Positions 1 through 64,000 of a stretch of 64,000 nucleotides of DNA are shown here, piece after piece; positions within the stretch are counted from its first letter, which is position 1, and every line of letters starts with the position of its first letter. The translations under genes and the position numbers were made by a program. Source of the stretch: Agromyces agglutinans (GTDB lineage Bacteria; Actinomycetota; Actinomycetes; Actinomycetales; Microbacteriaceae); the NCBI RefSeq assembly GCF_009647605.1, contig NZ_WJIF01000001.1, forward strand, positions 1 through 64,000, read 5' to 3'. A model generated the notes under the pieces. That model had not been told where the DNA came from. It was given only the letters and a program-made list of their open reading frames with translations, and searched no databases.

Positions 1-2
1 GC

Positions 3-605
3 GGGCGACCCGGCGGCGGTCGACCGGGCGGCGCCGGCCGGCGCCCGGGCGCAGACGGGCGCGACGGCGGCGGCGATGCGGGTGGCGCCGGCAGGCCGGG
101 CCCCGTCGGAACGGATGCCGCTCCGGTTCGGCCGTACTCGATCGCCGACCTCCCGGGCGACCCGTCGACCCGGCTCGAGCGCGATGCGCTGCAGGCGATC
201 CTGCAGTTCCCCGACGCGGCAGGCCTCGACCTCATCCGCCAGGCGACCGACAGCCGCTTCGGCAACGAGACGCTCGCGGTGGTCCGCGACGGCGTCGCCT
301 CCGTGGTGGCGACCGACGGCGCGCTGCGGGTCGACCGGGTCGTCGCCGAGGTGCCGGCGCCGTTCGCGGGCGTGGTGCAGCAGCTCGCCGTCGCGCCGGT
401 GCCGCAGCGCACCGAGGCCGCGACGACGGCGTACGTGCGCGGCGTCGTGGCATCCCTCGTCGAACGCGAACTGCTGCGGCAGAAGCGCGAACTGCTCGGC
501 CGGCTGCAGCGCACCGACCCGGCCGATCGGGAGACGTACGCGATGATCCAGCGGGCGCTGGTCGACATCGAGCTCGACCGGCGGAGCCTGACGGCCGCCG
601 ACTGA
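3..605 (+). CDS. dnaG: DNA primase DnaG, C-terminal part (cut by window start)
   Basis: The open frame runs in from the left edge and stops at 603-605. DnaG makes RNA primers at the replication fork. The visible part starts with a low-complexity Gly/Arg/Pro linker, followed by the C-terminal helicase-binding region of actinobacterial primases (RPYSIADLPGD, then helices through RQKRELLGRLQRTDP and AMIQRALVDIELDRRSL). The catalytic TOPRIM core lies upstream, outside the window. The gene converges on the lipoprotein gene that ends at 611. Family assignment rests on C-terminal similarity recalled from actinobacterial DnaG; there is no catalytic motif in view. Confidence 0.8.
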   Translation, partial: GRPGGGRPGGAGRRPGADGRDGGGDAGGAGRPGPVGTDAAPVRPYSIADLPGDPSTRLERDALQAILQFPDAAGLDLIRQATDSRFGNETLAVVRDGVASVVATDGALRVDRVVAEVPAPFAGVVQQLAVAPVPQRTEAATTAYVRGVVASLVERELLRQKRELLGRLQRTDPADRETYAMIQRALVDIELDRRSLTAAD

Positions 606-610
606 ACGGT

Positions 611-1186
611 TCAGCCGCCGGTGCGCTGCACGATGCGGTCGAGCTCGGTGCGCAGCTTCGCCTCGTCGGCGCCGCCCGGCCAGAGCTTCACGAGGCGCCC
701 GTCGGCGTCGACGAGCGCGGTCATCGGCGGCTCGTCGACGGCGTAGGAACGCCACACCCGCAGGTCGGGGTCGACGATGACGGGCTGTCCGACGCCGAGT
801 TCCTCGAGGTGCTCGAGCAGGAGGTCGCGATCCTCTGAGGGGTCGCCCGCGACGAGCGCCACGGTGACGGCGTCGCCGTAGTCGCGCGAGATGCCGTCGA
901 GGACGGGCTGCTGCTCATCGCACCGCGTGCACCACGCGGTCGTGAACTGCAGCACCGCCGGGCGATCGCCCCAGAGCAGGTCGCCGGCGACCGGCGTGCC
1001 GTCGACCAGTTCGGCATCGATGGACGGCGCCTTCGGCGCGCTGGGGCTGGCCTCGAACGTGACGCCCTCGGGGAGCGGACCGGGCAGGCGGTCCTCGCCG
1101 CCGCGTTCCTGCGGCGTGCATCCGCCGAAGAGCAGTGCGGTGACGAGGAGGCCGCCCACGAGCGCGGCGCGGGGGATGGACGACAT
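611..1186 (-). CDS. TlpA/thioredoxin-like thiol-disulfide lipoprotein
   Basis: A 191-residue thioredoxin-fold protein. The N-terminus is a lipoprotein signal (hydrophobic stretch ending LLFGGC), so it should sit on the outer face of the membrane. The redox motif WCTRC lies at residues 85-89, in the usual place for TlpA/ResA-like reductases that keep extracytoplasmic cysteines reduced or serve cytochrome c assembly. I place the start at ATG 1184-1186, which shares one base with the stop codon of the preceding lipoprotein gene; a TTG just upstream is less likely. The two genes are therefore translationally coupled. The specific client protein is unknown. Confidence 0.85.
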   Translation of the reverse strand: MSSIPRAALVGGLLVTALLFGGCTPQERGGEDRLPGPLPEGVTFEASPSAPKAPSIDAELVDGTPVAGDLLWGDRPAVLQFTTAWCTRCDEQQPVLDGISRDYGDAVTVALVAGDPSEDRDLLLEHLEELGVGQPVIVDPDLRVWRSYAVDEPPMTALVDADGRLVKLWPGGADEAKLRTELDRIVQRTGG

Positions 1187-1659
1187 CAACGGTCTCCGGT
1201 CTCGAGGATCGCGCCGGGATCGGCGAGCGGGGGAACCGCGATCGGCGCGGCCTCATCGGCGTCGTACCGGTAGTCGCCGGCGGATCGCCCGTCGATGGTG
1301 ACGGCGTAGTCGAGATCGGGATCGAGGCCGGGCGCGGCGACGCGGAAGCGACACGCGGTCGGGATCCGCGGAGCGGCGCCGTAGTCGATGTCGTCGATGT
1401 GCACCGCCTCGCCGTCGGGAAGCTCGACCGAGATGCGGTCGGACCCGTGCTCGAGCACGAGGACGGCGCCGCGGTGGATGTACTGGTGCGGGCGGGCCGC
1501 CGAGCACGGCTCGCCAGCCACGCGGAGGTGGGAGTCGCGAACGAGCAGGTCGATCGTCGGGGCATCCGACCCGCCGCCCGGCGTCGCCGGTTGCGCGGCG
1601 CAGCCGGCGAGCATCAGGGCCGCGAGCGACGCCGCGAGGAGGTGGGGGAGTCTGGTCAT
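1186..1659 (-). CDS. Hypothetical lipoprotein
   Basis: 157 residues with a clear lipoprotein signal (MTRLPHLLAASLAALMLAGC, Cys at residue 20). The mature part is beta-rich and has two further Cys residues (in GEPCSA and PTACRF) that could form a disulfide. I do not recognise a family. It is followed without a gap by the TlpA-like gene (TGATG junction), so the thiol reductase may act on this protein or on a shared partner; that is an inference from position and the two cysteines. Confidence 0.75.
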   Translation of the reverse strand: MTRLPHLLAASLAALMLAGCAAQPATPGGGSDAPTIDLLVRDSHLRVAGEPCSAARPHQYIHRGAVLVLEHGSDRISVELPDGEAVHIDDIDYGAAPRIPTACRFRVAAPGLDPDLDYAVTIDGRSAGDYRYDADEAAPIAVPPLADPGAILETGDR

Positions 1660-1702
1660 GTCTCAGGTTCCGCGTTGGCAGTGGCCGGGCTGGAGGTCGG
1701 AT

Positions 1703-1736
1703 CGGGTGCCTCCCCGCATTCGCGGGGAGGCACCCG
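1703..1736 (-). terminator. Strong hairpin terminator after the M6 protease
   Basis: A perfect 15-bp inverted repeat (1703-1717 and 1722-1736) with a 4-base loop lies 15 bases beyond the protease stop codon on the minus strand. There is no long T-tract, as is common in high-GC actinobacteria. It separates the protease transcript from the lipoprotein pair. Confidence 0.75.
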
Positions 1737-1750
1737 TCCGATGATCGACG

Positions 1751-4450
1751 CTACTTCAGCGTGAAGGTGAGCGTCGTCGCGTTGCCCGCCACGTCGGACA
1801 CGACGAGCGTGTTCTCGCCGACGACGCCGCCGAACGAGCCCGGCTTCACGAAGTTGAGGTCCGACCACGCGTTGTTCACGAGATCCTTGACCACTCCGTT
1901 GAGCGTCAGCTTGTCGATCTTGCCGGCGTCGTGCAGCTTGAAGCTCACGAGCGAGTAGGCGCCGTCGGCGCCCACCGTCTCATTCGCCCCGCTCTTCACC
2001 GTGACCGTCGGGGCGGTCGCGTCGATCGTGAACGCGAACGTTCCCGTCTTCGCGATGTTGCCCGCCAGGTCCTCGGCGTTGTACCGCACCGTGTAGTCGC
2101 CGTCGGGCAGCGTCACGGTCGCCGCGTGGGTGGCGCCGGTGGCGCCGCCGGCCGCGGTCTGCGTGCTCTTGACGAGCGTGCTGCCCTGGTAGACGTTCGC
2201 CACGATCCGCTGCAGGCCGTAGTTGTCGGTCGCGTCGACCTGCACCGACAGCGCCTGGAACGGGCCCGAGGCGGTCGGCGAGACCAGCGTCGCGACCGGC
2301 TTGACGCCGTCGACGACCCCGGTCATGGTCGACGCGGTGGCCGCCGGGTCGTTCTCGGATGTGACGGTCACCGTGACCGCGGGAACCGCGGTCGGAGCGC
2401 CGTCGCCCTCGTACGAGAGGTAGACCGGCACCTCCTCGGTGGCGCCCGTGCCGACCGTCAGGATCTCGTTCGGGATGCGGACGGTCCAGCCCGCCGCCTC
2501 GCCGGAGATCGTGGCGGCGACCCGGTAGATGTCGCCGTCGGCGATCGGGTCGGCCGAGCCGGCGCCCGTGTTCGTCACCGGCACCGTGAGACCGAGCAGG
2601 CCGCTCTCGAGCGATCCCGACTCGCCGACCTCGCCCAGGGCGACGCCGCGAGCCTGCGTGGACGTCGAGGTGAGCGAGCGGATCGCCACGTCGTAGGCCA
2701 GCAGGCCCTCGTCGTCGCGCTCCATGTCGGTGACGTAGAAGTGCAGCCCGTTGGCCTCGTCGACGTACTCGTACTCGGAACCCGAGTTCGTTCCGGCGTG
2801 GAAGAGCGCGTCGTTCAGCTGCCGCTGGTCGCCGCGCGTGATCATCACCGGCGTGCCGTCGGGCCGCACGTAGTCGACCGTGTCGATGTTCTGCGGGTTG
2901 GCATCGATCGTCCAGATGAACGGGTTCTGGTCGCGGTTCTTGGTCTTCGCGATCATCACGCCGTGGTCGGGCTGGAACGAGTCGGTGCCCATGCGGTCGA
3001 TGACCTCGAGCGTGTAGTTGTCGAAGCCGCCGCCGTCGCAGTCCCACGTGGCCTGGCCGGCAGCGTCGGTGCCGCGACGGCTGCACGAGCCGGTCGAGTC
3101 GTCGGCGGGAGCATCCGTCGGCTTGTCGAGGACCAGGTTCACGCCGGTCAGGATGTCGTCGCCCATCACGGCGCGCGACGTGAGCCGGGTGGAGACGAAG
3201 CCGTGCTGGTCGAGCGTCTGCTCGGGCAGGTTCAGGTACTCGTCCTCGTCGATGATGCCGAGGTTGATGCGGTTGCGCAGCGCGACGCCAGCGGGCTGGG
3301 ACCCGCCCGCCACCGACGGGACGCTCCAGCGCTGGTGGGTGCCGCCGGGGCCGTTGAACGAACCACGGGCGAGCACGTCGAACGGGCCGCTCGTGTCGCG
3401 CAGCGGACCGCCGTCCGCGGCATCCGTACCGTACGGGTTGCCGTAGTTGTCGGAGATGCCGAGGATGTGCGCGAACTCGTGCGCGAACGTGCCCATGCCC
3501 GAAGACTCCGCCTGCGTCGAGTTGCCGGCGCGGCCGTTCGAGGGGAAGTTGGCGTTGGGCCAGTGGTTGATCGCGGCCTGCCACGACGTCCACGGGATGT
3601 ACCGGGTCTTCGCCCAGTTCGCCATCGGCTGGCCGTTCTGGTCGAGCGCGACGCCGTTCGCGTCACGCGGCGGGCCGAAGTCGTCGGTCACGTCCTCGGG
3701 GGACTCGAACAGCATCTGCCCGAACTCCTCCCACGTGGACGACTCGTCGTGGCCCGCGGTGATGTAGAACACCTGGTCGAACTGCGTGAGCGGGTCGGGG
3801 ACGCCGAGGTCGGCGCTCCAGAGCGCATTGGCGTCGGTCCGGATGTTCTTGTTGCAGGACAGGCCCTGCGGGCAGAACGCGGCGTTCGGCCGGTTGAACG
3901 AGTCGTTCAGGCCGTACTCCTCGATGTTGCCGGGAAGCTTGTAGGGCCCGAAGGCCTCCATCTGCACGCTGAGGCGGCCGCCCGACTGCTCCATCCAGTA
4001 CTCGTTGATGGTGCGCCCGTGGTTGAGCTCGTTCGGCTTGTTCAGCAGGTCGAGGTAGAACTGCGGCACGTCCTCGCGCTCGAGGCCGTTCGCGAGGCTC
4101 GACGGGTCGCCGAACGGGTGCTCGCCCTCCTCCTGCGTGACGAGGAACGGCTGGTTCTCGAAGTCGAGGAGGACGATCGCGCCGTTGAACTGCCGGTCGG
4201 AGCCCTCCTGGTCGTTCGCCCAGTCGGTGCCCGGGACGCCGACGTAGTCGTCCCAGGTCATGTCGTCCATGTTCTGCCAGTTCTGGGGATCGATCGGGTC
4301 GAGCACCGACGGCTCGAGCGGGTCCTCCGGCGCCGCGAACGCGGCGCCTGCGGGGACCGTCGTCGCGAGCGCGATGACGCCCACGGCGGCGGCGAGCGAC
4401 AAGCCGGCCCGCCTCATCCGGGTCTTCGGTCGATGGGATCGTGGTGTCAT
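1751..4450 (-). CDS. Secreted M6 family (immune inhibitor A-like) metalloprotease
   Basis: 899 residues. I chose ATG 4448-4450 because GGAGG lies 7 bases upstream and the product then begins with a Sec signal peptide (Arg-rich n-region, long hydrophobic core, cleavage near AGAAFA). The met-zincin motif HEFAHILGISD is at about residues 324-334, giving two zinc His and the catalytic Glu plus the Gly and Asp of the family M6 signature. The region after the catalytic domain ends in two Ig-like/Fn3-like beta domains (from about residue 700). No LPXTG anchor is visible, so the enzyme is probably released. It stands alone, with a terminator behind it and the peptide importer operon divergent from it, which fits extracellular proteolysis followed by peptide uptake. 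Confidence 0.9.
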   Translation of the reverse strand: MTPRSHRPKTRMRRAGLSLAAAVGVIALATTVPAGAAFAAPEDPLEPSVLDPIDPQNWQNMDDMTWDDYVGVPGTDWANDQEGSDRQFNGAIVLLDFENQPFLVTQEEGEHPFGDPSSLANGLEREDVPQFYLDLLNKPNELNHGRTINEYWMEQSGGRLSVQMEAFGPYKLPGNIEEYGLNDSFNRPNAAFCPQGLSCNKNIRTDANALWSADLGVPDPLTQFDQVFYITAGHDESSTWEEFGQMLFESPEDVTDDFGPPRDANGVALDQNGQPMANWAKTRYIPWTSWQAAINHWPNANFPSNGRAGNSTQAESSGMGTFAHEFAHILGISDNYGNPYGTDAADGGPLRDTSGPFDVLARGSFNGPGGTHQRWSVPSVAGGSQPAGVALRNRINLGIIDEDEYLNLPEQTLDQHGFVSTRLTSRAVMGDDILTGVNLVLDKPTDAPADDSTGSCSRRGTDAAGQATWDCDGGGFDNYTLEVIDRMGTDSFQPDHGVMIAKTKNRDQNPFIWTIDANPQNIDTVDYVRPDGTPVMITRGDQRQLNDALFHAGTNSGSEYEYVDEANGLHFYVTDMERDDEGLLAYDVAIRSLTSTSTQARGVALGEVGESGSLESGLLGLTVPVTNTGAGSADPIADGDIYRVAATISGEAAGWTVRIPNEILTVGTGATEEVPVYLSYEGDGAPTAVPAVTVTVTSENDPAATASTMTGVVDGVKPVATLVSPTASGPFQALSVQVDATDNYGLQRIVANVYQGSTLVKSTQTAAGGATGATHAATVTLPDGDYTVRYNAEDLAGNIAKTGTFAFTIDATAPTVTVKSGANETVGADGAYSLVSFKLHDAGKIDKLTLNGVVKDLVNNAWSDLNFVKPGSFGGVVGENTLVVSDVAGNATTLTFTLK

Positions 4451-4841
4451 TTCCAACCTCCGTGTCGAAACCTGCGGGACGAGCCGCCCGCGTGCTCGCG
4501 TTCCCGGCGACCGTGTTCGGAGCCGACCCGGAATACGATGTCCGAATCCTCGCACCGCCGAGCAGACGAAGGACAGCGCCGGACGTGTGGCGAATTCCGA
4601 TGATTAACCATCGGTATTTCCGAGCATTACGGTCCGATAACGTTGGGTTCCCCCGTCAGGTCGCCGTGCTACCCCTTGAGTAACCGCCCCGCGCGCCAGC
4701 GGGGGCGCCACCGCCCCGTCCGCGGGGAGGGAACGAGCAACCCGGTTCGTGCCCGCACGCGGGTTCCCAACGTGCCGGTCTCAACATCTCGGCCGCCGCC
4801 CTGCGGGCTCGGCCGATATCCACAGGAAGAGGTAGACGGAT
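4451..4841. other. Intergenic region between divergent protease and peptide importer
   Basis: About 390 bases with no convincing gene. It must hold the promoters for the protease (minus) and the importer operon (plus). The part around 4600-4640 is relatively AT-rich and contains two similar words, ACCATCGGTA and ACGGTCCGATA, that might be regulator sites. GC-rich dyads at about 4683-4735 lie in the likely leader of the importer mRNA. I could not fix a promoter. Confidence 0.4.
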
Positions 4842-6470
4842 ATGGCATCCGCATCCCAGCTCCGGCGTCGCGGCCTCGTCGCGGCGGCGGGCGTCTCGGT
4901 CGCCGCGCTGACCCTCGCCGGCTGCTCCGCCGGCGACGGCGACGACAGCGCGAGCGGCGACTCGATCACGATCGGCACCACCGAGCAGATCACGGCCCTC
5001 GACCCGGCGGGTTCGTACGACAACGGCTCGTTCGCCGTGATGAACCAGGTGTACCCGTTCCTCCTGAACACGCCGTACGGCAGCCCCGACGTCGAGCCCG
5101 ACATCGCGGAGACCGCCGAGTTCACCTCCGAGAACGAGTACACGGTGACCCTCAAGGAGGGCCTGAAGTTCGCGAACGGCAACGAGCTCACCTCGTCCGA
5201 CGTGAAGTTCACCTTCGACCGGCAGCTCGCGATCGCCGACGAGAACGGCCCGTCGTCGCTGCTGTACAACCTCGACTCGATCGAGACGCCCGACGACCTC
5301 ACCGTCGTGTTCAAGCTGATCTCGCCGAACGACCAGATCTTCCCGCAGATCCTCTCGAGCCCGGTGGGCCCGATCGTGGATGAGGACGTCTTCTCGGCCG
5401 ACTCGATCACGAGCGACGACGACATCGTCGAGGGCAAGCCCTTCGCCGGCCAGTACTCGATCTCGAGCTACAAGGTCAACGAGCTCATCCAGTACAAGGC
5501 GAACCCCGACTACGCGGGCATCCTCGGCGAGGCTGCCACCGAGACGGTGAACGCCCGCTACTACACGGATGCCTCGAACCTGAAGCTCGACGTCCAGGAG
5601 GGCAACATCGACGTCGCGCACCGCACCCTCAGCGCGACCGACATCGAGGACCTCCGCGGCAACGACAACGTCAAGGTCGTCGACGGGCCCGGCGGCGAGA
5701 TCCGCTACCTCGTCTTCAACTTCAACACGATGCCGTTCGGCGCGACGACCGCGGAGGCCGACCCGGCCAAGGCCCTCGCCGTCCGCCAGGCGATCGCCGA
5801 CCTCATCGACCGCGACGCGCTCTCCGAGGACGTGTACAAGGGCACCTTCACGCCGCTGTACTCGTACGTTCCCGAGGGCCTGACCGGCGCGAACGAGTCG
5901 CTCAAGGAGCTCTACGGCGCCGACGGCGCGCCCGACGCCGACAAGGCGGCCGAGCGCCTCACGGCGGCCGGCATCCAGACGCCGCTGGACATCTCGATCC
6001 AGTACGTCGCCGAGCGCTACGGCCCGTCGTCCTCCGACGAGTACGCGATCATCAAGGAGAACCTCGAGGAGTCGGGCCTGTTCACGGTCAACCTGCAGTC
6101 GACCGAGTGGGTGCAGTTCTCCGAGGACCGCGTCGCCGACCTGTACCCGGCGTACCAGCTCGGCTGGTTCCCCGACTACTCGGACGCCGACAACTACCTC
6201 ACGCCGTTCTTCCTCACGGAGAACTTCCTGTCGAACCACTACGACAACCAGGAAGTCAACGACAAGATCCTCGAGCAGGCCACCACGGCCGACCCCGCCG
6301 CGCGCGAAGCGCTCATCGGCGAGATCCAGGACCTCGTCGCCGCCGACCTGTCGACCATCCCGTACCTCCAGGGTGCGCAGGTCGCCGTCGTGGGCTCCGA
6401 CGTCGAGGGCGCTGAAGACACGCTCGACGCGTCGTTCAAGTTCCGGTACGCGGCTCTCTCCAAGGGCTAG
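4842..6470 (+). CDS. Peptide-type ABC transporter substrate-binding lipoprotein (SBP family 5)
   Basis: 542 residues, typical for DppA/OppA proteins. A twin-Arg-like n-region and lipobox LTLAGC place the lipidated Cys at residue 28. The mature protein shows the SBP_bac_5 pattern (VEPDIAETAEF, VTLKEGLKFANG, DVKFTFDRQ). It should bind peptides or similar solutes outside the cell and hand them to the two permeases encoded downstream. The start has an AGGAAGAGG ribosome site. A strong hairpin follows the stop codon, so this gene is probably expressed at a higher level than the membrane parts. Confidence 0.9.
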   Translation: MASASQLRRRGLVAAAGVSVAALTLAGCSAGDGDDSASGDSITIGTTEQITALDPAGSYDNGSFAVMNQVYPFLLNTPYGSPDVEPDIAETAEFTSENEYTVTLKEGLKFANGNELTSSDVKFTFDRQLAIADENGPSSLLYNLDSIETPDDLTVVFKLISPNDQIFPQILSSPVGPIVDEDVFSADSITSDDDIVEGKPFAGQYSISSYKVNELIQYKANPDYAGILGEAATETVNARYYTDASNLKLDVQEGNIDVAHRTLSATDIEDLRGNDNVKVVDGPGGEIRYLVFNFNTMPFGATTAEADPAKALAVRQAIADLIDRDALSEDVYKGTFTPLYSYVPEGLTGANESLKELYGADGAPDADKAAERLTAAGIQTPLDISIQYVAERYGPSSSDEYAIIKENLEESGLFTVNLQSTEWVQFSEDRVADLYPAYQLGWFPDYSDADNYLTPFFLTENFLSNHYDNQEVNDKILEQATTADPAAREALIGEIQDLVAADLSTIPYLQGAQVAVVGSDVEGAEDTLDASFKFRYAALSKG

Positions 6471-6502
6471 TCGCTCCGGCTAGAGTCGATCCAGTTCGAC
6501 CG

Positions 6503-6537
6503 ACGGGGGCGACCCGCATCGTGCGGGTCGCCCCCGT
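6503..6537 (+). terminator. Intra-operon hairpin between binding protein and permease genes
   Basis: A perfect 16-bp stem (6503-6518 with 6522-6537) with a 3-base loop, followed by TTC. It lies 32 bases after the binding-protein stop and 24 bases before the permease start. It may be a partial terminator or an mRNA-stabilising stem that raises the ratio of binding protein to permease, as described for other ABC operons. Confidence 0.7.
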
Positions 6538-6561
6538 TTCCATGCATCACGTGAGGAACAC

Positions 6562-7653
6562 ATGTCCGCTGTCGATCTGACGCCACGGCCCGGTGCGCCG
6601 GTCCAGGGCGCAGGCAAGCCCAAGTCCCAGGGCGGAGGATTCGGACGCTATCTGCTCATCCGCTTCCTGCTCATCTTCCCGACCATCTTCATCCTCGTCT
6701 CGCTCGTCTTCTTCCTGATGCGGCTGACGGGCGACCCCATCACCGCGGCGCAGGGCGGGCGACTCAGCGCCGACCAGCTCGACGCGCTGCGCGCGGCCGC
6801 CGGCTACGACCGCCCGATCCTCGTCCAGTACTTCGAGTACCTCGGCCAGATCGTGGTCTTCGACTTCGGTACGACGCTCACGACGAATCGCCCCGTCATC
6901 GAGGTGCTCGCCACCTACGGCCCGGCGACGTTCGAGCTCGTCTTCTACTCGCTGATCGTGGCGTTCGCGGTCGGCATTCCGCTCGGACTGCGGGCCGCGT
7001 ACCACCGCGACAAGCCCGAAGACGCCGTCTACCGCGTGCTGGCCATCCTCTGGTATGCCGTACCGGTCTTCTTCGGCGGCCTGCTGCTCAAGCTGATCTT
7101 CTCGGTCTGGCTGAAGTGGCTGCCGGTCGCGGGCCGCGCCGACGTCGACTCCGAGATCGAGATGGGCATGCTGCCCTTCCGAACCGGGTTCTACACGATC
7201 GACGCGATCCGCACGGGCGACCCGCAGGTCATCGGCGACGTGCTCTCGCACGCGATCCTCCCGGCGATCGCGCTCGGACTGCTCACCGCCGGCATCTTCC
7301 TCCGGCTGGTGCGCACCAACGTCATCGGCACGCTCTCGACCGACTACGTGGATGCCGCCCGCTCGCGCGGCGTCGCCGAGTCGCGGCTGCTGCGCAAGCA
7401 CGCGTACCGACCCGCGCTGATCCCGATCATCACGGTCATCGGCCTGCAGATCGCGTTGCTGCTCTCTGGCGCCGTGCTCACCGAGACCACGTTCGAGTGG
7501 CGGGGGCTCGGGTTCCAGATGGCCGAGTTCCTCGAGAGCCGCGACTTCGTCGCCGTGCAGGGCATCGTCGCGCTGCTCGCCGTGATCGTGGCCCTGACCA
7601 ACTTCATCGTCGACATCATCGCGGCGTTCATCGACCCGAGGGTGAGGTTCTGA
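6562..7653 (+). CDS. Peptide-type ABC transporter permease (DppB-like)
   Basis: 363 residues with a cytoplasmic N-terminal extension and six predicted membrane segments, the first beginning FGRYLLIRFLLIFPTIFILV. The EAA-type loop (DYVDAARSRGVAESRLLRKHAYRPALIPII) that docks with the ATPase is clear. A GAGGA site precedes the ATG. The stop codon overlaps the next ATG by one base. It pairs with the following permease to form the membrane channel of the importer. Confidence 0.9.
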   Translation: MSAVDLTPRPGAPVQGAGKPKSQGGGFGRYLLIRFLLIFPTIFILVSLVFFLMRLTGDPITAAQGGRLSADQLDALRAAAGYDRPILVQYFEYLGQIVVFDFGTTLTTNRPVIEVLATYGPATFELVFYSLIVAFAVGIPLGLRAAYHRDKPEDAVYRVLAILWYAVPVFFGGLLLKLIFSVWLKWLPVAGRADVDSEIEMGMLPFRTGFYTIDAIRTGDPQVIGDVLSHAILPAIALGLLTAGIFLRLVRTNVIGTLSTDYVDAARSRGVAESRLLRKHAYRPALIPIITVIGLQIALLLSGAVLTETTFEWRGLGFQMAEFLESRDFVAVQGIVALLAVIVALTNFIVDIIAAFIDPRVRF

Positions 7654-8723
7654 TGACTGCGGCAACCGTCGCGGCGCCCAAGCGCCGCCTCGTCGACCGG
7701 CTCCCGGTCGTGCACCAGCTCCGCCAGAGCGTCGGCCTCCAGCGCGGCATGCTCGTCGCGGGCCTCGTCATGGTGTTCGTGTTCGTGTTCACGGCGATCT
7801 TCGCGCCGCTGATCGCGCCGTTCGGGTTCGCCCAGCGCAGCGTCGACGGCGAGTCGTTCGGTACGCAGCAGCCGCCGTCGGCCGAGCACTGGTTCGGAAC
7901 GACGGTCGGCGGCTACGACGTGCTGTCGCGCGTGATCTGGGGCACGCAGACCTCGATCCTCGTCATCATCGTCGCAGTGCTGCTGTCGATCTTCATCGGC
8001 ATCGCGCTGGGTCTCTACGCCGGCTACTTCGGCGGATGGCTCGACCGCGTGCTCGTCGTCGTGTGCGACGCGATCTACGCGTTCCCGTCGCTGCTGCTGG
8101 CCATCGTGATGGCGATCGTCATCTCCGGCGGGCAGTCGAGCCTCTGGGGCGGCGTGCTCGCGGCCGCGATCTCGATCACGGTGATCTACATCCCGCAGTA
8201 CTTCCGCGTGATCCGCGCCGAGACGGTGCGCATCAAGGCGGAGGCGTTCGTCGAGTCGGCGAAGGTGCTCGGGGCATCCAACTCGCGCATCGTGTTCAAG
8301 CACGTGTTCCGCAACGCGACGCGCACGCTGCCGCTGATCATCACGCTGAACTCCTCGGAGGCGATCCTGACGCTCACCGCGCTCGGCTTCCTGGGCTTCG
8401 GCATCGAGCCGACGGCCGCGGCCGAGTGGGGCTACGACCTCTCCAAGGCGCAGTCCGACGTGACCAGCGGCATCTGGTGGACGGCCCTGTTCCCGGGCCT
8501 CGCCATCGTGTTCACGGTGCTCGGCATCACGCTCGTGGGCGAGAGCCTGAACGACCTCGCCGACCCGCGCCTGCGCGGTCGTCGGCGCGTCGCGCAGGCG
8601 GCGGGCCAGGTCGCGGCGACCTCGGTCGTTCCCGGCGGCGTCCTGACGGCCGGGCCTGGTGGGGTCGAGGGGCTCGAGCCCGAAGAGACGTTCGACGAGC
8701 ACGGAATCGAGGTCAAGCCATGA
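7653..8723 (+). CDS. Peptide-type ABC transporter permease (DppC-like)
   Basis: 356 residues beginning MTAATVAAPKRRLVDRLP. It has an N-terminal membrane segment, a periplasmic-side loop with the family motif GTTVGGYDVLSRVIWG, and the cytoplasmic EAA loop (VESAKVLGASNSRIVFKHV). The C-terminus is longer than usual, with an acidic tail after the last membrane segment. The ATG overlaps the DppB-like stop (TGATG) and its own stop overlaps the next start (ATGA), indicating coupled translation. Confidence 0.9.
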   Translation: MTAATVAAPKRRLVDRLPVVHQLRQSVGLQRGMLVAGLVMVFVFVFTAIFAPLIAPFGFAQRSVDGESFGTQQPPSAEHWFGTTVGGYDVLSRVIWGTQTSILVIIVAVLLSIFIGIALGLYAGYFGGWLDRVLVVVCDAIYAFPSLLLAIVMAIVISGGQSSLWGGVLAAAISITVIYIPQYFRVIRAETVRIKAEAFVESAKVLGASNSRIVFKHVFRNATRTLPLIITLNSSEAILTLTALGFLGFGIEPTAAAEWGYDLSKAQSDVTSGIWWTALFPGLAIVFTVLGITLVGESLNDLADPRLRGRRRVAQAAGQVAATSVVPGGVLTAGPGGVEGLEPEETFDEHGIEVKP

Positions 8724-10447
8724 GCACCGCACCGCAGGGCACCGCGACGGGCGGGCCCGCCGACGCCATCGTCAGCATCGAGAACCTCGGCGTCTCGTTC
8801 GCCACCGACGCTGGAGCGGTCAAGGCCGTCGACGACGTCACGCTGCACGTCGCCCGCGGCGAGGTGCTCGCCATCGTCGGCGAGTCCGGCAGCGGCAAGA
8901 CCGTGACGGCGAAGACGATCCTCGGCCTCCTGCCCGAGACCGCGACCGCCAGCGGCGCCGTCATCCTCTCGGATCGCGAGGGGATGCGCCGCCACGATGT
9001 CGTCGCGATCGATCAGAAGCGGCTGCGCGAGATCCGCGGCGTCGACGTCGCGATGGTCTTCCAGGAGCCGTCGACCGCGCTCAACCCGGTCTACACGGTC
9101 GGCTGGCAGATCATGGAGGGCATCCGCGCCCACGGCGAGGTCTCCAAGCAGGACGCGCGCGAGAAGGTGATCGACATCCTGCGCCGGGTCGGCATTCCCG
9201 ACCCCGAGCACCGCGTCGACCACTACCCGCACCAGTTCTCGGGCGGGCAGAAGCAGCGCATCGTCATCGCCATGGCCCTCGTGCTCGACCCCGGCCTGAT
9301 CGTCGCCGACGAGCCGACGACGGCGCTCGACGTGACGGTGCAGGCCGAGATCCTCGACCTCCTGCGTCGCTGCCGCGACGAGTTCGGCACCGCCATCGTG
9401 CTGATCACGCACAACATGGGCGTGGTCGCCGACCTCGCCGACCGCGTCGCGGTGATGTACCAGGGCAACGTGGTCGAGCAGGCCGATGCGCGCACGCTGT
9501 TCGCGTCGCCGCAGGCCGAGTACACCAAGCAGCTGCTCGCGGCGGTGCCGTACGTGGGCCACGGCACGGTGCGGGCCGCAGAGCGGGCCGCCGCGCGCCC
9601 CGAGGGATGGGCCGAGCAGGCGCCGGTCGTCGAGGCGAAGGGCCTCGAGATCGAGTACCCGGGCCGCTTCGGGCGCGCCGGGTTCCGGGCCGTGCACGGC
9701 GTGGACTTCGTCATCCGGCCGGGCGAGGTGCTCGGCCTCGTGGGCGAATCCGGATCGGGCAAGACCACGATCGGTCGCGCGATCGCGGGCCTCACCAAGG
9801 TCACCGGCGGATCGCTGCGCGTGCTCGGCCACGAGATGCTGGGCGTGCGCGAACGCCAGTTCCGCCCGGTGCGGAGCCGGATCGGGTTCGTCTTCCAGGA
9901 TCCCGCGTCGAGCTTCAATCCGCTCCTCACGATCGCCGAGTGCGTCGCCGAACCGCTCGTGATCCACGGCCGCGCGGCGAACGCGCGTGAGGCACGTTCG
10001 CGCGTCGACGAGCTGCTCGAGGCGGTGCAGTTGCCGCGTGCGTACGGCAACCGCTACCCGCACGAGCTCTCGGGCGGCCAGCGGCAGCGGGCCAGCCTGG
10101 CCCGCGCGCTCGCGCTCGAGCCCGAGCTGCTCATCGCCGACGAGCCGACCTCGGCACTCGACGTCTCGGTGCAGGCGCGCGTGCTCGAGCTGTTCGGCGA
10201 GCTGCAGCGCGAGTTCGGCTTCGCCTCGCTGTTCATCAGCCACGACCTCGCGGTGGTCGACCTGCTGGTCGACCGCATCGCGGTGCTCTACCACGGACAG
10301 CTGGTCGAGGAGGGCACGAGCGCCGAGGTGCTCGGCGCTCCCGCCGACCCGTACACGCAGCGGCTGCTGGCGAGCCTGCCCGTGCCCGACCCCGTGGCCC
10401 AGGCCGAACGGCGGGCCGAGCTGCACCGGCTCCGGGAGTCGGCCTGA
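8720..10447 (+). CDS. Fused two-domain peptide ABC transporter ATPase (DppD-DppF type)
   Basis: 575 residues made of two ABC ATPase domains. The Walker A motifs (GESGSGKT) are at about residues 54 and 342. Each half has its own signature (FSGGQKQR and LSGGQRQR) and Walker B (VADEPTTALD and IADEPTSALD). Each half also carries the Opp/Dpp C-terminal extension. Fused DppDF ATPases are common in actinobacteria. The domains should power the two permeases encoded just upstream. It overlaps both neighbours by 1-4 bases. Confidence 0.92.
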   Translation: MSTAPQGTATGGPADAIVSIENLGVSFATDAGAVKAVDDVTLHVARGEVLAIVGESGSGKTVTAKTILGLLPETATASGAVILSDREGMRRHDVVAIDQKRLREIRGVDVAMVFQEPSTALNPVYTVGWQIMEGIRAHGEVSKQDAREKVIDILRRVGIPDPEHRVDHYPHQFSGGQKQRIVIAMALVLDPGLIVADEPTTALDVTVQAEILDLLRRCRDEFGTAIVLITHNMGVVADLADRVAVMYQGNVVEQADARTLFASPQAEYTKQLLAAVPYVGHGTVRAAERAAARPEGWAEQAPVVEAKGLEIEYPGRFGRAGFRAVHGVDFVIRPGEVLGLVGESGSGKTTIGRAIAGLTKVTGGSLRVLGHEMLGVRERQFRPVRSRIGFVFQDPASSFNPLLTIAECVAEPLVIHGRAANAREARSRVDELLEAVQLPRAYGNRYPHELSGGQRQRASLARALALEPELLIADEPTSALDVSVQARVLELFGELQREFGFASLFISHDLAVVDLLVDRIAVLYHGQLVEEGTSAEVLGAPADPYTQRLLASLPVPDPVAQAERRAELHRLRESA

Positions 10448-11307
10448 TGTCCACCTCGCCCGCGCACGGCCACCCGGTCGTCCTGAGCGACCTGTCGGTC
10501 GAGTACCCCGCCCACGGGGCGTCGGCCGCGCATGTCGCGCTGCGGGGCATCCAGTTGCGGCTGGCGCCGGGCGAGGTGCTCGGGCTGCTCGGCAGCGCCG
10601 GCAGCGGCAAGAGCACGCTCGCGAAGGTGATCTCGGGGGAGTTCCTCGATTCCCGCGTCGACGAGGTGCGACCGGTGATCACGGGTGGCGAGGCGCGCGT
10701 GCTCGGCAACGCGATGCGCCGCATGTCGCGGCGCAAGCTCGCGGAGCACCGCTTCCACGTCGGCTACCTGCCGCAGGATGCCGCGATGCGGCTCCCGGCC
10801 GACCGCACGGTCGCCGAGATCGTGGGGGAGCCGATCCTCGAGCGCGACCGGCACTTCGATCGCAAGCGGCTCGCGGCGCGAGTGGCCGACCTGGTCGACG
10901 GCGTGCGCCTGCCGCTCAGCATGCTCGAGCGGTATCCGTACGAGTTGAGCGGCGGGCAGCGCCAGCGCGTCGCGATCGCACGCACGCTCGTGCTCGGCCC
11001 GTCGCTGCTCGTGGCCGACGAGCCGACGGCCGGCATCGACCTGACCGTCCGCGACACGGTCGCGCAACTGCTCACCGAACTGCGCGACGGGCATCGCTTC
11101 TCGGCGGTCGTCGTGTCGCACGACCTCCCCGTGCTGCGCCGGATCGCCGATCGCGTCGCGGTGCTCGACCGCGGCGCGCTCGTCGCGCTCGGCACCCTCG
11201 ACGAGGTGCTCCACGATCCGCACCATCCGTACGTCAAGGCGCTCGCCGGCGCCCTCGACGACGGCCACGCGGTGATCGACGACGTCGAGACGGGTCCGTT
11301 CGGCTGA
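10447..11307 (+). CDS. Additional ABC transporter ATP-binding protein
   Basis: 286 residues: one complete ABC ATPase with Walker A GSAGSGKS at residue 49, signature LSGGQRQRVAIARTL and Walker B VADEPTAGID. The start overlaps the previous stop (TGATG), so it belongs to the peptide importer operon. The fused gene upstream already supplies two ATPase domains, so this third one is not needed for a standard Dpp complex. It may be an alternative partner for one half or serve another function. No terminator was seen before the tRNA gene. Confidence 0.85.
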   Translation: MSTSPAHGHPVVLSDLSVEYPAHGASAAHVALRGIQLRLAPGEVLGLLGSAGSGKSTLAKVISGEFLDSRVDEVRPVITGGEARVLGNAMRRMSRRKLAEHRFHVGYLPQDAAMRLPADRTVAEIVGEPILERDRHFDRKRLAARVADLVDGVRLPLSMLERYPYELSGGQRQRVAIARTLVLGPSLLVADEPTAGIDLTVRDTVAQLLTELRDGHRFSAVVVSHDLPVLRRIADRVAVLDRGALVALGTLDEVLHDPHHPYVKALAGALDDGHAVIDDVETGPFG

Positions 11308-11351
11308 TCGGCGCCGCGCGACCGTGGCGCCGGGAGTCGAGCGTGGCTCGA

Positions 11352-11381
11352 TTGGGAACCCGGCCGCGGTTTTGCTAGAGT
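11352..11381 (+). promoter_or_regulatory. Promoter of the tRNA-Asn gene
   Basis: TTGGGA (11352-11357), an 18-base spacer, then TAGAGT (11376-11381), ending 19 bases before the tRNA. This matches the actinobacterial housekeeping promoter pattern and its distance suits a tRNA leader. Confidence 0.6.
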
Positions 11382-11400
11382 AGTCGTCGCTGCGAAGCGA

Positions 11401-11476
11401 TCCTCCATAGCTCAATTGGCAGAGCAATCGGCTGTTAACCGATAGGTTCTTGGTTCGAGTCCAAGTGGGGGAGCCA
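11401..11476 (+). tRNA. tRNA-Asn (GTT)
   Basis: A full cloverleaf: acceptor TCCTCCA pairs with TGGGGGA (one G-U), the anticodon loop is CTGTTAA with GTT, the T-arm is TTGGTTCGAGTCCAA, the discriminator is G and CCA is encoded (11474-11476). Confidence 0.95.
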
Positions 11477-11481
11477 CCACG

Positions 11482-11507
11482 AAACGCCGCCCGATCGGGC
11501 GGCGTTT
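11482..11507 (+). terminator. Terminator after tRNA-Asn
   Basis: A perfect 26-base palindrome centred on GATC, six bases after the tRNA CCA end and followed by a pyrimidine-rich stretch. Confidence 0.75.
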
Positions 11508-11728
11508 CCGTTTCCGCCGCGCTCTCGTCGCGCTCCGCAGGCGTGCCCCTCTGTGACGGCCTCGCCGTCGGAGGTCGACCGCTGCACGCGCAGCGGCCGC
11601 ACGCGCCGCACGCTCGAGACGCCGCGGGCGTCGCCGAGCCGGATCTCAACCGTGGCCTGCATGCGCACCAGCGCAGGGGAGCGGCCGCGTGCCGATCACC
11701 GGCCGGAGAGCGGCTAGGTTCGAATACG

Positions 11729-11746
11729 GTGCCCGGTTCCGGGCAC
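11729..11746 (+). promoter_or_regulatory. Short palindrome upstream of azlC
   Basis: GTGCCCGG-TT-CCGGGCAC lies 46 bases before the azlC start and just after a TAGGTT word (11715-11720) that could be its -10 box. It could be an operator or a leader hairpin. The rest of 11508-11791 shows nothing else I can name. Confidence 0.35.
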
Positions 11747-11791
11747 GGCGGTCGGCGGTCGCGCCGGCCACGACGGCTGACGGGAGGCGGC

Positions 11792-12517
11792 ATGGCGCAG
11801 GGCGTCGACGACGCGGATGCCTCGGCCCGGCGTGTGCTCGCGACGCCGGCGGCCCGCGACGGCCTCGCCGTCGGCCTCGCGACCGCCGCCTACGGCATCT
11901 CGTTCGGCGCGCTGAGCGTCGCGGCGGGTCTCGACGTCTGGCAGACCTGCTTCCTCAGCCTCGTCATGTTCACCGGCGGCTCGCAGTTCGCGCTCGTCGG
12001 GGTGCTGGCCTCCGGCGGCGTCGCCGCGGGGGGCACCGCCATCGCGACGGCCGCGCTGCTCGGCGTTCGCAACGTCGTCTACGGCATGCGCATGAAGCCG
12101 CTCGTCGACACCGGAGGGCCGTGGCGGCGCGCCGCCGCCGCGTGGGTGACGATCGACGAGTCCACGGCCGTCGCGCTCGCGCAGACCGACGAACGGCAGG
12201 CGCGCGTCGGGTTCTGGGTCACGGGCGTCGCGATCTTCCTCGGCTGGAACCTGACCACCCTCGCCGGGGCGCTCATCGGCGACGCCATCGGCGACACTCG
12301 CGCGTGGGGCCTCGACGCCGCGGCGGCCGCGGCGTTCCTCGGGCTGCTCTGGCCGAGGCTGAAACGGTTCCAGGCCGGTGCGGTCGCCGTCGCGGCGGCG
12401 CTCGTCGCCGTCCTGGCGACCCCGGTGCTCATGCCCGGGCTGCCGGTGCTGGTCGCGGCCGTCGTCGCGGTGCTCGTCGGCTGGTTCGACCTCTTCGGAA
12501 GGAGCCGCGAACGATGA
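11792..12517 (+). CDS. azlC: AzlC family branched-chain amino acid exporter, large subunit
   Basis: 241 residues. ATG 11792 is preceded by GGGAGGC. The protein is highly hydrophobic and carries the AzlC hallmarks (GLAVGLATAAYGISFGAL near the start, FTGGSQFALVGVL, NVVYGMRM). AzlCD exports branched-chain amino acids or their analogues across the membrane. Its stop overlaps the azlD start (ATGA), so the two subunits are made together. Confidence 0.9.
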   Translation: MAQGVDDADASARRVLATPAARDGLAVGLATAAYGISFGALSVAAGLDVWQTCFLSLVMFTGGSQFALVGVLASGGVAAGGTAIATAALLGVRNVVYGMRMKPLVDTGGPWRRAAAAWVTIDESTAVALAQTDERQARVGFWVTGVAIFLGWNLTTLAGALIGDAIGDTRAWGLDAAAAAAFLGLLWPRLKRFQAGAVAVAAALVAVLATPVLMPGLPVLVAAVVAVLVGWFDLFGRSRER

Positions 12518-12819
12518 CCACCTGGCATGTCATCCTCATCGCATCCGCGGCGACGCTCGCGCTGAAGCTCGGCGGGTACCTCGTGCCCGCCGGCTTCCTC
12601 GAGCGCGAGCGGCCCGCACGCATCGCCGACCTCCTGACCGTCGCACTGCTGGCCGCACTCATCGGGGTGCAGACCTTCGCCGATGGGCAGCAGATCGTGG
12701 TCGACGCCCGCCTGCCCGCCGTGATCGTCGCTGCGGCGCTCTACGCGCTGCGGGTGCCGTTCGTGATCGTCGTCTTCGCCGCGGCGGCCGTCGCCGCGGG
12801 CATCCGCGCCGTCACCTGA
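12514..12819 (+). CDS. azlD: AzlD family branched-chain amino acid exporter, small subunit
   Basis: 101 residues, the usual size for AzlD, with three or four short membrane segments (starting WHVILIASAATLALKLGGYL). It overlaps azlC by four bases. It converges with def, with 21 bases between the two stop codons. Confidence 0.88.
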   Translation: MTTWHVILIASAATLALKLGGYLVPAGFLERERPARIADLLTVALLAALIGVQTFADGQQIVVDARLPAVIVAAALYALRVPFVIVVFAAAAVAAGIRAVT

Positions 12820-12840
12820 GCATCGACGCGACCCCGCAGA

Positions 12841-13404
12841 TCACGCCTCGAGGTCGTCGACGCCCGGCAGCCACTGCTGGCCGGGGCGGCCCCAGCCGAG
12901 CTTCTTGGTGATCTTCTGCACGATCCGCTGGTCGCGCACGTCGAGCCGGTCGGTGTACAGCACGCCGTCGAGATGGTCGTACTCGTGCTGGAAGATGCGG
13001 GCGAGCCATCCGCTCGCCTCGATCTCGTACTTCTCGCCCTCGAGGTTCGTCGCCCGGAGGATCGCGTGCTCCGCGCGGCGCAGGCCGAAGCGCTCACCCG
13101 GGAACGAGAGGCAGCCCTCCTCCTCGTCGATGTCGGGCTCGCCGGGCGGGGGCGGGCTGATCCAGAGCTCGGGGTTGATCGCGACGCCGCGCCAGAGGCG
13201 GTCGGCCTCATCGGTCCAGCCGAACGTGAAGATGCGCAGCGGCACGCCGACCTGGGGTGCGGCGAGGCCGACGCCCGGTGCGCGATCCATGGTGTCGAAG
13301 AGATCGGCGACGAGTTCGCGAACCCCCTGGTCGATGTCGCGCACGGGGGCGGCGGGGGAGTGGAGCACGGGGTCGCCCGTGATTCGGATCGCTCGAACGG
13401 CCAT
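12841..13404 (-). CDS. def: Peptide deformylase
   Basis: 187 residues. All three deformylase motifs are present: GVGLAAPQ at 44-51, EEGCLS with metal-binding Cys98, and HEYDH with His140 and His144 as the other metal ligands and Glu141 as catalytic residue. It removes the formyl group from new proteins in the cytoplasm. The ATG lies only 6 bases after a TATCCT box, so the mRNA is probably leaderless. It is divergent from the DMT transporter gene. Confidence 0.95.
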   Translation of the reverse strand: MAVRAIRITGDPVLHSPAAPVRDIDQGVRELVADLFDTMDRAPGVGLAAPQVGVPLRIFTFGWTDEADRLWRGVAINPELWISPPPPGEPDIDEEEGCLSFPGERFGLRRAEHAILRATNLEGEKYEIEASGWLARIFQHEYDHLDGVLYTDRLDVRDQRIVQKITKKLGWGRPGQQWLPGVDDLEA

Positions 13405-13410
13405 TCGTCA

Positions 13411-13416
13411 AGGATA
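13411..13416 (-). promoter_or_regulatory. def: -10 box of a leaderless def promoter
   Basis: TATCCT on the minus strand ends 6 bases before the def ATG, the spacing expected if transcription starts at the A of the start codon. No Shine-Dalgarno sequence can fit in this space. Confidence 0.5.
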
Positions 13417-13432
13417 ACGACGGGCCAGCCGG

Positions 13433-13438
13433 TAGGGT
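13433..13438 (+). promoter_or_regulatory. -10 box of a leaderless promoter for the DMT transporter
   Basis: TAGGGT ends 7 bases before the GTG start at 13446. Together with the def promoter this makes a compact divergent leaderless pair within 41 bases. Confidence 0.5.
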
Positions 13439-13445
13439 CGAGGGC

Positions 13446-14363
13446 GTGGATCCGGACCTGAGCGAACTCACCGAGCAGATCGCACTCGACCCGCAGCAGT
13501 TCATCGGCATCCCGCTCGCGCTGATCGGGGCGGTGTTCCTCTCGCTCGGCGCGCAATTCCAGCACCGCGGCGTCGTGAAGGTGGAGTCCCAGACCGTCGA
13601 CACGCTCGGCAAGGGGCTCAGCGGCAAGCAGCTGGCGCTGCTGCTCGCCCGCCCGTCGTGGGTGCTCGGCACGCTGATGCTCGGACTCGCGATCGTGTTC
13701 CAGCTCGCGAGCCTCTACTTCGCGCCCCTCATCGTGGTGCAGCCGCTGGGCGCGATCGCGCTCGTGATCACCTCGATCATCAACTCGCGGGTCGCGAAGG
13801 TGCGGTTGAACCGCAAGACGATCATCGCCATCGCGATGTGCGTGGGCGGCGTCTTCCTGTTCGTCGGCGTGGCCGCGTTCACCGCGGTGGACAAGCCGGT
13901 CACCGACCGGCAGCTGTACGTGATCCTCGGCATCCTCGCCGTGGTGCTGGTCGCCGCGGCCGCGGCGTTCATGCTGTTCCGCACGCGCATCCGGGCGATC
14001 TTCTACGTCATCCTCGCGGGCGTGCTCTACGGATTCGTCGCGACCCTCGCGAAGGTGATCATCGGCCGTATCGAACAGGGCGAGTTCGACTGGCTCACCG
14101 TGCTCTGCGTCGTCGCCCTCCTCGCGGGCACGGCGCTCGGCGCCTACTTCGTGCAGAACGCGCACGCGTCCGGCCCTCCCGACCTCGTCATCGCAGGCCT
14201 CACCGTCGTCGACCCGATGGTCGCCGTCGGCATCGGCATCATCGTGCTCGGCGAGGCCTCGCAGGCGCCTCCGTGGGCGATGGCGGTGTTCATCCTCTCC
14301 GGGGTGATCGCCGTGTGGGGCGTCTTCCAGCTCGCCCGGAATCACCCGCAGACGCGGGTGTGA
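13446..14363 (+). CDS. DMT-superfamily (NIPA/EamA-like) membrane transporter
   Basis: 305 residues with a GTG start and about nine hydrophobic segments. The first is preceded by a short acidic N-terminus. The motif LYFAPLIVVQPLGAIALVIT and the later VVDPMVAVGIGIIVLGE are typical of the DMT fold, closest to bacterial NIPA-like Mg transporter relatives. The substrate cannot be read from sequence. A probable leaderless promoter sits directly in front. Confidence 0.8.
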   Translation: MDPDLSELTEQIALDPQQFIGIPLALIGAVFLSLGAQFQHRGVVKVESQTVDTLGKGLSGKQLALLLARPSWVLGTLMLGLAIVFQLASLYFAPLIVVQPLGAIALVITSIINSRVAKVRLNRKTIIAIAMCVGGVFLFVGVAAFTAVDKPVTDRQLYVILGILAVVLVAAAAAFMLFRTRIRAIFYVILAGVLYGFVATLAKVIIGRIEQGEFDWLTVLCVVALLAGTALGAYFVQNAHASGPPDLVIAGLTVVDPMVAVGIGIIVLGEASQAPPWAMAVFILSGVIAVWGVFQLARNHPQTRV

Positions 14364-14517
14364 CTCGGCGGGTCATCCGCTCGGATGACATGCGGACACG
14401 GCCGTGCCCGCACGGCGCTGCGTAGACTATGTTCGGATGCAGTCCGCGCGCCATCCTCACCGCGACTGCCGCTCCGGGGCCGATCGCCCCCCGCCGACCT
14501 TAAGGAATCCAGACCCA

Positions 14518-15768
14518 GTGCCTGACACACCCGGTGCGTCATCCGCTTCTGCTGCCCCCAAGACGGATGCCCCGCTTCGCATCCTCATCGGCGCCGACAC
14601 CTTCGCCCCCGACGTCAACGGCGCCGCGCGATTCGCCGAGCGCCTCGCGGCCGGACTCGTCGAGCGCGGGCACGAGGTGCACGTCATGGCGCCGGCGGCC
14701 AGCCGCAAGCACGGCACGTGGACCGAGGTGCACGAGGGCCAGGAGATCACCGCGCACCGCCTCTACTCGTGGCGCTGGTACCCGCACGACTGGCTGCGCT
14801 TCGCGCTCCCGTGGCGCATCAAGCAGAACAGCGCACGCGTGATCGACCGGGTCAAGCCCGACGTGGTGCACTTCCAGTCGCACATCGTGGTCGGCCGCGG
14901 GCTGTCCCTCGAGGCCGAGAAGCGGGGCATCCGCATCATCGGCACCAACCACTTCATGCCCGAGAACATGCTCGAGTTCACCCTGCTGCCCAAGGCGTGG
15001 CAGGACTGGGCCGTCGGCCTCGCCTGGAAGGCGGCACGGCGCACGTTCGGTCGCGCCGAAGCGGTGACGACGCCGACGAAGAAGGCGGCGCAGTTCCTCG
15101 AGAAGCACACCGGCCTCCCCAACGTCCACGCGATCTCGTGCGGCATCGATGCCCACAAGTACTCGCCGAACTGGGAACCGCGCACCGAGAACCGCATCCT
15201 GTTCGTCGGGCGCGTGACCGGTGAGAAGCAGATCGACGTCCTGCTGCGCGCCGCGACGCTGCTGCCGGCCGAACTCGACGCCAAGGTCGAGATCGTCGGC
15301 GGCGGCGACCAGATGAAGAATCTGCAGAACCTTGCCGCCGAGCTCGGCATCGCCGACCGCGTCACCTTCACGGGATACGTGACCGACGAAGAGCTCCGCG
15401 ACGCCTACCACCGCGCGACCGTGCTCGCGATGCCCTCGATCGCCGAGCTCCAGAGCATCGTGACGATGGAGGCGATGGCCTCGGCACTGCCCGTCGTCGC
15501 CGCGAACGCGATGGCGCTGCCGCACCTCGTGCACGACGGCGAGAACGGCTACCTCTTCGAACCGTCCGACGCGAACGACCTCGCGGCGAAGCTCCGGAAG
15601 GTGCTCGAGGCACCGGCCGACGAGCTCCGCGCCCTCAAGGAGGGCTCCCTCCGGCTCATCGCCGCGCACGACATCCAGACCACGCTGTCGACATTCGAGA
15701 GCCTGTATCGTGGGAGGCCGGTGGCCGATCCGGTCACCGATGTCGCGTCGGCCGCACTCCCCGAGTGA
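14518..15768 (+). CDS. GT4 family glycosyltransferase
   Basis: 416 residues from GTG 14518, which has TTAAGGA about 11 bases upstream. An in-frame ATG at 14437, 8 bases after a TAGACT box, is an alternative leaderless start that would add a Pro-rich extension. The N-domain begins LRILIGADTFAPDVNGAARF. The C-domain has the GT4 signature (ILFVGRVTGEKQIDVLL, then PSIAELQSIVTMEAMASALP with the sugar-nucleotide-binding Glu). Such enzymes transfer a sugar to lipid or glycan acceptors, for example phosphatidylinositol mannosides; the acceptor is not clear here. The attB tRNA follows 10 bases after its stop. Confidence 0.88.
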   Translation: MPDTPGASSASAAPKTDAPLRILIGADTFAPDVNGAARFAERLAAGLVERGHEVHVMAPAASRKHGTWTEVHEGQEITAHRLYSWRWYPHDWLRFALPWRIKQNSARVIDRVKPDVVHFQSHIVVGRGLSLEAEKRGIRIIGTNHFMPENMLEFTLLPKAWQDWAVGLAWKAARRTFGRAEAVTTPTKKAAQFLEKHTGLPNVHAISCGIDAHKYSPNWEPRTENRILFVGRVTGEKQIDVLLRAATLLPAELDAKVEIVGGGDQMKNLQNLAAELGIADRVTFTGYVTDEELRDAYHRATVLAMPSIAELQSIVTMEAMASALPVVAANAMALPHLVHDGENGYLFEPSDANDLAAKLRKVLEAPADELRALKEGSLRLIAAHDIQTTLSTFESLYRGRPVADPVTDVASAALPE

Positions 15769-15778
15769 CCCGTCGCGC

Positions 15779-15852
15779 GGGGCGGTAGCTCAGCCGGTCA
15801 GAGCAGTGGACTCATAATCCATCGGTCACGGGTTCAAGTCCCGTCCGCCCTA
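15779..15852 (+). tRNA. tRNA with CAT anticodon (elongator Met or Ile2), integration target
   Basis: 74 bases: acceptor GGGGCGG with CCGCCCT (a G-U closing pair), D-arm GCTC/GAGC, anticodon loop CTCATAA, T-arm ACGGG-TTCAAGT-CCCGT, discriminator A. CCA is not encoded. CAT can be elongator Met or a lysidine-modified Ile2 tRNA and I cannot tell which. Its 3' part from the anticodon loop onward is duplicated at 23336-23379. Confidence 0.88.
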
Positions 15853-15853
15853 C
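15810..15853 (+). repeat. attL: left 44-bp direct repeat in the tRNA 3' half
   Basis: These 44 bases are identical to 23336-23379. They run from the anticodon loop to one base past the tRNA end. This is the usual crossover segment of tyrosine integrases that use tRNA genes; the tRNA stays intact on this side. Confidence 0.9.
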
Positions 15854-15920
15854 CCTTCGATCCCCGGAATGACGGGGATCGGCGCCGACTCAACCGACTG
15901 TCCCCGAGTCGCGTAATACG

Positions 15921-15934
15921 GATTGCTAGCAATC
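15921..15934. repeat. Left arm-type site: 14-base palindrome with TGCTAGCA
   Basis: GATTGCTAGCAATC is a perfect palindrome between attL and the integrase stop codon. Its core TGCTAGCA recurs three times near attR (23185-23214), so it is a good candidate for an integrase arm-binding or excisionase site. Confidence 0.6.
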
Positions 15935-15936
15935 GG

Positions 15937-17223
15937 CTAGCTCCGCGTCGCAGAAGTGCGCGGAATGAGGGCCGCCGCTGCTGCCGCCGCTGCCGCTCCG
16001 ACGCCGTCGAGCAGGTGCGCGTACGTGTCGGACGTGACCTGCACGCTCGAGTGCCCCAGCCGCTTCGAGACGAGCGCGAGCGGCACGCCCGCCGCGAGCA
16101 TGAGCGACGCTTGCAGGTGCCGCAGGTCGTGGAACCGGATCAACGGGAGCGCGGGGCCGGCCTGCTCGGCGTTGTACGCGCGGATCGCGCGCGGGAAGCC
16201 GCGGGTGAGGTGTTCGGGCGTGAGCGGTCGACCGTCCTGGTCGACGAGCACGAGCCCGTAATCACGATCCCATCCGGCCCGCTCGGCGTCGTGGACGGCC
16301 TGCACGTCGCGCAGCAGGCCGATGGTGTCGACGTCGAGGTCGACGACCCGGCTCTCGCCGGCACGGGTCTTCGTACGCGCTACCTCGACCTGGCCACGGA
16401 GTTGGGTGACCTGCTGGGCGACGACGAGCCGGCCGCGCTCGAGGTCGACGTCGATCCATCGGAGCCCGCAGAGTTCGCCACGACGAAGACCCGTCATGCC
16501 GGCCAGGTGCACCGCGGTGGCGAGTCGGTCGCCGCGGCCGTGCAGCCAGTCCAGGAAGCGGCCGTACTGCTCCGGCTGCCACACCTTCACCTTGGGCCGG
16601 TCGGCCTTGGGCGCCTTCATGCGACGAGTCGGATCGTCGCGCAGGAGTTCGCGACGGTAGGCGTCGCGGAGCGCTGAGCGGAGCGTTGCATGCACCCGCG
16701 CGCGGGTCGCGGCCGACATGTTCGGCCGCTGCCGCTGCAACTCGGCCTGCACGTGCTCGAGGTGCTGCACCCGCACCTCCGAGAGCTTCATGCTGCCCAG
16801 GATCGGCACAAGGTAGGACTCGATGTGATGCCGGTACGCGATCGCGGTCGACGGTCGAATGTCGCCGTCGGCTTCCTTCCGCGTGATCCAGTCCCGCAGG
16901 AAGACCGCGACCGTCTGAGCCCGTCTCGACAGCGGCGAAGCCTCGAGGTCGGCCAGGGCATCCGCCCGAGCCTGCTTCGCGGCCTTCTGCGTCGGAAAGC
17001 CGCTCTTGGTCGCCTGCACGCGCTTCCCGACGTGCATGGTCGACGCGACGAACGCCCAAGGGCATCCGCAGGTCGTGCGGCCGTTCCCACGCACCCGATG
17101 AGCGCACCGCGGCTCGTGGACTCGAGCGCAACGGCACTTCGTCGGCTCGAGGCATTCGGGGGAGTGCTGGCGATTGCAGGAGCAGGGACGATGACGTTGG
17201 TACACGCCTGGGGGTGTTGCCAT
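15937..17223 (-). CDS. int: Tyrosine recombinase/integrase
   Basis: 428 residues. The catalytic domain has the first Arg in TGLRRGELCGL, a Lys in the beta-hairpin (ARTKTRAGES), the box HDLRH and the C-terminal LGHSSVQVTSDTYAHLL with the Tyr nucleophile. The SAM-like core-binding domain spans about residues 105-190. The N-terminus (residues 12-55) is unusual in holding ten Cys and several His (CSCNRQHSPEC, KCRCARVHEPRC), which looks like a metal-binding arm-site domain. Its 3' end faces attL, the normal arrangement for integration into a tRNA gene. It catalyses insertion and excision of the element. Confidence 0.95.
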   Translation of the reverse strand: MATPPGVYQRHRPCSCNRQHSPECLEPTKCRCARVHEPRCAHRVRGNGRTTCGCPWAFVASTMHVGKRVQATKSGFPTQKAAKQARADALADLEASPLSRRAQTVAVFLRDWITRKEADGDIRPSTAIAYRHHIESYLVPILGSMKLSEVRVQHLEHVQAELQRQRPNMSAATRARVHATLRSALRDAYRRELLRDDPTRRMKAPKADRPKVKVWQPEQYGRFLDWLHGRGDRLATAVHLAGMTGLRRGELCGLRWIDVDLERGRLVVAQQVTQLRGQVEVARTKTRAGESRVVDLDVDTIGLLRDVQAVHDAERAGWDRDYGLVLVDQDGRPLTPEHLTRGFPRAIRAYNAEQAGPALPLIRFHDLRHLQASLMLAAGVPLALVSKRLGHSSVQVTSDTYAHLLDGVGAAAAAAAAALIPRTSATRS

Positions 17224-17250
17224 GGGGTGATCCTTCGGGGTGTGGTGGTT

Positions 17251-17264
17251 GGTCAGTGACTGGC
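17251..17264. repeat. 14-bp repeat upstream of int (second copy at 23095-23108)
   Basis: GGTCAGTGACTGGC occurs here, just upstream of the integrase start, and again near attR. It contains the small dyad GTCA-G-TGAC. It may be a regulator or Xis binding site shared by the integrase promoter and the right end. Confidence 0.5.
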
Positions 17265-17269
17265 GGGGG

Positions 17270-17707
17270 TCAGGTCTTGCGGGGCCGGCCGCGAGCTGGG
17301 GGAAGCGGTATCAGGCCGGCGTCTCGGGCTCGGCGGAGCCACAGGTCGAGTGTGGGAACTGGGATGCCGGGGGAGGCCTTCACGACGGCCCGCCGAGTCA
17401 AACCGGGAACGCCCAAGGTGGCGCAGTCGCTGTAGATCGCCGCGAGGCGCGGGGGGTCCTTCAAGACCTCCTTGGGGATCAGTCCTGTGCGCATGCGAGC
17501 CCGCTTGAGGTCTTCCACGCGCGTTATTGCGATCACCGCGAGCAGGGAGTCGCTGTAGCGGTCCCTGGACCCGATCGGGTCCTCGTCGAGCGCTTCCACG
17601 GTTTTCCGGACGAGCTGGGGGCCGTCTGGGAAGCGTCGGGCCGCGATCCGATACCGGATGCCGGCGCCTTCGTCGATCAGTACTACGTCTTGGGCACGTT
17701 TCGTCAC
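17270..17707 (-). CDS. Hypothetical element protein, candidate regulator
   Basis: 145 residues from GTG 17705-17707. I do not recognise a family. The C-terminal third (LTRRAVVKASPGIPVPTLDLWLRRARDAGLIP) looks like a helix-turn-helix that reads DNA, followed by a basic tail (RGRPRKT). A TAATAT box ends 7 bases before the GTG, so the mRNA is probably leaderless. It lies between int and a divergent small gene, the position of a maintenance repressor in many integrated elements; that role is an inference. Confidence 0.6.
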   Translation of the reverse strand: MTKRAQDVVLIDEGAGIRYRIAARRFPDGPQLVRKTVEALDEDPIGSRDRYSDSLLAVIAITRVEDLKRARMRTGLIPKEVLKDPPRLAAIYSDCATLGVPGLTRRAVVKASPGIPVPTLDLWLRRARDAGLIPLPPARGRPRKT

Positions 17708-17854
17708 AGTTCATATATTACTACACCTTCACCACGCTATATGCGCGCAGGATGCGACTGGATGAGATGTAATACAAAAAGAGCCGATAGGACGGGTTAT
17801 TTGGGTTACCCGAACAGCTTGCGAGGTCGTCAGAATCGTGCAATCCTCCAGGGC
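17708..17854. promoter_or_regulatory. AT-rich divergent control region of the element
   Basis: The most AT-rich stretch of the window. On the minus strand TAATAT (17715-17720) fits a leaderless promoter for the 145-residue protein. The plus-strand promoter for the 99-residue gene must lie here too. The word ATTTGGGTTA at 17799-17808 recurs next to attR (23292-23301), suggesting a protein that binds both the switch region and the right end. Confidence 0.5.
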
Positions 17855-18154
17855 ATGAGTCCTGGCACGAAAGTTGTTCCCGCCGACCTTGTCTCACTCC
17901 CGAAGGCCGGCGTTCGCCGCGGGGGTGGGCCGACGTTCTACTACGGCTTGCGTAGTCGAGGTGTCGATCTCGGCGTGACGGTCTACACGATCAACGGGCA
18001 GCCGTTCGTCAGCGCCGCCGAGGTCGACGCGCAGCGCGAGCGCGAGGGGCTACCGCCGAAGCGGCTCAAGAAGAGCCCGACGACCGCGCCGTCGACCGCG
18101 TCGAGAGGATCGTCGGGCTCGAGAGGGTCGTCCGGCTCTTCGCCGACCAGGTGA
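17855..18154 (+). CDS. Small basic element protein, possible excisionase-like DNA-binding protein
   Basis: 99 residues from ATG 17855. Residues about 28-63 (TFYYGLRSRGVDLGVTVYTI and AEVDAQRE) resemble the winged-helix excisionase/MerR-like pattern in which a short helix pair is followed by a beta turn. The tail is low-complexity Ser/Gly/Arg. It is divergent from the candidate repressor. The ribosome site is weak. The excisionase idea is an inference from size, charge and position. Confidence 0.5.
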   Translation: MSPGTKVVPADLVSLPKAGVRRGGGPTFYYGLRSRGVDLGVTVYTINGQPFVSAAEVDAQREREGLPPKRLKKSPTTAPSTASRGSSGSRGSSGSSPTR

Positions 18155-18226
18155 CCCCCTACCGAACACCCCCGAGGCAGGAACCGGAGCCCGCCTCTCT
18201 CGATTCTTCACGAGGGAGACGACAGT

Positions 18227-18778
18227 ATGCCCCACAACGAGGAAGGGGCCGCCGTGTGTGACGCGGCGACCCCCGACGCCCCGGATGGGGACTTGGAACC
18301 GAACACCACGATACCCCCGGCACCGTCCGAGAGGATCGCCGACTTCCGAGCGATCCCGGACCCGCGGATCGTTCGGATGGCCCTGTACGTGGACGCGTTC
18401 GTCATGCATCCGTACATCGGCGAACGGATCACGAAGAGCCATCTCCGAGTCTTCCGTGTCGTGCTCGAGGCGATGGGGGTCGACGGGTACTGCGACCTGA
18501 CTCGCGAGACGATCGCCAAGACCGCGGGCGTCTCGGTGCAGACGGTCACGAGAGCGATCCAGGCGTTCGAGCAGTTCGGCGAGCTGGACGTCGTCGAGAC
18601 GATCGGCGACCGGGACGAGACGAAGCTCGGGCAGAGCGTGAACCTGCTGTTCGCGCCTCGATTCACCGGAATCTCCCCCGGCGGCAGGGCGGCCAGCTTC
18701 ACGTACGCGGGCGGGCGCCTCGTCGTCACCGGATGGGCTGATAGGACGCGGCGCACGGGCGGACGGAGGACACCATGA
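18227..18778 (+). CDS. Helix-turn-helix DNA-binding protein, candidate replication initiator
   Basis: 183 residues with a good GGGAG site 8 bases before the ATG. An acidic N-terminus leads to a helical domain and a clear winged helix-turn-helix (CDLTRETIAKTAGVSVQTVTRAI, then a wing with KLGQSVNLLF). Immediately downstream lie five copies of an iteron-like repeat. A DNA-binding gene followed by iterons is the layout of many small plasmid origins, so I suggest a Rep role. An ordinary transcription regulator acting on the repeats is the alternative. Confidence 0.65.
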   Translation: MPHNEEGAAVCDAATPDAPDGDLEPNTTIPPAPSERIADFRAIPDPRIVRMALYVDAFVMHPYIGERITKSHLRVFRVVLEAMGVDGYCDLTRETIAKTAGVSVQTVTRAIQAFEQFGELDVVETIGDRDETKLGQSVNLLFAPRFTGISPGGRAASFTYAGGRLVVTGWADRTRRTGGRRTP

Positions 18779-18800
18779 ACCGAGCGACACGCCCGGGATG

Positions 18801-18996
18801 CGCGACCGTGTTCCGGATACCGAAACACGGTCGCGAAATCGGCGGAAATCGACCGTGTTCCGGATTCCGGAAGGGCGGAATTCGGCGGAACACCCCTCGC
18901 GAAAACTACCTTTCCGGATTCCGAAACACGGTGCGTGTTTCGGAATCCGGAAGGGCGGAATCACGGGCGAGTTGGGACCGTGTTTCGGATTCCGAA
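18801..18996. repeat. Iteron-like repeats, core GTGTTYCGGATWCCGRAA
   Basis: Five copies of the core in about 200 bases: 18807-18827, 18853-18872, 18912-18930 (inverted), 18934-18952 and 18978-18996. Two form large dyads. 18801-18815 pairs with 18821-18835 with one mismatch. 18912-18930 pairs perfectly with 18934-18952 (19 bp, 3-base gap). Two copies share the extra tail GGAAGGGCGGAA. AT-rich CTATTTAAGG follows the last copy at 18999-19008. This is an origin-like or operator-array arrangement. Confidence 0.75.
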
Positions 18997-19046
18997 CCCT
19001 ATTTAAGGCGACCAGGTGCGCAACGTGCGGCTTCAGGCACTCCGCA

Positions 19047-19260
19047 ACCCCTCCGCTGCGCTCCGGGGTCGCTCCGTGCGAGGAGCGCCGACTTCGTCGC
19101 CGCGCCCTTCCTTGTGGGGCAGGCGTCTGTCCCACACCCCTGGCTCCTCCGCTACTTCCGGCCGGGTCATTCGCTCCGCTGCGCTCCGCGGACCCGGCCG
19201 GAAGTAGCTCCTCCGCTCCCGATCAGGTTCGCTCCGCTTCGCTCCCGCGAACCTGATCGG
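19047..19260. repeat. Three hairpins with different stems but one shared loop motif
   Basis: Hairpin 1: arms 19047-19051/19065-19069, loop 19052-19064. Hairpin 2: 18-bp arms 19151-19168/19191-19208, motif at 19175-19187. Hairpin 3: 14-bp arms 19219-19232/19247-19260, motif at 19233-19245. The loops carry TCCGCTGCGCTCC or the same with one change (TCCGCTTCGCTCC). A further stem (19113-19122/19127-19136) lacks the motif. The stretch 19009-19351 has no convincing gene. Confidence 0.7.
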
Positions 19261-19351
19261 ATCGACATGGAGAGATATCGCTTCGCTCGATGCCGGAAAC
19301 CAGATCGATCTGGCGGCCTTACGGTTCGCGAGTGGCCCTGCACTGCCGCTG

Positions 19352-19600
19352 ATGACGACGAAGCTGGCAGCGGATCAGTCCTCGCCGTCGGCAAGCGAAT
19401 CGTGGAGCGGAGCGGAACGGTTCGCGCGGCAGTTGCGAGGCGTCGACCGGCCACCTTCGGGAGCCGCCGACGTCGGCCTCGAGGTGGTGCGGCGGGTGAG
19501 TACCTACAGTGCGCGAGCGCGCGTGACGACGTGCAGCACGTGGCGATTTCCGGACGCGAAACTGCTGGTTTCGTGCGGCCGAGGAGGACCAGACGCATGA
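19352..19600 (+). CDS. Hypothetical small element protein
   Basis: 82 residues, no recognised family and a weak ribosome site. The support is that its stop overlaps the next ATG (ATGA) at the head of a chain of overlapping ORFs. The start could be wrong, and the protein may not be made. Confidence 0.35.
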   Translation: MTTKLAADQSSPSASESWSGAERFARQLRGVDRPPSGAADVGLEVVRRVSTYSARARVTTCSTWRFPDAKLLVSCGRGGPDA

Positions 19601-19674
19601 GTTACCCGTCGGTCGGATTCGACTTCCGATGCCCCGACTGCGACAACGCGACCACGGGGTTGCTGCCGTGGTGA
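19597..19674 (+). CDS. 25-residue microprotein with a CxxC motif
   Basis: MSYPSVGFDF followed by RCPDC and a short hydrophobic end. It has an excellent ribosome site (GAGGAGG at 19581-19587, 9 bases from the ATG), overlaps the preceding ORF by four bases (ATGA) and the following one by four (GTGA). The CxxC could hold half of a zinc site or be redox active. Its main role may be to couple translation along the chain. Confidence 0.5.
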   Translation: MSYPSVGFDFRCPDCDNATTGLLPW

Positions 19675-19874
19675 GGTCAGGCTCGCTCGGGTCGGGGATG
19701 GTGTGGTGTCCGCCGAGCGCGGTCGTTGTTCACTTCGGCAGTCCTGAAGGTACGACGTACCGAGCGCCCGAGGCCGCGCCCGGTTTCCTTAGAGACCCGA
19801 GCGTCGGACTCCCGCTCGACCTCCACACCGAGCCGGCCGCCGACGCCCGGCGTGCAGGGGAGCGTGCGCAGTGA
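19671..19874 (+). CDS. Hypothetical small element protein
   Basis: 67 residues from GTG 19671, which overlaps the stop of the microprotein (GTGA). Its stop overlaps the next GTG in the same way. No family recognised; the middle (VVVHFGSPEGTTYRAPEAAPG) is beta-like. Support comes from the overlap pattern. Confidence 0.45.
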   Translation: MRSGSLGSGMVWCPPSAVVVHFGSPEGTTYRAPEAAPGFLRDPSVGLPLDLHTEPAADARRAGERAQ

Positions 19875-20263
19875 CTGACTCGGCATCGTCCGCGATCGTG
19901 TGGCAGCTCGCCGACGAACTCGAGCGCGCCCCCATGGTGTTCCACGACCTGCCCGAGCGGGCTCGCGAGTACATCGCGGCCTGGGTGCGGACGGTCGATC
20001 ACGGGTGCGGGCACCCGGCACCCGTTCACGTGAGCATGATGCCCGGACGATCGGCCGTATGCCCGGCATGCGCGCTCGCCCTCGGCTTCGACACGCAGGT
20101 CGGCGACCGGTGCGGCCCGTGTCGGGCACCGCTCGGTGCGCACGGCATCGTAACCGCGTTCGCGATCTCGCCGCGGTCGATCGCGTTCGTCGCGTTGTGC
20201 GCCGAATGCGCCGGCACCAAGACCCCTGGCACCCCATCCACCGAGGAAGGAAGCGCACCATGA
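19871..20263 (+). CDS. Cys-rich hypothetical element protein
   Basis: 130 residues from GTG 19871 with a GGGGAG site 8 bases upstream. A helical N-terminus is followed by paired cysteines (VCPACAL, RCGPCRAP, LCAEC), the pattern of a double zinc ribbon. It probably binds zinc and either nucleic acid or protein. Overlaps both neighbours by four bases. Confidence 0.65.
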   Translation: MTDSASSAIVWQLADELERAPMVFHDLPERAREYIAAWVRTVDHGCGHPAPVHVSMMPGRSAVCPACALALGFDTQVGDRCGPCRAPLGAHGIVTAFAISPRSIAFVALCAECAGTKTPGTPSTEEGSAP

Positions 20264-20433
20264 AGACCACGACCACCACGCCCATGCCGCCCGACGAGGT
20301 CGTCTCGATCATCCGGCGGGCCGTCGCCGAGGAGATCGCCGAGCAGCGGTCCAGCGAGCGCAACGCGCGGTCGGAGCGGATCGCTCTGCTTCGCCGAGAG
20401 ATGATCCGCATCATGAGCCGGGGCACCCGATGA
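20260..20433 (+). CDS. Small helical element protein
   Basis: 57 residues, mostly one charged amphipathic helix (VAEEIAEQRSSERNARSERI). The GAGGAAGGAAG site upstream is strong. ATGA overlaps at both ends. It may form a coiled coil with a neighbour. Family unknown. Confidence 0.6.
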   Translation: MKTTTTTPMPPDEVVSIIRRAVAEEIAEQRSSERNARSERIALLRREMIRIMSRGTR

Positions 20434-21473
20434 GCCGCGAGAGTCGCGCCGCTGCACTCCGTGCCGAGCTGACGGCAATGGACCTTCCGGCAGCTCCGTG
20501 CCGGTACTGCGGTGTGCCGGTCAAGCAGGGTCGGGGCACCCGGCTACCGATGGATGCGGCCTACCAGACGATGAATGATCCATGGTTCGAATGGGCCGAC
20601 TACTGGCGCCGCGCCCACCGCGAATGCGCCCCGCCCGCCCCGACTGTCGACGGCGGGAGCCCGGCGCGGAACCGGCTCCGCGCCGACCGGCAACACCGGG
20701 TGACGATCCTCAAACAGGCCGTCGGGGTGACCGTGGCCGAGGCTGCCGCGCTGGACGTGTTCGAACGCTACGGCGACGTGCTCACCGCGTTCCGGGTCGC
20801 CCCGATCGACGGCATCGTCGGCGCTCTCGACGTGAATGCCGGGCGAAGGTTCCAGCACATCGAACGCGCGCGCCGGGCCTACGGATGGATTGACGCCGAC
20901 TTGCGCGACGAGATTCGCGAGTACGCCCGCAGCAGCGACACGGCCGCCGACGGCCCGGCGAGGTGCGCGGCGGGTGCGTGCGCGTTCTGCGGACGCGCCG
21001 AGGCTGTCGGATGGGTGGAATCCCCGTTCACCTGGTCCGACGGCACGCCGGCGGCGTTGTGCGGCTCCTGCAATCGGGTGTGGGAGCGCAGGGGGAGCCC
21101 GACCCTCGCGCGCGACACCGCGACCCGATACGACGACGTTGCCGCGAACGACCTTCGCGCCGTCGCCGTGGAGCTGCTGACCGGTTACGCCGTGCTCGGC
21201 ATGTCCGGCTACGGCCTGAAGCTCTTCCACGAGATCGCCGAGGCCGACGAGAAAGGCGGGTTCCCCGAGCCCTGGGCCTTCCGCCCCGATGCGCTCGACG
21301 AGGTCCGCGCCGACGTCTGGCGAGTTCAGCGCCACCTCATCCCCGCCGGTGCCGAAGGCGATCGGTTCCGCGAACGGTTCGCCGCTGAGGATGCCGAGGA
21401 AGTCGCCCGTGCCGCTGAGAACGCGCAGCAACACTCGAGCGGTTGGGAGCGGTCTGCTGCTCAGAGCGGCTAG
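20430..21473 (+). CDS. Hypothetical element protein with two zinc-finger-like motifs
   Basis: 347 residues, the largest gene of the chain after int. CRYCG at the N-terminus with a later HREC, and CAFCG with LCGSC at about residues 184-214, look like two four-ligand zinc sites. Long helices surround them (AVGVTVAEAAALDVFERYG, and an acidic C-terminus). I do not recognise a replication, nuclease or transfer motif. It closes the overlapping chain. Confidence 0.65.
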   Translation: MSRESRAAALRAELTAMDLPAAPCRYCGVPVKQGRGTRLPMDAAYQTMNDPWFEWADYWRRAHRECAPPAPTVDGGSPARNRLRADRQHRVTILKQAVGVTVAEAAALDVFERYGDVLTAFRVAPIDGIVGALDVNAGRRFQHIERARRAYGWIDADLRDEIREYARSSDTAADGPARCAAGACAFCGRAEAVGWVESPFTWSDGTPAALCGSCNRVWERRGSPTLARDTATRYDDVAANDLRAVAVELLTGYAVLGMSGYGLKLFHEIAEADEKGGFPEPWAFRPDALDEVRADVWRVQRHLIPAGAEGDRFRERFAAEDAEEVARAAENAQQHSSGWERSAAQSG

Positions 21474-21593
21474 TACGCGTTCATGCCTGAGACGCCCTGA
21501 GAGCGCCGCTGAGCGCCGAAACGATGTGCAGGAGGGCTCCGGATGCCGAGACGGGGGTTCGATCGCTCCATTCCGTATTACGAAATGGACTGA

Positions 21594-21860
21594 TCAGGAG
21601 GCCGAACCGGCCTGATCAACCTCGACCGCCTCGAGCAACGCGCCCGTGACGATCAGCTCGACCTCCCCGCGGTCCATGCCGGCCAGGTCGCCGACCCGCA
21701 GTACCGCGGCCACCGTCGCCAGGGCGCCGGCCGGCAGTCCCTCTCGGAGCCAACCGACCGCGCCCTCGAAGAACATCGAGCGCACCTCCTCGGGCGCGAA
21801 GTCACCAAGGCCTTCCCGCAGCCGGCGGCCAAGCGCCTCGAGGTCGTCATCGCCGGTCAT
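21594..21860 (-). CDS. Small acidic helical element protein
   Basis: 88 residues, helical throughout, no recognised domain. Its start overlaps the end of the small-terminase-like gene by 14 bases, so both are on one minus-strand transcript. 21474-21593 holds no gene. Confidence 0.55.
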   Translation of the reverse strand: MTGDDDLEALGRRLREGLGDFAPEEVRSMFFEGAVGWLREGLPAGALATVAAVLRVGDLAGMDRGEVELIVTGALLEAVEVDQAGSAS

Positions 21861-22347
21861 CGTCGATCTCCACGACCTCGGCGTCGACGATCGTCTCGAG
21901 GTCCGGCTCGGGGGAGCCGACCCCGGTCCGCCGCCGCAATTCCTCGAGCACCTGCTCGAACTCCCGGGCGTCAGGATTCACGAGTTCCAGCCGGCTCGGA
22001 GCATCGAGACCGTCGAGCTGCGCCGCCGACCGCGCGAGAGCTACCGCCGCCCGCACGGCCCCCGGCCGGCGCTTCGCGGCATCCTCCAAGCTGATCCGCC
22101 AGAGCGTTTCATGACGCTCGCGCCACGTCGAGCGCACAAGCTCCCGATCGGGCTCCGGCACCCGATTGAAGAATCTCTTCACCGCCCGAAACGCGTTCGC
22201 CCCGTTCGCGTACCCGACCGCGGCGGCGATCTCATCCCAGGTAGCGCCTGCCACCCGCATCCGCCATGCCCGACCGGCACGGTCGCCGTGGTCGGCGCGC
22301 ACAACCTGGTGCCCGGCCCCGCTTGTCATCTGCTCGTCACGGTCCAT
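21847..22347 (-). CDS. Small-terminase-like helix-turn-helix protein
   Basis: 166 residues. RAWRMRVAGATWDEIAAAVG with GYANGANAFRAVKRF is the N-terminal HTH pattern of small terminase subunits of actinophages. The following helical part ends in AQLDGLDAPSRLEL, close to the LLGLDAP segment that often closes this domain. In phages TerS picks the DNA to package. No large terminase gene is present, so if the call is right the element would depend on a helper phage. A general HTH regulator remains possible. A GGGGG run precedes the ATG. Confidence 0.55.
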   Translation of the reverse strand: MDRDEQMTSGAGHQVVRADHGDRAGRAWRMRVAGATWDEIAAAVGYANGANAFRAVKRFFNRVPEPDRELVRSTWRERHETLWRISLEDAAKRRPGAVRAAVALARSAAQLDGLDAPSRLELVNPDAREFEQVLEELRRRTGVGSPEPDLETIVDAEVVEIDDDRR

Positions 22348-22407
22348 ACCCCCGTAGCGTATTACGAGGATTCCTCGAGGGGCATGCTGGCCGTCGCGAG
22401 GATTCGC

Positions 22408-22986
22408 CTAGGGCTGCCCAAACGCCGCGTCTTGGGCGTTCCATTGAGCCTCGGCCGCGGCCTTCTCGCGCATCCAACGTCGACTCATCATTCGAATTTC
22501 GTCTTGGGTCGGCCACTCGTTGCGGAATTCCATTGCCGCTCCGAGATCCATGCGAATCAGGAAGGGTTGCAGTTCCGTAACCGGGATATCGCCCCGGTGC
22601 CACGCGGTGAGCATGCGACCCGCCGAACCGAACGCGTTTAGCCGCGTGGTGTCGTCGACGCCCGCCGTTGCGTAGTAATTGACTCCGTGGATGAAGTCCT
22701 CAACGGGCTTCTCGACCAACGATGAGATTTCGGCCTGCGCCTTCCAGGAACGAGCGACCGCCGCGTCTGCCTTCTCGGTGCCAGCCGCGAACGTCGTCGC
22801 GATGTTGGCTTCGGTCCATTCGACGATAGCCACTCGTCTCGATTCCAGTCTCCGGCGCTCGTCGTCTGCGGCGCGCGAGGAGCGCTGCAACCACCATGGT
22901 CCGACCACCGCGCCGAGGGCGCCAACGAGAGCGCCCAGGAAGCCCGCCGCAGCGGTGATGAGTGCGATGGCGACGGTGTCGGTCAT
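22408..22986 (-). CDS. Membrane-anchored hypothetical element protein
   Basis: 192 residues from ATG 22984-22986. The first 35 residues hold one long hydrophobic segment (IALITAAAGFLGALVGALGA), then a basic helical domain on the inside. Positioned at the right end of the element, it could be an exclusion or host-interaction protein; nothing in the sequence proves this. TATCTT (22993-22998, minus strand) ends 6 bases before the ATG, so the gene looks leaderless. Confidence 0.6.
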   Translation of the reverse strand: MTDTVAIALITAAAGFLGALVGALGAVVGPWWLQRSSRAADDERRRLESRRVAIVEWTEANIATTFAAGTEKADAAVARSWKAQAEISSLVEKPVEDFIHGVNYYATAGVDDTTRLNAFGSAGRMLTAWHRGDIPVTELQPFLIRMDLGAAMEFRNEWPTQDEIRMMSRRWMREKAAAEAQWNAQDAAFGQP

Positions 22987-22992
22987 TCTCGA

Positions 22993-22998
22993 AAGATA
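22993..22998 (-). promoter_or_regulatory. -10 box of a leaderless promoter
   Basis: TATCTT on the minus strand, 6 bases from the ATG of the membrane-anchored protein. The region 22999-23569 beyond it has no gene; it holds the right-end repeats and attR. Confidence 0.45.
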
Positions 22999-23094
22999 GC
23001 GCTCGGAATCGCGATCTCGGCGGAGTGCCACCCAGGTAACCAGACAGCGAGCGATACCACGGCGCGAGGCCGTTTCGAGTCGGTGAGGGTGGGG

Positions 23095-23108
23095 GGTCAG
23101 TGACTGGC
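23095..23108. repeat. Second copy of the 14-bp int-upstream repeat
   Basis: GGTCAGTGACTGGC, identical to 17251-17264. It links the right end of the element with the integrase promoter region. Confidence 0.5.
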
Positions 23109-23184
23109 CGGAGGTGGTCGTGCTCCGGCTCGGTGACCGCCGGTCCGGGCACCTGGAGGACTGCGGCCGAGGTTTTGAGGGTCG

Positions 23185-23214
23185 TGCTAGCAGATTGCTA
23201 GCAGGTTGCTAGCA
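23185..23214. repeat. Right arm-type sites: three TGCTAGCA at 11-bp spacing
   Basis: TGCTAGCA starts at 23185, 23196 and 23207, exactly one helical turn apart, about 120 bases from attR. The same core lies next to attL. This phased array is what a recombinase or recombination directionality factor would use for cooperative binding. Confidence 0.7.
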
Positions 23215-23335
23215 CGGAAGGTGCGATCGGACGTAACAGGATGAGACGACACGCCGACCCGAATATCCCGTCTGTTCGGGGAGTTTGGGTGATTTGGGTT
23301 AGGCGCGGCGGGGGACTCGAACCCCGATAGAACGA

Positions 23336-23379
23336 ACTCATAATCCATCGGTCACGGGTTCAAGTCCCGTCCGCCCTAC
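23336..23379 (+). repeat. attR: right 44-bp direct repeat (tRNA 3' fragment)
   Basis: Identical to 15810-15853. The bases before it do not rebuild a tRNA, so this is the fragment left by integration. Directly upstream, the minus strand of 23302-23327 reads like another tRNA T-arm. Confidence 0.9.
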
Positions 23380-23569
23380 AAATGGCTTCTGATCAGGGAG
23401 TTCTGCCTTTGTGGAAGTCTCGTCGTGTCCGATGCCCAGAGTGTCGCCTCGGCGGACACAATGTAACTCGCGCTGTCTTGCCCAGGTTCGGGTGGGGTGG
23501 ATCGATCTCGAGTAGACGCGTCAATTCTTCGCTCGATTCGTGAAGAGGGGTCACGAACATCGCCCGCGG

Positions 23570-24073
23570 TCAGCGGGGCTCGTCAGCGGCAGCTCCCGTG
23601 ATGCGGATCGAGTGGCGCGAGTACTGGCTCACCCAGAGCCCAGCGACGGGTTCGATATCAGCGTCATGTGTGAATCCGAGAGCTTCATAGAGGGCGCGAG
23701 CAGGCGCATTCTCACGTCCGGTCGCCACGATGGTTCGCGCCTCGAGTGACATGACTTCGGTCACCAGGGAAGATCCGAGACCCTTTCGGTGATACTTCGG
23801 ATCGATCATGAGACGGTCGATGTCGACTGCGCCTCCCTCCACCGCGTACCCCAAGGCGCCAGCGATCCGGTCGCCATCGAAGGTCACCACCCAGTGCAGC
23901 TGTGCGGATACGAGGTCCTGCACTGATTCATGCAGTGGCGGGATTCGGTCGTCACCGATGAGCGCGGCCTCGACTCGGTACGCGTGTCGCTGAAGTTCCA
24001 GCAGATCCGGAGCCAAGCCGGCAACTTCCTCGGCCCGAAGTGTGCGTGTGATCATGACCTCCGATCTTGGCAT
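23570..24073 (-). CDS. GNAT family N-acetyltransferase
   Basis: 167 residues. The acetyl-CoA loop is HRKGLGSSLV, preceded by IDRLMIDPKY, and the end of the fold shows ARALYEALGF. The substrate is unknown. Two starts are possible: ATG 24071-24073, or ATG 24053-24055 with a GGAGG only 2 bases away; I kept the longer form. It is the first host gene right of the element. 23380-23569 shows no gene. Confidence 0.85.
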   Translation of the reverse strand: MPRSEVMITRTLRAEEVAGLAPDLLELQRHAYRVEAALIGDDRIPPLHESVQDLVSAQLHWVVTFDGDRIAGALGYAVEGGAVDIDRLMIDPKYHRKGLGSSLVTEVMSLEARTIVATGRENAPARALYEALGFTHDADIEPVAGLWVSQYSRHSIRITGAAADEPR

Positions 24074-24246
24074 GCCGCCCGTGGCCGGCGTCAGGAACGG
24101 CCGATCGGAGATTGACTCTGCCGAACGCCGTTGCGATCACCGTCGCGGCGAGTTCAACCGGAGTAGGTGTGTCACCCATCAACCGAAAGAGGACAGCCCT
24201 ACGGCAAGCCGGTGCGGCTGGCCCGCCTGGTGCCGTTCTCCCCGGC

Positions 24247-25206
24247 TCAGCCTGCCGCGAGCTTCGCCGCGACCGCGCCCACCCGCTCGCGGAACCAGCG
24301 GTGCCCGGCATCCTGTTCGTGCGACGGACTCCACCAGAACGCCTGCTTGATGCCGGGAATGGCGATCGGGCAGTCGACGGCGACGACATCGCCGCGCTCC
24401 TGGAACCGCTCGACCAGGGAGACCGGCACGAAGGCGACGCGGTCGGTTCCGGCGACCATGTCGGGAAGGGTGAGGAAACTGCGCGTCGTCACCTGCATCC
24501 GCGGGTACACGCCGAGCATGTGCAGTTCGCGGGTCGCCGCGACGATGGCCGTGCGTCCGCTGTACGTCGTCGCCCATGGCCTGGCGCCGAGGGCCTCGAC
24601 GGTCAACGGAGTCGATGCGGTGTCGGTCGCGACCAGGCAACGCCACTGGTCGGTGAAGAGATCGGTGTACTCGAGGTGTTCGAGATAGCCGTGCGGCAGG
24701 ATCAGGCCGTCGATGTCGCGAAGCGAATCGGGTGCCTCGTCGACGACGGCATCCTGCACGTGCTCCATGCGGAGCATCACGTTCGGTGCCACCCTCGAGA
24801 GCTCGCGCGAGAGCGACGCCCCGAACACCGCGGCGACGTAGTCGGAGCAGACCAGGCGGAACTCGCGGCTGCTCTGCTCGGGGCGGAAGTCGGCCTGGGC
24901 GCTGAAGACGCGCGTGAGGGAATTGCTGGCTTGCGTGACCGACTCGAGCAGTTCGATGCCGAGCGGACTGAGCACGTACCTGTTGCCGGCGCGCACGAGG
25001 AGTTCGTCGTTGAAGTGCCGCCGCAGCCGCGAGAGGGCGGCGGACAGCGCGGGCTGGCTCATGTACATGCGCTCGGCCGCACGGCTGACGCTGCGCTCCT
25101 CGAGCAGCATCTGCAACGGCACGACCAGGTTGAGGTCGACCGAGCTCAGCTGCAGCGCGCTCCGGCCGGACTGGGAAGCGTCATCGGCTGCGGGTTCGTT
25201 CGTCAT
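24247..25206 (-). CDS. NodD-like LysR family transcriptional regulator
   Basis: 319 residues. The N-terminal winged HTH (LLEERSVSRAAERMYMSQPA, then LSRLRRHFNDELLVRAG) is closer to the NodD/aromatic-responsive branch of LysR proteins than to most others. The C-terminal effector domain follows from about residue 110. NodD proteins respond to flavonoids and bind ATC-N9-GAT motifs; two such motifs lie in the divergent promoter at 35685-35757. I infer that this regulator controls that promoter in response to an aromatic or flavonoid. It follows the LacI gene by 24 bases on the same strand and may be co-transcribed. Confidence 0.88.
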   Translation of the reverse strand: MTNEPAADDASQSGRSALQLSSVDLNLVVPLQMLLEERSVSRAAERMYMSQPALSAALSRLRRHFNDELLVRAGNRYVLSPLGIELLESVTQASNSLTRVFSAQADFRPEQSSREFRLVCSDYVAAVFGASLSRELSRVAPNVMLRMEHVQDAVVDEAPDSLRDIDGLILPHGYLEHLEYTDLFTDQWRCLVATDTASTPLTVEALGARPWATTYSGRTAIVAATRELHMLGVYPRMQVTTRSFLTLPDMVAGTDRVAFVPVSLVERFQERGDVVAVDCPIAIPGIKQAFWWSPSHEQDAGHRWFRERVGAVAAKLAAG

Positions 25207-25230
25207 CGTCGACGGTCCCTTCGGTCGGTC

Positions 25231-26268
25231 CTATCGCTCGGTGCTGCGCCGCGCGATCAGGGTGGGGGTGAGCCGGATGGCGCGGTGCTCGTGGTCGGGC
25301 GCTTCGACCTCGTCGACGAGGAGTCGTGCGCCGACGTACCCGAGCTCCTCACCGGGCTGGCTGATGGTCGAGATCGGGATCGGGGCATCCCATGCGGCCT
25401 GGTTGTTGTCGTATCCAATCACACTGACCGTGTCGGGCACCGAGATCGGGCGGATCTCGGAGAGCGCCTGGACGATGCCCGCGGCGAGCAGGTCGGATGC
25501 CGCGACGATGCCGTCGACTTCGCCGTTCAGGACACGGTCGGCGAGCTGCCGGCCGACCTGCCATCCGTCGGACCGGTTGACCCAAGCGGGTGAGATCTCG
25601 TCGACCGGCGCGAGGGAGGCTTCGACGAGCGCACGACGGAATCCGGCGCGCCGGTCGGTGACCGGCTGCAGCGTGTCGGGACCACCGACGAAGACGATGC
25701 GGCGTCGACCGGTTTCGAGCAGATGGGATGCCGCGAGGTGGCCGCCGGCCTCGTTGTCGATGGATGCCGTGCAGTAACGGCCGGTGTCGTCGTGGAAGTT
25801 GAGCATGACGATCGGCTGCCCGTGCGCGTGACGCCCGGCGATGGCGCGGAAGTGCGAGGCGTCGTTCAGGGTGAGCAGCACGCCCCGAACGCGGGTCTCG
25901 GCGAAGAGTTCGACGTAGCGGTCCTCGCGCTCCAGCTTGCCGTCGCTGTTGGCGAGCACGACCGACAGCCCCTGTTCGTCGGCCGCGCGCTCGGTGCCGC
26001 GGGCGATGTCGATGAACAGCGAGTTGCCGAGGTCGGAGAGCACCAGGCCGATGGAGCGCGTGCGGCCGGCGGCGAGCGAGCGGGCCGCACCGTTCGGGAT
26101 GTAGCCGAGCATGCCGATGGCCCGATCGATCCGTTCGAGCGTGGGCCCCGCGACCCGCTCGCGGTGGTTCAACGCGTTGGACACGCTCGCGATCGAGACG
26201 CCGGCGAGCGCGGCGACGTCCTTGATGCCGGGGGAGGTCGGCTCTTCGCGCGCCGCTGCGTCTGACAT
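25231..26268 (-). CDS. LacI family transcriptional regulator of the rhamnoside operon
   Basis: 345 residues from ATG 26266-26268. The LacI HTH with hinge helix is at residues about 13-65 (IKDVAALAGVSIASVSNALN, ending GAARSLAAGRT). The periplasmic-binding-like sugar domain follows (IGLVLSDLGNSLF, VIGYDN). It is divergent from the sugar importer operon, with two LacI-type operators between them, so it most likely represses both transcripts until a rhamnosyl sugar is bound. The ribosome site is weak. Confidence 0.92.
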   Translation of the reverse strand: MSDAAAREEPTSPGIKDVAALAGVSIASVSNALNHRERVAGPTLERIDRAIGMLGYIPNGAARSLAAGRTRSIGLVLSDLGNSLFIDIARGTERAADEQGLSVVLANSDGKLEREDRYVELFAETRVRGVLLTLNDASHFRAIAGRHAHGQPIVMLNFHDDTGRYCTASIDNEAGGHLAASHLLETGRRRIVFVGGPDTLQPVTDRRAGFRRALVEASLAPVDEISPAWVNRSDGWQVGRQLADRVLNGEVDGIVAASDLLAAGIVQALSEIRPISVPDTVSVIGYDNNQAAWDAPIPISTISQPGEELGYVGARLLVDEVEAPDHEHRAIRLTPTLIARRSTER

Positions 26269-26288
26269 GTCCGGAAGCCTAACGCAGC

Positions 26289-26302
26289 TTGTAACGCTCC
26301 AA
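26289..26302. promoter_or_regulatory. LacI-type operator 1
   Basis: TTGTAACGCTCCAA, an imperfect palindrome around a central CG, 20 bases upstream of the lacI-type gene. It resembles operator 2 in outer bases and spacing. Confidence 0.5.
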
Positions 26303-26412
26303 GCGACGGTGCAACGTGCATCGACGCGGCGAATATCGGGTATTCCGGAGAGGCGCAGCGCGAAAGGTCCATTCGGCTGGAGCGACCGTCGCCGCCGATC
26401 TACGCTCATCCG

Positions 26413-26426
26413 TTGTAGCGCTTCAA
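26413..26426. promoter_or_regulatory. LacI-type operator 2
   Basis: TTGTAGCGCTTCAA, a 14-base near-palindrome with one mismatched pair, 25 bases before the binding-protein GTG start. Its place between promoter and ribosome site fits repression of the importer operon. A further dyad, GAATATCGGGTATTC, is at 26331-26345. Confidence 0.65.
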
Positions 26427-26451
26427 TCGAGGCCGCATTCAAGGAGGAACT

Positions 26452-27762
26452 GTGACCACAGCACGCAAGCGGGCAAGGAAGATCGTCCCGCTCATCGCCG
26501 GAATCGGCGCCACCGCGCTCGCGCTGACGGGCTGCACCAGCGGCGGAGGCGGAGGCGAGGCCACCGCGCCCGACTCGTTCAGCTATCTCTCGTTCGCCGA
26601 GAACACGTCCATCCAGGACACCCTGACCGCGCTGTCGGAGGGGGAGTGCTCCGCTGAGAACGAGGCGCTCGCGCTCGACATCACGACCCAGCCGCAGGCG
26701 AGCTACGACCAGCAGCTCCAGCTCCTCGCCGGCCAGAACGCGCTGCCGGTGCTGTTCGCGAGCGGCAACACGCCGCAGGTCGCGAAGGACCTGCAGAAGG
26801 GCGGCAAGCTCGTCGACGTCGAGCAGGCGCTCGAGGACCTCGACCAGTCCGACGCGATCATCCCGGCGGCGAAGTCGACCATCGACGCGCTGTACGACGG
26901 CGAGCAGTACGTGCTGCCCACCGAGTTCAACGTCGAGGGCATCTGGTACAACAAGCAGCTCTTCGCCGACCACGGAATCGAAGTTCCGACGACGTGGGAC
27001 GAGCTCGTCGCGGCCGCGGACACGCTCAACGCCGCCGGCGTCATCCCCTTCTCCGCCGACGGACAGGACGGCTGGCCGCTCACCCGCCTGGTGGGCAACT
27101 ACCTCTTCCGCACGCTCGGCCCCGACGCACTGCAGCGCGTGGCCGAGGGCGAGGCGAAGCTGACCGACCCCGAGTACGTCGAGGCCGCGGCGGCCGTCGC
27201 CGAGCTCGGCGACAAGGGCTACTTCGGCCCGTCGGTGACGTCGATCGACTACATGACCGCCGTGAACCAGTTCCTCACCGGCCAGGCGGGCATGTTCTAC
27301 ATGGGCTCGTGGATCCTCGCGAACTTCAACGACCCCGAGCAGAACCAGATCGGCGCGGAGAACATCGGCTTCATGCCGTTCCCCGAGGTCGAGGGCGGCG
27401 AGGGTTCGGCCGACCAGCTCGCCGCGAACGTGGGCGTCCCGCTCGCGCTGTCCGAGGCTTCGTACTCGGACGACGTGGCGTCGTGGCTCGGCTGCTTCGC
27501 CGAGAACTTCGGCTCGAGTTCGCTCGCGAACCAGGGCGTCATCACGGGCTTCAAGGTCGCGACTCCCGTCGAGGACCTGCCTCCGCTGACGCAGGAGGTG
27601 CAGTCGCAGATCGAGGCGACGACCCAGAGCGTGCTCTGGTTCGAGGCGCTGTTCAACGCGAAGGCGGCCACGACCAGCCAGACGAACGCCTCCCAGCTCG
27701 TGACCGGTGCGCTCAGCCCGGAGGAGTTCATGGAGACCGTCCAGGCCGACCTCGGCAACTAG
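26452..27762 (+). CDS. Sugar ABC transporter substrate-binding lipoprotein (SBP family 1)
   Basis: 436 residues from GTG 26452 with AAGGAGG 5 bases upstream. The lipobox is LALTGC near residue 25. The mature protein has the carbohydrate-binding pattern (GIWYNKQLFADHGIEVPTTW, later FLTGQAGMFYMGSW). It captures an oligosaccharide or glycoside for the two permeases downstream. No dedicated ATPase gene is in the operon, so it probably uses a shared MsiK-type ATPase encoded elsewhere, as is usual for actinobacterial CUT1 systems. With the rhamnosidase in the operon, a rhamnose-containing sugar is the likely ligand. Confidence 0.9.
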   Translation: MTTARKRARKIVPLIAGIGATALALTGCTSGGGGGEATAPDSFSYLSFAENTSIQDTLTALSEGECSAENEALALDITTQPQASYDQQLQLLAGQNALPVLFASGNTPQVAKDLQKGGKLVDVEQALEDLDQSDAIIPAAKSTIDALYDGEQYVLPTEFNVEGIWYNKQLFADHGIEVPTTWDELVAAADTLNAAGVIPFSADGQDGWPLTRLVGNYLFRTLGPDALQRVAEGEAKLTDPEYVEAAAAVAELGDKGYFGPSVTSIDYMTAVNQFLTGQAGMFYMGSWILANFNDPEQNQIGAENIGFMPFPEVEGGEGSADQLAANVGVPLALSEASYSDDVASWLGCFAENFGSSSLANQGVITGFKVATPVEDLPPLTQEVQSQIEATTQSVLWFEALFNAKAATTSQTNASQLVTGALSPEEFMETVQADLGN

Positions 27763-27774
27763 CCACGGACACCG

Positions 27775-27809
27775 GGGTGCGCGCGTCCGCGCGGCGGGCG
27801 CGCGCACCC
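27775..27809 (+). terminator. Intra-operon hairpin after the sugar-binding protein gene
   Basis: An 11-bp GC stem (27775-27785 with 27799-27809) with a 13-base loop, 12 bases after the stop codon and followed by TT. It sits in the same place as the hairpin in the peptide importer operon and probably limits read-through or protects the upstream mRNA. Confidence 0.6.
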
Positions 27810-27837
27810 TTGCCATCACAGGAAAGAACCAGCTGCA

Positions 27838-28722
27838 GTGAATCGCGTACTAGGTGACTGGCGGGCCGTCACCGTTCTTCTCGGACCCGCGCTCCTCGTC
27901 TACACCCTCGTCATGCTCGTGCCCATCTTCTGGTCGCTCGGGTACACGGTGTTCGAGGGCAACCCGATCATCGGGTTCACCTTCGTCGGCTGGGACAACA
28001 TCGCCGCGCTCTTCACGGACCCGAAGATCGGCGACGCCCTCGTCTTCACCGTCAAGTACGCGCTCGTGCTCACCGTCGGGCAGGTGCTCGCAGGCTATCT
28101 GCTGAGCCTGCTCTACGTGTTCTGGCTCCGGAAGGCCTCCGGCCTCATCCGCACCCTCGTCTTCTTCCCGGTCGTGCTCCCGACCGTGGCGGTCGCCCTG
28201 TTGTTCCAGGCGCTGTTCGCGATCGCCCCGCAGATCGGCCCGGTCAACGCCCTCCTGAACGCGGTCGGCATCGAATCGATCGACTGGTTCGCCTCCGGGG
28301 GAACGGCCTTCTGGGTCATCATCATCATGGACATCTGGCGTTCGATGGGCTTCTACGCCGTGCTCCTCTACGCCGGCCTCGTCGACATCCCCGAGGAGCT
28401 CTTCGAGTCCGCGCGCATCGATGGCGCATCGGGTTGGCGCCTGGTCCGCCACATCGTGATCCCGCTGTCCCTGCCGGTGCTGTTCTCGTCCATCATCTTC
28501 AGCATCAACGGCACGTTGAAGGTGTTCGACTCCGTGCTCGCGCTCACGAACGGCGGCCCGGGCAACACGACCACCCCGCTCACGCTGTACATGTACCAGA
28601 CCTCGTTCACCTACGGCGAGTACGGCTACGGCAGCTCCATCGCGCTCCTGCTGACGATCCTGTGCCTGCTCGTCACGCTGTTCATCTTCCGTTCCTCGCG
28701 CCGCGACCTGACCAAGGGGTGA
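27838..28722 (+). CDS. Sugar ABC transporter permease (MalF-like)
   Basis: 294 residues from GTG 27838 after an AGGAAAG site. Six membrane segments and the EAA loop (ELFESARIDGASGWRLVRHIVIPLS) identify a CUT1 permease. It pairs with the next gene to form the sugar channel. Confidence 0.9.
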   Translation: MNRVLGDWRAVTVLLGPALLVYTLVMLVPIFWSLGYTVFEGNPIIGFTFVGWDNIAALFTDPKIGDALVFTVKYALVLTVGQVLAGYLLSLLYVFWLRKASGLIRTLVFFPVVLPTVAVALLFQALFAIAPQIGPVNALLNAVGIESIDWFASGGTAFWVIIIMDIWRSMGFYAVLLYAGLVDIPEELFESARIDGASGWRLVRHIVIPLSLPVLFSSIIFSINGTLKVFDSVLALTNGGPGNTTTPLTLYMYQTSFTYGEYGYGSSIALLLTILCLLVTLFIFRSSRRDLTKG

Positions 28723-28726
28723 CCCC

Positions 28727-29629
28727 ATGACCGACACCACACTCGAGACGGTCGCCCGACCCACCGTGCAGGCCCCGGAGCCGCAGCGCCGCAGTCCGCT
28801 GCTCTGGGTCCGCCGCATCCCCGGCTGGCTGGTCGTCGCGGTGCTGCTCATCGCCGTGGGCTACCCGCTCGTCTGGCTGCTGATGGGCTCCTTCAAGACG
28901 CAGGCCGAGTTCCTGAACAATCCGACGTGGGCTCTGCCCGAGGACTGGACCAACTTCGACAACTACGTCGAGGCGTTCACGACCGGCAACCTCGCGGTCT
29001 ACATCAAGAACAGCATCCTGGCCACGCTTCCGGCGCTGGCCCTCACGATCATCATCGGCGTCGCCGCGGGCTTCGCGCTCGAGGTCATGGTGTGGAAGGG
29101 CCGGGGCACCGTGCTGCTGCTCTTCCTCGCCGGCATCATGGTCCCCGGGCAGATGATCCTCCTGCCGCTGTTCACCATCTACTTCCAGACCGGGCTCACC
29201 GGCACGCTGTGGCCGTTGATCATCACGTACACGGCCATCGGCCTGCCGCTCACGGTCTTCATGATGGCCACGTTCTTCCGCGGCGTCCCGCGCGAGATCT
29301 TCGAAGCGGCGACCCTCGACGGTGCCAGCATCTACCGCCAGTTCCGCTCGATCGGCTTTCCGATGGTGAAGAACGCGATCTTCACGGTCGCCCTCGTCCA
29401 GTTCTTCTTCATCTGGAACGACCTCCTGATCGCGCTGACCTTCACGAACCGCGACGACCTGCGCACCATCCAGGTCGGGCTCCTGAACTTCACCGGCGAG
29501 TTCGGGCAGGTCCAGTACGGCCCGACGTTCGCCGCCGTCTGCGTGAACGTCTTCGGCACCCTGATCATCTACCTCTTCCTCAACCAGCGGGTCATGAAGG
29601 GCATGACTGCCGGGGCGGTGAAGGGGTGA
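28727..29629 (+). CDS. Sugar ABC transporter permease (MalG-like)
   Basis: 300 residues, four bases after the MalF-like stop. Six membrane segments and an EAA loop (EIFEAATLDGASIYRQFRSI). A cytoplasmic N-terminal extension of about 30 residues. The stop overlaps the rhamnosidase start (GTGA). Confidence 0.9.
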   Translation: MTDTTLETVARPTVQAPEPQRRSPLLWVRRIPGWLVVAVLLIAVGYPLVWLLMGSFKTQAEFLNNPTWALPEDWTNFDNYVEAFTTGNLAVYIKNSILATLPALALTIIIGVAAGFALEVMVWKGRGTVLLLFLAGIMVPGQMILLPLFTIYFQTGLTGTLWPLIITYTAIGLPLTVFMMATFFRGVPREIFEAATLDGASIYRQFRSIGFPMVKNAIFTVALVQFFFIWNDLLIALTFTNRDDLRTIQVGLLNFTGEFGQVQYGPTFAAVCVNVFGTLIIYLFLNQRVMKGMTAGAVKG

Positions 29630-32274
29630 GCGTCCTCGACCTTCGCGTCGAACACCTCGCCGAACCGCTCGGCATCGGAACCCCGACACCCCGGCTGAGC
29701 TGGCGCCTGTCGACGGGAACGCAGCTCGCGTACGAGGTCGAGGCCGTCCACGCGACCGGACGCAGCGAGCGCGTACGCGTCGACAGCGCCGACACGCTGT
29801 ATCAGCCATGGCCCTTCGCGCCGCTCGACTCGCGGGCCGCGGTCGATCTCCGGGTGCGAGCCCTCGCCGAGGGGGCATCCGAGTTCACCGCGTGGAGCGC
29901 GCCGCTTCGCATCGAGGTCGGCCTGCTCGACGAGGCGGACTGGCAGGTCGATTGGGTCTCGCCCTCGATCGAGGCGGCCCACGACGGCCCGCGTCCGGCG
30001 CACCTGCTGCGCGCCGAGTTCACGACCGTCGGCGAGGTGCGCCGCGCCCGGCTCTACGCCACCGCGCACGGCATCTACGACCTCGAGGTGAACGGCATCG
30101 CCCCGACCGATGAGGTGCTCGCCCCCGGCTGGAGTTCGTACGGGCACCGGCTGCGTTACCGCACGATCGACCTCACGCCGCATCTGGCAGCCGGTCGAAA
30201 CGCGATCGGTGTGCACCTCGCCGACGGGTGGTACCGCGGACGGCTCGGCTTCAACGGCGGCCTCTGGGATGTCTACGGCGGGGATGCCTCGGTGCTGATG
30301 CAGCTCGAGATCGAGGACGAGTCCGGCCTCCGGGTCGTACCGCTCGACTGGCGTACGGCGGCCGGCCCCGTCATCGCGACGGGGTTGTACGAGGGCGAGC
30401 GTCACGACGCGCGCCTCGATGCGCCTGGGTGGTCGCGGCCGGGCTTCGACGACGCCGAGTGGAAGCCGGCCGAGCGCATCCCCCGGAGCGCGTTCGGTGC
30501 GGCGCTCGAGGCGCCGACCGGGCCGCCGGTTCGAGTCGTCGAGACGATCCGACCCACCCTCGTCTCGCGCGCGGCCGACGGAACGATGCTGCTGGACGTC
30601 GGTCAGAACATCGCCGGCAAGATCCGGGTCACCGCCTCGGCGACCGCCGGGGCCACCCTGCGCATCCGCCATGCCGAGGTGCTCGAAGACGGCGAGCTCG
30701 CGACGAGGCCGCTGCGATCCGCGACGTCCGTCGACGAATACACCTTCGCCGCTGCCGGCCGCGTCACCTGGACCCCGCGGTTCACCATCCACGGGTTCCG
30801 CTACGTCGAGATCAGCGGCATCCCGGATCTCGATGTCGGCGACGTCGAGGCGCTCGTCATCCATTCGGACATGCGCCGAACGGGGTGGTTCCGGACGGAT
30901 CATCCGCTGCTCGATCGGTTCCACGAGAACGTCGTCTGGAGCATGCGCGACAACTTCGTCGACCTGCCGACCGACTGCCCCCAACGCGACGAGCGCCTCG
31001 GCTGGACCGGCGACATCCAGGTGTTCGCGCCGACGGCGGCCTACCTGTACGACGCGACCGGCGTCCTCCAGAACTGGCTCCGGGACCTCGCCGCCGAACA
31101 GGCCGCGGCCGGCTCCGTGCCGAACTTCGTCCCTTGGGTCGAGTGTGGATTCCCGAGCGACCCCGCAGCGGTGTGGGGAGACGCCGCCGTGATCGTGCCG
31201 TGGACCCTGTACCGGCGGACCGGCGACAGCGGGATCCTGCGCGACCAGTTCCCGAGCATGCGCGCCTGGATCGACCAGGTGTTCGCGTTGACCGAAGGGA
31301 CCGGGCACTGGAACCGAGGATTCCAGCTCGGCGACTGGCTCGACCCTGCTGCGCCGCCCGAACGGCCGGGAGACTCGAAGACCGACCCGTACCTCGTCGC
31401 GACGGCGTACCTCGCCCATTCGGCGCGCCTCGTGCGCGAGACCGCGCTGGTGCTCGGCGACGAAGCAGCCGCCGACCGCTACGGCGACATCGCCGACCGG
31501 GCGCGTGCAGCGTTCCGGGCGCACTACGTCGCGCCGTCCGGCCGCGTCGTGAGCGACACCGTCACGGCCATCGCGATCGCGATCGCCTTCGACCTGCTGG
31601 AGAACGACGCGCAACGCGCCGAGGCCGGGCGACGGCTCGCGGAACTCGTCGCCGAAGGCGATCACCTGATCCAGACCGGCTTCGCCGGCACGCCGATCGT
31701 CTGCGACGCGCTCGCCGCGACGAACCATCTCGACGTCGCCTACCACCTCCTCATGCGCACCGAATCGCCGTCCTGGCTGTACGCGGTCGTGATGGGCGCG
31801 ACCACCGTCTGGGAGCGATGGGACAGCATGCTCCCCGACGGCAGCATCAATCCGGGCGAGATGACGTCGTTCAACCACTACGCACTCGGTGCGGTGGCCG
31901 ACTTCCTCCACCGCGTCGTGGGCGGCATCGAGGAGCTCGAGCCCGGATACCGGCGCGTGAGGATCGCGCCGCGACCCGGCGGGGGGCTCCGGCGGGCATG
32001 CGCACGGCACGACAGCCCCTATGGGGCGATCGCCAGTGCGTGGGAGCGCATCGGCGGGTGGATGCACCTGACCGTCACGGTACCGGCCGGGGTCACCGCG
32101 GAGGTCATTCCGCCCGGCGGGGATGCGCGGCCGGTGACCGTCACCGAGGGGCGGCACGAACTGCGGTTCGCGGTGCGTCCGGCGGCCGACGATCCGGTGC
32201 GCCCGCGCAGGTGGAACATCCACAACCCCGAGGAACGCCGCGAGATGATCGAGACGGGCACGCTGCGACCATGA
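29626..32274 (+). CDS. Alpha-L-rhamnosidase, GH78
   Basis: 882 residues from GTG 29626, overlapping the permease stop. N-terminal beta domains (Bac_rhamnosid_N) are followed by an (alpha/alpha)6 barrel with the GH78 signature DCPQRDERLGWTGD starting at residue 450, which carries the acidic active-site residues. A C-terminal beta domain closes it. No signal peptide is visible, so it cleaves terminal L-rhamnose from imported glycosides inside the cell. GH78 enzymes act on plant rhamnosides such as naringin, hesperidin and rutin; the partner beta-glucosidase gene overlaps its stop. Confidence 0.93.
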   Translation: MSVLDLRVEHLAEPLGIGTPTPRLSWRLSTGTQLAYEVEAVHATGRSERVRVDSADTLYQPWPFAPLDSRAAVDLRVRALAEGASEFTAWSAPLRIEVGLLDEADWQVDWVSPSIEAAHDGPRPAHLLRAEFTTVGEVRRARLYATAHGIYDLEVNGIAPTDEVLAPGWSSYGHRLRYRTIDLTPHLAAGRNAIGVHLADGWYRGRLGFNGGLWDVYGGDASVLMQLEIEDESGLRVVPLDWRTAAGPVIATGLYEGERHDARLDAPGWSRPGFDDAEWKPAERIPRSAFGAALEAPTGPPVRVVETIRPTLVSRAADGTMLLDVGQNIAGKIRVTASATAGATLRIRHAEVLEDGELATRPLRSATSVDEYTFAAAGRVTWTPRFTIHGFRYVEISGIPDLDVGDVEALVIHSDMRRTGWFRTDHPLLDRFHENVVWSMRDNFVDLPTDCPQRDERLGWTGDIQVFAPTAAYLYDATGVLQNWLRDLAAEQAAAGSVPNFVPWVECGFPSDPAAVWGDAAVIVPWTLYRRTGDSGILRDQFPSMRAWIDQVFALTEGTGHWNRGFQLGDWLDPAAPPERPGDSKTDPYLVATAYLAHSARLVRETALVLGDEAAADRYGDIADRARAAFRAHYVAPSGRVVSDTVTAIAIAIAFDLLENDAQRAEAGRRLAELVAEGDHLIQTGFAGTPIVCDALAATNHLDVAYHLLMRTESPSWLYAVVMGATTVWERWDSMLPDGSINPGEMTSFNHYALGAVADFLHRVVGGIEELEPGYRRVRIAPRPGGGLRRACARHDSPYGAIASAWERIGGWMHLTVTVPAGVTAEVIPPGGDARPVTVTEGRHELRFAVRPAADDPVRPRRWNIHNPEERREMIETGTLRP

Positions 32275-34481
32275 CGACAAGCCACGACGACCTGACCCTG
32301 GCGGAGGCGGCATCCCTCCTGTCCGGCGCCGACATGGCGTCCACCGTGTCACTCCCGGCACACGGCATCCCGTCGGTCGTGATGACCGATGGGTCCAACG
32401 GGGTCGCGATGAACCTGCCGGACTTCTCCGGGAAGGTTGCGGCCACGTGCTTCCCGAGCTCGTCGGCGATCGCAGCGAGCTGGGATCCCGAACTCGTCGC
32501 GCGCGTCGCCGCCCGGATCGCCGTCGAGGCGAAGGCCGCGGGCGCCCAGGTGCTGCTGAGCCCCGGGATGAACCTCAAGCGCTCACCGCTCGGCGGGCGG
32601 AACTTCGAGTACTACTCGGAGGACCCGATCCTGACCGGTGAACTCGCCGTGGGCTTCGTGCGCGGGGTGCAGGGCCAGGGCATCGGTGCGTGCGTCAAGC
32701 ACTTCGTGGCCAACAACCAGGAGACCGATCGGATGCGCGTGAGCGCCGAGGTCTCGGAACGGGCGCTCCGCGAGCTGTACCTGCGCGCGTTCGAGACGGT
32801 CGTCACGCGTGCAGCACCCTGGCTCGTGATGGCGTCGTACAACAAGGTCAACGGCACCTACGTCAGCGAGGACCCGCGACTGCTCACCGGCGTCCTCCGG
32901 ACGGAGTGGGGATTCGAGGGCGTCGTCGTCTCGGACTGGGGAGCGGTCGACGACCGCGAGCGCGCCCTCCGCGCAGGACTCGACCTCGAGATGCCGTCGA
33001 CCTCGGGCGCCTCGGCGGCCGCACTCGTCGCCGCGGTCGAACGGGGCGCGCTCGAGGAAGGCATCGTGCGCCGCTCGGCGGAGCGGGTCGCCGCACTCGC
33101 GCGTCGAGCCCACCAGTCGACCGACCCCGCCGCGCCGGTGGATGCCGATCCCGATGCGCTCGCCGTGACGGCCGCCGAGCGGTCGATCGTCCTGCTCGCC
33201 AATGACGGCGCCCTGCCGCTGGACCGCAGCGCACGCGTGGCCGTCGTGGGCGCCTTCGCGCTCGCACCGCGGTTCCAGGGCGGCGGCAGCGCCGGCGTGA
33301 ACGCGCGTCGTTCGCCGGGCTCGATCGTCGACGCGCTCGATCGGCTGCGACCGGGCCGCGTCGCCTTCGCCGCCGGGTACGACGAGACCGGCACGACGGG
33401 CACCGAGTCGGACCTCGCCGAGGCGGTAGCCACTGCGGCCGCCGCCGACGTCGCGATCGTCGTGGTCGGCACGCCCGAGTCCGCCGAGAGCGAGGGCTAC
33501 GACCGGGCCGACCTCGACCTGCCCGCGGTGCAGGACCGACTCGTCCGCGAGGTCGCCGCGGTCACCGCCCGAACGGTCGTCGTCGTGATCTCCGGCGGCC
33601 CGGTGCGCACCGAGGCCTGGCGGCACGACGTGCACGCTGTCATCGCGACCGGGCTCGCCGGCCAGGGGATCAGCGATGCCCTCGCCGCGGTCCTCTGCGG
33701 CGATGCCGAGCCCTCTGGCCGCCTCGCCGAGACCTGGCCGGTCGACCTCGCCGACACCCCGAGCCACCTGAGCTTCCCCGGCGAGGCCGGGATCAGCGTG
33801 TACGGCGAGGGTGTGTTCGTGGGGTACCGCGGCCACGACCTCGGGGGTGGGCGGGTCGCGTTCGCGTTCGGCCACGGACTCTCGTACGCGACATTCGAGT
33901 ACTCGGGCTTGCGGGTGCGGGCGACCGATGAGGGCTGGAGCGTGTCGCTCATCGTCCGCAATCCCTCGGAACGCGGCGGGCGCGAGGTCGTCCAGCTCTA
34001 CGTCGAACCGCCGGAGTCGACGCCGGTGCGCCGGCCCGTTCGCACGCTCGCCGCCTTCGAGTCCGTGCTCGTTGATGCGGGCGCCTCGCGCGAGGTGACG
34101 ATCGAGGTGCCGCGCCGGGCGCTGGAGCGGTGGGACGAGCGCCTGGGCCGTTGGACGCTGGACGCCGGCGCGCACCACCTGGCGGTCGGCGCGTCGTCGC
34201 GGGACGTCCGCCTCCGGGCGGGCATCACGCCCGAGGTCGCCGACGACCGGCATCCGGTGACCCGCGAGTCCACGCTCGTCGAGTGGCTGCAGCACCCGGT
34301 GGCAGGTCCGGCCCTGCTCGCGGCGGTCGGCGAGGCGGACCCCACCGGTCGCACGCTCGGCATGCTCACGAACCCGGTCGCGGTCCTGATGATCGGCGGA
34401 CTGCCGATCCACCGGCTCGCGGTCGACGCCGGCAACGCGCTGACCGAACCACTCCTCGCGGAGATCGCTGCGAGGCTCTGA
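32271..34481 (+). CDS. Beta-glucosidase-type GH3 glycoside hydrolase
   Basis: 736 residues, ATGA overlap with the rhamnosidase gene. The GH3 N-domain shows GGRNFEYYSEDP, KHFVANNQE and VVVSDWGAV with the Asp222 nucleophile. The second alpha/beta domain and a C-terminal Fn3-like domain (VVQLYVEPPES) follow; no PA14 insert. No signal peptide. Together with GH78 it would strip a rhamnosyl-glucose disaccharide stepwise from an aglycone in the cytoplasm. Exact sugar specificity (glucose or xylose) cannot be read from sequence. Confidence 0.9.
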   Translation: MTTSHDDLTLAEAASLLSGADMASTVSLPAHGIPSVVMTDGSNGVAMNLPDFSGKVAATCFPSSSAIAASWDPELVARVAARIAVEAKAAGAQVLLSPGMNLKRSPLGGRNFEYYSEDPILTGELAVGFVRGVQGQGIGACVKHFVANNQETDRMRVSAEVSERALRELYLRAFETVVTRAAPWLVMASYNKVNGTYVSEDPRLLTGVLRTEWGFEGVVVSDWGAVDDRERALRAGLDLEMPSTSGASAAALVAAVERGALEEGIVRRSAERVAALARRAHQSTDPAAPVDADPDALAVTAAERSIVLLANDGALPLDRSARVAVVGAFALAPRFQGGGSAGVNARRSPGSIVDALDRLRPGRVAFAAGYDETGTTGTESDLAEAVATAAAADVAIVVVGTPESAESEGYDRADLDLPAVQDRLVREVAAVTARTVVVVISGGPVRTEAWRHDVHAVIATGLAGQGISDALAAVLCGDAEPSGRLAETWPVDLADTPSHLSFPGEAGISVYGEGVFVGYRGHDLGGGRVAFAFGHGLSYATFEYSGLRVRATDEGWSVSLIVRNPSERGGREVVQLYVEPPESTPVRRPVRTLAAFESVLVDAGASREVTIEVPRRALERWDERLGRWTLDAGAHHLAVGASSRDVRLRAGITPEVADDRHPVTRESTLVEWLQHPVAGPALLAAVGEADPTGRTLGMLTNPVAVLMIGGLPIHRLAVDAGNALTEPLLAEIAARL

Positions 34482-34496
34482 GCTGCCGACGACGCG

Positions 34497-34533
34497 GCGG
34501 TGGCCCGGCTCCTCGACGGAGCCGGGCCACCGC
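34497..34533. terminator. Bidirectional terminator between GH3 and dioxygenase genes
   Basis: A 16-bp perfect stem (34497-34512 with 34518-34533) and 5-base loop between two convergent genes, 16 bases after one stop and 15 bases before the other. Confidence 0.8.
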
Positions 34534-34547
34534 GGTGAGAGCCCTGT

Positions 34548-35570
34548 TCAGCCGCGACCCGGCACGGCGTAGGGGTTCAGCAGCGCCTCCTCGGTGCCCG
34601 GGTAGACGCCCTCTTCGGTCGCGGTCGGACGACCCTCGTCGGGCGGGAAGGACTCGGTCATCGACATGGGCATCGCACCGTTGCGGTAGATGCTGTTCGA
34701 CCCGGTCGACGGCTTCCAGTCCTTCGGCTTCCAGTCCGGCACGTAGTTGCGGTACCCGCCGGTGTTGACCTCGATGCGGAGCCCGCTCGGGTCGCGGAAG
34801 TAGAGGAAGCTCTGCTCGCCGATGCCGTGGATCGACGGCCCGTACTCGATGTCGGTGCCGTTCTCCATGAGGACGTCCGCGGCGATGAGGAGTTCCTCGC
34901 GGGTGTCGACCCAGAAGGCGTAGTGGTTGATCCGGCCCGGCCGGCTCGAGCTGTCGAGCACGATGCCGAGGTCGTGCGACTTCTCGTTCGTCGTGATGAC
35001 CGCGAAGACCGTGATGGGCGCCTCGTCGAGCACCGTGTAGGCCATGATGCGGAAGCCGAGCACGTCCTGGTGCCATTCCGCGAAGGCGCGCACATCACTC
35101 GCGGCGATGGTCACGTGATCGAGGTTCCGGGGGGCGCCGGCGACGCTGGACCGGCGCTCGGGGCGGTCGGGGAAGATCGACGCGTTCGCCTCGTCGGCCT
35201 CGTACTGCTCGACCTCCCAGGCGAGTCGGATGGTGTGGCCCCAGGGGCCCGTGAACACGTACGAGCGACCGCGCCCGGGTCCGCCGTCCGACCATTCGCC
35301 GGTGACGCCCACGTCCTCGACCCGGCGCGCGGCCTCATCGAGCGCCTCGGGGCTGGTGGTGCGCCATCCCATCTCGACGAGCGCCGGTTCGGGGCCTTCG
35401 GAGAGGGCCACGCTGTGGTGCGTGTAGTCGCCCCACGAACGCAGGTAGACCTTGCCGTCTTCGCGAGCGACCTCGCGGAGTCCGATCCGCTCCAGATAGA
35501 ACGCGACGGATGCCTCGACATCCGGTGTCGCGATCTCCACGTGGGTGAGGTGGGACAACAGTGTGATCAT
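34548..35570 (-). CDS. Extradiol ring-cleavage dioxygenase (VOC, catechol 2,3-dioxygenase type)
   Basis: 340 residues from ATG 35568-35570 with AAGGA upstream. Two VOC domains: residues about 5-120 and 150-290. The second holds the iron ligands His152 (LDHVTIAA), His216 (NHYAFW) and Glu267 (RIEVNTGG). It should open a catecholic ring next to the two hydroxyls. It is divergent from a run with a flavin monooxygenase, as expected if the monooxygenase makes its diol substrate. In Herbaspirillum fde naringenin genes an extradiol dioxygenase (FdeC) acts after a flavin hydroxylase (FdeE); this gene is a candidate counterpart. Confidence 0.9.
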   Translation of the reverse strand: MITLLSHLTHVEIATPDVEASVAFYLERIGLREVAREDGKVYLRSWGDYTHHSVALSEGPEPALVEMGWRTTSPEALDEAARRVEDVGVTGEWSDGGPGRGRSYVFTGPWGHTIRLAWEVEQYEADEANASIFPDRPERRSSVAGAPRNLDHVTIAASDVRAFAEWHQDVLGFRIMAYTVLDEAPITVFAVITTNEKSHDLGIVLDSSSRPGRINHYAFWVDTREELLIAADVLMENGTDIEYGPSIHGIGEQSFLYFRDPSGLRIEVNTGGYRNYVPDWKPKDWKPSTGSNSIYRNGAMPMSMTESFPPDEGRPTATEEGVYPGTEEALLNPYAVPGRG

Positions 35571-35684
35571 CTTCGATCCTTCGGTTCGTGCGAATGCGTT
35601 CCAAGCGGTGGTCCGACGACATCGGACGTCATCAGGCTGCGGGGCGCGGCCGGCCGAGGGGAACAACGGACCGGCTATGCCCGC

Positions 35685-35699
35685 ATCGACGACGTGGAT
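35685..35699. promoter_or_regulatory. ATC-N9-GAT (nod-box-like) site A
   Basis: ATC at 35685 and GAT at 35697-35699 with nine bases between, 115 bases upstream of the dioxygenase start. The right half with its flank (CGTGGATAGC, 35693-35702) is repeated exactly in site B. Confidence 0.5.
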
Positions 35700-35742
35700 A
35701 GCGCGCGGCTTCGTGGCCCCGACGCGCCGTGGACGGGCGGAT

Positions 35743-35757
35743 ATCCACCGCGTGGAT
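35743..35757. promoter_or_regulatory. ATC-N9-GAT (nod-box-like) site B
   Basis: Part of the palindrome TATCCA-CCGCG-TGGATA (35742-35758), about 100 bases upstream of the plus-strand run. With site A it gives one site for each divergent promoter. The motif is that described for NodD binding. Confidence 0.6.
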
Positions 35758-35856
35758 AGCGGCGATCAAGGATCGGTTGTTCACCCGGTGTGCCGCTCCG
35801 GCTTTGAATGAGGGCGATCCGCGGCGACGATGCGCGGACCGGAATGGAGAGCCGAC

Positions 35857-36837
35857 GTGACCACCCCGTCCGATGGGCTGCGAGCCCCCTTCGCCCTCGC
35901 CCGCTTCCGGGACGACGACCGAGTACGGCTCGGGATCGTCGTCGAACGAAGCATCCGCGCCCTGGATGCGCAGGACATCGGCGACGCCTCGCTCAATGAG
36001 CTCCTCGAGGTCGCACCGGCGAGCTGGGAGCGGCTGGCTGCGGCGGCCGAGCGGACGGAGGGCTGGCGCGATCTCGACTCCGTCACCCTGACGGCTCCCG
36101 TGGAACCACGACAGGTCCTGCAGACCGGCGCGAACTACCGCACGCATGTCATCGACCTGGTGGTCGCCGGACGCGCCGCGGAGGACCCGCGCCCCGTGGA
36201 GGAGCTCCGCGAGTGGGCCGCCGAGATGATGGACCGCCGGGCGCGCGAGGGCATCCCGTACTTCTTCATCGGCCTGCCCGCAGCCGTGGTCGGCGACGAC
36301 GACGAGCTCGTCCTGCCGGAGTACAGCGAGCAGCACGACTGGGAGCTCGAGCTCGCGGTCGTGATCGGCAAGCCCGCCTTCCGCGTCGGGCCGGCCGAGG
36401 CGATGGATCACGTCGCCGGCTACACGATCGTCAACGACATCACCACTCGCGATCTCGTGTTCCGCCAGGACATGAAGGAGATCGGCACCGACTGGTACCG
36501 CGCGAAGAACGCGCCGGGGTTCCTGCCCACGGGACCGTTCCTCGTCCCGGCTCCGTTCGTCGAGGACCCGGGTGCCCTGCGGCTCCGGCTCGACCTGAAC
36601 GGCAGGACGATGCAGGATGCGACGACCGACGACCTGCTCTTCGGCCTTCCCGCGCTCATCTCGGCGGCCAGCCGGAACATGCCGCTGCTTCCCGGCGATC
36701 TCCTGCTCACCGGGAGCCCCGCGGGCAACGGCATCGTGCACGGCCGGATGCTCCGCGACGGCGACGTCATGACGGCGACGATCGAGGGCCTCGGCACCCA
36801 GGTCGTGCGGTGCCGAGCCGAGGCGGCGGTCGCGTGA
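35857..36837 (+). CDS. Fumarylacetoacetate hydrolase-fold enzyme
   Basis: 326 residues from GTG 35857, chosen because GGAGA lies 7 bases upstream; an in-frame ATG at 35830 lacks a site. The FAH catalytic C-domain has the metal ligands in DWELELAVVIG and VNDITTRDL and the family end GDLLLTGSPAGNG. FAH-fold enzymes hydrolyse or decarboxylate the keto acids made by ring cleavage. As first gene of the run under the divergent promoter it likely acts on the dioxygenase product. Confidence 0.88.
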   Translation: MTTPSDGLRAPFALARFRDDDRVRLGIVVERSIRALDAQDIGDASLNELLEVAPASWERLAAAAERTEGWRDLDSVTLTAPVEPRQVLQTGANYRTHVIDLVVAGRAAEDPRPVEELREWAAEMMDRRAREGIPYFFIGLPAAVVGDDDELVLPEYSEQHDWELELAVVIGKPAFRVGPAEAMDHVAGYTIVNDITTRDLVFRQDMKEIGTDWYRAKNAPGFLPTGPFLVPAPFVEDPGALRLRLDLNGRTMQDATTDDLLFGLPALISAASRNMPLLPGDLLLTGSPAGNGIVHGRMLRDGDVMTATIEGLGTQVVRCRAEAAVA

Positions 36838-37835
36838 GCGCGATCGGAGCCATCGTCGAGCATCCGGCGCACCTCGACCGGACCGACCCGGCCGGGCACA
36901 TCGCGGCGGCCGCGGCGGCATACCGCAACTGGGGGCGATGGGGCGAGGACGACCGCCTCGGCACGCTGAACTTCATCGACGACGCGAGGCGCGTCGCGGC
37001 CGCCGCGCTGGTCCAGCGCGGCGCGGCGTTCTCGCTGTCGCAGCCGTTCGACATGAACGGGCCCCAGCAGGGATGGCGCCGGCGTACGAACCCCGTGCAC
37101 ACCATGCTGGACACCGGCACCGACGCAGTCGCCAACGGCCAGGGCTTTCCGCACGGCATCGGCGGCGCCGACGACGTGATCGCGATGCCGCTGCAGTGTT
37201 CGACGCAGTGGGACGGCCTCGGCCACATCTTCGACCGGGGCACGGCCTGGAACGGCCGGCCCGCCGATCGGGTGGTCACGAGCGAGGGCGATCTCGTCAC
37301 GGGAATCGAGCATGCCGTGGATCGCATCGTCGGCCGCGGCGTCCTGCTCGACATGGGCAGGCATCTCCGGCCCGACGGCGAACTGCCCGACGGGTACGCG
37401 ATCACCGTGGAGGACCTCGAATCCTGCATCGCCGCCCAGGGACCGACCTCCCGCGTGGGGCGGGGGGACCTCGTGCTCGTGCGGACCGGCCGGTACACCC
37501 GCGCCAAGCGCGAGGGCTGGAACGGATACGCCGGGGGGCCGAGCGCCGGATTGTCGTTCACGACCGCCGGATGGCTCCACCGAACTGAGATCGCCGCGAT
37601 CGCCACCGACACCTGGGGATTCGAAGTGCGCCCGAACGAGTTCGACGACGCGTTCCAGCCGCTGCACCAGGTCGTCATCCCGAACATCGGCCTGACGGTC
37701 GGTGAGATGTGGGACCTCGACGACCTCGCCGAGGACTGTGCGGCCGACGGCCGATTCGAGTTCCTGCTCACCGCCGCGCCGCTGCGGATCACCGGGGCCG
37801 TCGGCTCGCCCGTCACCCCGATCGCCCTCAAATGA
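36834..37835 (+). CDS. Cyclase family (kynurenine formamidase-like) hydrolase
   Basis: 333 residues from GTG 36834 (GTGA overlap). The metal-binding region reads STQWDGLGHIF where classical members have HGTHxDxPxH, a variant seen in the larger cyclase subgroup. The C-terminal part holds VRPNEFDDAFQPLHQVV. These Mn/Zn hydrolases cleave C-N or C-C bonds next to carbonyls. Its place between two ring-cleavage genes suggests hydrolysis of a lactone or diketone intermediate. Confidence 0.85.
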   Translation: MSAIGAIVEHPAHLDRTDPAGHIAAAAAAYRNWGRWGEDDRLGTLNFIDDARRVAAAALVQRGAAFSLSQPFDMNGPQQGWRRRTNPVHTMLDTGTDAVANGQGFPHGIGGADDVIAMPLQCSTQWDGLGHIFDRGTAWNGRPADRVVTSEGDLVTGIEHAVDRIVGRGVLLDMGRHLRPDGELPDGYAITVEDLESCIAAQGPTSRVGRGDLVLVRTGRYTRAKREGWNGYAGGPSAGLSFTTAGWLHRTEIAAIATDTWGFEVRPNEFDDAFQPLHQVVIPNIGLTVGEMWDLDDLAEDCAADGRFEFLLTAAPLRITGAVGSPVTPIALK

Positions 37836-37876
37836 CCTCCCCCGCTCCAATTCCCGTCGACGAAGGAGTCCACGAA

Positions 37877-39010
37877 ATGCCCGCAGTGTCCCGTGTCGCG
37901 ATCGCCGGAGGCGGCGTCGCCGGCACCGCCGCCGCCATCTTCCTCGCCGAGCGGGGGGTGCAGGTCGACGTGTTCGAGCAGAAGGCCGACCTGCACGCCC
38001 TCGGCTCCGGCATCACGATCCAGGGGAACGCGCTACGCGTCTTCGACCGTCTCGGCATCTGGCCGCAGGTCGAGGCCGGCTCGTACACGTTCAACGAAGT
38101 GAGCCTGCGCGCACCGGGCCCGGGCGCCCAGGTGCTTGCGACCATCCCCGACCAGCGGACCGGTGGCCCCGAGTTCCCGGCGACCGCGGGCATGTATCGT
38201 CCCGACCTCGCCCGCATCCTGGTCGAGCGCGCCCGTGAGGTCGGTGCCGACGTGCACTTCGGTGCCACGGTCGCATCGTTCGCCGCCGACGAGGATGGCG
38301 TCGACGTCATCACCTCCGATGGGCTCGAGCGTCGCTACGACCTCCTCATCGGCGCCGACGGCCTGCACTCGAGCATCCGCGGCATGCTCGGCATCGAGGT
38401 CGCACCGCAGCGGACGGGCATGGGCATCTGGCGCGCGTTCGTGCCCCGGCCGGAGTCGGTCACCCACACCGACCTCTATTACGGCGGGCCCTGCTTCATC
38501 GCCGGCTACTGCCCGACGGGCCAGGAGACGATGTACGCCTACCTCGTCGAGCCCGCGCAGGACCGCAGCGAACTCGACCAGGCGTCGAAGATCGCCGTGA
38601 TGCGCGGGCTCGCCGAAGCCTACGGGGGGCCGTGGAACGAGATCCGTGACGCGCTGGACGACGCGGCACGCGTGAACTACACGTGGTTCACCTCACATGT
38701 GGTCCCCGACGCCTGGAACCGCGGCCGGGTGGTGCTCATCGGTGAAGCCGCCCACAGCTGCCCGCCCACGATCGCGCAGGGCGCCGCCCAGGCGGCCGAG
38801 GACGCGCAGGTCCTCGCCGAACTGCTGCTCGGTCGCGACCGCGTGGACGACGACCTCTGGACCGCGTTCCACGCCCGGCGCCTGCCGCGCGCGTCGGCCG
38901 TCGTCGAGGCATCCGTGCAACTCGGCAGGTGGCTGCTCGACGGCGAGCGCGACGCCGACGTGCCCGGCCTCATGGGCCGGATCGCGCACCTCGTGAGCGA
39001 GCCGGCATGA
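37877..39010 (+). CDS. FAD-dependent aromatic monooxygenase
   Basis: 377 residues from ATG 37877 with AAGGAG 9 bases upstream; an earlier ATG at 37832 overlaps the previous stop but has no site. Motifs: GGGVAGTAAAIFLAERG for FAD, GADGLHSSIRG (DG motif) and VVLIGEAAHSCPP (GD-type motif with Glu). Group A flavin hydroxylases add an OH ortho to an existing phenol OH, preparing the ring for the extradiol dioxygenase. By analogy with FdeE, hydroxylation of a flavonoid A-ring is a candidate reaction; salicylate-type hydroxylation is the alternative. Confidence 0.88.
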   Translation: MPAVSRVAIAGGGVAGTAAAIFLAERGVQVDVFEQKADLHALGSGITIQGNALRVFDRLGIWPQVEAGSYTFNEVSLRAPGPGAQVLATIPDQRTGGPEFPATAGMYRPDLARILVERAREVGADVHFGATVASFAADEDGVDVITSDGLERRYDLLIGADGLHSSIRGMLGIEVAPQRTGMGIWRAFVPRPESVTHTDLYYGGPCFIAGYCPTGQETMYAYLVEPAQDRSELDQASKIAVMRGLAEAYGGPWNEIRDALDDAARVNYTWFTSHVVPDAWNRGRVVLIGEAAHSCPPTIAQGAAQAAEDAQVLAELLLGRDRVDDDLWTAFHARRLPRASAVVEASVQLGRWLLDGERDADVPGLMGRIAHLVSEPA

Positions 39011-40050
39011 CGACCGTGCCCGACGCGTCCCCGATCGTCGACATCCACGCGCACGTGCTGCTGCCCGCGCTGCAGGCAGCCGTGCAGGCGCGCGATCCCG
39101 ACGGCTTCGCTCGTGCGGCCGAGCTGGACGCACGGCGCGCGGGCGCCGAGAGCCAGGCGGTGTCGGGCGCGATGATCGGGGAGCGGTTCGCGCTGCTCAC
39201 GTCGCTCGATGCGCGGTTGGCCGAGATGGACCGGCAGGGCGTCGATCTCCAGGTCGTATCGCCGTCGCCGAGCCACTACTATGCGTGGGCCGACGAGGCA
39301 CTCGCCCGCTGGGTCGCGGTCGAGGCGAATGCCGCGGTCGAGGCACTCGTCGCGAGTGCCCCCGGCCGACTGCGAGGGCTCGGGCTGGCGCCGCTGCAGC
39401 ATCCGGAGTCAGCGGTCGCCGCGCTCGAGGACGCGGTCATCCATCGCGGCCTCGCCGGCGTCGAGATCCCGTCGGCCGCCGGCGACCTCGAGCTCTCGGA
39501 CGAGCGCCTCGAACCGTTCTGGGAACGGGCCGCCGAGCTGCGGGCGGTCCTCTTCCTCCACCCGTTCGGCTGCACGCTCGACGAGCGGCTCGATCGGCAC
39601 TTCCTGTCGAACACCGTCGGGCAGCCCGTCGAGAACGCGGTCGCGATCGCGCACCTGATCTTCGGCGGCGTGCTCGACCGACACCCGCAGCTGCGGATCG
39701 TGGCCGCGCACGGCGGGGGATACCTCCCGACCTCCATCGGCCGGGCCGACCACGCGTGGGCGGTGCGACCGGATGCGCACGGTTGCGCCGAACGCCCGTC
39801 GGCGTACCTCCGCCGGATGTGGTTCGACTCGCTCGTGCACACCCCCGAGGCGCTGCGCGCGCTCGTGGCGGCGGTCGGCTCCGACCGGGTCGTGCTCGGC
39901 TCCGACTACCCGTTCGACATGGGGGTCGACGATCCCGTCGAACGGGTCCTCGCAGCGCGACTGCCCGCGACCGACGCCGAGCGGATCCTCCGCGGCACCG
40001 CCGTGGACCTGCTCGGACTGCCGGCCGCGTCGATGGGAGGGGCCCGATGA
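39007..40050 (+). CDS. Amidohydrolase family (ACMSD-like) decarboxylase or hydrolase
   Basis: 347 residues, ATGA overlap with the monooxygenase gene. The TIM-barrel metal site is visible: HAH near residue 13, LFLHPFG, VAAHGGGYLP and the Asp in VVLGSDYPFDMG. ACMSD-like members decarboxylate aromatic acids or ring-cleavage products. It likely handles an intermediate of the same pathway. Confidence 0.86.
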   Translation: MTTVPDASPIVDIHAHVLLPALQAAVQARDPDGFARAAELDARRAGAESQAVSGAMIGERFALLTSLDARLAEMDRQGVDLQVVSPSPSHYYAWADEALARWVAVEANAAVEALVASAPGRLRGLGLAPLQHPESAVAALEDAVIHRGLAGVEIPSAAGDLELSDERLEPFWERAAELRAVLFLHPFGCTLDERLDRHFLSNTVGQPVENAVAIAHLIFGGVLDRHPQLRIVAAHGGGYLPTSIGRADHAWAVRPDAHGCAERPSAYLRRMWFDSLVHTPEALRALVAAVGSDRVVLGSDYPFDMGVDDPVERVLAARLPATDAERILRGTAVDLLGLPAASMGGAR

Positions 40051-41069
40051 GGTTCGCACGATGGATCGGGGCCGACGGCGTCGTGGTCGACGGGATCGTC
40101 GCCGACGTGGGCGGCATCGATCGCCTGATCGCCTTCGACGACGGGATGACCGTGCTGGAGCTCACTCGGCGCGGGTTGGCATGGGCCCTCGAGTACGGCG
40201 GGGCCGTCCAGGGGAATCGGGCGGATGGCGCACCCGACGCACCCACCGTCGAGCAGGTTCAGCTGCTTCCTCCCATCGAGCCGCCTTCGGTGCGCGACTT
40301 CGTCGCGTTCGAGGAGCACGTCGAAGGCGTCGTCCGCTCCGTGGGCGGCGACGGTGGGGGCGGCGTGGTCGCCGAGTGGTACGAGGCACCGACCTTCTAC
40401 TTCACCAACCCGCACTCGTTGATCGGCAGCGGGCAGAGGGTGTCTCCTCCGCGGACGACGCGGCTGGACTTCGAACTCGAAGTCGCCGTGGTGATCGGCT
40501 CCGTCCCCGGCTCGGATGGCCGTGATCTCGACGCGCGTTCCGCGGCCGCACACGTGTTCGGCTACACGATCTTCAACGACTGGTCGGCACGGGATCTGCA
40601 GTCGCGCGAGATGCAGGTGCGGCTCGGGCCCTGCAAGGGCAAGGACTTCGCAACGACGCTCGGCCCGTGGATCGTCACCGCCGATGCGTTCGAGGACCTC
40701 ATCGACGCCGACGGCTTCCTGCCGCTCGAGGTCGAGGTCGAGGTCAACGGCGTACGGGTCGGCCGCGACCTGCTCTCGAACATGGGCTGGCCGTTCGCGG
40801 AACTCGTCGCCTACGCGTCGAGGGACTCGAGAGTGGTCCCCGGTGACGTGCTCGGGTCCGGGACCACCGGAAATGGCGGATGCCTCGCCGAACTGTGGGG
40901 TCGCCGCGGCGCGCTCGACCCCGCTCCGCTCGTCGAGGACGACGTCGTGGTCATGCGCGCCGAGCGCATCGGGGAGATCCGCAACGTCATCGGCCCGGTT
41001 CCGCCGGAGCGGCCGATCGCGCCCGCTCGCGCGCGTTCCCGGTCGCGGACCCGCGCGCTCGTCGCCTGA
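40047..41069 (+). CDS. Second fumarylacetoacetate hydrolase-fold enzyme
   Basis: 340 residues, ATGA overlap. The FAH metal site is in LDFELEVAVVIG and FNDWSARDLQ, and GSGTTGNGGCLAE matches the end of true FAH enzymes. It differs enough from the first FAH gene to suggest a separate step, probably hydrolysis of an acylpyruvate to pyruvate or a carboxylic acid. A basic C-terminal tail (ARARSRSRTR) is unusual. A 57-base gap follows. Confidence 0.87.
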   Translation: MRFARWIGADGVVVDGIVADVGGIDRLIAFDDGMTVLELTRRGLAWALEYGGAVQGNRADGAPDAPTVEQVQLLPPIEPPSVRDFVAFEEHVEGVVRSVGGDGGGGVVAEWYEAPTFYFTNPHSLIGSGQRVSPPRTTRLDFELEVAVVIGSVPGSDGRDLDARSAAAHVFGYTIFNDWSARDLQSREMQVRLGPCKGKDFATTLGPWIVTADAFEDLIDADGFLPLEVEVEVNGVRVGRDLLSNMGWPFAELVAYASRDSRVVPGDVLGSGTTGNGGCLAELWGRRGALDPAPLVEDDVVVMRAERIGEIRNVIGPVPPERPIAPARARSRSRTRALVA

Positions 41070-41126
41070 CGACGACCACCCACCCCACACATCGCACACC
41101 GTCGACGACGACGAGAGGAGGCCCCG

Positions 41127-42104
41127 ATGGCGGCTCGCAACGAGGCGAGGAACCCGGCCCCGGCTCCACGCGACACCCTGATCGTCCAGCGCAAGCAGCC
41201 GGTCACGGATCGCGTGGTGCACCTCACCCTGGGGCGTGCCGATGGCACGAGGCTCCCGGACTGGACGCCCGGTGCCCACATCGACCTCGTCCTGCCCGAC
41301 GGTGCGACGCGCCAGTACTCGCTGCTCGGCGACCCGCGAGACCCGCTCCGGTACGAGATCGCGGTGCTGCGCGAGCCCGAGGGACGCGGTGGTTCGTGCT
41401 TCATCCACGATCGGCTCACCGTCGGCGACGCGGTCGGCTTCGGCGGACCGCGCAACAACTTCCGGCTCACGCCATCGCCGCGCTACCGGTTCGTCGCGGG
41501 CGGCATCGGCATCACGCCGATCCTTCCCATGCTCCGAGCGGCGACCGCACTCGGCGCCGAATGGGACCTGCTCTACCTCGGTCGCACGAGGTCGTCGATG
41601 CCGTTCGTCCACGAACTCGTCGCCGATCACGGCGAACGCGTCGTCGTGCACACCTCCGACGGCGGCCGGATCGACATCGGAAGGTGGCTCGACGCGTTCG
41701 ACCCCGAGGTCAAGGCGTACACCTGCGGGCCGGTGTCGCTCATCGACGACGTCGGCGCCGCCACCGCCGGGTGGCGGCCGGGATGGTCGCGTCTGGAACG
41801 GTTCACCGCCGCGGACGCGGGGGAGCCCGCGCGGACGACGCCGTTCGAGGTGGAGGTCCTCGGTTCCGGGCGGGTCGTTCAGGTCGCGCCGGGCGAGCCC
41901 GTCGCCGGAGCACTCCGTCGAGCCGGATTCGACCTCCTCACCTCGTGTTCGCGCGGTGTCTGCGGCACCTGCGAGACCGACGTGGTCAGCGGAGAACCCG
42001 ACCACCGCGACGCCATCCTCGACGACGGCGAACGAGCAGCCGGCACCTGCTTCTTCCCGTGCGTATCCAGATCCAAGAGCGACCGACTCGTGATCGCCCT
42101 CTGA
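41127..42104 (+). CDS. VanB/PDR-type oxidoreductase with FMN, NAD and 2Fe-2S domains
   Basis: 325 residues with a strong GAGAGGAGG site. Domain order: flavin barrel (RQYSLLGDP), NAD domain (GGIGITPILPML) and a C-terminal plant-type 2Fe-2S domain with Cys274, Cys279, Cys282 and a later Cys. Such reductases pass electrons from NADH to Rieske oxygenases or, as in GcoB-type systems, directly to a P450. The P450 gene lies 56 bases downstream, making a two-component demethylase likely. Confidence 0.9.
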   Translation: MAARNEARNPAPAPRDTLIVQRKQPVTDRVVHLTLGRADGTRLPDWTPGAHIDLVLPDGATRQYSLLGDPRDPLRYEIAVLREPEGRGGSCFIHDRLTVGDAVGFGGPRNNFRLTPSPRYRFVAGGIGITPILPMLRAATALGAEWDLLYLGRTRSSMPFVHELVADHGERVVVHTSDGGRIDIGRWLDAFDPEVKAYTCGPVSLIDDVGAATAGWRPGWSRLERFTAADAGEPARTTPFEVEVLGSGRVVQVAPGEPVAGALRRAGFDLLTSCSRGVCGTCETDVVSGEPDHRDAILDDGERAAGTCFFPCVSRSKSDRLVIAL

Positions 42105-42160
42105 GACTGGCCCCACCTTCCCGCGACATCGAACACCTCATCTCGACGAAGAGAGACCTG

Positions 42161-43375
42161 ATGACCATCAGCACCCCGACGGCACCCGCCACGGTTCCCA
42201 CGACCGACGAGGACCCGTTCAGCGCAGCGGTCCTGGCGGACCCGCTCCCGTTCCAGCATCGGCTGAGGGAGGCCGGCGAGGTCGTCCTGCTCGAGCGGTA
42301 CGGCGTCTACGCCATGGGCCGCTACGACACGGTCAGGTCCGCGCTCCTCGACTGGCAGGGATTCGAGTCCTCGGCGGGCGTCGGCATCACCGACTTCCGA
42401 ACCGAGCCGCCCTGGCGCCCACCCAGCCTCCTGCTGGAGGCCGATCCGCCGCACCACGACGCTCCGCGTTCCGTGCTCGCGAAGATCCTCGGCCCCCGGG
42501 CGCTGCGGGAGCTGGCCCCGAGGTGGCAGGCGGACGCCGACCGCCTCGTCGATGAGGTCCTCGCCCGCGGGCCGGAGTTCGACGCGGTGGAGGCGCTCGC
42601 CGAGGCCTTCCCGCTTCGGGTGTTCCCCGATGCCGTGGGAATCCCGCAGGAAGGGCGCGAGCACCTGCTGCCATACGGCGACCACCTGTTCAACAGCTTC
42701 GGGCCCGAGAACTTCCTCGTCCGGCACGGTGCCCCGCACATCGCCGAGCACTCGGCCTGGGTGATCGAGCAGTGCGCGCGCGAGCGCATCGCTCCGGGCG
42801 GCTTCGGCGCCGCCATCTGGGCTGCCGCGGATCGCGGCGATCTCACGACCGAGCAGGCGCCGCTCGTCGTGCGGTCCCTGCTGTCGGCGGGCGTCGACAC
42901 CACCGTGCACGCGATCGGCGCGATCCTGCACGCGTTCGCGACCCATCCCGAGGCGTGGGCGATGCTGCGCGAGGACCCCGGCCTGGCGCGGGTCGCCTTC
43001 GACGAGGCGATCCGGCTGGAGGCGCCGGTGCAGACGTTCTTCCGGACGACGACGCGCGACCTCGTGGTCGGCGACGCGCTGATTCCCCGGCGCCGCAAGA
43101 TCCTGATGTTCCTCGGGTCGGCGAACCACGACCCCAGGCACTGGAGAGACCCGCAGCGGTTCGACCTCACCCGGGATCCCTCCGGCCACGTCGGCTTCGG
43201 CATGGGCATCCACCAGTGCGTGGGCCAGCACGTCGCACGGCTCGAAGCCGTCTCGCTGGTCACCGCTCTGGCACGACGGGTCCGGACCATCGAGTCGACC
43301 GCCGAGCCCGAGCGCCACCTGAACAACACGCTCCGCGCCTGGGAGACCATGCCGATGCGGGTGACGTTCGCATGA
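42161..43375 (+). CDS. Cytochrome P450, CYP199-like, probable aromatic O-demethylase
   Basis: 404 residues. I-helix SAGVDTTVHAIG, ExxR in FDEAIRLEAP and heme loop FGMGIHQCVG with Cys353 as heme ligand. The segment LLEADPPHHDAPRSVL and VFPDAVGIPQEGREHLLPYG resembles CYP199 enzymes that demethylate 4-methoxybenzoate. Its product would be 4-hydroxybenzoate, the substrate of pobA at 49578, plus formaldehyde, which the phi-hps genes at 58243-59492 could fix. The substrate remains an inference. Confidence 0.9.
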   Translation: MTISTPTAPATVPTTDEDPFSAAVLADPLPFQHRLREAGEVVLLERYGVYAMGRYDTVRSALLDWQGFESSAGVGITDFRTEPPWRPPSLLLEADPPHHDAPRSVLAKILGPRALRELAPRWQADADRLVDEVLARGPEFDAVEALAEAFPLRVFPDAVGIPQEGREHLLPYGDHLFNSFGPENFLVRHGAPHIAEHSAWVIEQCARERIAPGGFGAAIWAAADRGDLTTEQAPLVVRSLLSAGVDTTVHAIGAILHAFATHPEAWAMLREDPGLARVAFDEAIRLEAPVQTFFRTTTRDLVVGDALIPRRRKILMFLGSANHDPRHWRDPQRFDLTRDPSGHVGFGMGIHQCVGQHVARLEAVSLVTALARRVRTIESTAEPERHLNNTLRAWETMPMRVTFA

Positions 43376-44175
43376 GCGCCGCATCGAGCGGGTCGCCGGC
43401 CGCGCCGATCCTGAGCCTGCGCGGCGTGGGCATCTCGTTCCGCGGCGTGCGGGCACTGGACGACGTCACCTTCGACGTGCCCCGAGGCGGCGTCACCGCG
43501 GTGATCGGACCCAACGGGGCGGGGAAGACGACCCTGTTCAACTGCATCAGCGGCATCTACCGCCACGAAGGCGACATCGCCCTCGCGGGAGCGGACATCC
43601 AGCATCTCCGCGCGCACCGGCGTGCGGCCGCGGGAATCGCGAGGACGTTCCAGACGCCGACGCTGCTCGACGCCGAGTCGGTCTTCGAGAACGTCCTCGT
43701 GGGCACCCACGCGTGGACGAGGACCGGACCGGCCGGCGTCCTCCTCGGGACGCGCAGCGCACGTCGCGAGGAGCGCGAGGCGCGCGAGGTCGCGTGGGAG
43801 CGGCTGACCGCCGTCGGCCTGGCCCCCGTCGCCCACGTGCCGGCAGGGGCCCTGCCGCACGCGGATCGCCGCCGCGCCGAGGTCGCCCGCGCGCTCGCCT
43901 CCCGGCCCCGGATCCTGATGCTCGACGAGCCCGCCGCCGGACTCAGCGCCGCCGAATCCGACGAGCTCCTCGAACTCGTCGCCGAACAGGGCCGCGCGAC
44001 CGGGATGACCAGCGTCCTCGTCGAGCATGACGTCGCGCTGGTGATGCGGACGGCCGGATGGATCGCCGTGCTCGACGCCGGCAGACTGCTCGCGACCGGC
44101 GCTCCGGACGCCATCCGGCAGGACCCGGCGGTCGTCGCGGCGTACCTCGGAACGGATGCGGAGGTGGCGGCATGA
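43372..44175 (+). CDS. Branched-chain-type ABC transporter ATPase (LivG-like) with altered signature
   Basis: 267 residues, ATGA overlap with the P450 gene. Walker A GPNGAGKTT and Walker B ILMLDEPAAGLS are normal. The signature region reads LPHADRRRAEVARAL, so the Gly-Gln of the usual LSxGQ/LPYGxQ motif is replaced. It may still work as the weaker half of a heterodimer with the LivF-like partner, whose LSGGQ is intact. The transporter probably imports an aromatic acid. Confidence 0.85.
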   Translation: MSAASSGSPAAPILSLRGVGISFRGVRALDDVTFDVPRGGVTAVIGPNGAGKTTLFNCISGIYRHEGDIALAGADIQHLRAHRRAAAGIARTFQTPTLLDAESVFENVLVGTHAWTRTGPAGVLLGTRSARREEREAREVAWERLTAVGLAPVAHVPAGALPHADRRRAEVARALASRPRILMLDEPAAGLSAAESDELLELVAEQGRATGMTSVLVEHDVALVMRTAGWIAVLDAGRLLATGAPDAIRQDPAVVAAYLGTDAEVAA

Positions 44176-44903
44176 GCCTGCTGGAGATCGAAGGGCTTCG
44201 CGCCCGATATGGACGCGTCGAGGTGCTTCATGCTGTCGACCTCCGAGTCGAAGAGGGAAGCATCGTCGCCCTCCTGGGAGCGAACGGCGCGGGCAAGTCG
44301 ACGCTGTTGCGCGCGATCTGCCGCGCGGTCGACACATCGGGTTCGTGCCGTTTCGCCGGGATGGATCTCGATGGCCGGTCCACTGCGACCGTCGCACGGC
44401 TCGGCATCGGCCACGTCCCCGAAGGGCGGGGCACGTTCACCGATTTCTCCGTCGAGGAGAACCTCCGCATCGGTGCGATCAGTCGAACGTCCTTCCGCTC
44501 CAGGTCCGCGGTGCAGACCGATCTCGACCTGATCTACGAGACCTTCCCGGTCCTGCGCGAATTCCGGCGCCGACCGGCGGCGGCCCTCTCCGGTGGGCAG
44601 GCGCAGATGCTCGCCGTCGCGCGGGCGCTGCTCGCCCGGCCACGCCTGCTCTTGGTGGACGAACCGTCGCTCGGCCTCGCGCCGCTGACGGCTCGCGACC
44701 TGTTCGAGCGGCTGAGCGGGCTGCGGGACGCGTGGGAACTGACAATCCTCCTCGCCGAGCAGAACGCGAAACTCTCACTCGCCATCGCCGACCGGGCGGT
44801 GCTGCTGTCGAGGGGCCGAGTCGTGCACGACGGCCCCTCGGGCGACCTCGCGACGGTCGATGCCATCCACGCCGACTACCTGGGCGGAGGTGCGGGACGA
44901 TGA
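44172..44903 (+). CDS. Branched-chain-type ABC transporter ATPase (LivF-like)
   Basis: 243 residues, ATGA overlaps on both sides. Walker A GANGAGKST, signature LSGGQAQMLAVARAL and Walker B LLLVDEPSLGL are canonical. It forms the ATPase pair with the LivG-like protein. Confidence 0.92.
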   Translation: MSLLEIEGLRARYGRVEVLHAVDLRVEEGSIVALLGANGAGKSTLLRAICRAVDTSGSCRFAGMDLDGRSTATVARLGIGHVPEGRGTFTDFSVEENLRIGAISRTSFRSRSAVQTDLDLIYETFPVLREFRRRPAAALSGGQAQMLAVARALLARPRLLLVDEPSLGLAPLTARDLFERLSGLRDAWELTILLAEQNAKLSLAIADRAVLLSRGRVVHDGPSGDLATVDAIHADYLGGGAGR

Positions 44904-45781
44904 TCGAGTTCCTGCAGATCGGCCTCGACGGCCTGATGACCGGGGTCGTGTACGCGGCCCTCGCGCTCGCGTTGGGCGTGGTGTTCCAGGGCACCGGCAT
45001 GCTCAACCTCTCGCAGGGCGAACTCGCCGTCGTGGCGGCGTACATCGCGTGGTCGTGCGTTCAAGCGGGCATCCCGATCTGGCCCGCGATCGCGATCGCC
45101 GTCGTGGCATCCGCTGCGCTCGGCACCGCGCTCTACCAGGGCGTCGTGCGATTCGTCCCGCCGCACCGCGAGGACTCGCTGATGACCCTCGGCGTCACGC
45201 TGCTGCTGGGACTGAACGCGATCATCAGCATCATCTGGGGAACGGATCCGCGCGGCTTCCCGAGCCCGTTCGGCACCTGGGTGGTGCACCTGGCCGGACT
45301 CAGGCTGACCAGCCAGCAGATCGGCGGGGTCGTCCTGGTCGCCGCCACGATGCTCGTGATGGCGCTCCTGTTCACGCGGACGACCTTCGGGCTCCGACTG
45401 CGCGCCGTGGCGCAGAACCCGCGCTCGGCCGCATTCCTGGGGCTTCGCTCCGGCCTGTGGCTCTCGGCCGGGTGGGCCGCGGCCTGCGCGGTCGGCGCCG
45501 TCGCCGGCGTGGTTGCCGCGCCCACCCTCGGCCTCTCGCCCGCGATGATGACCGTCCCGTTGCTCATGGCGCTCGCAGCCGCCAACCTCGGCGGCATCGG
45601 CAGCCGCGTCGGCGTCGTCGTCGGTGGCCTCATCATCGGCGTGCTCACGGCGATCGGCGGTCGATACATCCCCGGCCTCGGCGGCGACCTCAACGTGGTG
45701 TTCGCGTTCGCGATCGTCATCGCGGTCGTCCTGGTCAAGCCTGCCGGCCTCTTCGGCCGAGAAAGCGTGGTGCGAGCATGA
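44900..45781 (+). CDS. Branched-chain-type ABC transporter permease (LivH-like)
   Basis: 293 residues with about eight membrane segments and the LivH pattern (LDGLMTGVVYAALALALGVV, LNLSQGELAVVAAYIAW). Overlaps neighbours by four bases each. Confidence 0.92.
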   Translation: MIEFLQIGLDGLMTGVVYAALALALGVVFQGTGMLNLSQGELAVVAAYIAWSCVQAGIPIWPAIAIAVVASAALGTALYQGVVRFVPPHREDSLMTLGVTLLLGLNAIISIIWGTDPRGFPSPFGTWVVHLAGLRLTSQQIGGVVLVAATMLVMALLFTRTTFGLRLRAVAQNPRSAAFLGLRSGLWLSAGWAAACAVGAVAGVVAAPTLGLSPAMMTVPLLMALAAANLGGIGSRVGVVVGGLIIGVLTAIGGRYIPGLGGDLNVVFAFAIVIAVVLVKPAGLFGRESVVRA

Positions 45782-46866
45782 GCGCCCCCGTCGTGCACAC
45801 CGAACCGACCGGCCGGGCGACAGCGCCCGACATCCGCCCCAGGTACCGAACGCCGGGCTTCTGGACGGCGGTCGTCGCCGTCGCGATCGCCGTCGCCGTC
45901 CCGTTCCTCGTCAGCGACTACGACCTCTTCAACCTCAGCCGTGTCGCCGCGGTCGCGATCGGCGTCGCGAGCCTGAACCTGCTGACCGGATTCTCCGGTC
46001 AGGTCAGCCTCGGCCAGGGCGCCACGTTCGGCATCGGCGGATACGCCGCGATGATGGCGATCCGGTACCTGGAATGGCCGGTCTGGGTCGCCCTGCTCGC
46101 GGCGATCGCGGTCGGGGCCCTCGTGGGGTTCGTCATCGGCCTGCCCGCCGTCCGCATGGGCGGCTTCAACCTCGGCCTGCTCACGATCGTGATCGCGGCG
46201 TTGTTCCCCGTGCTGCTGTACCGATTCTCGGACTTCACCGGGGGTCAGGCGGGCGTGACCCTTGCCGCGCCCGCATTCCCGTCGCCGACCGACTCGCTCA
46301 CCGATGCCCAGTGGTCCTACCTCGTCGTCCTCACCCTGCTGGTGCTCACGATCGCGTTCCTCGACCAACTGGTGGCGCGACGGACCGGACGCGCACTCTC
46401 GCTCATCCGAGCGGGCCGCATCCTCGCCGTCTCGAACGGTGTCGACGTCGAGCGCCTCAAGCTGCAGTTCTTCGTCATCAGCTCGGTCCTGGCCGCGCTC
46501 GGCGGAGCGATCTTCGCTTTCGTGCTCGGCCTCGTGGTGCCCGAGTCGTACCCGCTCGTCTTCTCGATCACCCTGCTCGTGGCATCCGTCGTCGGCGGCA
46601 GCCGATCCTGGATCGGCGCGATCCTCGGCGCCGCGATGGTGGTCTACCTGCCCTCGCTCGCGAGCTCCGTCATTCCTGGGGAGGCGTCCGCCTACCTCGC
46701 CCAGCTCGTGTTCGCCGTCGTGCTCGGACTCTGCGTGATCGTCGCCTCCAGCGGTATCGCCGGCGCCGGCCGCCGTCTGGCGAGCTCCATCGAGCGCGTC
46801 CTCAGGGAGCGCCGCGCCACAGCACCACCGACACCACCGTCCACCACCCGAGAGGAAATCCGATGA
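45778..46866 (+). CDS. Branched-chain-type ABC transporter permease (LivM-like)
   Basis: 362 residues. A polar N-terminus precedes about nine membrane segments with LNLLTGFSGQVSLGQGATFG, the LivM hallmark. The basic C-terminus ends at an ATGA overlap with the binding-protein gene. Confidence 0.92.
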   Translation: MSAPVVHTEPTGRATAPDIRPRYRTPGFWTAVVAVAIAVAVPFLVSDYDLFNLSRVAAVAIGVASLNLLTGFSGQVSLGQGATFGIGGYAAMMAIRYLEWPVWVALLAAIAVGALVGFVIGLPAVRMGGFNLGLLTIVIAALFPVLLYRFSDFTGGQAGVTLAAPAFPSPTDSLTDAQWSYLVVLTLLVLTIAFLDQLVARRTGRALSLIRAGRILAVSNGVDVERLKLQFFVISSVLAALGGAIFAFVLGLVVPESYPLVFSITLLVASVVGGSRSWIGAILGAAMVVYLPSLASSVIPGEASAYLAQLVFAVVLGLCVIVASSGIAGAGRRLASSIERVLRERRATAPPTPPSTTREEIR

Positions 46867-48086
46867 ATCACCAGACACGAAGCCGTGGCACGGTCGCCAC
46901 GTTCGCCGTCGCCACCGCAGCCGTGCTCGTACTCGCGGGATGCACGCCGCGAGCGGCGACCGGGAGCGACGCGCAGTCCGCGGACGACAGTCCCATCGTG
47001 ATCGGCGCCAGCTGGCCGCAGAGCGGCCCCCTCGGCTCGGTGGCTCCGGGCCTGGCCGGCCTCGAGGCCGCGATCGCCGCGGCCAACGAGGACGGCGGGG
47101 TCGACGGTCGCGAGATCGAACTGGTCACGGCCGACGACGCGTACGACCCCGCGCGCCTCGTCGAGAACGAGCGCAAGTTCGTCGAACAGGACGGCGCGAT
47201 CGCCGTCGTGAACTTCGGCGGCATCTCCATCGCCGGCCGGGAGTACCTCGGCCAGAAGCAGGTCATGGGCGTCTCGATGGCCGGCAACTCGCCGCTCAGC
47301 GACATCGAGGCCTTCCCGATGCAGCGCGCCTTCTGGCCGGACGTCTCGTGGGAGGCCCAACTCCAGGGCAAGTGGCTGACCGAGCATGCACCGGACGCCG
47401 TCGTCGGCTACATCGGCTTCAACAACGACCTCACCGAGAGCCACCTCGCGGGCCTCGCCGCGCAGGGCGTCACCCCGGCGCAGGTCGCGGCCGTGCCGCC
47501 GGGTACCGCCGACCTCAGCGCGCAGGTGAGCCAGTTCCAGGCTGCCGGCGTCGACACCGTCATCATCAACATCGGCGCACCGACCGGTGGCGCGACGCTG
47601 GCCTACATGGACCAGATCGGCTGGAAGCCGACCGTGTTCCTCTCCTCCACGGTCTCGGACTTCCACACGGTGATCAACATCTCCGGCCCGGGCCCGGTGG
47701 AGGGCGCCTACTCGTTCGAGTTCTTCAAGGATCCGTCCGATCCCCGCTACGCGGACGACGACGTGATCGCCCAGTACCTCGACGACATGGAGGCATCCGG
47801 TCACGAGAAGGACGCGACCAACGCGCTCGCCCTCGAAGGCTACGGACTCGGCGCCGCGCTCGTCGACGCCCTCTCCCGAACCGATTCGTTCGACAGCGAG
47901 GGCCTGCTCGCCGCCTGGGATTCCTTCGACGGCACCGAGAACCCGATGCTGCGCGACGGCATCACGCTCGAGGAGAGCTCGCACGGCCGGGTGATCTTCC
48001 AGTACCAGCTCAGCCGATTCGACGGTGCGAGCTGGGTCGACGAGGGCGAGATCGAGGACGTGCGGGAACTGGGCATCGTCGAGTGA
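46863..48086 (+). CDS. Branched-chain-type ABC transporter substrate-binding lipoprotein
   Basis: 407 residues. Lipobox VLVLAGC and a periplasmic-binding fold of type I (PIVIGASWPQSGPLG, ELVTADDAYDPARLV). Many homologues of this group bind aromatic acids rather than amino acids. It is the last gene of the run that starts at 35857 and is followed by a hairpin, so the catabolic enzymes and the importer share one long transcript or a few coupled ones. Confidence 0.9.
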   Translation: MNHQTRSRGTVATFAVATAAVLVLAGCTPRAATGSDAQSADDSPIVIGASWPQSGPLGSVAPGLAGLEAAIAAANEDGGVDGREIELVTADDAYDPARLVENERKFVEQDGAIAVVNFGGISIAGREYLGQKQVMGVSMAGNSPLSDIEAFPMQRAFWPDVSWEAQLQGKWLTEHAPDAVVGYIGFNNDLTESHLAGLAAQGVTPAQVAAVPPGTADLSAQVSQFQAAGVDTVIINIGAPTGGATLAYMDQIGWKPTVFLSSTVSDFHTVINISGPGPVEGAYSFEFFKDPSDPRYADDDVIAQYLDDMEASGHEKDATNALALEGYGLGAALVDALSRTDSFDSEGLLAAWDSFDGTENPMLRDGITLEESSHGRVIFQYQLSRFDGASWVDEGEIEDVRELGIVE

Positions 48087-48112
48087 CCAGCGATCGCGCA
48101 GCGGCGATCTGA

Positions 48113-48141
48113 GGGTGCGGCGTCGGGTCGACGCCGCACCC
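48113..48141 (+). terminator. Terminator after the branched-chain-type transporter
   Basis: A 12-bp perfect GC-rich stem (48113-48124 with 48130-48141), loop of 5, 26 bases after the binding-protein stop. No T-tract. Confidence 0.65.
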
Positions 48142-48214
48142 GTGCCCGCCGTCGCACCCGCGACGGCGACGGCCCGTGACCGAAGCAACCGACGGACTCG
48201 ATGGAGAGCAACCG

Positions 48215-49456
48215 ATGGCCAAGCGTGTCGCCGACCGGCGAGCCGATCCGACGCACCGCCGCGCAGGGCTCTCGCAAGCAGCGCCGTTGCTGGCGGGCAG
48301 TTGCATGCCGGTCCTCGGGTCGGTGCTGATCACTCCGGTGCTGCCGCGGCTCTCCGAGCACTTCGGCGGCGTACCCGGTGCCGATGTCCTGGTGCCGCTG
48401 ATCGTGGCGCTTCCGGCGCTCATGATCGCCGTGTTCGCGCCGTTCGCGGGACAGATCGTCGACCGCCTCGGCCGGAGATCGCTCCTGCTCGGTGCCATGC
48501 TCGTCTACGCGCTCGCCGGTACCGCACCGGTCTGGCTGGACTCGCTGGCCGCGATCCTCGCCAGCCGCGTCGTGGTCGGCATCTGCGAGGCCGCCATCAT
48601 GACCGCGTGCACGACGCTGCTCGTCGACTACTTCCCGGGCGAACGCCGGAGGAACCGGTACCTCGGCCTGCAGACCGTCGTCACCACGCTCGCCGCGACG
48701 GCGTTCATCGCGATCGGAGGCGCGCTCGGCGCCTCCGGCTGGAAGACGCCCTTCTGGGTGTACTCCGTGAGCATCGGGATCGCCGCCGTGATGGCGGTGC
48801 TGCTCTGGGAGCCGACCGATGCCGATGCCGGACCGCAGGCGATCGAACGCACCGCCGCGGGAGGTCGATTCCGGCTGCGAACCCGCATCCCGTGGGAACG
48901 GATCGGCGGGCCGCTGTGGGTCACGGTGTTCGGCGGCTTCACGTTCTACGTCCTCGTCCTCGAGGTCGGCTACCTGGTCGTGGCGACCGGCGTGGCCGCG
49001 GAGAACACCCAGGTGATCGGCTGGGTCGCCGCCGTCTCGTCCCTCGCCACCGCGTTGGGCGGCCTGTCGTTCTCGCGGATCTCCCGGCTTCCGCGCGGCG
49101 TCGTGCTGCCGGCGGCATTCCTCCTGCAGTCGGTCGGGATGATCGCGATCTGGGTCGTGCCGACGGGGCCCGGCCTCATCGCGGGCGCCGCGATCACCTC
49201 GTTCGGGTCCGGCGTGCTGCTGCCCTCGCTCATCACCTGGGTCGTCGCGGCGGCGCAGTTCACCGATCGCGGGCGCATCACCGGCTGGTGGACGGCGGCG
49301 TTCTTCCTCGGGCAGTCGCTCACTCCGGTGCTGATCGCTGGGTTGACCCTCGCGGCGGGTTCGCTCACCGCAGCGGTCGGCCTTGCCGGCATCGCCGCGG
49401 CCGTCGCGTCGGCCGTCGTCGGGTCGGTGCTCAGCGATCGGTATCGACGGTCGTGA
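48215..49456 (+). CDS. MFS transporter
   Basis: 413 residues from ATG 48215, which has GGAG 8 bases upstream; an in-frame GTG at 48176 would add 13 residues. Twelve predicted membrane segments, with the MFS loop signature GQIVDRLGRRSLLLG after helix 2. It sits between the aromatic-acid importer and pobA, so uptake or efflux of an aromatic compound is likely, but it is not obviously PcaK. Confidence 0.82.
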   Translation: MAKRVADRRADPTHRRAGLSQAAPLLAGSCMPVLGSVLITPVLPRLSEHFGGVPGADVLVPLIVALPALMIAVFAPFAGQIVDRLGRRSLLLGAMLVYALAGTAPVWLDSLAAILASRVVVGICEAAIMTACTTLLVDYFPGERRRNRYLGLQTVVTTLAATAFIAIGGALGASGWKTPFWVYSVSIGIAAVMAVLLWEPTDADAGPQAIERTAAGGRFRLRTRIPWERIGGPLWVTVFGGFTFYVLVLEVGYLVVATGVAAENTQVIGWVAAVSSLATALGGLSFSRISRLPRGVVLPAAFLLQSVGMIAIWVVPTGPGLIAGAAITSFGSGVLLPSLITWVVAAAQFTDRGRITGWWTAAFFLGQSLTPVLIAGLTLAAGSLTAAVGLAGIAAAVASAVVGSVLSDRYRRS

Positions 49457-49520
49457 TGCCGGTATAGCCGAACACCGATTCCCCGTCGGCCGAGCACGGT
49501 CGATGGTTGAAGGCGGACGA

Positions 49521-49538
49521 GCGATGCGATCCCATCGC
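49521..49538. promoter_or_regulatory. Inverted repeat upstream of pobA
   Basis: GCGATG-N6-CATCGC, flanked by a wider pair GGTCGA (49498-49503) and TCGACC (49543-49548). It lies 40 bases before the pobA start and could be the site of a PobR/PcaR-type regulator; no such gene is in the window. Confidence 0.4.
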
Positions 49539-49577
49539 AGCCTCGACCATCCTGCTCGAAACGCGAAAGGCGCAACG

Positions 49578-50768
49578 TTGCGACCCTCCACCTCCGTGGC
49601 CATCATCGGCGCAGGTCCCGCGGGCCTGATGCTCGGCCACCTCCTCGCGCAAGCCGGCGTGCCGTTCACGATCCTCGAGGCGCAGACGCGCGAGCACGTA
49701 CTCGGGCGCATCCGGGCCGGCGTGCTCGAGCAGGGCTCGGTCGACCTGCTCGCCGAGCACGGCCTCGACGCCGACCTGCGTGCGCGGGGGCTCACCCACC
49801 GAGGCATCCACCTGCAGTTCGAGAGGGAGCGGCACCACGTCGACTTCGTCGACCTCGTCGGCCGCACGGTGACGGTGTACGGCCAGCAGGCGCTCGTCGC
49901 GCACCTTCTCGCGGAACATGAGCGTCTCGGATCGAACGTGGTGTTCGAGGCGCATGACGTGCAGCCCGTCGGTGTCACGGGCTCGCGTCCGACCGTGGTC
50001 TTCACGAAGGACGGCGCTCCCGAGCAGCTCGAATGCGACTTCGTCGTCGGCACCGACGGCTACCACGGAGTCTGCCGCCGAAGCATCCCCGCCGACGGCA
50101 TCGTGGGCTACGAGCGCGCCTACCCGTTCGGCTGGCTCGGGATCCTCGCGGACGTGCCCCCGTCGACCGACGACCTCGTCTACGCGCTGCACCGCGACGG
50201 CTTCGCCATGCACTCGATGCGCTCACCCGAGGTCTCGCGCCTGTACGTGCAGGTGGCGCCCGGCGAGTCGATCGACGACTGGAGCGACGCGCGCATCTGG
50301 GACGCTCTGCAGACCCGGCTCGGCGTCGACGGATGGACCCTCGAAGAGGGCCGCATCACCGAGAAGTCCATCACCCCGATGCGCAGCTTCGTGGTCTCGA
50401 CGATGCAGCACGGCCGCATGTTCCTCGCGGGCGACGCGGGGCACATCGTGCCGCCGACGGGCGCCAAGGGCCTGAATTCCGCGCTCGCCGACGTCGCGCT
50501 CCTCGCCCGAGCCATCCTCGAGCATCGCGGCGGCGACCACACGGGGCTCGAACGCTACAGCGCGCGGGCCCTGGCCCGGCAGTGGAAGGTGCAGCACTTC
50601 TCGCAGTGGATGACCGAGATGTTGCACGTCCACCAAGAGGTGCCGGATGCCTCGGCCAGGGCATTCCGCTACCGCAGCCAGGTCGGCCAGCTGGAGTACG
50701 TCACGGGCTCGCAGGCCGCCCGGCAGAGTCTCGCCGAGCAGTACGCCGGCCTTCCCTTCACCCCCTGA
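49578..50768 (+). CDS. pobA: 4-hydroxybenzoate 3-monooxygenase
   Basis: 396 residues from TTG 49578, chosen because it gives the canonical PobA length and start (a few residues before VAIIGAGPAGLMLGHLL) with AAAGG upstream; ATG 49524 is possible but less likely. FAD motif GAGPAG, RAGVLEQG, the DG motif GTDGYHGVCRR and the GD motif FLAGDAGHIVPPTGAKGLN are those of PobA. It converts 4-hydroxybenzoate to protocatechuate with NAD(P)H and oxygen. Confidence 0.95.
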   Translation: MRPSTSVAIIGAGPAGLMLGHLLAQAGVPFTILEAQTREHVLGRIRAGVLEQGSVDLLAEHGLDADLRARGLTHRGIHLQFERERHHVDFVDLVGRTVTVYGQQALVAHLLAEHERLGSNVVFEAHDVQPVGVTGSRPTVVFTKDGAPEQLECDFVVGTDGYHGVCRRSIPADGIVGYERAYPFGWLGILADVPPSTDDLVYALHRDGFAMHSMRSPEVSRLYVQVAPGESIDDWSDARIWDALQTRLGVDGWTLEEGRITEKSITPMRSFVVSTMQHGRMFLAGDAGHIVPPTGAKGLNSALADVALLARAILEHRGGDHTGLERYSARALARQWKVQHFSQWMTEMLHVHQEVPDASARAFRYRSQVGQLEYVTGSQAARQSLAEQYAGLPFTP

Positions 50769-50834
50769 CGCCGACGGACCCCGGTCCACAGACCCCGGTC
50801 CCACGGACCCCCGGAACACCACCACGGAGCGCCC

Positions 50835-51632
50835 ATGCCACGACCAGCACCCCAGCCCGAACTCACGCAGGAGGCGATCAGCGCCGAGATCGCCGAGCGT
50901 TCCGATCGCGAGCGCGACGACGCGGCCGCGGCCGGCCGGCCCCAGCCCGCGCACCCGCGCCGCGACTACGCGCCGTACCGGTCGACGCTGCTGCGGCATC
51001 CGACGCACGAGCTCGTTCGCGCCGACCCCGAGGAGATCGAGTTGGTCTCGCCGGCATTCGGGCACACGGATGTCTCGACCGAGGAGTCCGACCTCACGAT
51101 CCAGCACTCGGGCGAGCCGCTCGGCGAGCGCATCGTCGTCGCGGGCCGGGTGCTCGACGGCGACGGCCGCCCCGTGCGCAATCAGCTGGTCGAGATCTGG
51201 CAGGCGAACGCATCGGGCCGCTACGTGCACAAGCGCGACCAGCATCCGGCCCCGCTCGACCCGAACTTCACCGGCGTCGGGCGCCTGATCACCGGAGACG
51301 ACGGCTCGTACCGGCTCACGACGATCAAGCCCGGCGCGTATCCGTGGAAGAACCACCGCAACGCCTGGCGGCCCGCGCACATCCACTTCTCCTTATTCGG
51401 CTCGGCGTTCACCCAGCGCCTGGTCACGCAGATGTACTTCCCGGGCGACCCGTTGTTCGCGCTCGATCCGATCTACCAGTCGATCACCGACCCGTCCGCA
51501 CGCGAACGTCTCGTCGCCGCCTACGATCACGGGCTCTCGGAGCCCGAGTGGGCGCTGGGCTACCGGTGGGACGTCGTGCTCACCGGCCCCCGATCGACCT
51601 GGATGGAACCGGAGGATGCCGACCATGCGTGA
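50835..51632 (+). CDS. pcaH: Protocatechuate 3,4-dioxygenase, beta subunit
   Basis: 265 residues. The iron ligands are visible: Tyr in GRYVHKRDQ, Tyr in GAYPWKN and two His in WRPAHIHFS. The N-terminal extension (DYAPYRSTLLRHP) is typical of PcaH. With PcaG it cleaves protocatechuate between the hydroxyls to 3-carboxy-cis,cis-muconate. A GGAG site lies 6 bases before the ATG. Confidence 0.96.
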   Translation: MPRPAPQPELTQEAISAEIAERSDRERDDAAAAGRPQPAHPRRDYAPYRSTLLRHPTHELVRADPEEIELVSPAFGHTDVSTEESDLTIQHSGEPLGERIVVAGRVLDGDGRPVRNQLVEIWQANASGRYVHKRDQHPAPLDPNFTGVGRLITGDDGSYRLTTIKPGAYPWKNHRNAWRPAHIHFSLFGSAFTQRLVTQMYFPGDPLFALDPIYQSITDPSARERLVAAYDHGLSEPEWALGYRWDVVLTGPRSTWMEPEDADHA

Positions 51633-52188
51633 CACCGGCCAGACGCCGTCGCAGACGGTCGGCCCGTTCTTCGGCTACGCCCTGCCGTACGCCGGCGGTC
51701 CCGAGGTGCGGGCCGCGTGGCAGCCCGACGCGATCCGACTCCACGGGGTGGTGCTCGACGGCGCGGGAGCGCCGATCTCGGACGCGATCATCGAGATCTG
51801 GGGTGCGGATGCCTCTGGCCGCACCTCGACCGAACGCGGGTCGTTCCACCGGGACCAGCACGGGTTCACCGGGTTCGGGCGCTCGGCCGTCGACCGCGAC
51901 GGGCGCTACTCGTTCACGACCGTGAAGCCCGGCGCCATGCGCGACGGATCGGCTCCGTACGTGCTCATCGCCGTCTTCGGGCGCGGGGTCACCCACCACC
52001 TGTTCACGCGGGCGTACTTCGGCGACGAGCCGAGCGCGAACGCCACGGACCCGCTGCTGGTGAGCGTCGATCCCGCGCGCCGCGACACCCTCGTCGCCGT
52101 GCCCGACGCGCCGCGCTCGTACCGCTTCGACCTCCGCCTGCAGGGCGAGCGCGAGACGGTCTTCCTCGACTACGGGGTATCGCGATGA
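51625..52188 (+). CDS. pcaG: Protocatechuate 3,4-dioxygenase, alpha subunit
   Basis: 187 residues from ATG 51625, placed 9 bases after GGAGG; ATG 51616 abuts that site and is unlikely. TPSQTVGPFFGYALP is the PcaG start pattern. It lacks the iron ligands, as alpha subunits do. Overlaps the pcaH end by 8 bases. Confidence 0.95.
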   Translation: MRDTGQTPSQTVGPFFGYALPYAGGPEVRAAWQPDAIRLHGVVLDGAGAPISDAIIEIWGADASGRTSTERGSFHRDQHGFTGFGRSAVDRDGRYSFTTVKPGAMRDGSAPYVLIAVFGRGVTHHLFTRAYFGDEPSANATDPLLVSVDPARRDTLVAVPDAPRSYRFDLRLQGERETVFLDYGVSR

Positions 52189-53399
52189 CCGGACTCGACG
52201 CCACGAGCGACTGGGGCCTGATCGATCCCGGCGCCGCCGACCCCACGGGCACGGCCGACGACGCGGTGCTGGCAGCGATGGTCGACGTCGAGCGGGCGTT
52301 GCTCCGCGCCTGGGGGAGCGAACTCGACGAGTTCCTCGACCCGCAGGCCGACGCCCTCGATGCGGCAGCACTCGTCGCCGATCCGGGCACCCGCACCGCG
52401 CTTCGCGACGGAGTACGTCGCGACGGCGTCCCGGTCGTCGCCCTCGTGCCGGCGCTCCGCGCGCAACTGGAGGCCGCACGCCTCGCGACCGACCGCCTCC
52501 ACCTCGGCGCCACCAGCCAGGACGTCGTCGACACCGCGCTCATGCTCGTCGCGCGTCGCGTCCTCGGTGCCACGCGCGACTCGCTCGTCGCCACCGGGCG
52601 CAAGCTCGCCGTACTCGCCGACGCCGAGCGGGGGAGCATCCGGATGGCCCGCACCGTTGCGCGTCACGCCGAGGCCAGCACGCTCGGTGTGCTCGCCGCC
52701 GGCTGGCTCGACGGCGTCGGCTCGGCGGTCGAGACGATCGATGCACTGCGATACCCGGTGCAGTTCGGCGGCGCCGTCGGCACCGGCACGGCGGCGGATG
52801 CCACGGCCGGTCGAGGGGGCGCGAGCGACACGGTGCGCGCGGCGCTCGCGGCGAAGCTGGGCCTCGACGACCCGGGCCGTGCCTGGCATGCCGAGCGCAC
52901 CGCTGTCGTCGCCATCGCCGCCGCCTCGGCCTCGGCCGTCGCGGCCCTCGGCCGCATCGGCGGAGACGCCGTCCAACTCTCGCGCGAGGAGATCGGCGAA
53001 GTGCGCTTGGCCACCGCGGGCGGTTCCTCGGCCATGCCGCACAAGCGCAATCCGGTCGACGCGGTCGCGATCACCGCCGCCGCAGTCGAGGCCCCCGCGC
53101 ACCTGCAGATCCTCGCCAGCGCCGCGATCGCGGGCGATGAGCGCTCGGCCGGCCGCTGGCACGCCGAGTGGCCGGCCCTCCGCCGCCTGGTACGACTCGC
53201 GCGGTCGAGCGGCATCGCGGCCGAGCGCTTGGTCGCCGGCCTCGAGTTCGACCGGGAACGTGCCGCCGCGATCGTCGCGGGTTCGGGCGCGGCCGGAACG
53301 GGACCCGATCGTGAGGTGCTCGTCGCGGCATCCGATCGCCTGGTCGACCACGCCCTCGCGCGGTTCACCCGCATCGCCGACCGATCGGAGCAGCCGTGA
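52185..53399 (+). CDS. pcaB: 3-carboxy-cis,cis-muconate cycloisomerase
   Basis: 404 residues of the fumarase/aspartase superfamily. Signature GGSSAMPHKRNP and GATSQDVVDTAL are present. It forms 4-carboxymuconolactone. ATGA overlap with pcaG and GTGA overlap with pcaL. Confidence 0.95.
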   Translation: MTGLDATSDWGLIDPGAADPTGTADDAVLAAMVDVERALLRAWGSELDEFLDPQADALDAAALVADPGTRTALRDGVRRDGVPVVALVPALRAQLEAARLATDRLHLGATSQDVVDTALMLVARRVLGATRDSLVATGRKLAVLADAERGSIRMARTVARHAEASTLGVLAAGWLDGVGSAVETIDALRYPVQFGGAVGTGTAADATAGRGGASDTVRAALAAKLGLDDPGRAWHAERTAVVAIAAASASAVAALGRIGGDAVQLSREEIGEVRLATAGGSSAMPHKRNPVDAVAITAAAVEAPAHLQILASAAIAGDERSAGRWHAEWPALRRLVRLARSSGIAAERLVAGLEFDRERAAAIVAGSGAAGTGPDREVLVAASDRLVDHALARFTRIADRSEQP

Positions 53400-54652
53400 C
53401 CGCCCCGGTCCTGCGCGGCGCATTCGCGACCGGCACCCAGCCGGGTGCGACCAGTCCTCTGCTGGTGTTGCTGCCCTCGCTCGGCACCACGACCGCACTC
53501 TGGGACGGCGTCGTCGCCGCGCTGCGCGGCGACCCGCGCCTGGCGTCGGCGCGAATTCTGCGTATCGACCTTCCCGGGCACGGCGCGAGCCCGGCGACCC
53601 GCGACCCGTTCACGATCGGCGACCTCGCCGACGCGGTCCTCGCGGTCGTCGACGAAGCCGGTGGCGGTACCTTCCACGTCGCGGGCGTCTCGCTCGGGGG
53701 AGCGGTCGCACTCGAACTCGCGATCGTGCACGCCGACCGCGTGCGCTCGCTGACCGTCGCCTGCAGCGGCGCGCGCATCGGCACGCCCGATGGCTGGCGC
53801 GAACGAGCGGCCGCCGTGCGGGCGGCCGGCACCGCCTCGCTCGTGACGGGAAGCGCATCGCGCTGGTTCGCGCCCGGCTTCCTCGAGCGCGAAGGCGGCG
53901 GCCCCGGTGCTCGCTCCCTCACGACGCTGATCGACGTCGACGACGAGTCGTATGCGCGATGCGCCGAGGCGCTCGCCGAATTCGATCGCACTGCTGACCT
54001 GCCCCATCTCACGGCGCCGACGCTCGCGATCGGCGGCGAGCACGACGCCGTGACGACGCCCGTGTCGATGCAGGCGTTCGCCGATCGGATACCCGAGGCG
54101 CGGCAGATCGCCATCGCGGGAACCTCGCACCTCGCCGTGCTGGAAGCCCCGACGACCGCCGCCGACCTGATCGCCGCGCACGTCGCGGACGTCGAGCGCG
54201 CGAACCAGGCCGCCGGCGCCTCCGAACGCGGGATGCGCGTGCGACGCGAGGTGCTCGGCGACGCCCACGTCGATCGTGCGGTCGCGGCGACGACACCCGA
54301 GACCGCGGCCTTCCAGGACTTCATCACCCGAACCGCGTGGGGCGATGTCTGGGCCAGGCCGGCTCTGAGCCGTCGGGAGCGCTCCATCGCCACGCTGGCG
54401 AGCCTGACGACCGGCCGTCATGGGCACGAACTCGCGATGCACGTGCGCGCCGCCCAGCGCAACGGGCTCACCCGCGACGAGATCGCCGAGGTGCTCCTGC
54501 ACACCGCGCTCTACGCGGGACTGCCGGCGGCCAACGCGGCGTTCGCGATCGCGCGCGACGTCTTCGGCGAGGCATCCGGCGAGGCATCCGATCAGAGAGC
54601 AACCGGCCCCGGGGCCGGCGCCTCCGACGACACCGAGGAGAACCATGGATAA
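53396..54652 (+). CDS. pcaL: Fused 3-oxoadipate enol-lactonase / 4-carboxymuconolactone decarboxylase
   Basis: 418 residues. The N-terminal alpha/beta hydrolase (PcaD) has the nucleophile elbow GVSLGGA and the His in GTSHLAVLE. The C-terminal part from about residue 280 (MRVRREVLGDAHVDRAV, later GHELAMHVRAAQRNGLTRDE) is PcaC. The fusion is common in actinobacteria. A Ser/Gly/Asp-rich tail follows. Start GTG overlaps pcaB. Confidence 0.95.
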   Translation: MTAPVLRGAFATGTQPGATSPLLVLLPSLGTTTALWDGVVAALRGDPRLASARILRIDLPGHGASPATRDPFTIGDLADAVLAVVDEAGGGTFHVAGVSLGGAVALELAIVHADRVRSLTVACSGARIGTPDGWRERAAAVRAAGTASLVTGSASRWFAPGFLEREGGGPGARSLTTLIDVDDESYARCAEALAEFDRTADLPHLTAPTLAIGGEHDAVTTPVSMQAFADRIPEARQIAIAGTSHLAVLEAPTTAADLIAAHVADVERANQAAGASERGMRVRREVLGDAHVDRAVAATTPETAAFQDFITRTAWGDVWARPALSRRERSIATLASLTTGRHGHELAMHVRAAQRNGLTRDEIAEVLLHTALYAGLPAANAAFAIARDVFGEASGEASDQRATGPGAGASDDTEENHG

Positions 54653-55457
54653 GACCGTCTCGAGCGCCGCCGACGCGGTCGCCGACATCCCGTCGGGCGC
54701 ATCCCTCGCCGTCGGCGGGTTCGGCCTCTCGGGAGTGCCGATCGTCGCGATCCGGGCGCTGCTCGCACAGGGCGCGGACGACCTCGAGGTCGTCTCCAAC
54801 AACTGCGGCGTCGACGGATGGGGGCTCGGCGAGCTGCTCGCCGCCGGCCGCATCCGCAAGGTGATCGCGAGCTACATCGGTGAGAACAGGGAGTTCGCGC
54901 GCCAGTACCTCTCGGGCGAGGTCGAGGTCGAACTGACCCCGCAGGGCACGCTCGCCGAACGTCTCCGCGCCGGCGGCGTCGGCATCCCCGCGTTCTACAC
55001 CGCGACCGGCGCCGGAACCGCCGTCTCAGAGGGCGGGATGCCGCTGCGTTACGCGCCCGACGGCCAGATCGCCCTGACGAGCGAGCCGAAGGAGCTCCGC
55101 GCGTTCGACGCGTTCGGGCCCGCGCGGGAGTACGTCCTCGAGCAGGCGATCCGCACCGACTTCGGGCTCGTGCGCGCCGGGGTCGGCGATCGCCACGGCA
55201 ACCTGCGGTTCGAGAAGTCGACCCGCAACTTCAATCCGCTCGCCGGGATGGCCGGGCGCGTGACGATCGCCGAGGTCGACGAGCTCGTCGAACCGGGCGT
55301 ACTCGGTCCCGACGATATCCACCTCCCGGGCATCTACGTGGACCGCGTCATCGCGCTCACCTCGCAGGAGTCGGCTGACCTGCCGATCGAGAAGATCACG
55401 GTGCGGCCGCGGCCCGGCGCATCCACGACCGACGACGACAACGAGAGGGGCCGTTGA
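54645..55457 (+). CDS. pcaI: 3-oxoadipate CoA-transferase, alpha subunit
   Basis: 270 residues from ATG 54645, preceded by GAGGAG and overlapping the pcaL end by 8 bases. GGFGLSGVP near the N-terminus and [11 protein letters not shown] are the CoA-transferase family I alpha pattern. It works with PcaJ to move CoA from succinyl-CoA to 3-oxoadipate. Confidence 0.94.
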
Positions 55458-56113
55458 TGCCGCTGACCCGAGACGAGATGGCGGCACGCGCGGCGCGCGA
55501 GCTCGAGGACGGCACGTACGTGAACCTCGGCATCGGCCTGCCGACTCTCATCCCGAACCACCTGCCAGCGGGCATCGAGCTCGTGCTGCACTCCGAGAAC
55601 GGCATCCTGGGCGTCGGACCGTACCCGTGGGAGGGCGAGCAGGACCCGAAGCTCATCAACGCGGGCAAGGAGACGGTGACCGTGCTCCCGGGAGCGGCGT
55701 ACTTCGACTCGGCGGCGAGCTTCGGCATGATCCGCGGCGGGCGCATCACGACCGCGGTGCTCGGCGCCATGCAGGTCTCGGCCGGCGGCGACATCGCGAA
55801 CTGGGCCGTGCCCGGGAAGATGGTGAAGGGCATGGGCGGTGCCATGGACCTCGTCAACGGCGCCGAACGCGTCATCGTCGTCATGGAGCACGTCGCCAAG
55901 GACGGCACGCCGAAGCTCGTCGAGCAGTGCACGCTGCCGTTGACGGGAAGGGCCTGCGTCGACCGCGTCATCACCGACCTCGCGGTCTTCGACGTCGCCG
56001 CCGACGGCTTCGAGCTCGTCGAGCTCGCTCCCGGCGTGACCGTCGAGCAGGTGACGGATGCCACGGGCGCGGCGTTCACCGTCGTCGGCGGGATCGTCGA
56101 CGTGGCGCGATGA
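55457..56113 (+). CDS. pcaJ: 3-oxoadipate CoA-transferase, beta subunit
   Basis: 218 residues from ATG 55457 (TGATG junction). NLGIGLPTL and the catalytic Glu in [10 protein letters not shown] are present. Partner of PcaI. Confidence 0.95.
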
Positions 56114-57324
56114 CCGAGCTGCGCGAGGTGGTGATCTGCTCACCGCTCCGTACCCCGGTCGGACGCATGGGCGGTGCGCTCGCGCCGGTGTCGGCCCATT
56201 CGCTCGCGACCAGCGTGCTCGAAGCGCTCCGGGCGCGCACCGGCATCGACCCCGCGGCGATCGACGGCGTCGTCGCCGCGCAGGGCTATCCGACGATGGA
56301 GGCGCCGGCGATCGGACGCGTCGCAGCGCTCGACGCCGGTTTCCCGGTGACGACGACGGGTTACCAGCTCGATCGCCGCTGCGGATCCGGCCTGCAGGCC
56401 GTGCTCAATGCGGCGATGGAGGTGCAGACCGGCGTCGCCGACGCCGTCATCGCACTCGGCGTCGAATCGATGTCGAACGCGCCGCTGTACACGGTCGAGG
56501 GTCGTCGCGGTGTGGCGGGAGCCGGTCTCATGCTGCACGACGCGCTCGCGCGTGGCCGCGAGACCGTCGGCGGCCGACGCTTCCCGACGCCCGAGGGCAA
56601 CGTCGGTTCGGCCGAACTGCTCCGTGCGGGATACGGCGTCTCGCGTGAGGCGCAGGACGCGTTCGCGCTGCGCTCGCACCGGATGGCCGTCGCCGCGCAG
56701 CAGTCGGGCGCATTCGACGCCGAACTCGTGCCGGTCGAGGTCCCGGCCCGGCGCGGGACCGTCACCGTCGATCGCGACGAGCACCCGCGGGCCGACACGA
56801 CGCTCGAGGCGCTCGCCGCGCTCCGCCCGATCCTCGGGCGGGCCGATGCCGAGGCGACGGTGACCGCCGGGAACTCGAGCGGGCAGAACGATGCCGCCGC
56901 TGCGTGCATCGTGACGACGCAGGCCCGCGCAGCCGAACTCGGGCTCGCGCCCATGCTCCGCCTCGTCTCCTGGGCGGTCGCCGGCAACGACCCGCTGCGC
57001 TTCGGCGTCGCCCCGGTGCCCGCGGCGGACCGCGCGCTCGCGCGCGCCGGCATCCGCTTCGCCGATCTCGACGTGATCGAACTCAATGAGGCGTTCGCGG
57101 TGCAGGTGCTCGCGTGCCTTGCCGACTGGGGGCTCGACGCCGACGACGCGCGACTGAACCCGCGGGGGAGCGGCATCTCGATCGGGCATCCGATCGCGGC
57201 GACCGGCATCCGCATGCTCACCACCCTCGCGCACGAACTGCCCGCCCTCGATGGGGAACTCGCGCTCCAGACCATGTGCATCGGCGGCGGGCAGGCGCTC
57301 GCGGCCGTGTTCGCGCGGGTGTGA
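56110..57324 (+). CDS. pcaF: 3-oxoadipyl-CoA thiolase
   Basis: 404 residues, ATGA overlap with pcaJ. Thiolase residues: nucleophile Cys91 in [26 protein letters not shown] with the active His and MCIGGGQ with the second Cys. It yields succinyl-CoA and acetyl-CoA, the end of the pathway. Confidence 0.93.
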
Positions 57325-57379
57325 GCGCCGGACCGGTGGTGAAGATGCGGCCTCACGCATCGAGATGGAAGGGCGGGCG

Positions 57380-58150
57380 ATGAACGGACACGAAGGCAGG
57401 CGGTACGTCGTCACCGGAGCCGCCTCGGGCATCGGCGAGGCGACGGCGACGCTGCTCGCCGACGAGGGGGCCGAGGTGATCGCGGCGGACGTGCGGTGGG
57501 AGGTCGCCGCGGATCCGGACCCACCGAGGGTCGAGCGCGTGACCCTCGACATCGCGGATCCTCGCGCGTGGGCGGCACTGGCCGCACGGGTCGCCGCCGA
57601 CGGCCGCCGAGTCGACGGATTGGTGAACGCGGCCGGCATCACGAGGCGCGCCCGGCTCGATGACGTCACGCGCGAGGACTTCGACGCCGTGTTCGCCGTC
57701 AACGCCACGGGGCCGGCGCTCGGCATGCAGGCGATCGCTCCGCTGATGGGGCCGGGGGCCGCGATCGTGAACCTCGGATCGGCGGCAGGCACGACGGCGC
57801 ACTACGGCATCGCGTACGGTGCGAGCAAGTGGGCGCTTCGCGGCATCACGAAGTCCGCGGCCATGGAACTCGGCGCCCGTGGCATCCGCGTGAACCTCGT
57901 GAGCCCGGGCTACATCGAGACCTCGATGACGGCCGGGGCGCCGGAGGCGTTCCGAGTGGCGAGTCGGGACGCGACGCCGCTCGGGCGTTCGGGAGCCCCG
58001 AAGGAGGTCGCCCAGGTCATCGCGCATCTCCTGTCGCCGGCCGCGTCGTTCGTCACCGGAGCCGAGGTCGCGGTCGATGGGGGACTCACCGGTCATGGCG
58101 GCGGACTCGTGGTCGCGCGCGCGATGGGTGCCGCGCTCCCCTCGACATGA
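57380..58150 (+). CDS. Short-chain dehydrogenase/reductase
   Basis: 256 residues. NAD(P) motif TGAASGIG, NAAG, catalytic Ser in NLGSAAG and YGASK. AADVRWE after beta2 has the Asp that favours NAD(H). It lies 55 bases after pcaF and before a terminator, so it belongs to the end of the aromatic operon. The substrate is unknown; oxidation of an alcohol or aldehyde from side-chain removal is possible. Confidence 0.87.
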   Translation: MNGHEGRRYVVTGAASGIGEATATLLADEGAEVIAADVRWEVAADPDPPRVERVTLDIADPRAWAALAARVAADGRRVDGLVNAAGITRRARLDDVTREDFDAVFAVNATGPALGMQAIAPLMGPGAAIVNLGSAAGTTAHYGIAYGASKWALRGITKSAAMELGARGIRVNLVSPGYIETSMTAGAPEAFRVASRDATPLGRSGAPKEVAQVIAHLLSPAASFVTGAEVAVDGGLTGHGGGLVVARAMGAALPST

Positions 58151-58201
58151 GCGCGGATGCCACGAGCGCTGCTCGGCTCGTTCGTCGTGCCGGTGGCCGA
58201 C

Positions 58202-58232
58202 GAAGGCCGGGGGCGGCACGCCCCCGGCCTTC
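58202..58232. terminator. Bidirectional terminator between SDR and hps
   Basis: A perfect 13-bp stem (58202-58214 with 58220-58232) and 5-base loop between convergent genes. Confidence 0.8.
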
Positions 58233-58242
58233 CTCGAATCGT

Positions 58243-58866
58243 TCAGCCGATGGCGGCGCGGAGACGTGCGGCGGCTTCGCCGACGTTCTCGGCGCTGTAG
58301 ATCGCGCTTCCGGCGACCGCGATCCGAGCGCCCGCATCGCGCACCGAGGCGATGCTCGCCGCGTTGACGCCGCCGGCGACGGAGAACGGGACGCCGGATG
58401 CCTCGCCGTCGCGCAGCAGCGTCTCGAAGGTGAAGCCGGCTTCCGCCTGCTCGTCGAGTCCGGCGTGCATCTCGACGAACTCGGCGCCGAGGGCGACGAC
58501 CTCCTTGGCACGAGCCGGCTTGTCGGCGACGCCGATCAGGTCGACCACGATTCCCTTGCCGTGCTTCTTCGCCGCCTTGACCGCGCCGCTGATCGTGCTG
58601 TCACCCGCGGTTCCGAGCACGGAGACGAGGTCGGCGCCGGCGGAGAAGGCGATCTCGGCCTCGAGCTCGCCGGCGTCCATCGTCTTCAGGTCGGCGAAGA
58701 CGATCTTGTCGGGGTGCGCCTGCTTCACGGCGGTGATCGCCGACAGCCCCTCGCTCTTGATAAGCGGGGTGCCGAGCTCGAGGATGTCGACGTGGGGCGC
58801 GGCCGCCTCGGCGAGCTTGAGCGCGGATTCCGTGGACAGCGTGTCCATGGCGAACTGGAGTTTCAT
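58243..58866 (-). CDS. hxlA: 3-hexulose-6-phosphate synthase
   Basis: 207 residues from ATG 58864-58866 with GAAAGG upstream. LELGTPLI and ADLKTMD are the Mg- and substrate-binding motifs of the HPS/KGPDC family; VSVLGTAGD and AGGVN complete the TIM barrel. It condenses formaldehyde with ribulose 5-phosphate. KGPDC is the alternative, but the adjacent isomerase gene favours HPS. It fits disposal of formaldehyde from O-demethylation. Confidence 0.88.
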   Translation of the reverse strand: MKLQFAMDTLSTESALKLAEAAAPHVDILELGTPLIKSEGLSAITAVKQAHPDKIVFADLKTMDAGELEAEIAFSAGADLVSVLGTAGDSTISGAVKAAKKHGKGIVVDLIGVADKPARAKEVVALGAEFVEMHAGLDEQAEAGFTFETLLRDGEASGVPFSVAGGVNAASIASVRDAGARIAVAGSAIYSAENVGEAAARLRAAIG

Positions 58867-58913
58867 GTGTCGATGCCTTTCGTGTGCTGTGGTGGTGGTC
58901 AGGTGGCGCGGGG

Positions 58914-59492
58914 TCATTCGAGGTTGGCGTGTCGGGCCCACAGCTCATCGGCCGTCTGGCCGCCGGCCTGCCAGAGCGCGTGGAACAGGGCGTCGCCGAG
59001 GAGGACCACGGCCTGCTCGAACAGGCTTCCCGCATACTGCGCCGAGGTCGTCTCAGAGCGGTCGAGCTTGTCGGCCGCCGGCACGAGCACCACCGTGTGG
59101 GCGATCGACGAGAGCGGGGAGCGGGGCGCCGTCGTGATGGCCGCGATCCGGGCTCCGGCGGAGGCGGCCGTCTCGGCGGCGCGGACGATGCCGCCGGTCG
59201 TTCCGGAGCCGCTCGCGGTGAGCAGCAGATCACCAGGACCGATCGCCGGGGCTGTGATCTCGCCGACGACGTGGACGTCGAGACCGAGGTGCATCAGCCG
59301 CATCGCCGTCATGCGAAGGGCGAGGCCGGTGCGACCGGCACCCAGAATGAACACGCGACGAGCGGTGAGCATGGACTCTGCGACCGAAGTCAGCGCAGCG
59401 TCTTGCGCACCGGCGACGCGGTCGAGGGATGCGTCGAGTTCCGCGCGGATCTCGCCGAGGGCGGGAGCGACATCGATCTCCATGACAGGCAT
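58914..59492 (-). CDS. hxlB: 6-phospho-3-hexuloisomerase
   Basis: 192 residues of the SIS fold: FILGAGRTGLALRMTAMRLM and TASGSGTTGGIV are the phosphosugar-binding loops typical of PHI. It turns hexulose 6-phosphate into fructose 6-phosphate. The hps gene follows after 47 bases on the same strand. ATG 59490-59492 has no clear site; ATG 59481-59483 is possible. Confidence 0.9.
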   Translation of the reverse strand: MPVMEIDVAPALGEIRAELDASLDRVAGAQDAALTSVAESMLTARRVFILGAGRTGLALRMTAMRLMHLGLDVHVVGEITAPAIGPGDLLLTASGSGTTGGIVRAAETAASAGARIAAITTAPRSPLSSIAHTVVLVPAADKLDRSETTSAQYAGSLFEQAVVLLGDALFHALWQAGGQTADELWARHANLE

Positions 59493-59521
59493 GGGTCCAT
59501 CGTGCGAGCGATGCGCAGCCG

Positions 59522-60424
59522 ATGAGCCCGCCCGAAGGTCGGGACACCCCTATCCGAACGGATGGGCGGCATCCCGTGGGTGAGGGTCGCAACGCTGCTC
59601 GCGCAGCCGATTCGCCGATGCCGGCGTCGCGCCGGCTCCTCCTCGAACATGCCCGTACGGTCGCGGAGCAAGCCGACCGGCACGCTCTCACTCTCGAGTC
59701 GATCCTCGCCGTGCTCCGATCGGATCGGCTCGACGATCGGAGGGCGCGGGCCGTCGCCGTCGATGCTGCGGCGACCGCACTCGTCGGGCTGCGCACGGAA
59801 ACCGACGAGCAGCGCAGCGCGATGCTCGAACCGGCGGTCGGCGCATTCGCACGACTGCAGAACGACCTTCGCCCGCTCGTCCGATTCAGCGACCTGGACG
59901 TGCAGTTCGTCGAACCGCCGGCGACGGGCCGTGCCCTGCCCGGCGAGGTCGCCCACGCGGCGCGCGCGATCGTCCGGGGTGCGGTGCTGGCCCTCGTCGA
60001 CCAGGGCGAGTGCCGACGGGTTCGAATCCAATGGGACTGCGACGGCCTCAATCTCCTCGTCGGCATCCGCGACGACGGTCGCGGAGAACTCAGCGCCTAC
60101 GACGACACGCTTCGACCCATGGTCGAACGAGTGAGCGCGCTCGACGGAGAGATGAACGTGCACTCCACGCTCGGCTGGGGCTCGACCATCGACATCCGGT
60201 TGCCGCTCGACCCTCCGACGTCGCCCGATCCGCTGACGGATACCGTCGCGCTCTCCGCGCGCGAACGCGAGGTCCTGAAGCTTCTCGCCTCAGGCGCGCG
60301 AAACCGGGAGATCGCCAATGAACTCGGGATCAGCGAGAACACCGTCAAGTTCCACGTTTCGAACCTGCTCCTGAAGTCAGGCACTCGATCCCGAGCCGAG
60401 TTGGCCGCGCTCGCGGCGCGGTGA
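59522..60424 (+). CDS. LuxR-type regulator with a histidine-kinase-like ATPase region
   Basis: 300 residues (or 268 if ATG 59618 is the start; that would leave about 125 bases for the divergent promoters). The N-terminal two thirds is helical then shows IRDDGRGE and LGWGSTIDIRLPL, resembling the N and G2 boxes of HATPase domains, but no clear phospho-acceptor His motif. The C-terminus is a full LuxR/GerE HTH (LSAREREVLKLLASGARNRE, NTVKFHVSNLL). It is divergent from phi-hps and probably controls it; the signal is unknown. Confidence 0.82.
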   Translation: MSPPEGRDTPIRTDGRHPVGEGRNAARAADSPMPASRRLLLEHARTVAEQADRHALTLESILAVLRSDRLDDRRARAVAVDAAATALVGLRTETDEQRSAMLEPAVGAFARLQNDLRPLVRFSDLDVQFVEPPATGRALPGEVAHAARAIVRGAVLALVDQGECRRVRIQWDCDGLNLLVGIRDDGRGELSAYDDTLRPMVERVSALDGEMNVHSTLGWGSTIDIRLPLDPPTSPDPLTDTVALSAREREVLKLLASGARNREIANELGISENTVKFHVSNLLLKSGTRSRAELAALAAR

Positions 60425-60502
60425 TGCGGTGCGCGGCTCGCCGGGGACGACCACGTGGCCACGGTTTCACGTCCCTTCCGCCTCGCGGGCCGACGTACGG
60501 CG

Positions 60503-60530
60503 CTGGCAACGCTTCGGCGCCACCTAGACT
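60503..60530 (+). promoter_or_regulatory. Leaderless promoter of the methyltransferase gene
   Basis: CTGGCA (60503-60508), 16-base spacer, TAGACT (60525-60530), then 7 bases to the GTG start at 60538. Spacing matches the other leaderless genes of this window. Confidence 0.5.
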
Positions 60531-60537
60531 CCTGAGC

Positions 60538-61137
60538 GTGATCAGCGAGGTGGGCGACGCGTACTCCCAGCGGGCGCTCGAGTACATCGACCTGTTCGGC
60601 ACGATGGAGGCCGTGCACCCATCGGATCGTCAACTCGTCTCCACCTGGGCGAGCGGAGTCGACGGCCCGGTTATCGACGCCGGCTGCGGTCCGGGCCAAT
60701 GGACGGACTTCCTCGCCGGAATCGGGCTCACCGTACGCGGTGTCGATCAGGTGCCCGAGTTCATCGAACGGGCCAGACGTGAGTATCCGGACGTGGAGTT
60801 CGAGGTCGGCGCGCTCGAGCATCTCGGCTGCGACTCGGAAACGCTCGGCGGAGTTCTCTCGTGGTACTCGCTCATCCACCATGATCCGGCCGCGATCAGC
60901 GAGCCGCTGGCCGAGTTCCATCGTTCGCTCGCAGCCGGAGGCACCCTGCTCGTGGGGTTCTTCGAGGGCCCGGCCGTCGAGCCGTTCGACCACGCCGTCA
61001 TCCGTGCGTATCGCTGGTCCGTCGAAGCGCTCGGTGAAGAACTGCGTGCCGCCGGTTTCGACGTGCTCGAATCCCATGTCAGGAAAACCGTCGGCCAGCG
61101 GGCGCAGGCGGCGATCCTCGCCCGGCGGGCCGACTGA
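60538..61137 (+). CDS. Class I SAM-dependent methyltransferase
   Basis: 199 residues from GTG 60538. The SAM loop VIDAGCGPGQWTDFL is at about residues 42-56, followed by GVDQVPEFIERARR and SWYSLIHHDP. The substrate is unknown. A TAGACT box 7 bases upstream suggests a leaderless mRNA, which also supports this start over the longer frame. Confidence 0.85.
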   Translation: MISEVGDAYSQRALEYIDLFGTMEAVHPSDRQLVSTWASGVDGPVIDAGCGPGQWTDFLAGIGLTVRGVDQVPEFIERARREYPDVEFEVGALEHLGCDSETLGGVLSWYSLIHHDPAAISEPLAEFHRSLAAGGTLLVGFFEGPAVEPFDHAVIRAYRWSVEALGEELRAAGFDVLESHVRKTVGQRAQAAILARRAD

Positions 61138-61204
61138 GCTGACGCGGCGCGCGCCGTACCGGCGCCCTGAGCCGCAACCGGCCGGCGGTCTGCGCGGCCC
61201 CGCC

Positions 61205-61777
61205 TCAGGCGGCCTGTTCTCCGTCGGTGTCGCGCTTGATCGCCGAGATCTCGAACTCGAGCGTGATCTTCTCCGACACGAGCCAACCGCCCGAGTCGAG
61301 CGCCATGTTCCACTCCAGCCCGTATTCCCGGCGGTCGATGCGCCGCGTGCCCTCGAATCCGGCACGCAGTGCGCCGAAGGCGTCGGTCTCCACGCCGGTG
61401 AACTCGATCGGGATGGTGATCGGCTTCGTGATGTCGCGAATCGTCAGGTCGCCCGAGACCACGAGGGCGTTGTCGCCGACCTCCTCGATGCGGGTGCTCT
61501 TGAAGACGATGTCGGGCCATTTCTCGGCGTTGAAGAAGTCGGCGCTGCGCAGGTGGTCGTCGCGTTGGGTGTTGCGGCTGTCGACACTGGCGACCTTGAG
61601 CACGATCTCGGCGGTCGACTTGTCGGGATCGTCGAAGTCGACGTGCAGGGTGCCGGTCACGTCGTTGAAGGCGCCGCGGACGTTCGCCACCATGGCGTGC
61701 TTGGCCGAGAAGCCGATGCGAGTGTGCGAGGGGTCCAGGTCCCAGTCGCCGCTCAGGTCGGGTCGGTTGTCGGTCAT
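61205..61777 (-). CDS. YceI family protein
   Basis: 190 residues from ATG 61775-61777 with GGGGAG close upstream. The lipocalin-like fold begins WDLDPSHTRIGFSAKHAMV and ends SEKITLEFEISAI, as in YceI proteins that bind isoprenoid-type lipids. No signal peptide, so it is cytoplasmic, unlike E. coli YceI. Confidence 0.9.
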   Translation of the reverse strand: MTDNRPDLSGDWDLDPSHTRIGFSAKHAMVANVRGAFNDVTGTLHVDFDDPDKSTAEIVLKVASVDSRNTQRDDHLRSADFFNAEKWPDIVFKSTRIEEVGDNALVVSGDLTIRDITKPITIPIEFTGVETDAFGALRAGFEGTRRIDRREYGLEWNMALDSGGWLVSEKITLEFEISAIKRDTDGEQAA

Positions 61778-61981
61778 GATCTCCCCATGGGTCGGTGCAC
61801 GAACCAAGACAGTCTCTCATGCGCGGGCTGACCGAATGCTCCACGGTGCCCGCGGAGCTTCGGGGACGGCTCGACGTCAACCATCCGTCACGGGTACCGC
61901 TCGGATCGAGGCATCCCGATCGACACCGGTCGCTCCCGAACGCACGCAGCGTCGACGATTGTCGAATGTCGTTCGGGTTCG

Positions 61982-62010
61982 TTGATCAATCTCCTGGCGC
62001 GCCGTAGGTT
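61982..62010 (+). promoter_or_regulatory. Candidate promoter of the secreted peptidase
   Basis: TTGATC (61982-61987), 17-base spacer and TAGGTT (62005-62010). It would start an mRNA with a leader of roughly 185 bases. Between 61778 and this site I see no gene. Confidence 0.55.
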
Positions 62011-62017
62011 CCTGAGT

Positions 62018-62202
62018 GACCGCACCCACGCCGGAATCCACCGGAGCGGCCGGGATATCAGTGCGGCCTTCGGCTTCTCTCGAGCCGAAGGGCGCGAGCG
62101 TTCGACGTCCCAGTACGGCAATGCAGGAAGCAACTTCGCCCTTTTTCGGACGGTGGTGTTCCCGCGACCGGGAAACCGCTGTCCTCCGACGGAAGGACCT
62201 CA
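62018..62202 (+). other. Structured 5' leader of the secreted peptidase mRNA
   Basis: Three stem-loops follow each other: CCGCAC/GTGCGG (62020-62025 with 62061-62066), CCTTCGGCT/AGCCGAAGG (62067-62075 with 62083-62091) and TTCCCG-CGAC-CGGGAA (62159-62174). A ribosome site GGAAGGA follows. The length and ordered stems suggest a cis-acting RNA. Fragments such as GAATCC with CCGGAGCGG and CTTCGCCC faintly recall c-di-AMP (ydaO) riboswitches, but key parts are missing, so I do not assign a class. Confidence 0.35.
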
Positions 62203-64000
62203 GTGAAATCCAGGATTCTCGCCTACGCAGGCTCGGTGGTCATCGCCGCCCCGCTCGTACTCGTCGGGTCGGGGGTGGCCAACGCGGCACCGGAGGACAA
62301 CCCACCGGTCAGCCTCGTCGACAACGTCACCGCTCCGATCTACGACTACGCCGGCGCCATTCGGGAGACGGTGTGGGTCACCGCCCCCGATCTCGACGGC
62401 GACGGTGACGAGGAGCAGGTCGCCGCCGACATCATCCGGCCCCGGGAACTCGACGGCACTGCGCGAGTCCCCATCATCATGGATGCCAGCCCCTACTACC
62501 TGAGCTCAGGGCGCGGCAACGAGGCCGAGCGCAAGCAGTACGACGCCGACGGCAACCTCGTGAAGTTCCCGCTCTACTACGACAACTACTTCGTGCCGCG
62601 CGGCTACGCGTTCGTCGCCGTCGACATGGCGGGCACGGCACGTTCGACCGGCTGCACCGACGAGGGAGGCCGTTCGGACATCGAGTCGGTCAAGGCCGTC
62701 GTGGAGTGGCTGGACGGCAAGGGCACCGCGCATGACGCGAGCGGCGCGGTCGTCGAAGCGGACTGGAGCAACGGCAAGACCGGCATGATCGGCAAGTCCT
62801 ACGACGGGACCCTGGCCAACGGCGTCGCCGCGACGGGTGTCGAGAACCTCGAGACGATCGTCCCGATCAGCGCGATCAGCTCGTGGTACGACTACAACCG
62901 CTGGCAGGGTGCGGTGAAGTCCATCAATTACCCGAGCAGCCTCTCGCGTTCCGTGGCATCCAACCGCACCATCGCGACCGACTGCTCGGCGCGACTGGAC
63001 TGGATGAACGCCAACGACGGTGACGAGACCGGGGCGTACACCGATTTCTGGGCCGAGCGCGACTACCGGGCGGGCAGCTACTACGACGTCTCCAAGGTCA
63101 CGGCGAGCGTCTTCATCATGCACGGGTTGCAGGACACCAACGTCAAGACCATGAACGCCTCGAAGTGGTGGGAGGACCTCGGCGAGCAGGGGGTGCTCCG
63201 TAAGATGTGGCTCACCCGCCTCGGACACGTCGACCCCTTCGACTCGGAGCGCGCCCTGTGGGTCGAGACGCTGCACCGCTGGTTCGACCACGAGCTCATG
63301 GACATCGACAACGGCATCGACCGCGAGCCCGCGGTGAGCGTCGAGACGGCGCCGAACCGGTGGGAGCACTCGCCGACGTGGCCGATCGCCTCGGCCCGCA
63401 CGCAGTCGCTGAACCTGCACTCCGACGGCACGATGATGCTGGGCCGGAAGGACCGCTCGACGGCCAGCTACATCAACTCGACGTCGCTGAGCGAGGCGAA
63501 CGCGATCAGGATCGGCGACAACGCCAACCGCCTGCAGTTCCTCACCGGCACGACCAAGCACGACCTCCGGATCTCTGGCACGCCGACCGTCGACCTCGAC
63601 GTCACGCACACCGCCCCGGTCGGCCAGGTGTCGGTCATGCTGGTCGACTACGGCGTGATGGATCGCATCAGCGCCTCCGGTGACGGCGCGCAGACGCTGG
63701 ACACGGAGACCTGCTGGGGTCCGGCGACCGCGACCGACGACGCCTGCTACAAGGAGGTCGGCAAGCGCATCGCGAGCACCGAGCTGCAGGTGCTCGCTCG
63801 GGGCTGGGCTCGCCTCGACGGTGCCGGCAACCACGACGTCACCGTCGAACTGGCGGCCAACGACGTCGTCGTCCCGGCCGGCCACCAGCTCGGGCTCGTG
63901 ATCAGCGGGAGCCGCAACGGGGTCCTGCCCGTCGACACCGCGGCGACGACCTACACGGTCAGCCTCGGCGACTCGAAGCTGAACCTCCCCGTCTCGGGTC
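62203..64000 (+). CDS. Secreted X-Pro dipeptidyl-peptidase-like (S15/CocE) hydrolase, cut by window end
   Basis: 599 codons are visible and the frame stays open to the edge. GTG 62203 follows GGAAGGA. A Sec signal peptide (basic start, hydrophobic core, cleavage near GVANA) leads to the alpha/beta hydrolase domain. The catalytic triad is visible: Ser199 in GKSYDG, Asp311 in HGLQDTNV and His342 in LGHVDPF. The C-terminal jelly-roll domain of the CocE/PepX family starts near residue 390. The family removes Xaa-Pro dipeptides or hydrolyses esters outside the cell. It could complement the M6 protease in extracellular protein use. Confidence 0.88.
   Translation, partial: MKSRILAYAGSVVIAAPLVLVGSGVANAAPEDNPPVSLVDNVTAPIYDYAGAIRETVWVTAPDLDGDGDEEQVAADIIRPRELDGTARVPIIMDASPYYLSSGRGNEAERKQYDADGNLVKFPLYYDNYFVPRGYAFVAVDMAGTARSTGCTDEGGRSDIESVKAVVEWLDGKGTAHDASGAVVEADWSNGKTGMIGKSYDGTLANGVAATGVENLETIVPISAISSWYDYNRWQGAVKSINYPSSLSRSVASNRTIATDCSARLDWMNANDGDETGAYTDFWAERDYRAGSYYDVSKVTASVFIMHGLQDTNVKTMNASKWWEDLGEQGVLRKMWLTRLGHVDPFDSERALWVETLHRWFDHELMDIDNGIDREPAVSVETAPNRWEHSPTWPIASARTQSLNLHSDGTMMLGRKDRSTASYINSTSLSEANAIRIGDNANRLQFLTGTTKHDLRISGTPTVDLDVTHTAPVGQVSVMLVDYGVMDRISASGDGAQTLDTETCWGPATATDDACYKEVGKRIASTELQVLARGWARLDGAGNHDVTVELAANDVVVPAGHQLGLVISGSRNGVLPVDTAATTYTVSLGDSKLNLPVSG

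Follow-up and report, generated by a model that had tools for sequence, protein, structure and literature searches.

Does one stretch of an actinobacterial chromosome encode the complete breakdown of an intact plant flavonoid glycoside? The question is raised by a region of about 35 kb (positions 24247-59492) within the first 64,000 nucleotides of an Agromyces agglutinans contig (GCF_009647605.1, NZ_WJIF01000001.1, positions 1-64,000), a stretch called the window here. We lean slightly towards reading the region as a catabolic island whose substrate is a plant flavonoid O-rhamnoglucoside, most likely one built on a 4'-methoxyflavone of the linarin/acacetin type. Gene families, gene order and conserved linkage were taken from the sequence, whereas every substrate, and the order of reactions within the fifth step described below, are what we infer.

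Genes were called from the sequence and the proteins were scanned against Pfam, NCBIfam and PDB sequences, the Pfam scan covering 40 proteins, 36 of which came from 24.2-64.0 kb. This comparison bore out the gene list given for the region by a first-pass annotation. Two starts were corrected, that of the extradiol dioxygenase (EDO) to 35570 by homology and that of FAH2 to 40047, giving a protein of 340 aa. The features are as follows.

24247..25206, minus strand: LysR-type regulator (PF03466/PF00126; nearest solved entries 1utb/1uth, a LysR-type regulatory protein that we take to be DntR)
25231..26268, minus strand: LacI-type regulator, transcribed divergently to the sugar importer (PF00356/PF13377)
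26413..26426, plus strand: candidate LacI operator TTGTAGCGCTTCAA, ahead of the operon that holds the importer and GH78 (read by eye)
26452..27762, plus strand: solute-binding component of an ABC importer for sugars or glycosides (PF01547)
27838..28722, plus strand: ABC permease (PF00528)
28727..29629, plus strand: ABC permease (PF00528)
29626..32274, plus strand: GH78 alpha-L-rhamnosidase (five rhamnosidase Pfam domains)
32271..34481, plus strand: GH3 beta-glycosidase (PF00933/PF01915/PF14310)
34548..35570, minus strand: EDO, a VOC-fold extradiol dioxygenase (PF00903)
35830..36837, plus strand: FAH1, a FAH-fold C-C hydrolase (PF01557; nearest PDB entry 1gtt)
36834..37835, plus strand: cyclase-family metal-dependent hydrolase (PF04199; nearest PDB entry 5ibz)
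37832..39010, plus strand: flavin monooxygenase (FMO), proposed A-ring hydroxylase (PF01494; PRK06847 at 406.6 bits, cut-off 372)
39007..40050, plus strand: amidohydrolase, an ACMSD-like decarboxylase (PF04909; top 13 PDB matches exclusively ACMSD, E down to 1e-49)
40047..41069, plus strand: FAH2, a fumarylacetoacetase-like C-C hydrolase (Pfam and PDB comparison)
41127..42104, plus strand: Fer2 reductase, proposed P450 electron donor (PF00111)
42161..43375, plus strand: CYP199-type P450, proposed 4-methoxybenzoate O-demethylase (PDB 9g9q, E 3e-179)
43372..48086, plus strand: Liv-type ABC importer with two ATPases, two permeases and a binding protein (PF00005/PF02653/PF13458; start of the second ATPase provisional)
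48176..49456, plus strand: MFS transporter (Pfam)
49524..50768, plus strand: pobA, 4-hydroxybenzoate 3-monooxygenase (PRK08243 at 532 bits, cut-off 351)
50835..57324, plus strand: pcaH, pcaG, pcaB, pcaDC, pcaI, pcaJ and pcaF, the protocatechuate branch (Pfam, NCBIfam)
57380..58150, plus strand: short-chain dehydrogenase, SDR (PF13561)
58243..59492, minus strand: hps and phi, for fixing formaldehyde (both above cut-off, with TIGR03128 and TIGR03127)

In the proposed route, the LacI-controlled ABC importer would take up the glycoside, and GH78 and GH3 would strip the rhamnose and glucose off it, a step that is probably cytoplasmic. The A-ring would then be converted to an ortho-diol by the flavin monooxygenase and opened by meta cleavage by the VOC-type dioxygenase. 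In the fifth step, the FAH-fold hydrolases, the cyclase-family hydrolase and the ACMSD-like decarboxylase may strip the A-ring and turn the remaining pyrone into a beta-diketone acid, C-C hydrolysis of which would release the B-ring benzoate and a 3-oxo acid. The CYP199-type P450 and its reductase would convert 4-methoxybenzoate to 4-hydroxybenzoate, which PobA and the pca enzymes would finish.

The ring-opening genes were found to belong together. Among the 80 EDO loci kept from 219 relatives (139 being left out), FAH1, the cyclase, FMO, the amidohydrolase and FAH2 all lie near EDO in 39, so that their clustering is more than chance. A homologue of the window LysR regulator occurs in 32/80 of these loci, an MFS transporter is a recurrent neighbour of EDO (19/80), and homologues of the Liv-type importer adjoin EDO in one locus (L085). 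A pcaI-like CoA-transferase adjoins EDO without pcaH in seven of the 80, which fits a 3-oxo acid product. EDO residues H184, H248 and E299 (372-aa numbering), which we take to be putative metal ligands, are invariant in the 13 sequences aligned. The families named in the first-pass annotation as grounds for refutation were the salicylate, gentisate and homoprotocatechuate types, and neither oxygenase is a member by the curated models scored: EDO falls below the cut-offs for catechol 2,3-dioxygenase (246.1 vs 320.2 bits) and HpaD (159.2 vs 321.4), and FMO far under those for salicylate monooxygenase (76.8 vs 446.35 bits) and the 3-hydroxybenzoate enzyme (134.7 vs 459). FAH1 as a rhamnonate hydrolase, its best NCBIfam match (145.8 of 500 bits), was rejected because FAH1 keeps with the module in many loci without visible GH78.

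The same annotation had called these enzymes fde-like. The fde naringenin operon of Herbaspirillum seropedicae SmR1 was reportedly described by Marin in 2013 and 2016. Herbaspirillum is absent from the titles of the 80 kept EDO loci (of 219 relatives), and the Fde proteins were represented in the comparison by named plasmid loci from Burkholderia anthina, Azospirillum, Diaphorobacter, Pseudomonas and Massilia, whose gene order we take to be fdeA-J. In the parts of the sources covered, this operon (PMC8552027, PMC10799723, PMC11069340) resembles the window in LysR control and in a flavin monooxygenase followed by A-ring extradiol cleavage; the identities of FdeA, FdeD (the Rieske partner) and FdeE (the flavin monooxygenase) are supported in the covered part of PMC8552027. 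The look-alike plasmid loci L195-L197 also share cyclase- and FAH-fold partners with the window, and the named fde-type and Deinococcus clusters contain the same enzyme kinds, a point in favour of the island reading. The shared enzyme kinds, together with a LysR regulator at 25-34% and an FMO at 34-38% identity to proteins from fde-type loci in Burkholderia, Azospirillum, Diaphorobacter and Massilia (FdeE and IfcA are 36.3% identical according to the covered part of PMC11069340), would fit a true fde/ifc orthologous cluster transferred into an actinobacterium. Against such a transfer, which we consider very improbable, EDO matches the VOC proteins of the stand-in loci L045 and L195-L198 (not FdeC itself) at no more than 28% identity over partial length (bits <=46.2), the window cyclase has no match in fde-type loci at E<=1e-4, and no Rieske domain, the mark of an FdeD partner, was seen in any of the 40 proteins of the Pfam scan. 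EDO and the cyclase are, by sequence, outside the fde-type subfamilies, and "fde-like" does not hold as a statement of orthology; this and the lack of a visible Rieske partner count against the island reading too. An EDO scan of 398 Pseudomonadota genomes gave matches in 45, and one region from each of 20 of these showed no EDO+FMO cluster. Unlike fde, the window has an extra ACMSD-like amidohydrolase and a second FAH, with deglycosylation and B-ring genes adjoining. The ifc isoflavone cluster of Variovorax likewise uses an FMO and then VOC-type A-ring cleavage, whereas no IfcD-like cupin was found among the 40 proteins scanned here and deglycosylation genes are not named for ifc in the covered part of PMC11069340.

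What the module acts on is suggested by the company it keeps. EDO is present in 16/150 same-family genomes, and the beta subunit of C-glycoside deglycosidase (CGD; PF19906) in 11/150, all 11 among the 16 (hypergeometric 2.9e-13, a value that ignores kinship), with a copy within 11 kb of EDO in nine of the 11. Because EDO tracks PF19906 in this way, aglycones of plant glycosides are the most likely substrates of the module, and flavonoids fit best among them. Genes like those of the soil C-glycoside kits CarA/CarBC, PurA/PurBC and CGO/CGD (PMC8563793, PMC12724307, PMC10646112, each covered in part) adjoin the same EDO in many relatives; in contrast, PF19906 was absent from the genome of A. agglutinans at E<=0.001, and GH78/GH3 stand in place of such a kit. 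According to the covered parts of PMC8563793 and PMC10646112, these kits also act on carminic acid, a non-flavonoid, and on mangiferin, and this fits a reading that we regard as rather unlikely, in which the module handles plant-glycoside aglycones generally, the substrate here is another phenolic (of xanthone, anthraquinone, chalcone or stilbene type), or else a flavonoid that lacks the 4'-methoxy group, and the P450 and pob/pca genes serve free anisate and 4-hydroxybenzoate. The activity of the kits on carminic acid also counts against the flavonoid reading.

Turning to sugar removal, GH78 has all five domains of its Pfam set (E 6e-121 for the catalytic one) and is probably cytoplasmic, since no signal peptide was obvious by eye at its N-terminus. 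AGCGCT-centred sites resembling TTGTAGCGCTTCAA precede the importer also in A. fucosus and Demequina L079. A LacI-like pattern derived from the 26413..26426 site, so that the exact match there is by construction, had three matches with up to two mismatches against 0.96 expected, and 7/100 shuffles reached three. One operator for all blocks was rejected, as the importer site is the sole exact match, and no common motif was seen by eye at the other promoters of the region. GH78 relatives occur in 64/150 same-family genomes (E<=1e-60), for which reason GH78 alone was rejected as a marker. This frequency, the several strand blocks, the separate LacI and LysR regulators and the presence here of the only pcaH found in the genome (E<=1e-20), which would make pob/pca a general route, agree with a chance neighbourhood of an independent rhamnoside operon, an unrelated resorcinol-type module and an anisate/4-hydroxybenzoate island. 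We judge this quite improbable; the tracking of C-glycoside deglycosidase genes by EDO opposes it, as does the conserved linkage of GH78, the module and CYP199 described below.

The P450 is by sequence of the CYP199 type, the para-methoxybenzoate demethylase family, its nearest PDB sequences being 9g9q (E 3e-179) and the CYP199A4 entries (about 1e-136), with the next group at 1e-50. It has R86/S89/R238/S239/S242 at what we take to be the positions of the CYP199A4 carboxylate-binding residues, consistent with the proposed O-demethylation of 4-methoxybenzoate. It thereby resembles CYP199A2/A4, the 4-methoxybenzoate P450s of Rhodopseudomonas in the partly covered sources, and differs from them in having a Fer2-type reductase next door; that reductase directly adjoins CYP199 also in A. 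fucosus and three Demequina. GH78, the EDO module and CYP199 are neighbours in A. fucosus (at 59-88% identity, apart from a LysR copy at 44%), where pobA-pca adjoins, and in the same three Demequina (43-77% for shared genes). The reductase and CYP199 follow the SBP-permeases-GH78-GH3 genes on the same strand in A. fucosus, separated by one ORF without a Pfam family, and follow cyclase-FMO-FAH2-MFS on the same strand in two Demequina. This togetherness and strand order favour one pathway for a linarin-like 4'-methoxyflavone rhamnoglucoside; the position of the A. fucosus P450 after the GH78 operon, and the presence of GH78 in all four loci (of the 80 kept) whose fetched flanks hold CYP199, likewise speak against another phenolic as substrate.

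GH78 occurs in 7/80 loci, three of the seven lacking CYP199 in the flanks, which counts against the island reading. In its favour, searches at two limits (1e-40 and 1e-90) found CYP199 in 10/61 named EDO genomes, within about 10 kb of EDO in 6/10, a 31% P450 match in genome G156 being left out of the count. In L. flava and Arthrobacter Leaf337 the module and CYP199 lie near each other and GH78 was not found in the regions read; of the seven same-family genomes (of 150) with CYP199 at E<=1e-90, five are without EDO. Both points fit a P450 serving free anisate and count against the island reading. So does the EDO tree, on which the GH78-CYP199 combination appears at three spots, with an independent-pairs test that did not reach significance (median p 0.25). 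In Agromyces Marseille-P2726, which has the closest EDO (87%), the flanks likewise lack GH78, and a CYP199 search at E<=1e-40 found none. The earlier claim of a single pathway is upheld in part, by the joint occurrence in A. fucosus and three Demequina, and weakened by the commonness of GH78 and the CYP199 genomes without EDO.

For the B-ring acid, PobA scores 468 bits against equivalog TIGR02360, below its 538.7; PcaDC is over its NCBIfam cut-off, whereas PcaB and PcaF do not reach those of their equivalog models. The Liv-type importer probably carries an aromatic acid. A 4'-methoxy B-ring had been invoked to explain both the P450 and the formaldehyde genes; the first half agrees with the CYP199 assignment, and the tie to formaldehyde genes was rejected, since hps does not track CYP199, being commoner in EDO genomes without it (20/51, including one match of only 37% identity) than with it (2/10), which counts against the island reading.

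Flavonoid glycosides are abundant plant products, and in the literature covered, part of it in excerpt, A-ring pathways are described for proteobacteria. In a term search, the covered text on soil C-glycoside degradation named neither a dioxygenase nor a monooxygenase, and the open-licence PMC literature gave no title on this topic among the matches listed. We suggest tentatively, holding it just short of probable, that actinobacteria own an A-ring meta-cleavage pathway for flavonoids, with dioxygenase and cyclase subfamilies other than those of fde/ifc and with exchangeable ends, namely a C-glycoside oxidase/deglycosidase or GH78/GH3 front and a CYP199 demethylase plus pob/pca back; the window would then be a near-complete single-locus route from an imported intact 4'-methoxyflavone rhamnoglucoside to central metabolism. 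If true, the region is an actinobacterial version of the proteobacterial pathway, the likely genes acting after deglycosylation in soil actinobacteria are named, and a testable pathway model with interchangeable sugar-removal and B-ring modules is at hand. In relatives, this ring-opening core is combined with other means of removing the sugars.

Gene calling with Pfam and NCBIfam confirmed the genes that the first-pass annotation had named in the window. The extradiol dioxygenase (EDO), both FAH-fold hydrolases (FAH1 and FAH2), the cyclase, the flavin monooxygenase (FMO) and the amidohydrolase were found repeatedly together as a set in relatives. Among the best 80 of 219 EDO relatives in genome contigs, with flanks of up to 10 kb (shorter on some contigs), FMO was present at 66 loci, and FAH1, cyclase, FMO, amidohydrolase and FAH2 were all present at 39. 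In the 66 FMO-bearing loci (within L047-L126), FAH1 occurred in 50 and an fde-type alpha/beta hydrolase in 16, with no locus having both or neither, as if the two were alternative means for one step. This exclusion rule is imperfect, because L034, one of the 16 family regions and outside the 80-locus set, showed FMO and cyclase with neither FAH1 nor alpha/beta hydrolase. The nearest PDB proteins were ACMSD decarboxylases for the amidohydrolase, the 4-hydroxyphenylacetate pathway isomerase/decarboxylase 1gtt for FAH1, and fumarylacetoacetate hydrolases for FAH2. The 11-mer TTCCCTGATRC occurred once per locus in 25 of 194 loci (3 of the 25 overlap others), for example at L070:9922-9932 and L079:9914-9924, and precedes the EDO start by roughly 55-90 bp where positions were compared. 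It may be a promoter element or a LysR site; among the matches listed, no exact one lay near the window's EDO.

These enzymes had been called fde-like, which holds for the kinds of enzyme but not for membership in fde. Against plasmid clusters of Burkholderia anthina, Diaphorobacter, Azospirillum, Pseudomonas and Massilia, identity was at most 28% over part of the length for the window EDO, 34-38% for FMO, 25-34% for LysR, 31-36% (part) for FAH2 and 24-27% (part) for FAH1, and the cyclase had no match at E<=1e-4. The clusters of the first three hosts show the order alpha/beta hydrolase, VOC, Rieske, FMO, cyclase, FAH, with MFS and cupin genes in addition in Burkholderia and Diaphorobacter. A Deinococcus aetherius plasmid forms a bridge between the two cluster types: beside C-glycoside oxidase/deglycosidase genes it combines a window-type EDO (64%) with an alpha/beta hydrolase (63-68%), a cyclase (41-43%) and an epimerase (46-50%) of fde type. 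The window module is thus not assigned to fde, although by enzyme kinds it would work like fde. The D. aetherius hybrid cluster also contains GH3 and a sugar importer. On Rhizobium rhizogenes K84 plasmid pAtK84c, an EDO 46% identical to the window's stands with fde-type FAH, alpha/beta hydrolase, cupin-like and epimerase genes, a putative catabolic cluster.

For the Fde and Ifc enzymes, PMC11069340 describes flavonoid C8 hydroxylation followed by A-ring cleavage, and accumulation of 2-hydroxy-5-(4-hydroxyphenyl)-4H-pyran-4-one in a double cupin mutant of ifc. By analogy, a flavone processed in this way would give a 6-aryl pyrone, which would be opened to a 5-aryl-3,5-dioxo acid and could then be split by FAH-fold C-C hydrolysis into an aryl carboxylate and acetoacetate. 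In 7 of the best 80 of 219 loci, a gene for a pcaI-like CoA-transferase adjoins EDO without pcaH, which fits the expected 3-oxo acid product. The P450, pobA and pca genes fit a benzoate exit, which favours a flavone over an isoflavone as substrate; no recognisable cinnamate-CoA route emerged from the Pfam and NCBIfam scans. Since pcaH is single-copy in the host genome, the pob/pca genes are a general route.

The nearest PDB entries of the window P450 were titled CYP199 (9g9q, E 3e-179) and then CYP199A4 (about 1e-136), with the following group at 1e-50. Its R86, S89, R238, S239 and S242 match the offsets of R92, S95, R243, S244 and S247, the carboxylate-binding residues of CYP199A4. PWRPPS and VRSLL(S/T)AGVDTT were conserved in all seven aligned CYP199 proteins, S242 being replaced by T in four. 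CYP199A4 is described as demethylating 4-methoxybenzoate (PMC6021390).

Gene arrangement in relatives speaks for a single pathway. For A. fucosus, L127, L092 and L128 give the gene order pca genes, pobA, LysR, MFS, FAH2, amidohydrolase, FMO, cyclase, FAH1, EDO, CYP199, reductase, GH3, GH78, permeases, solute-binding protein (SBP), LacI and LysR; SBP, permeases, GH78, GH3, reductase and CYP199 are co-stranded and transcribed in that order, and the 1-kb gap between GH3 and reductase contains an ORF without a Pfam family. In two Demequina loci (L079, L097), whose genes common to the window are 43-77% identical, reductase and CYP199 follow cyclase-FMO-FAH2-MFS on the same strand, and GH78 and the importer lie on the opposite side of EDO. 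In a third Demequina (L125/L134), some 9 kb separates EDO from reductase and CYP199, GH78 lies in between, and no close importer homologue adjoins GH78. CYP199 (at least 49% identity) was found in 10 of the 61 named EDO genomes searched (12 + 49, covering all but 19 of the 80 loci), and within about 10 kb of EDO in six: A. fucosus, the three Demequina, Leifsonia flava and Arthrobacter Leaf337, the last two with no GH78 in the regions read. In the flanks of the 80 EDO loci, CYP199 occurred in 4 and GH78 in 7, the 4 all within the 7 (p 2.2e-5, uncorrected). Loci with both fall in three places on a quickly built EDO tree (83 rows); an independent-pairs test on it, with too few pairs, gave a median p of 0.25 and no significance. 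Within the 150-genome family sample, CYP199 (E<=1e-90) occurred in seven genomes, only two of which have EDO: the host and G102, where CYP199 occupies the same P450 place as in L. flava. The other five have a P450 39-63% identical and lack EDO. A tie between the formaldehyde genes and the P450 was not borne out, as hps was present in 2 of 10 CYP199 genomes against 20 of 51 others, and in none of the four having GH78, EDO and CYP199 together.

The same sample points to a link of EDO to plant glycosides. EDO (E<=1e-60) occurred in 16 of 150 genomes, host counted, and PF19906 (C-glycoside deglycosidase beta subunit) in 11, all among the 16 (hypergeometric 2.9e-13, kinship not corrected for). Nine of the 11 have a PF19906 copy over the curated cut-off at most 11 kb from an EDO; of the other two, one has its nearest copy 85 kb off along the same contig and one at about 787 kb. 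The GMC oxidase adjoining the D. aetherius EDO matches PDB 8qve nearly full-length (1018 bits) and also 7dve, both presumably C-glycoside oxidases, and the alpha subunit near the EDO of L036 matches 7dnm, which we take to be Microbacterium CGD. PF19906 had no match in the host genome, and GH78 and GH3 stand in place of the C-glycoside deglycosidase in the window. Across the best 80 of 219 loci, a C-glycoside oxidase/deglycosidase homologue was near EDO in 23, GH78 in 7 and both in none, an exclusion that is not significant for the oxidase (Fisher p 0.18); GH78 is common in the family sample. From its N-terminus as read, the window GH78 is probably cytoplasmic. Extra GH78 genes were seen in Demequina genomes (L129, L130, L131, L132, L134), at up to about 30 kb from the cluster. 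A Pseudomonas sp. CIP-10 plasmid carries LLM oxidoreductase, FMN reductase, GH3, porin, alpha/beta hydrolase, VOC, FAH and cyclase genes, a possible further glycoside cluster.

The host genome is high-GC and 3.9 Mb in size. The window EDO is 87% identical to that of Agromyces sp. Marseille-P2726, its closest named relative, and the window pcaJ is 95% identical to that of A. bracchium; the host thus probably belongs to Agromyces or stands close to it. The catabolic region is accessory, since EDO (E<=1e-60) and CYP199 (E<=1e-90) are both absent from the two same-genus genomes of the family sample. Gene calling gave few recognisable genes at 17300-24070, where the ORFs at 20430-21473 and 21646-22641 had no Pfam match. 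A phage-type integrase adjoins a tRNA-Met gene at 15779-17223, possibly the edge of a genomic island inside which the catabolic region might lie.
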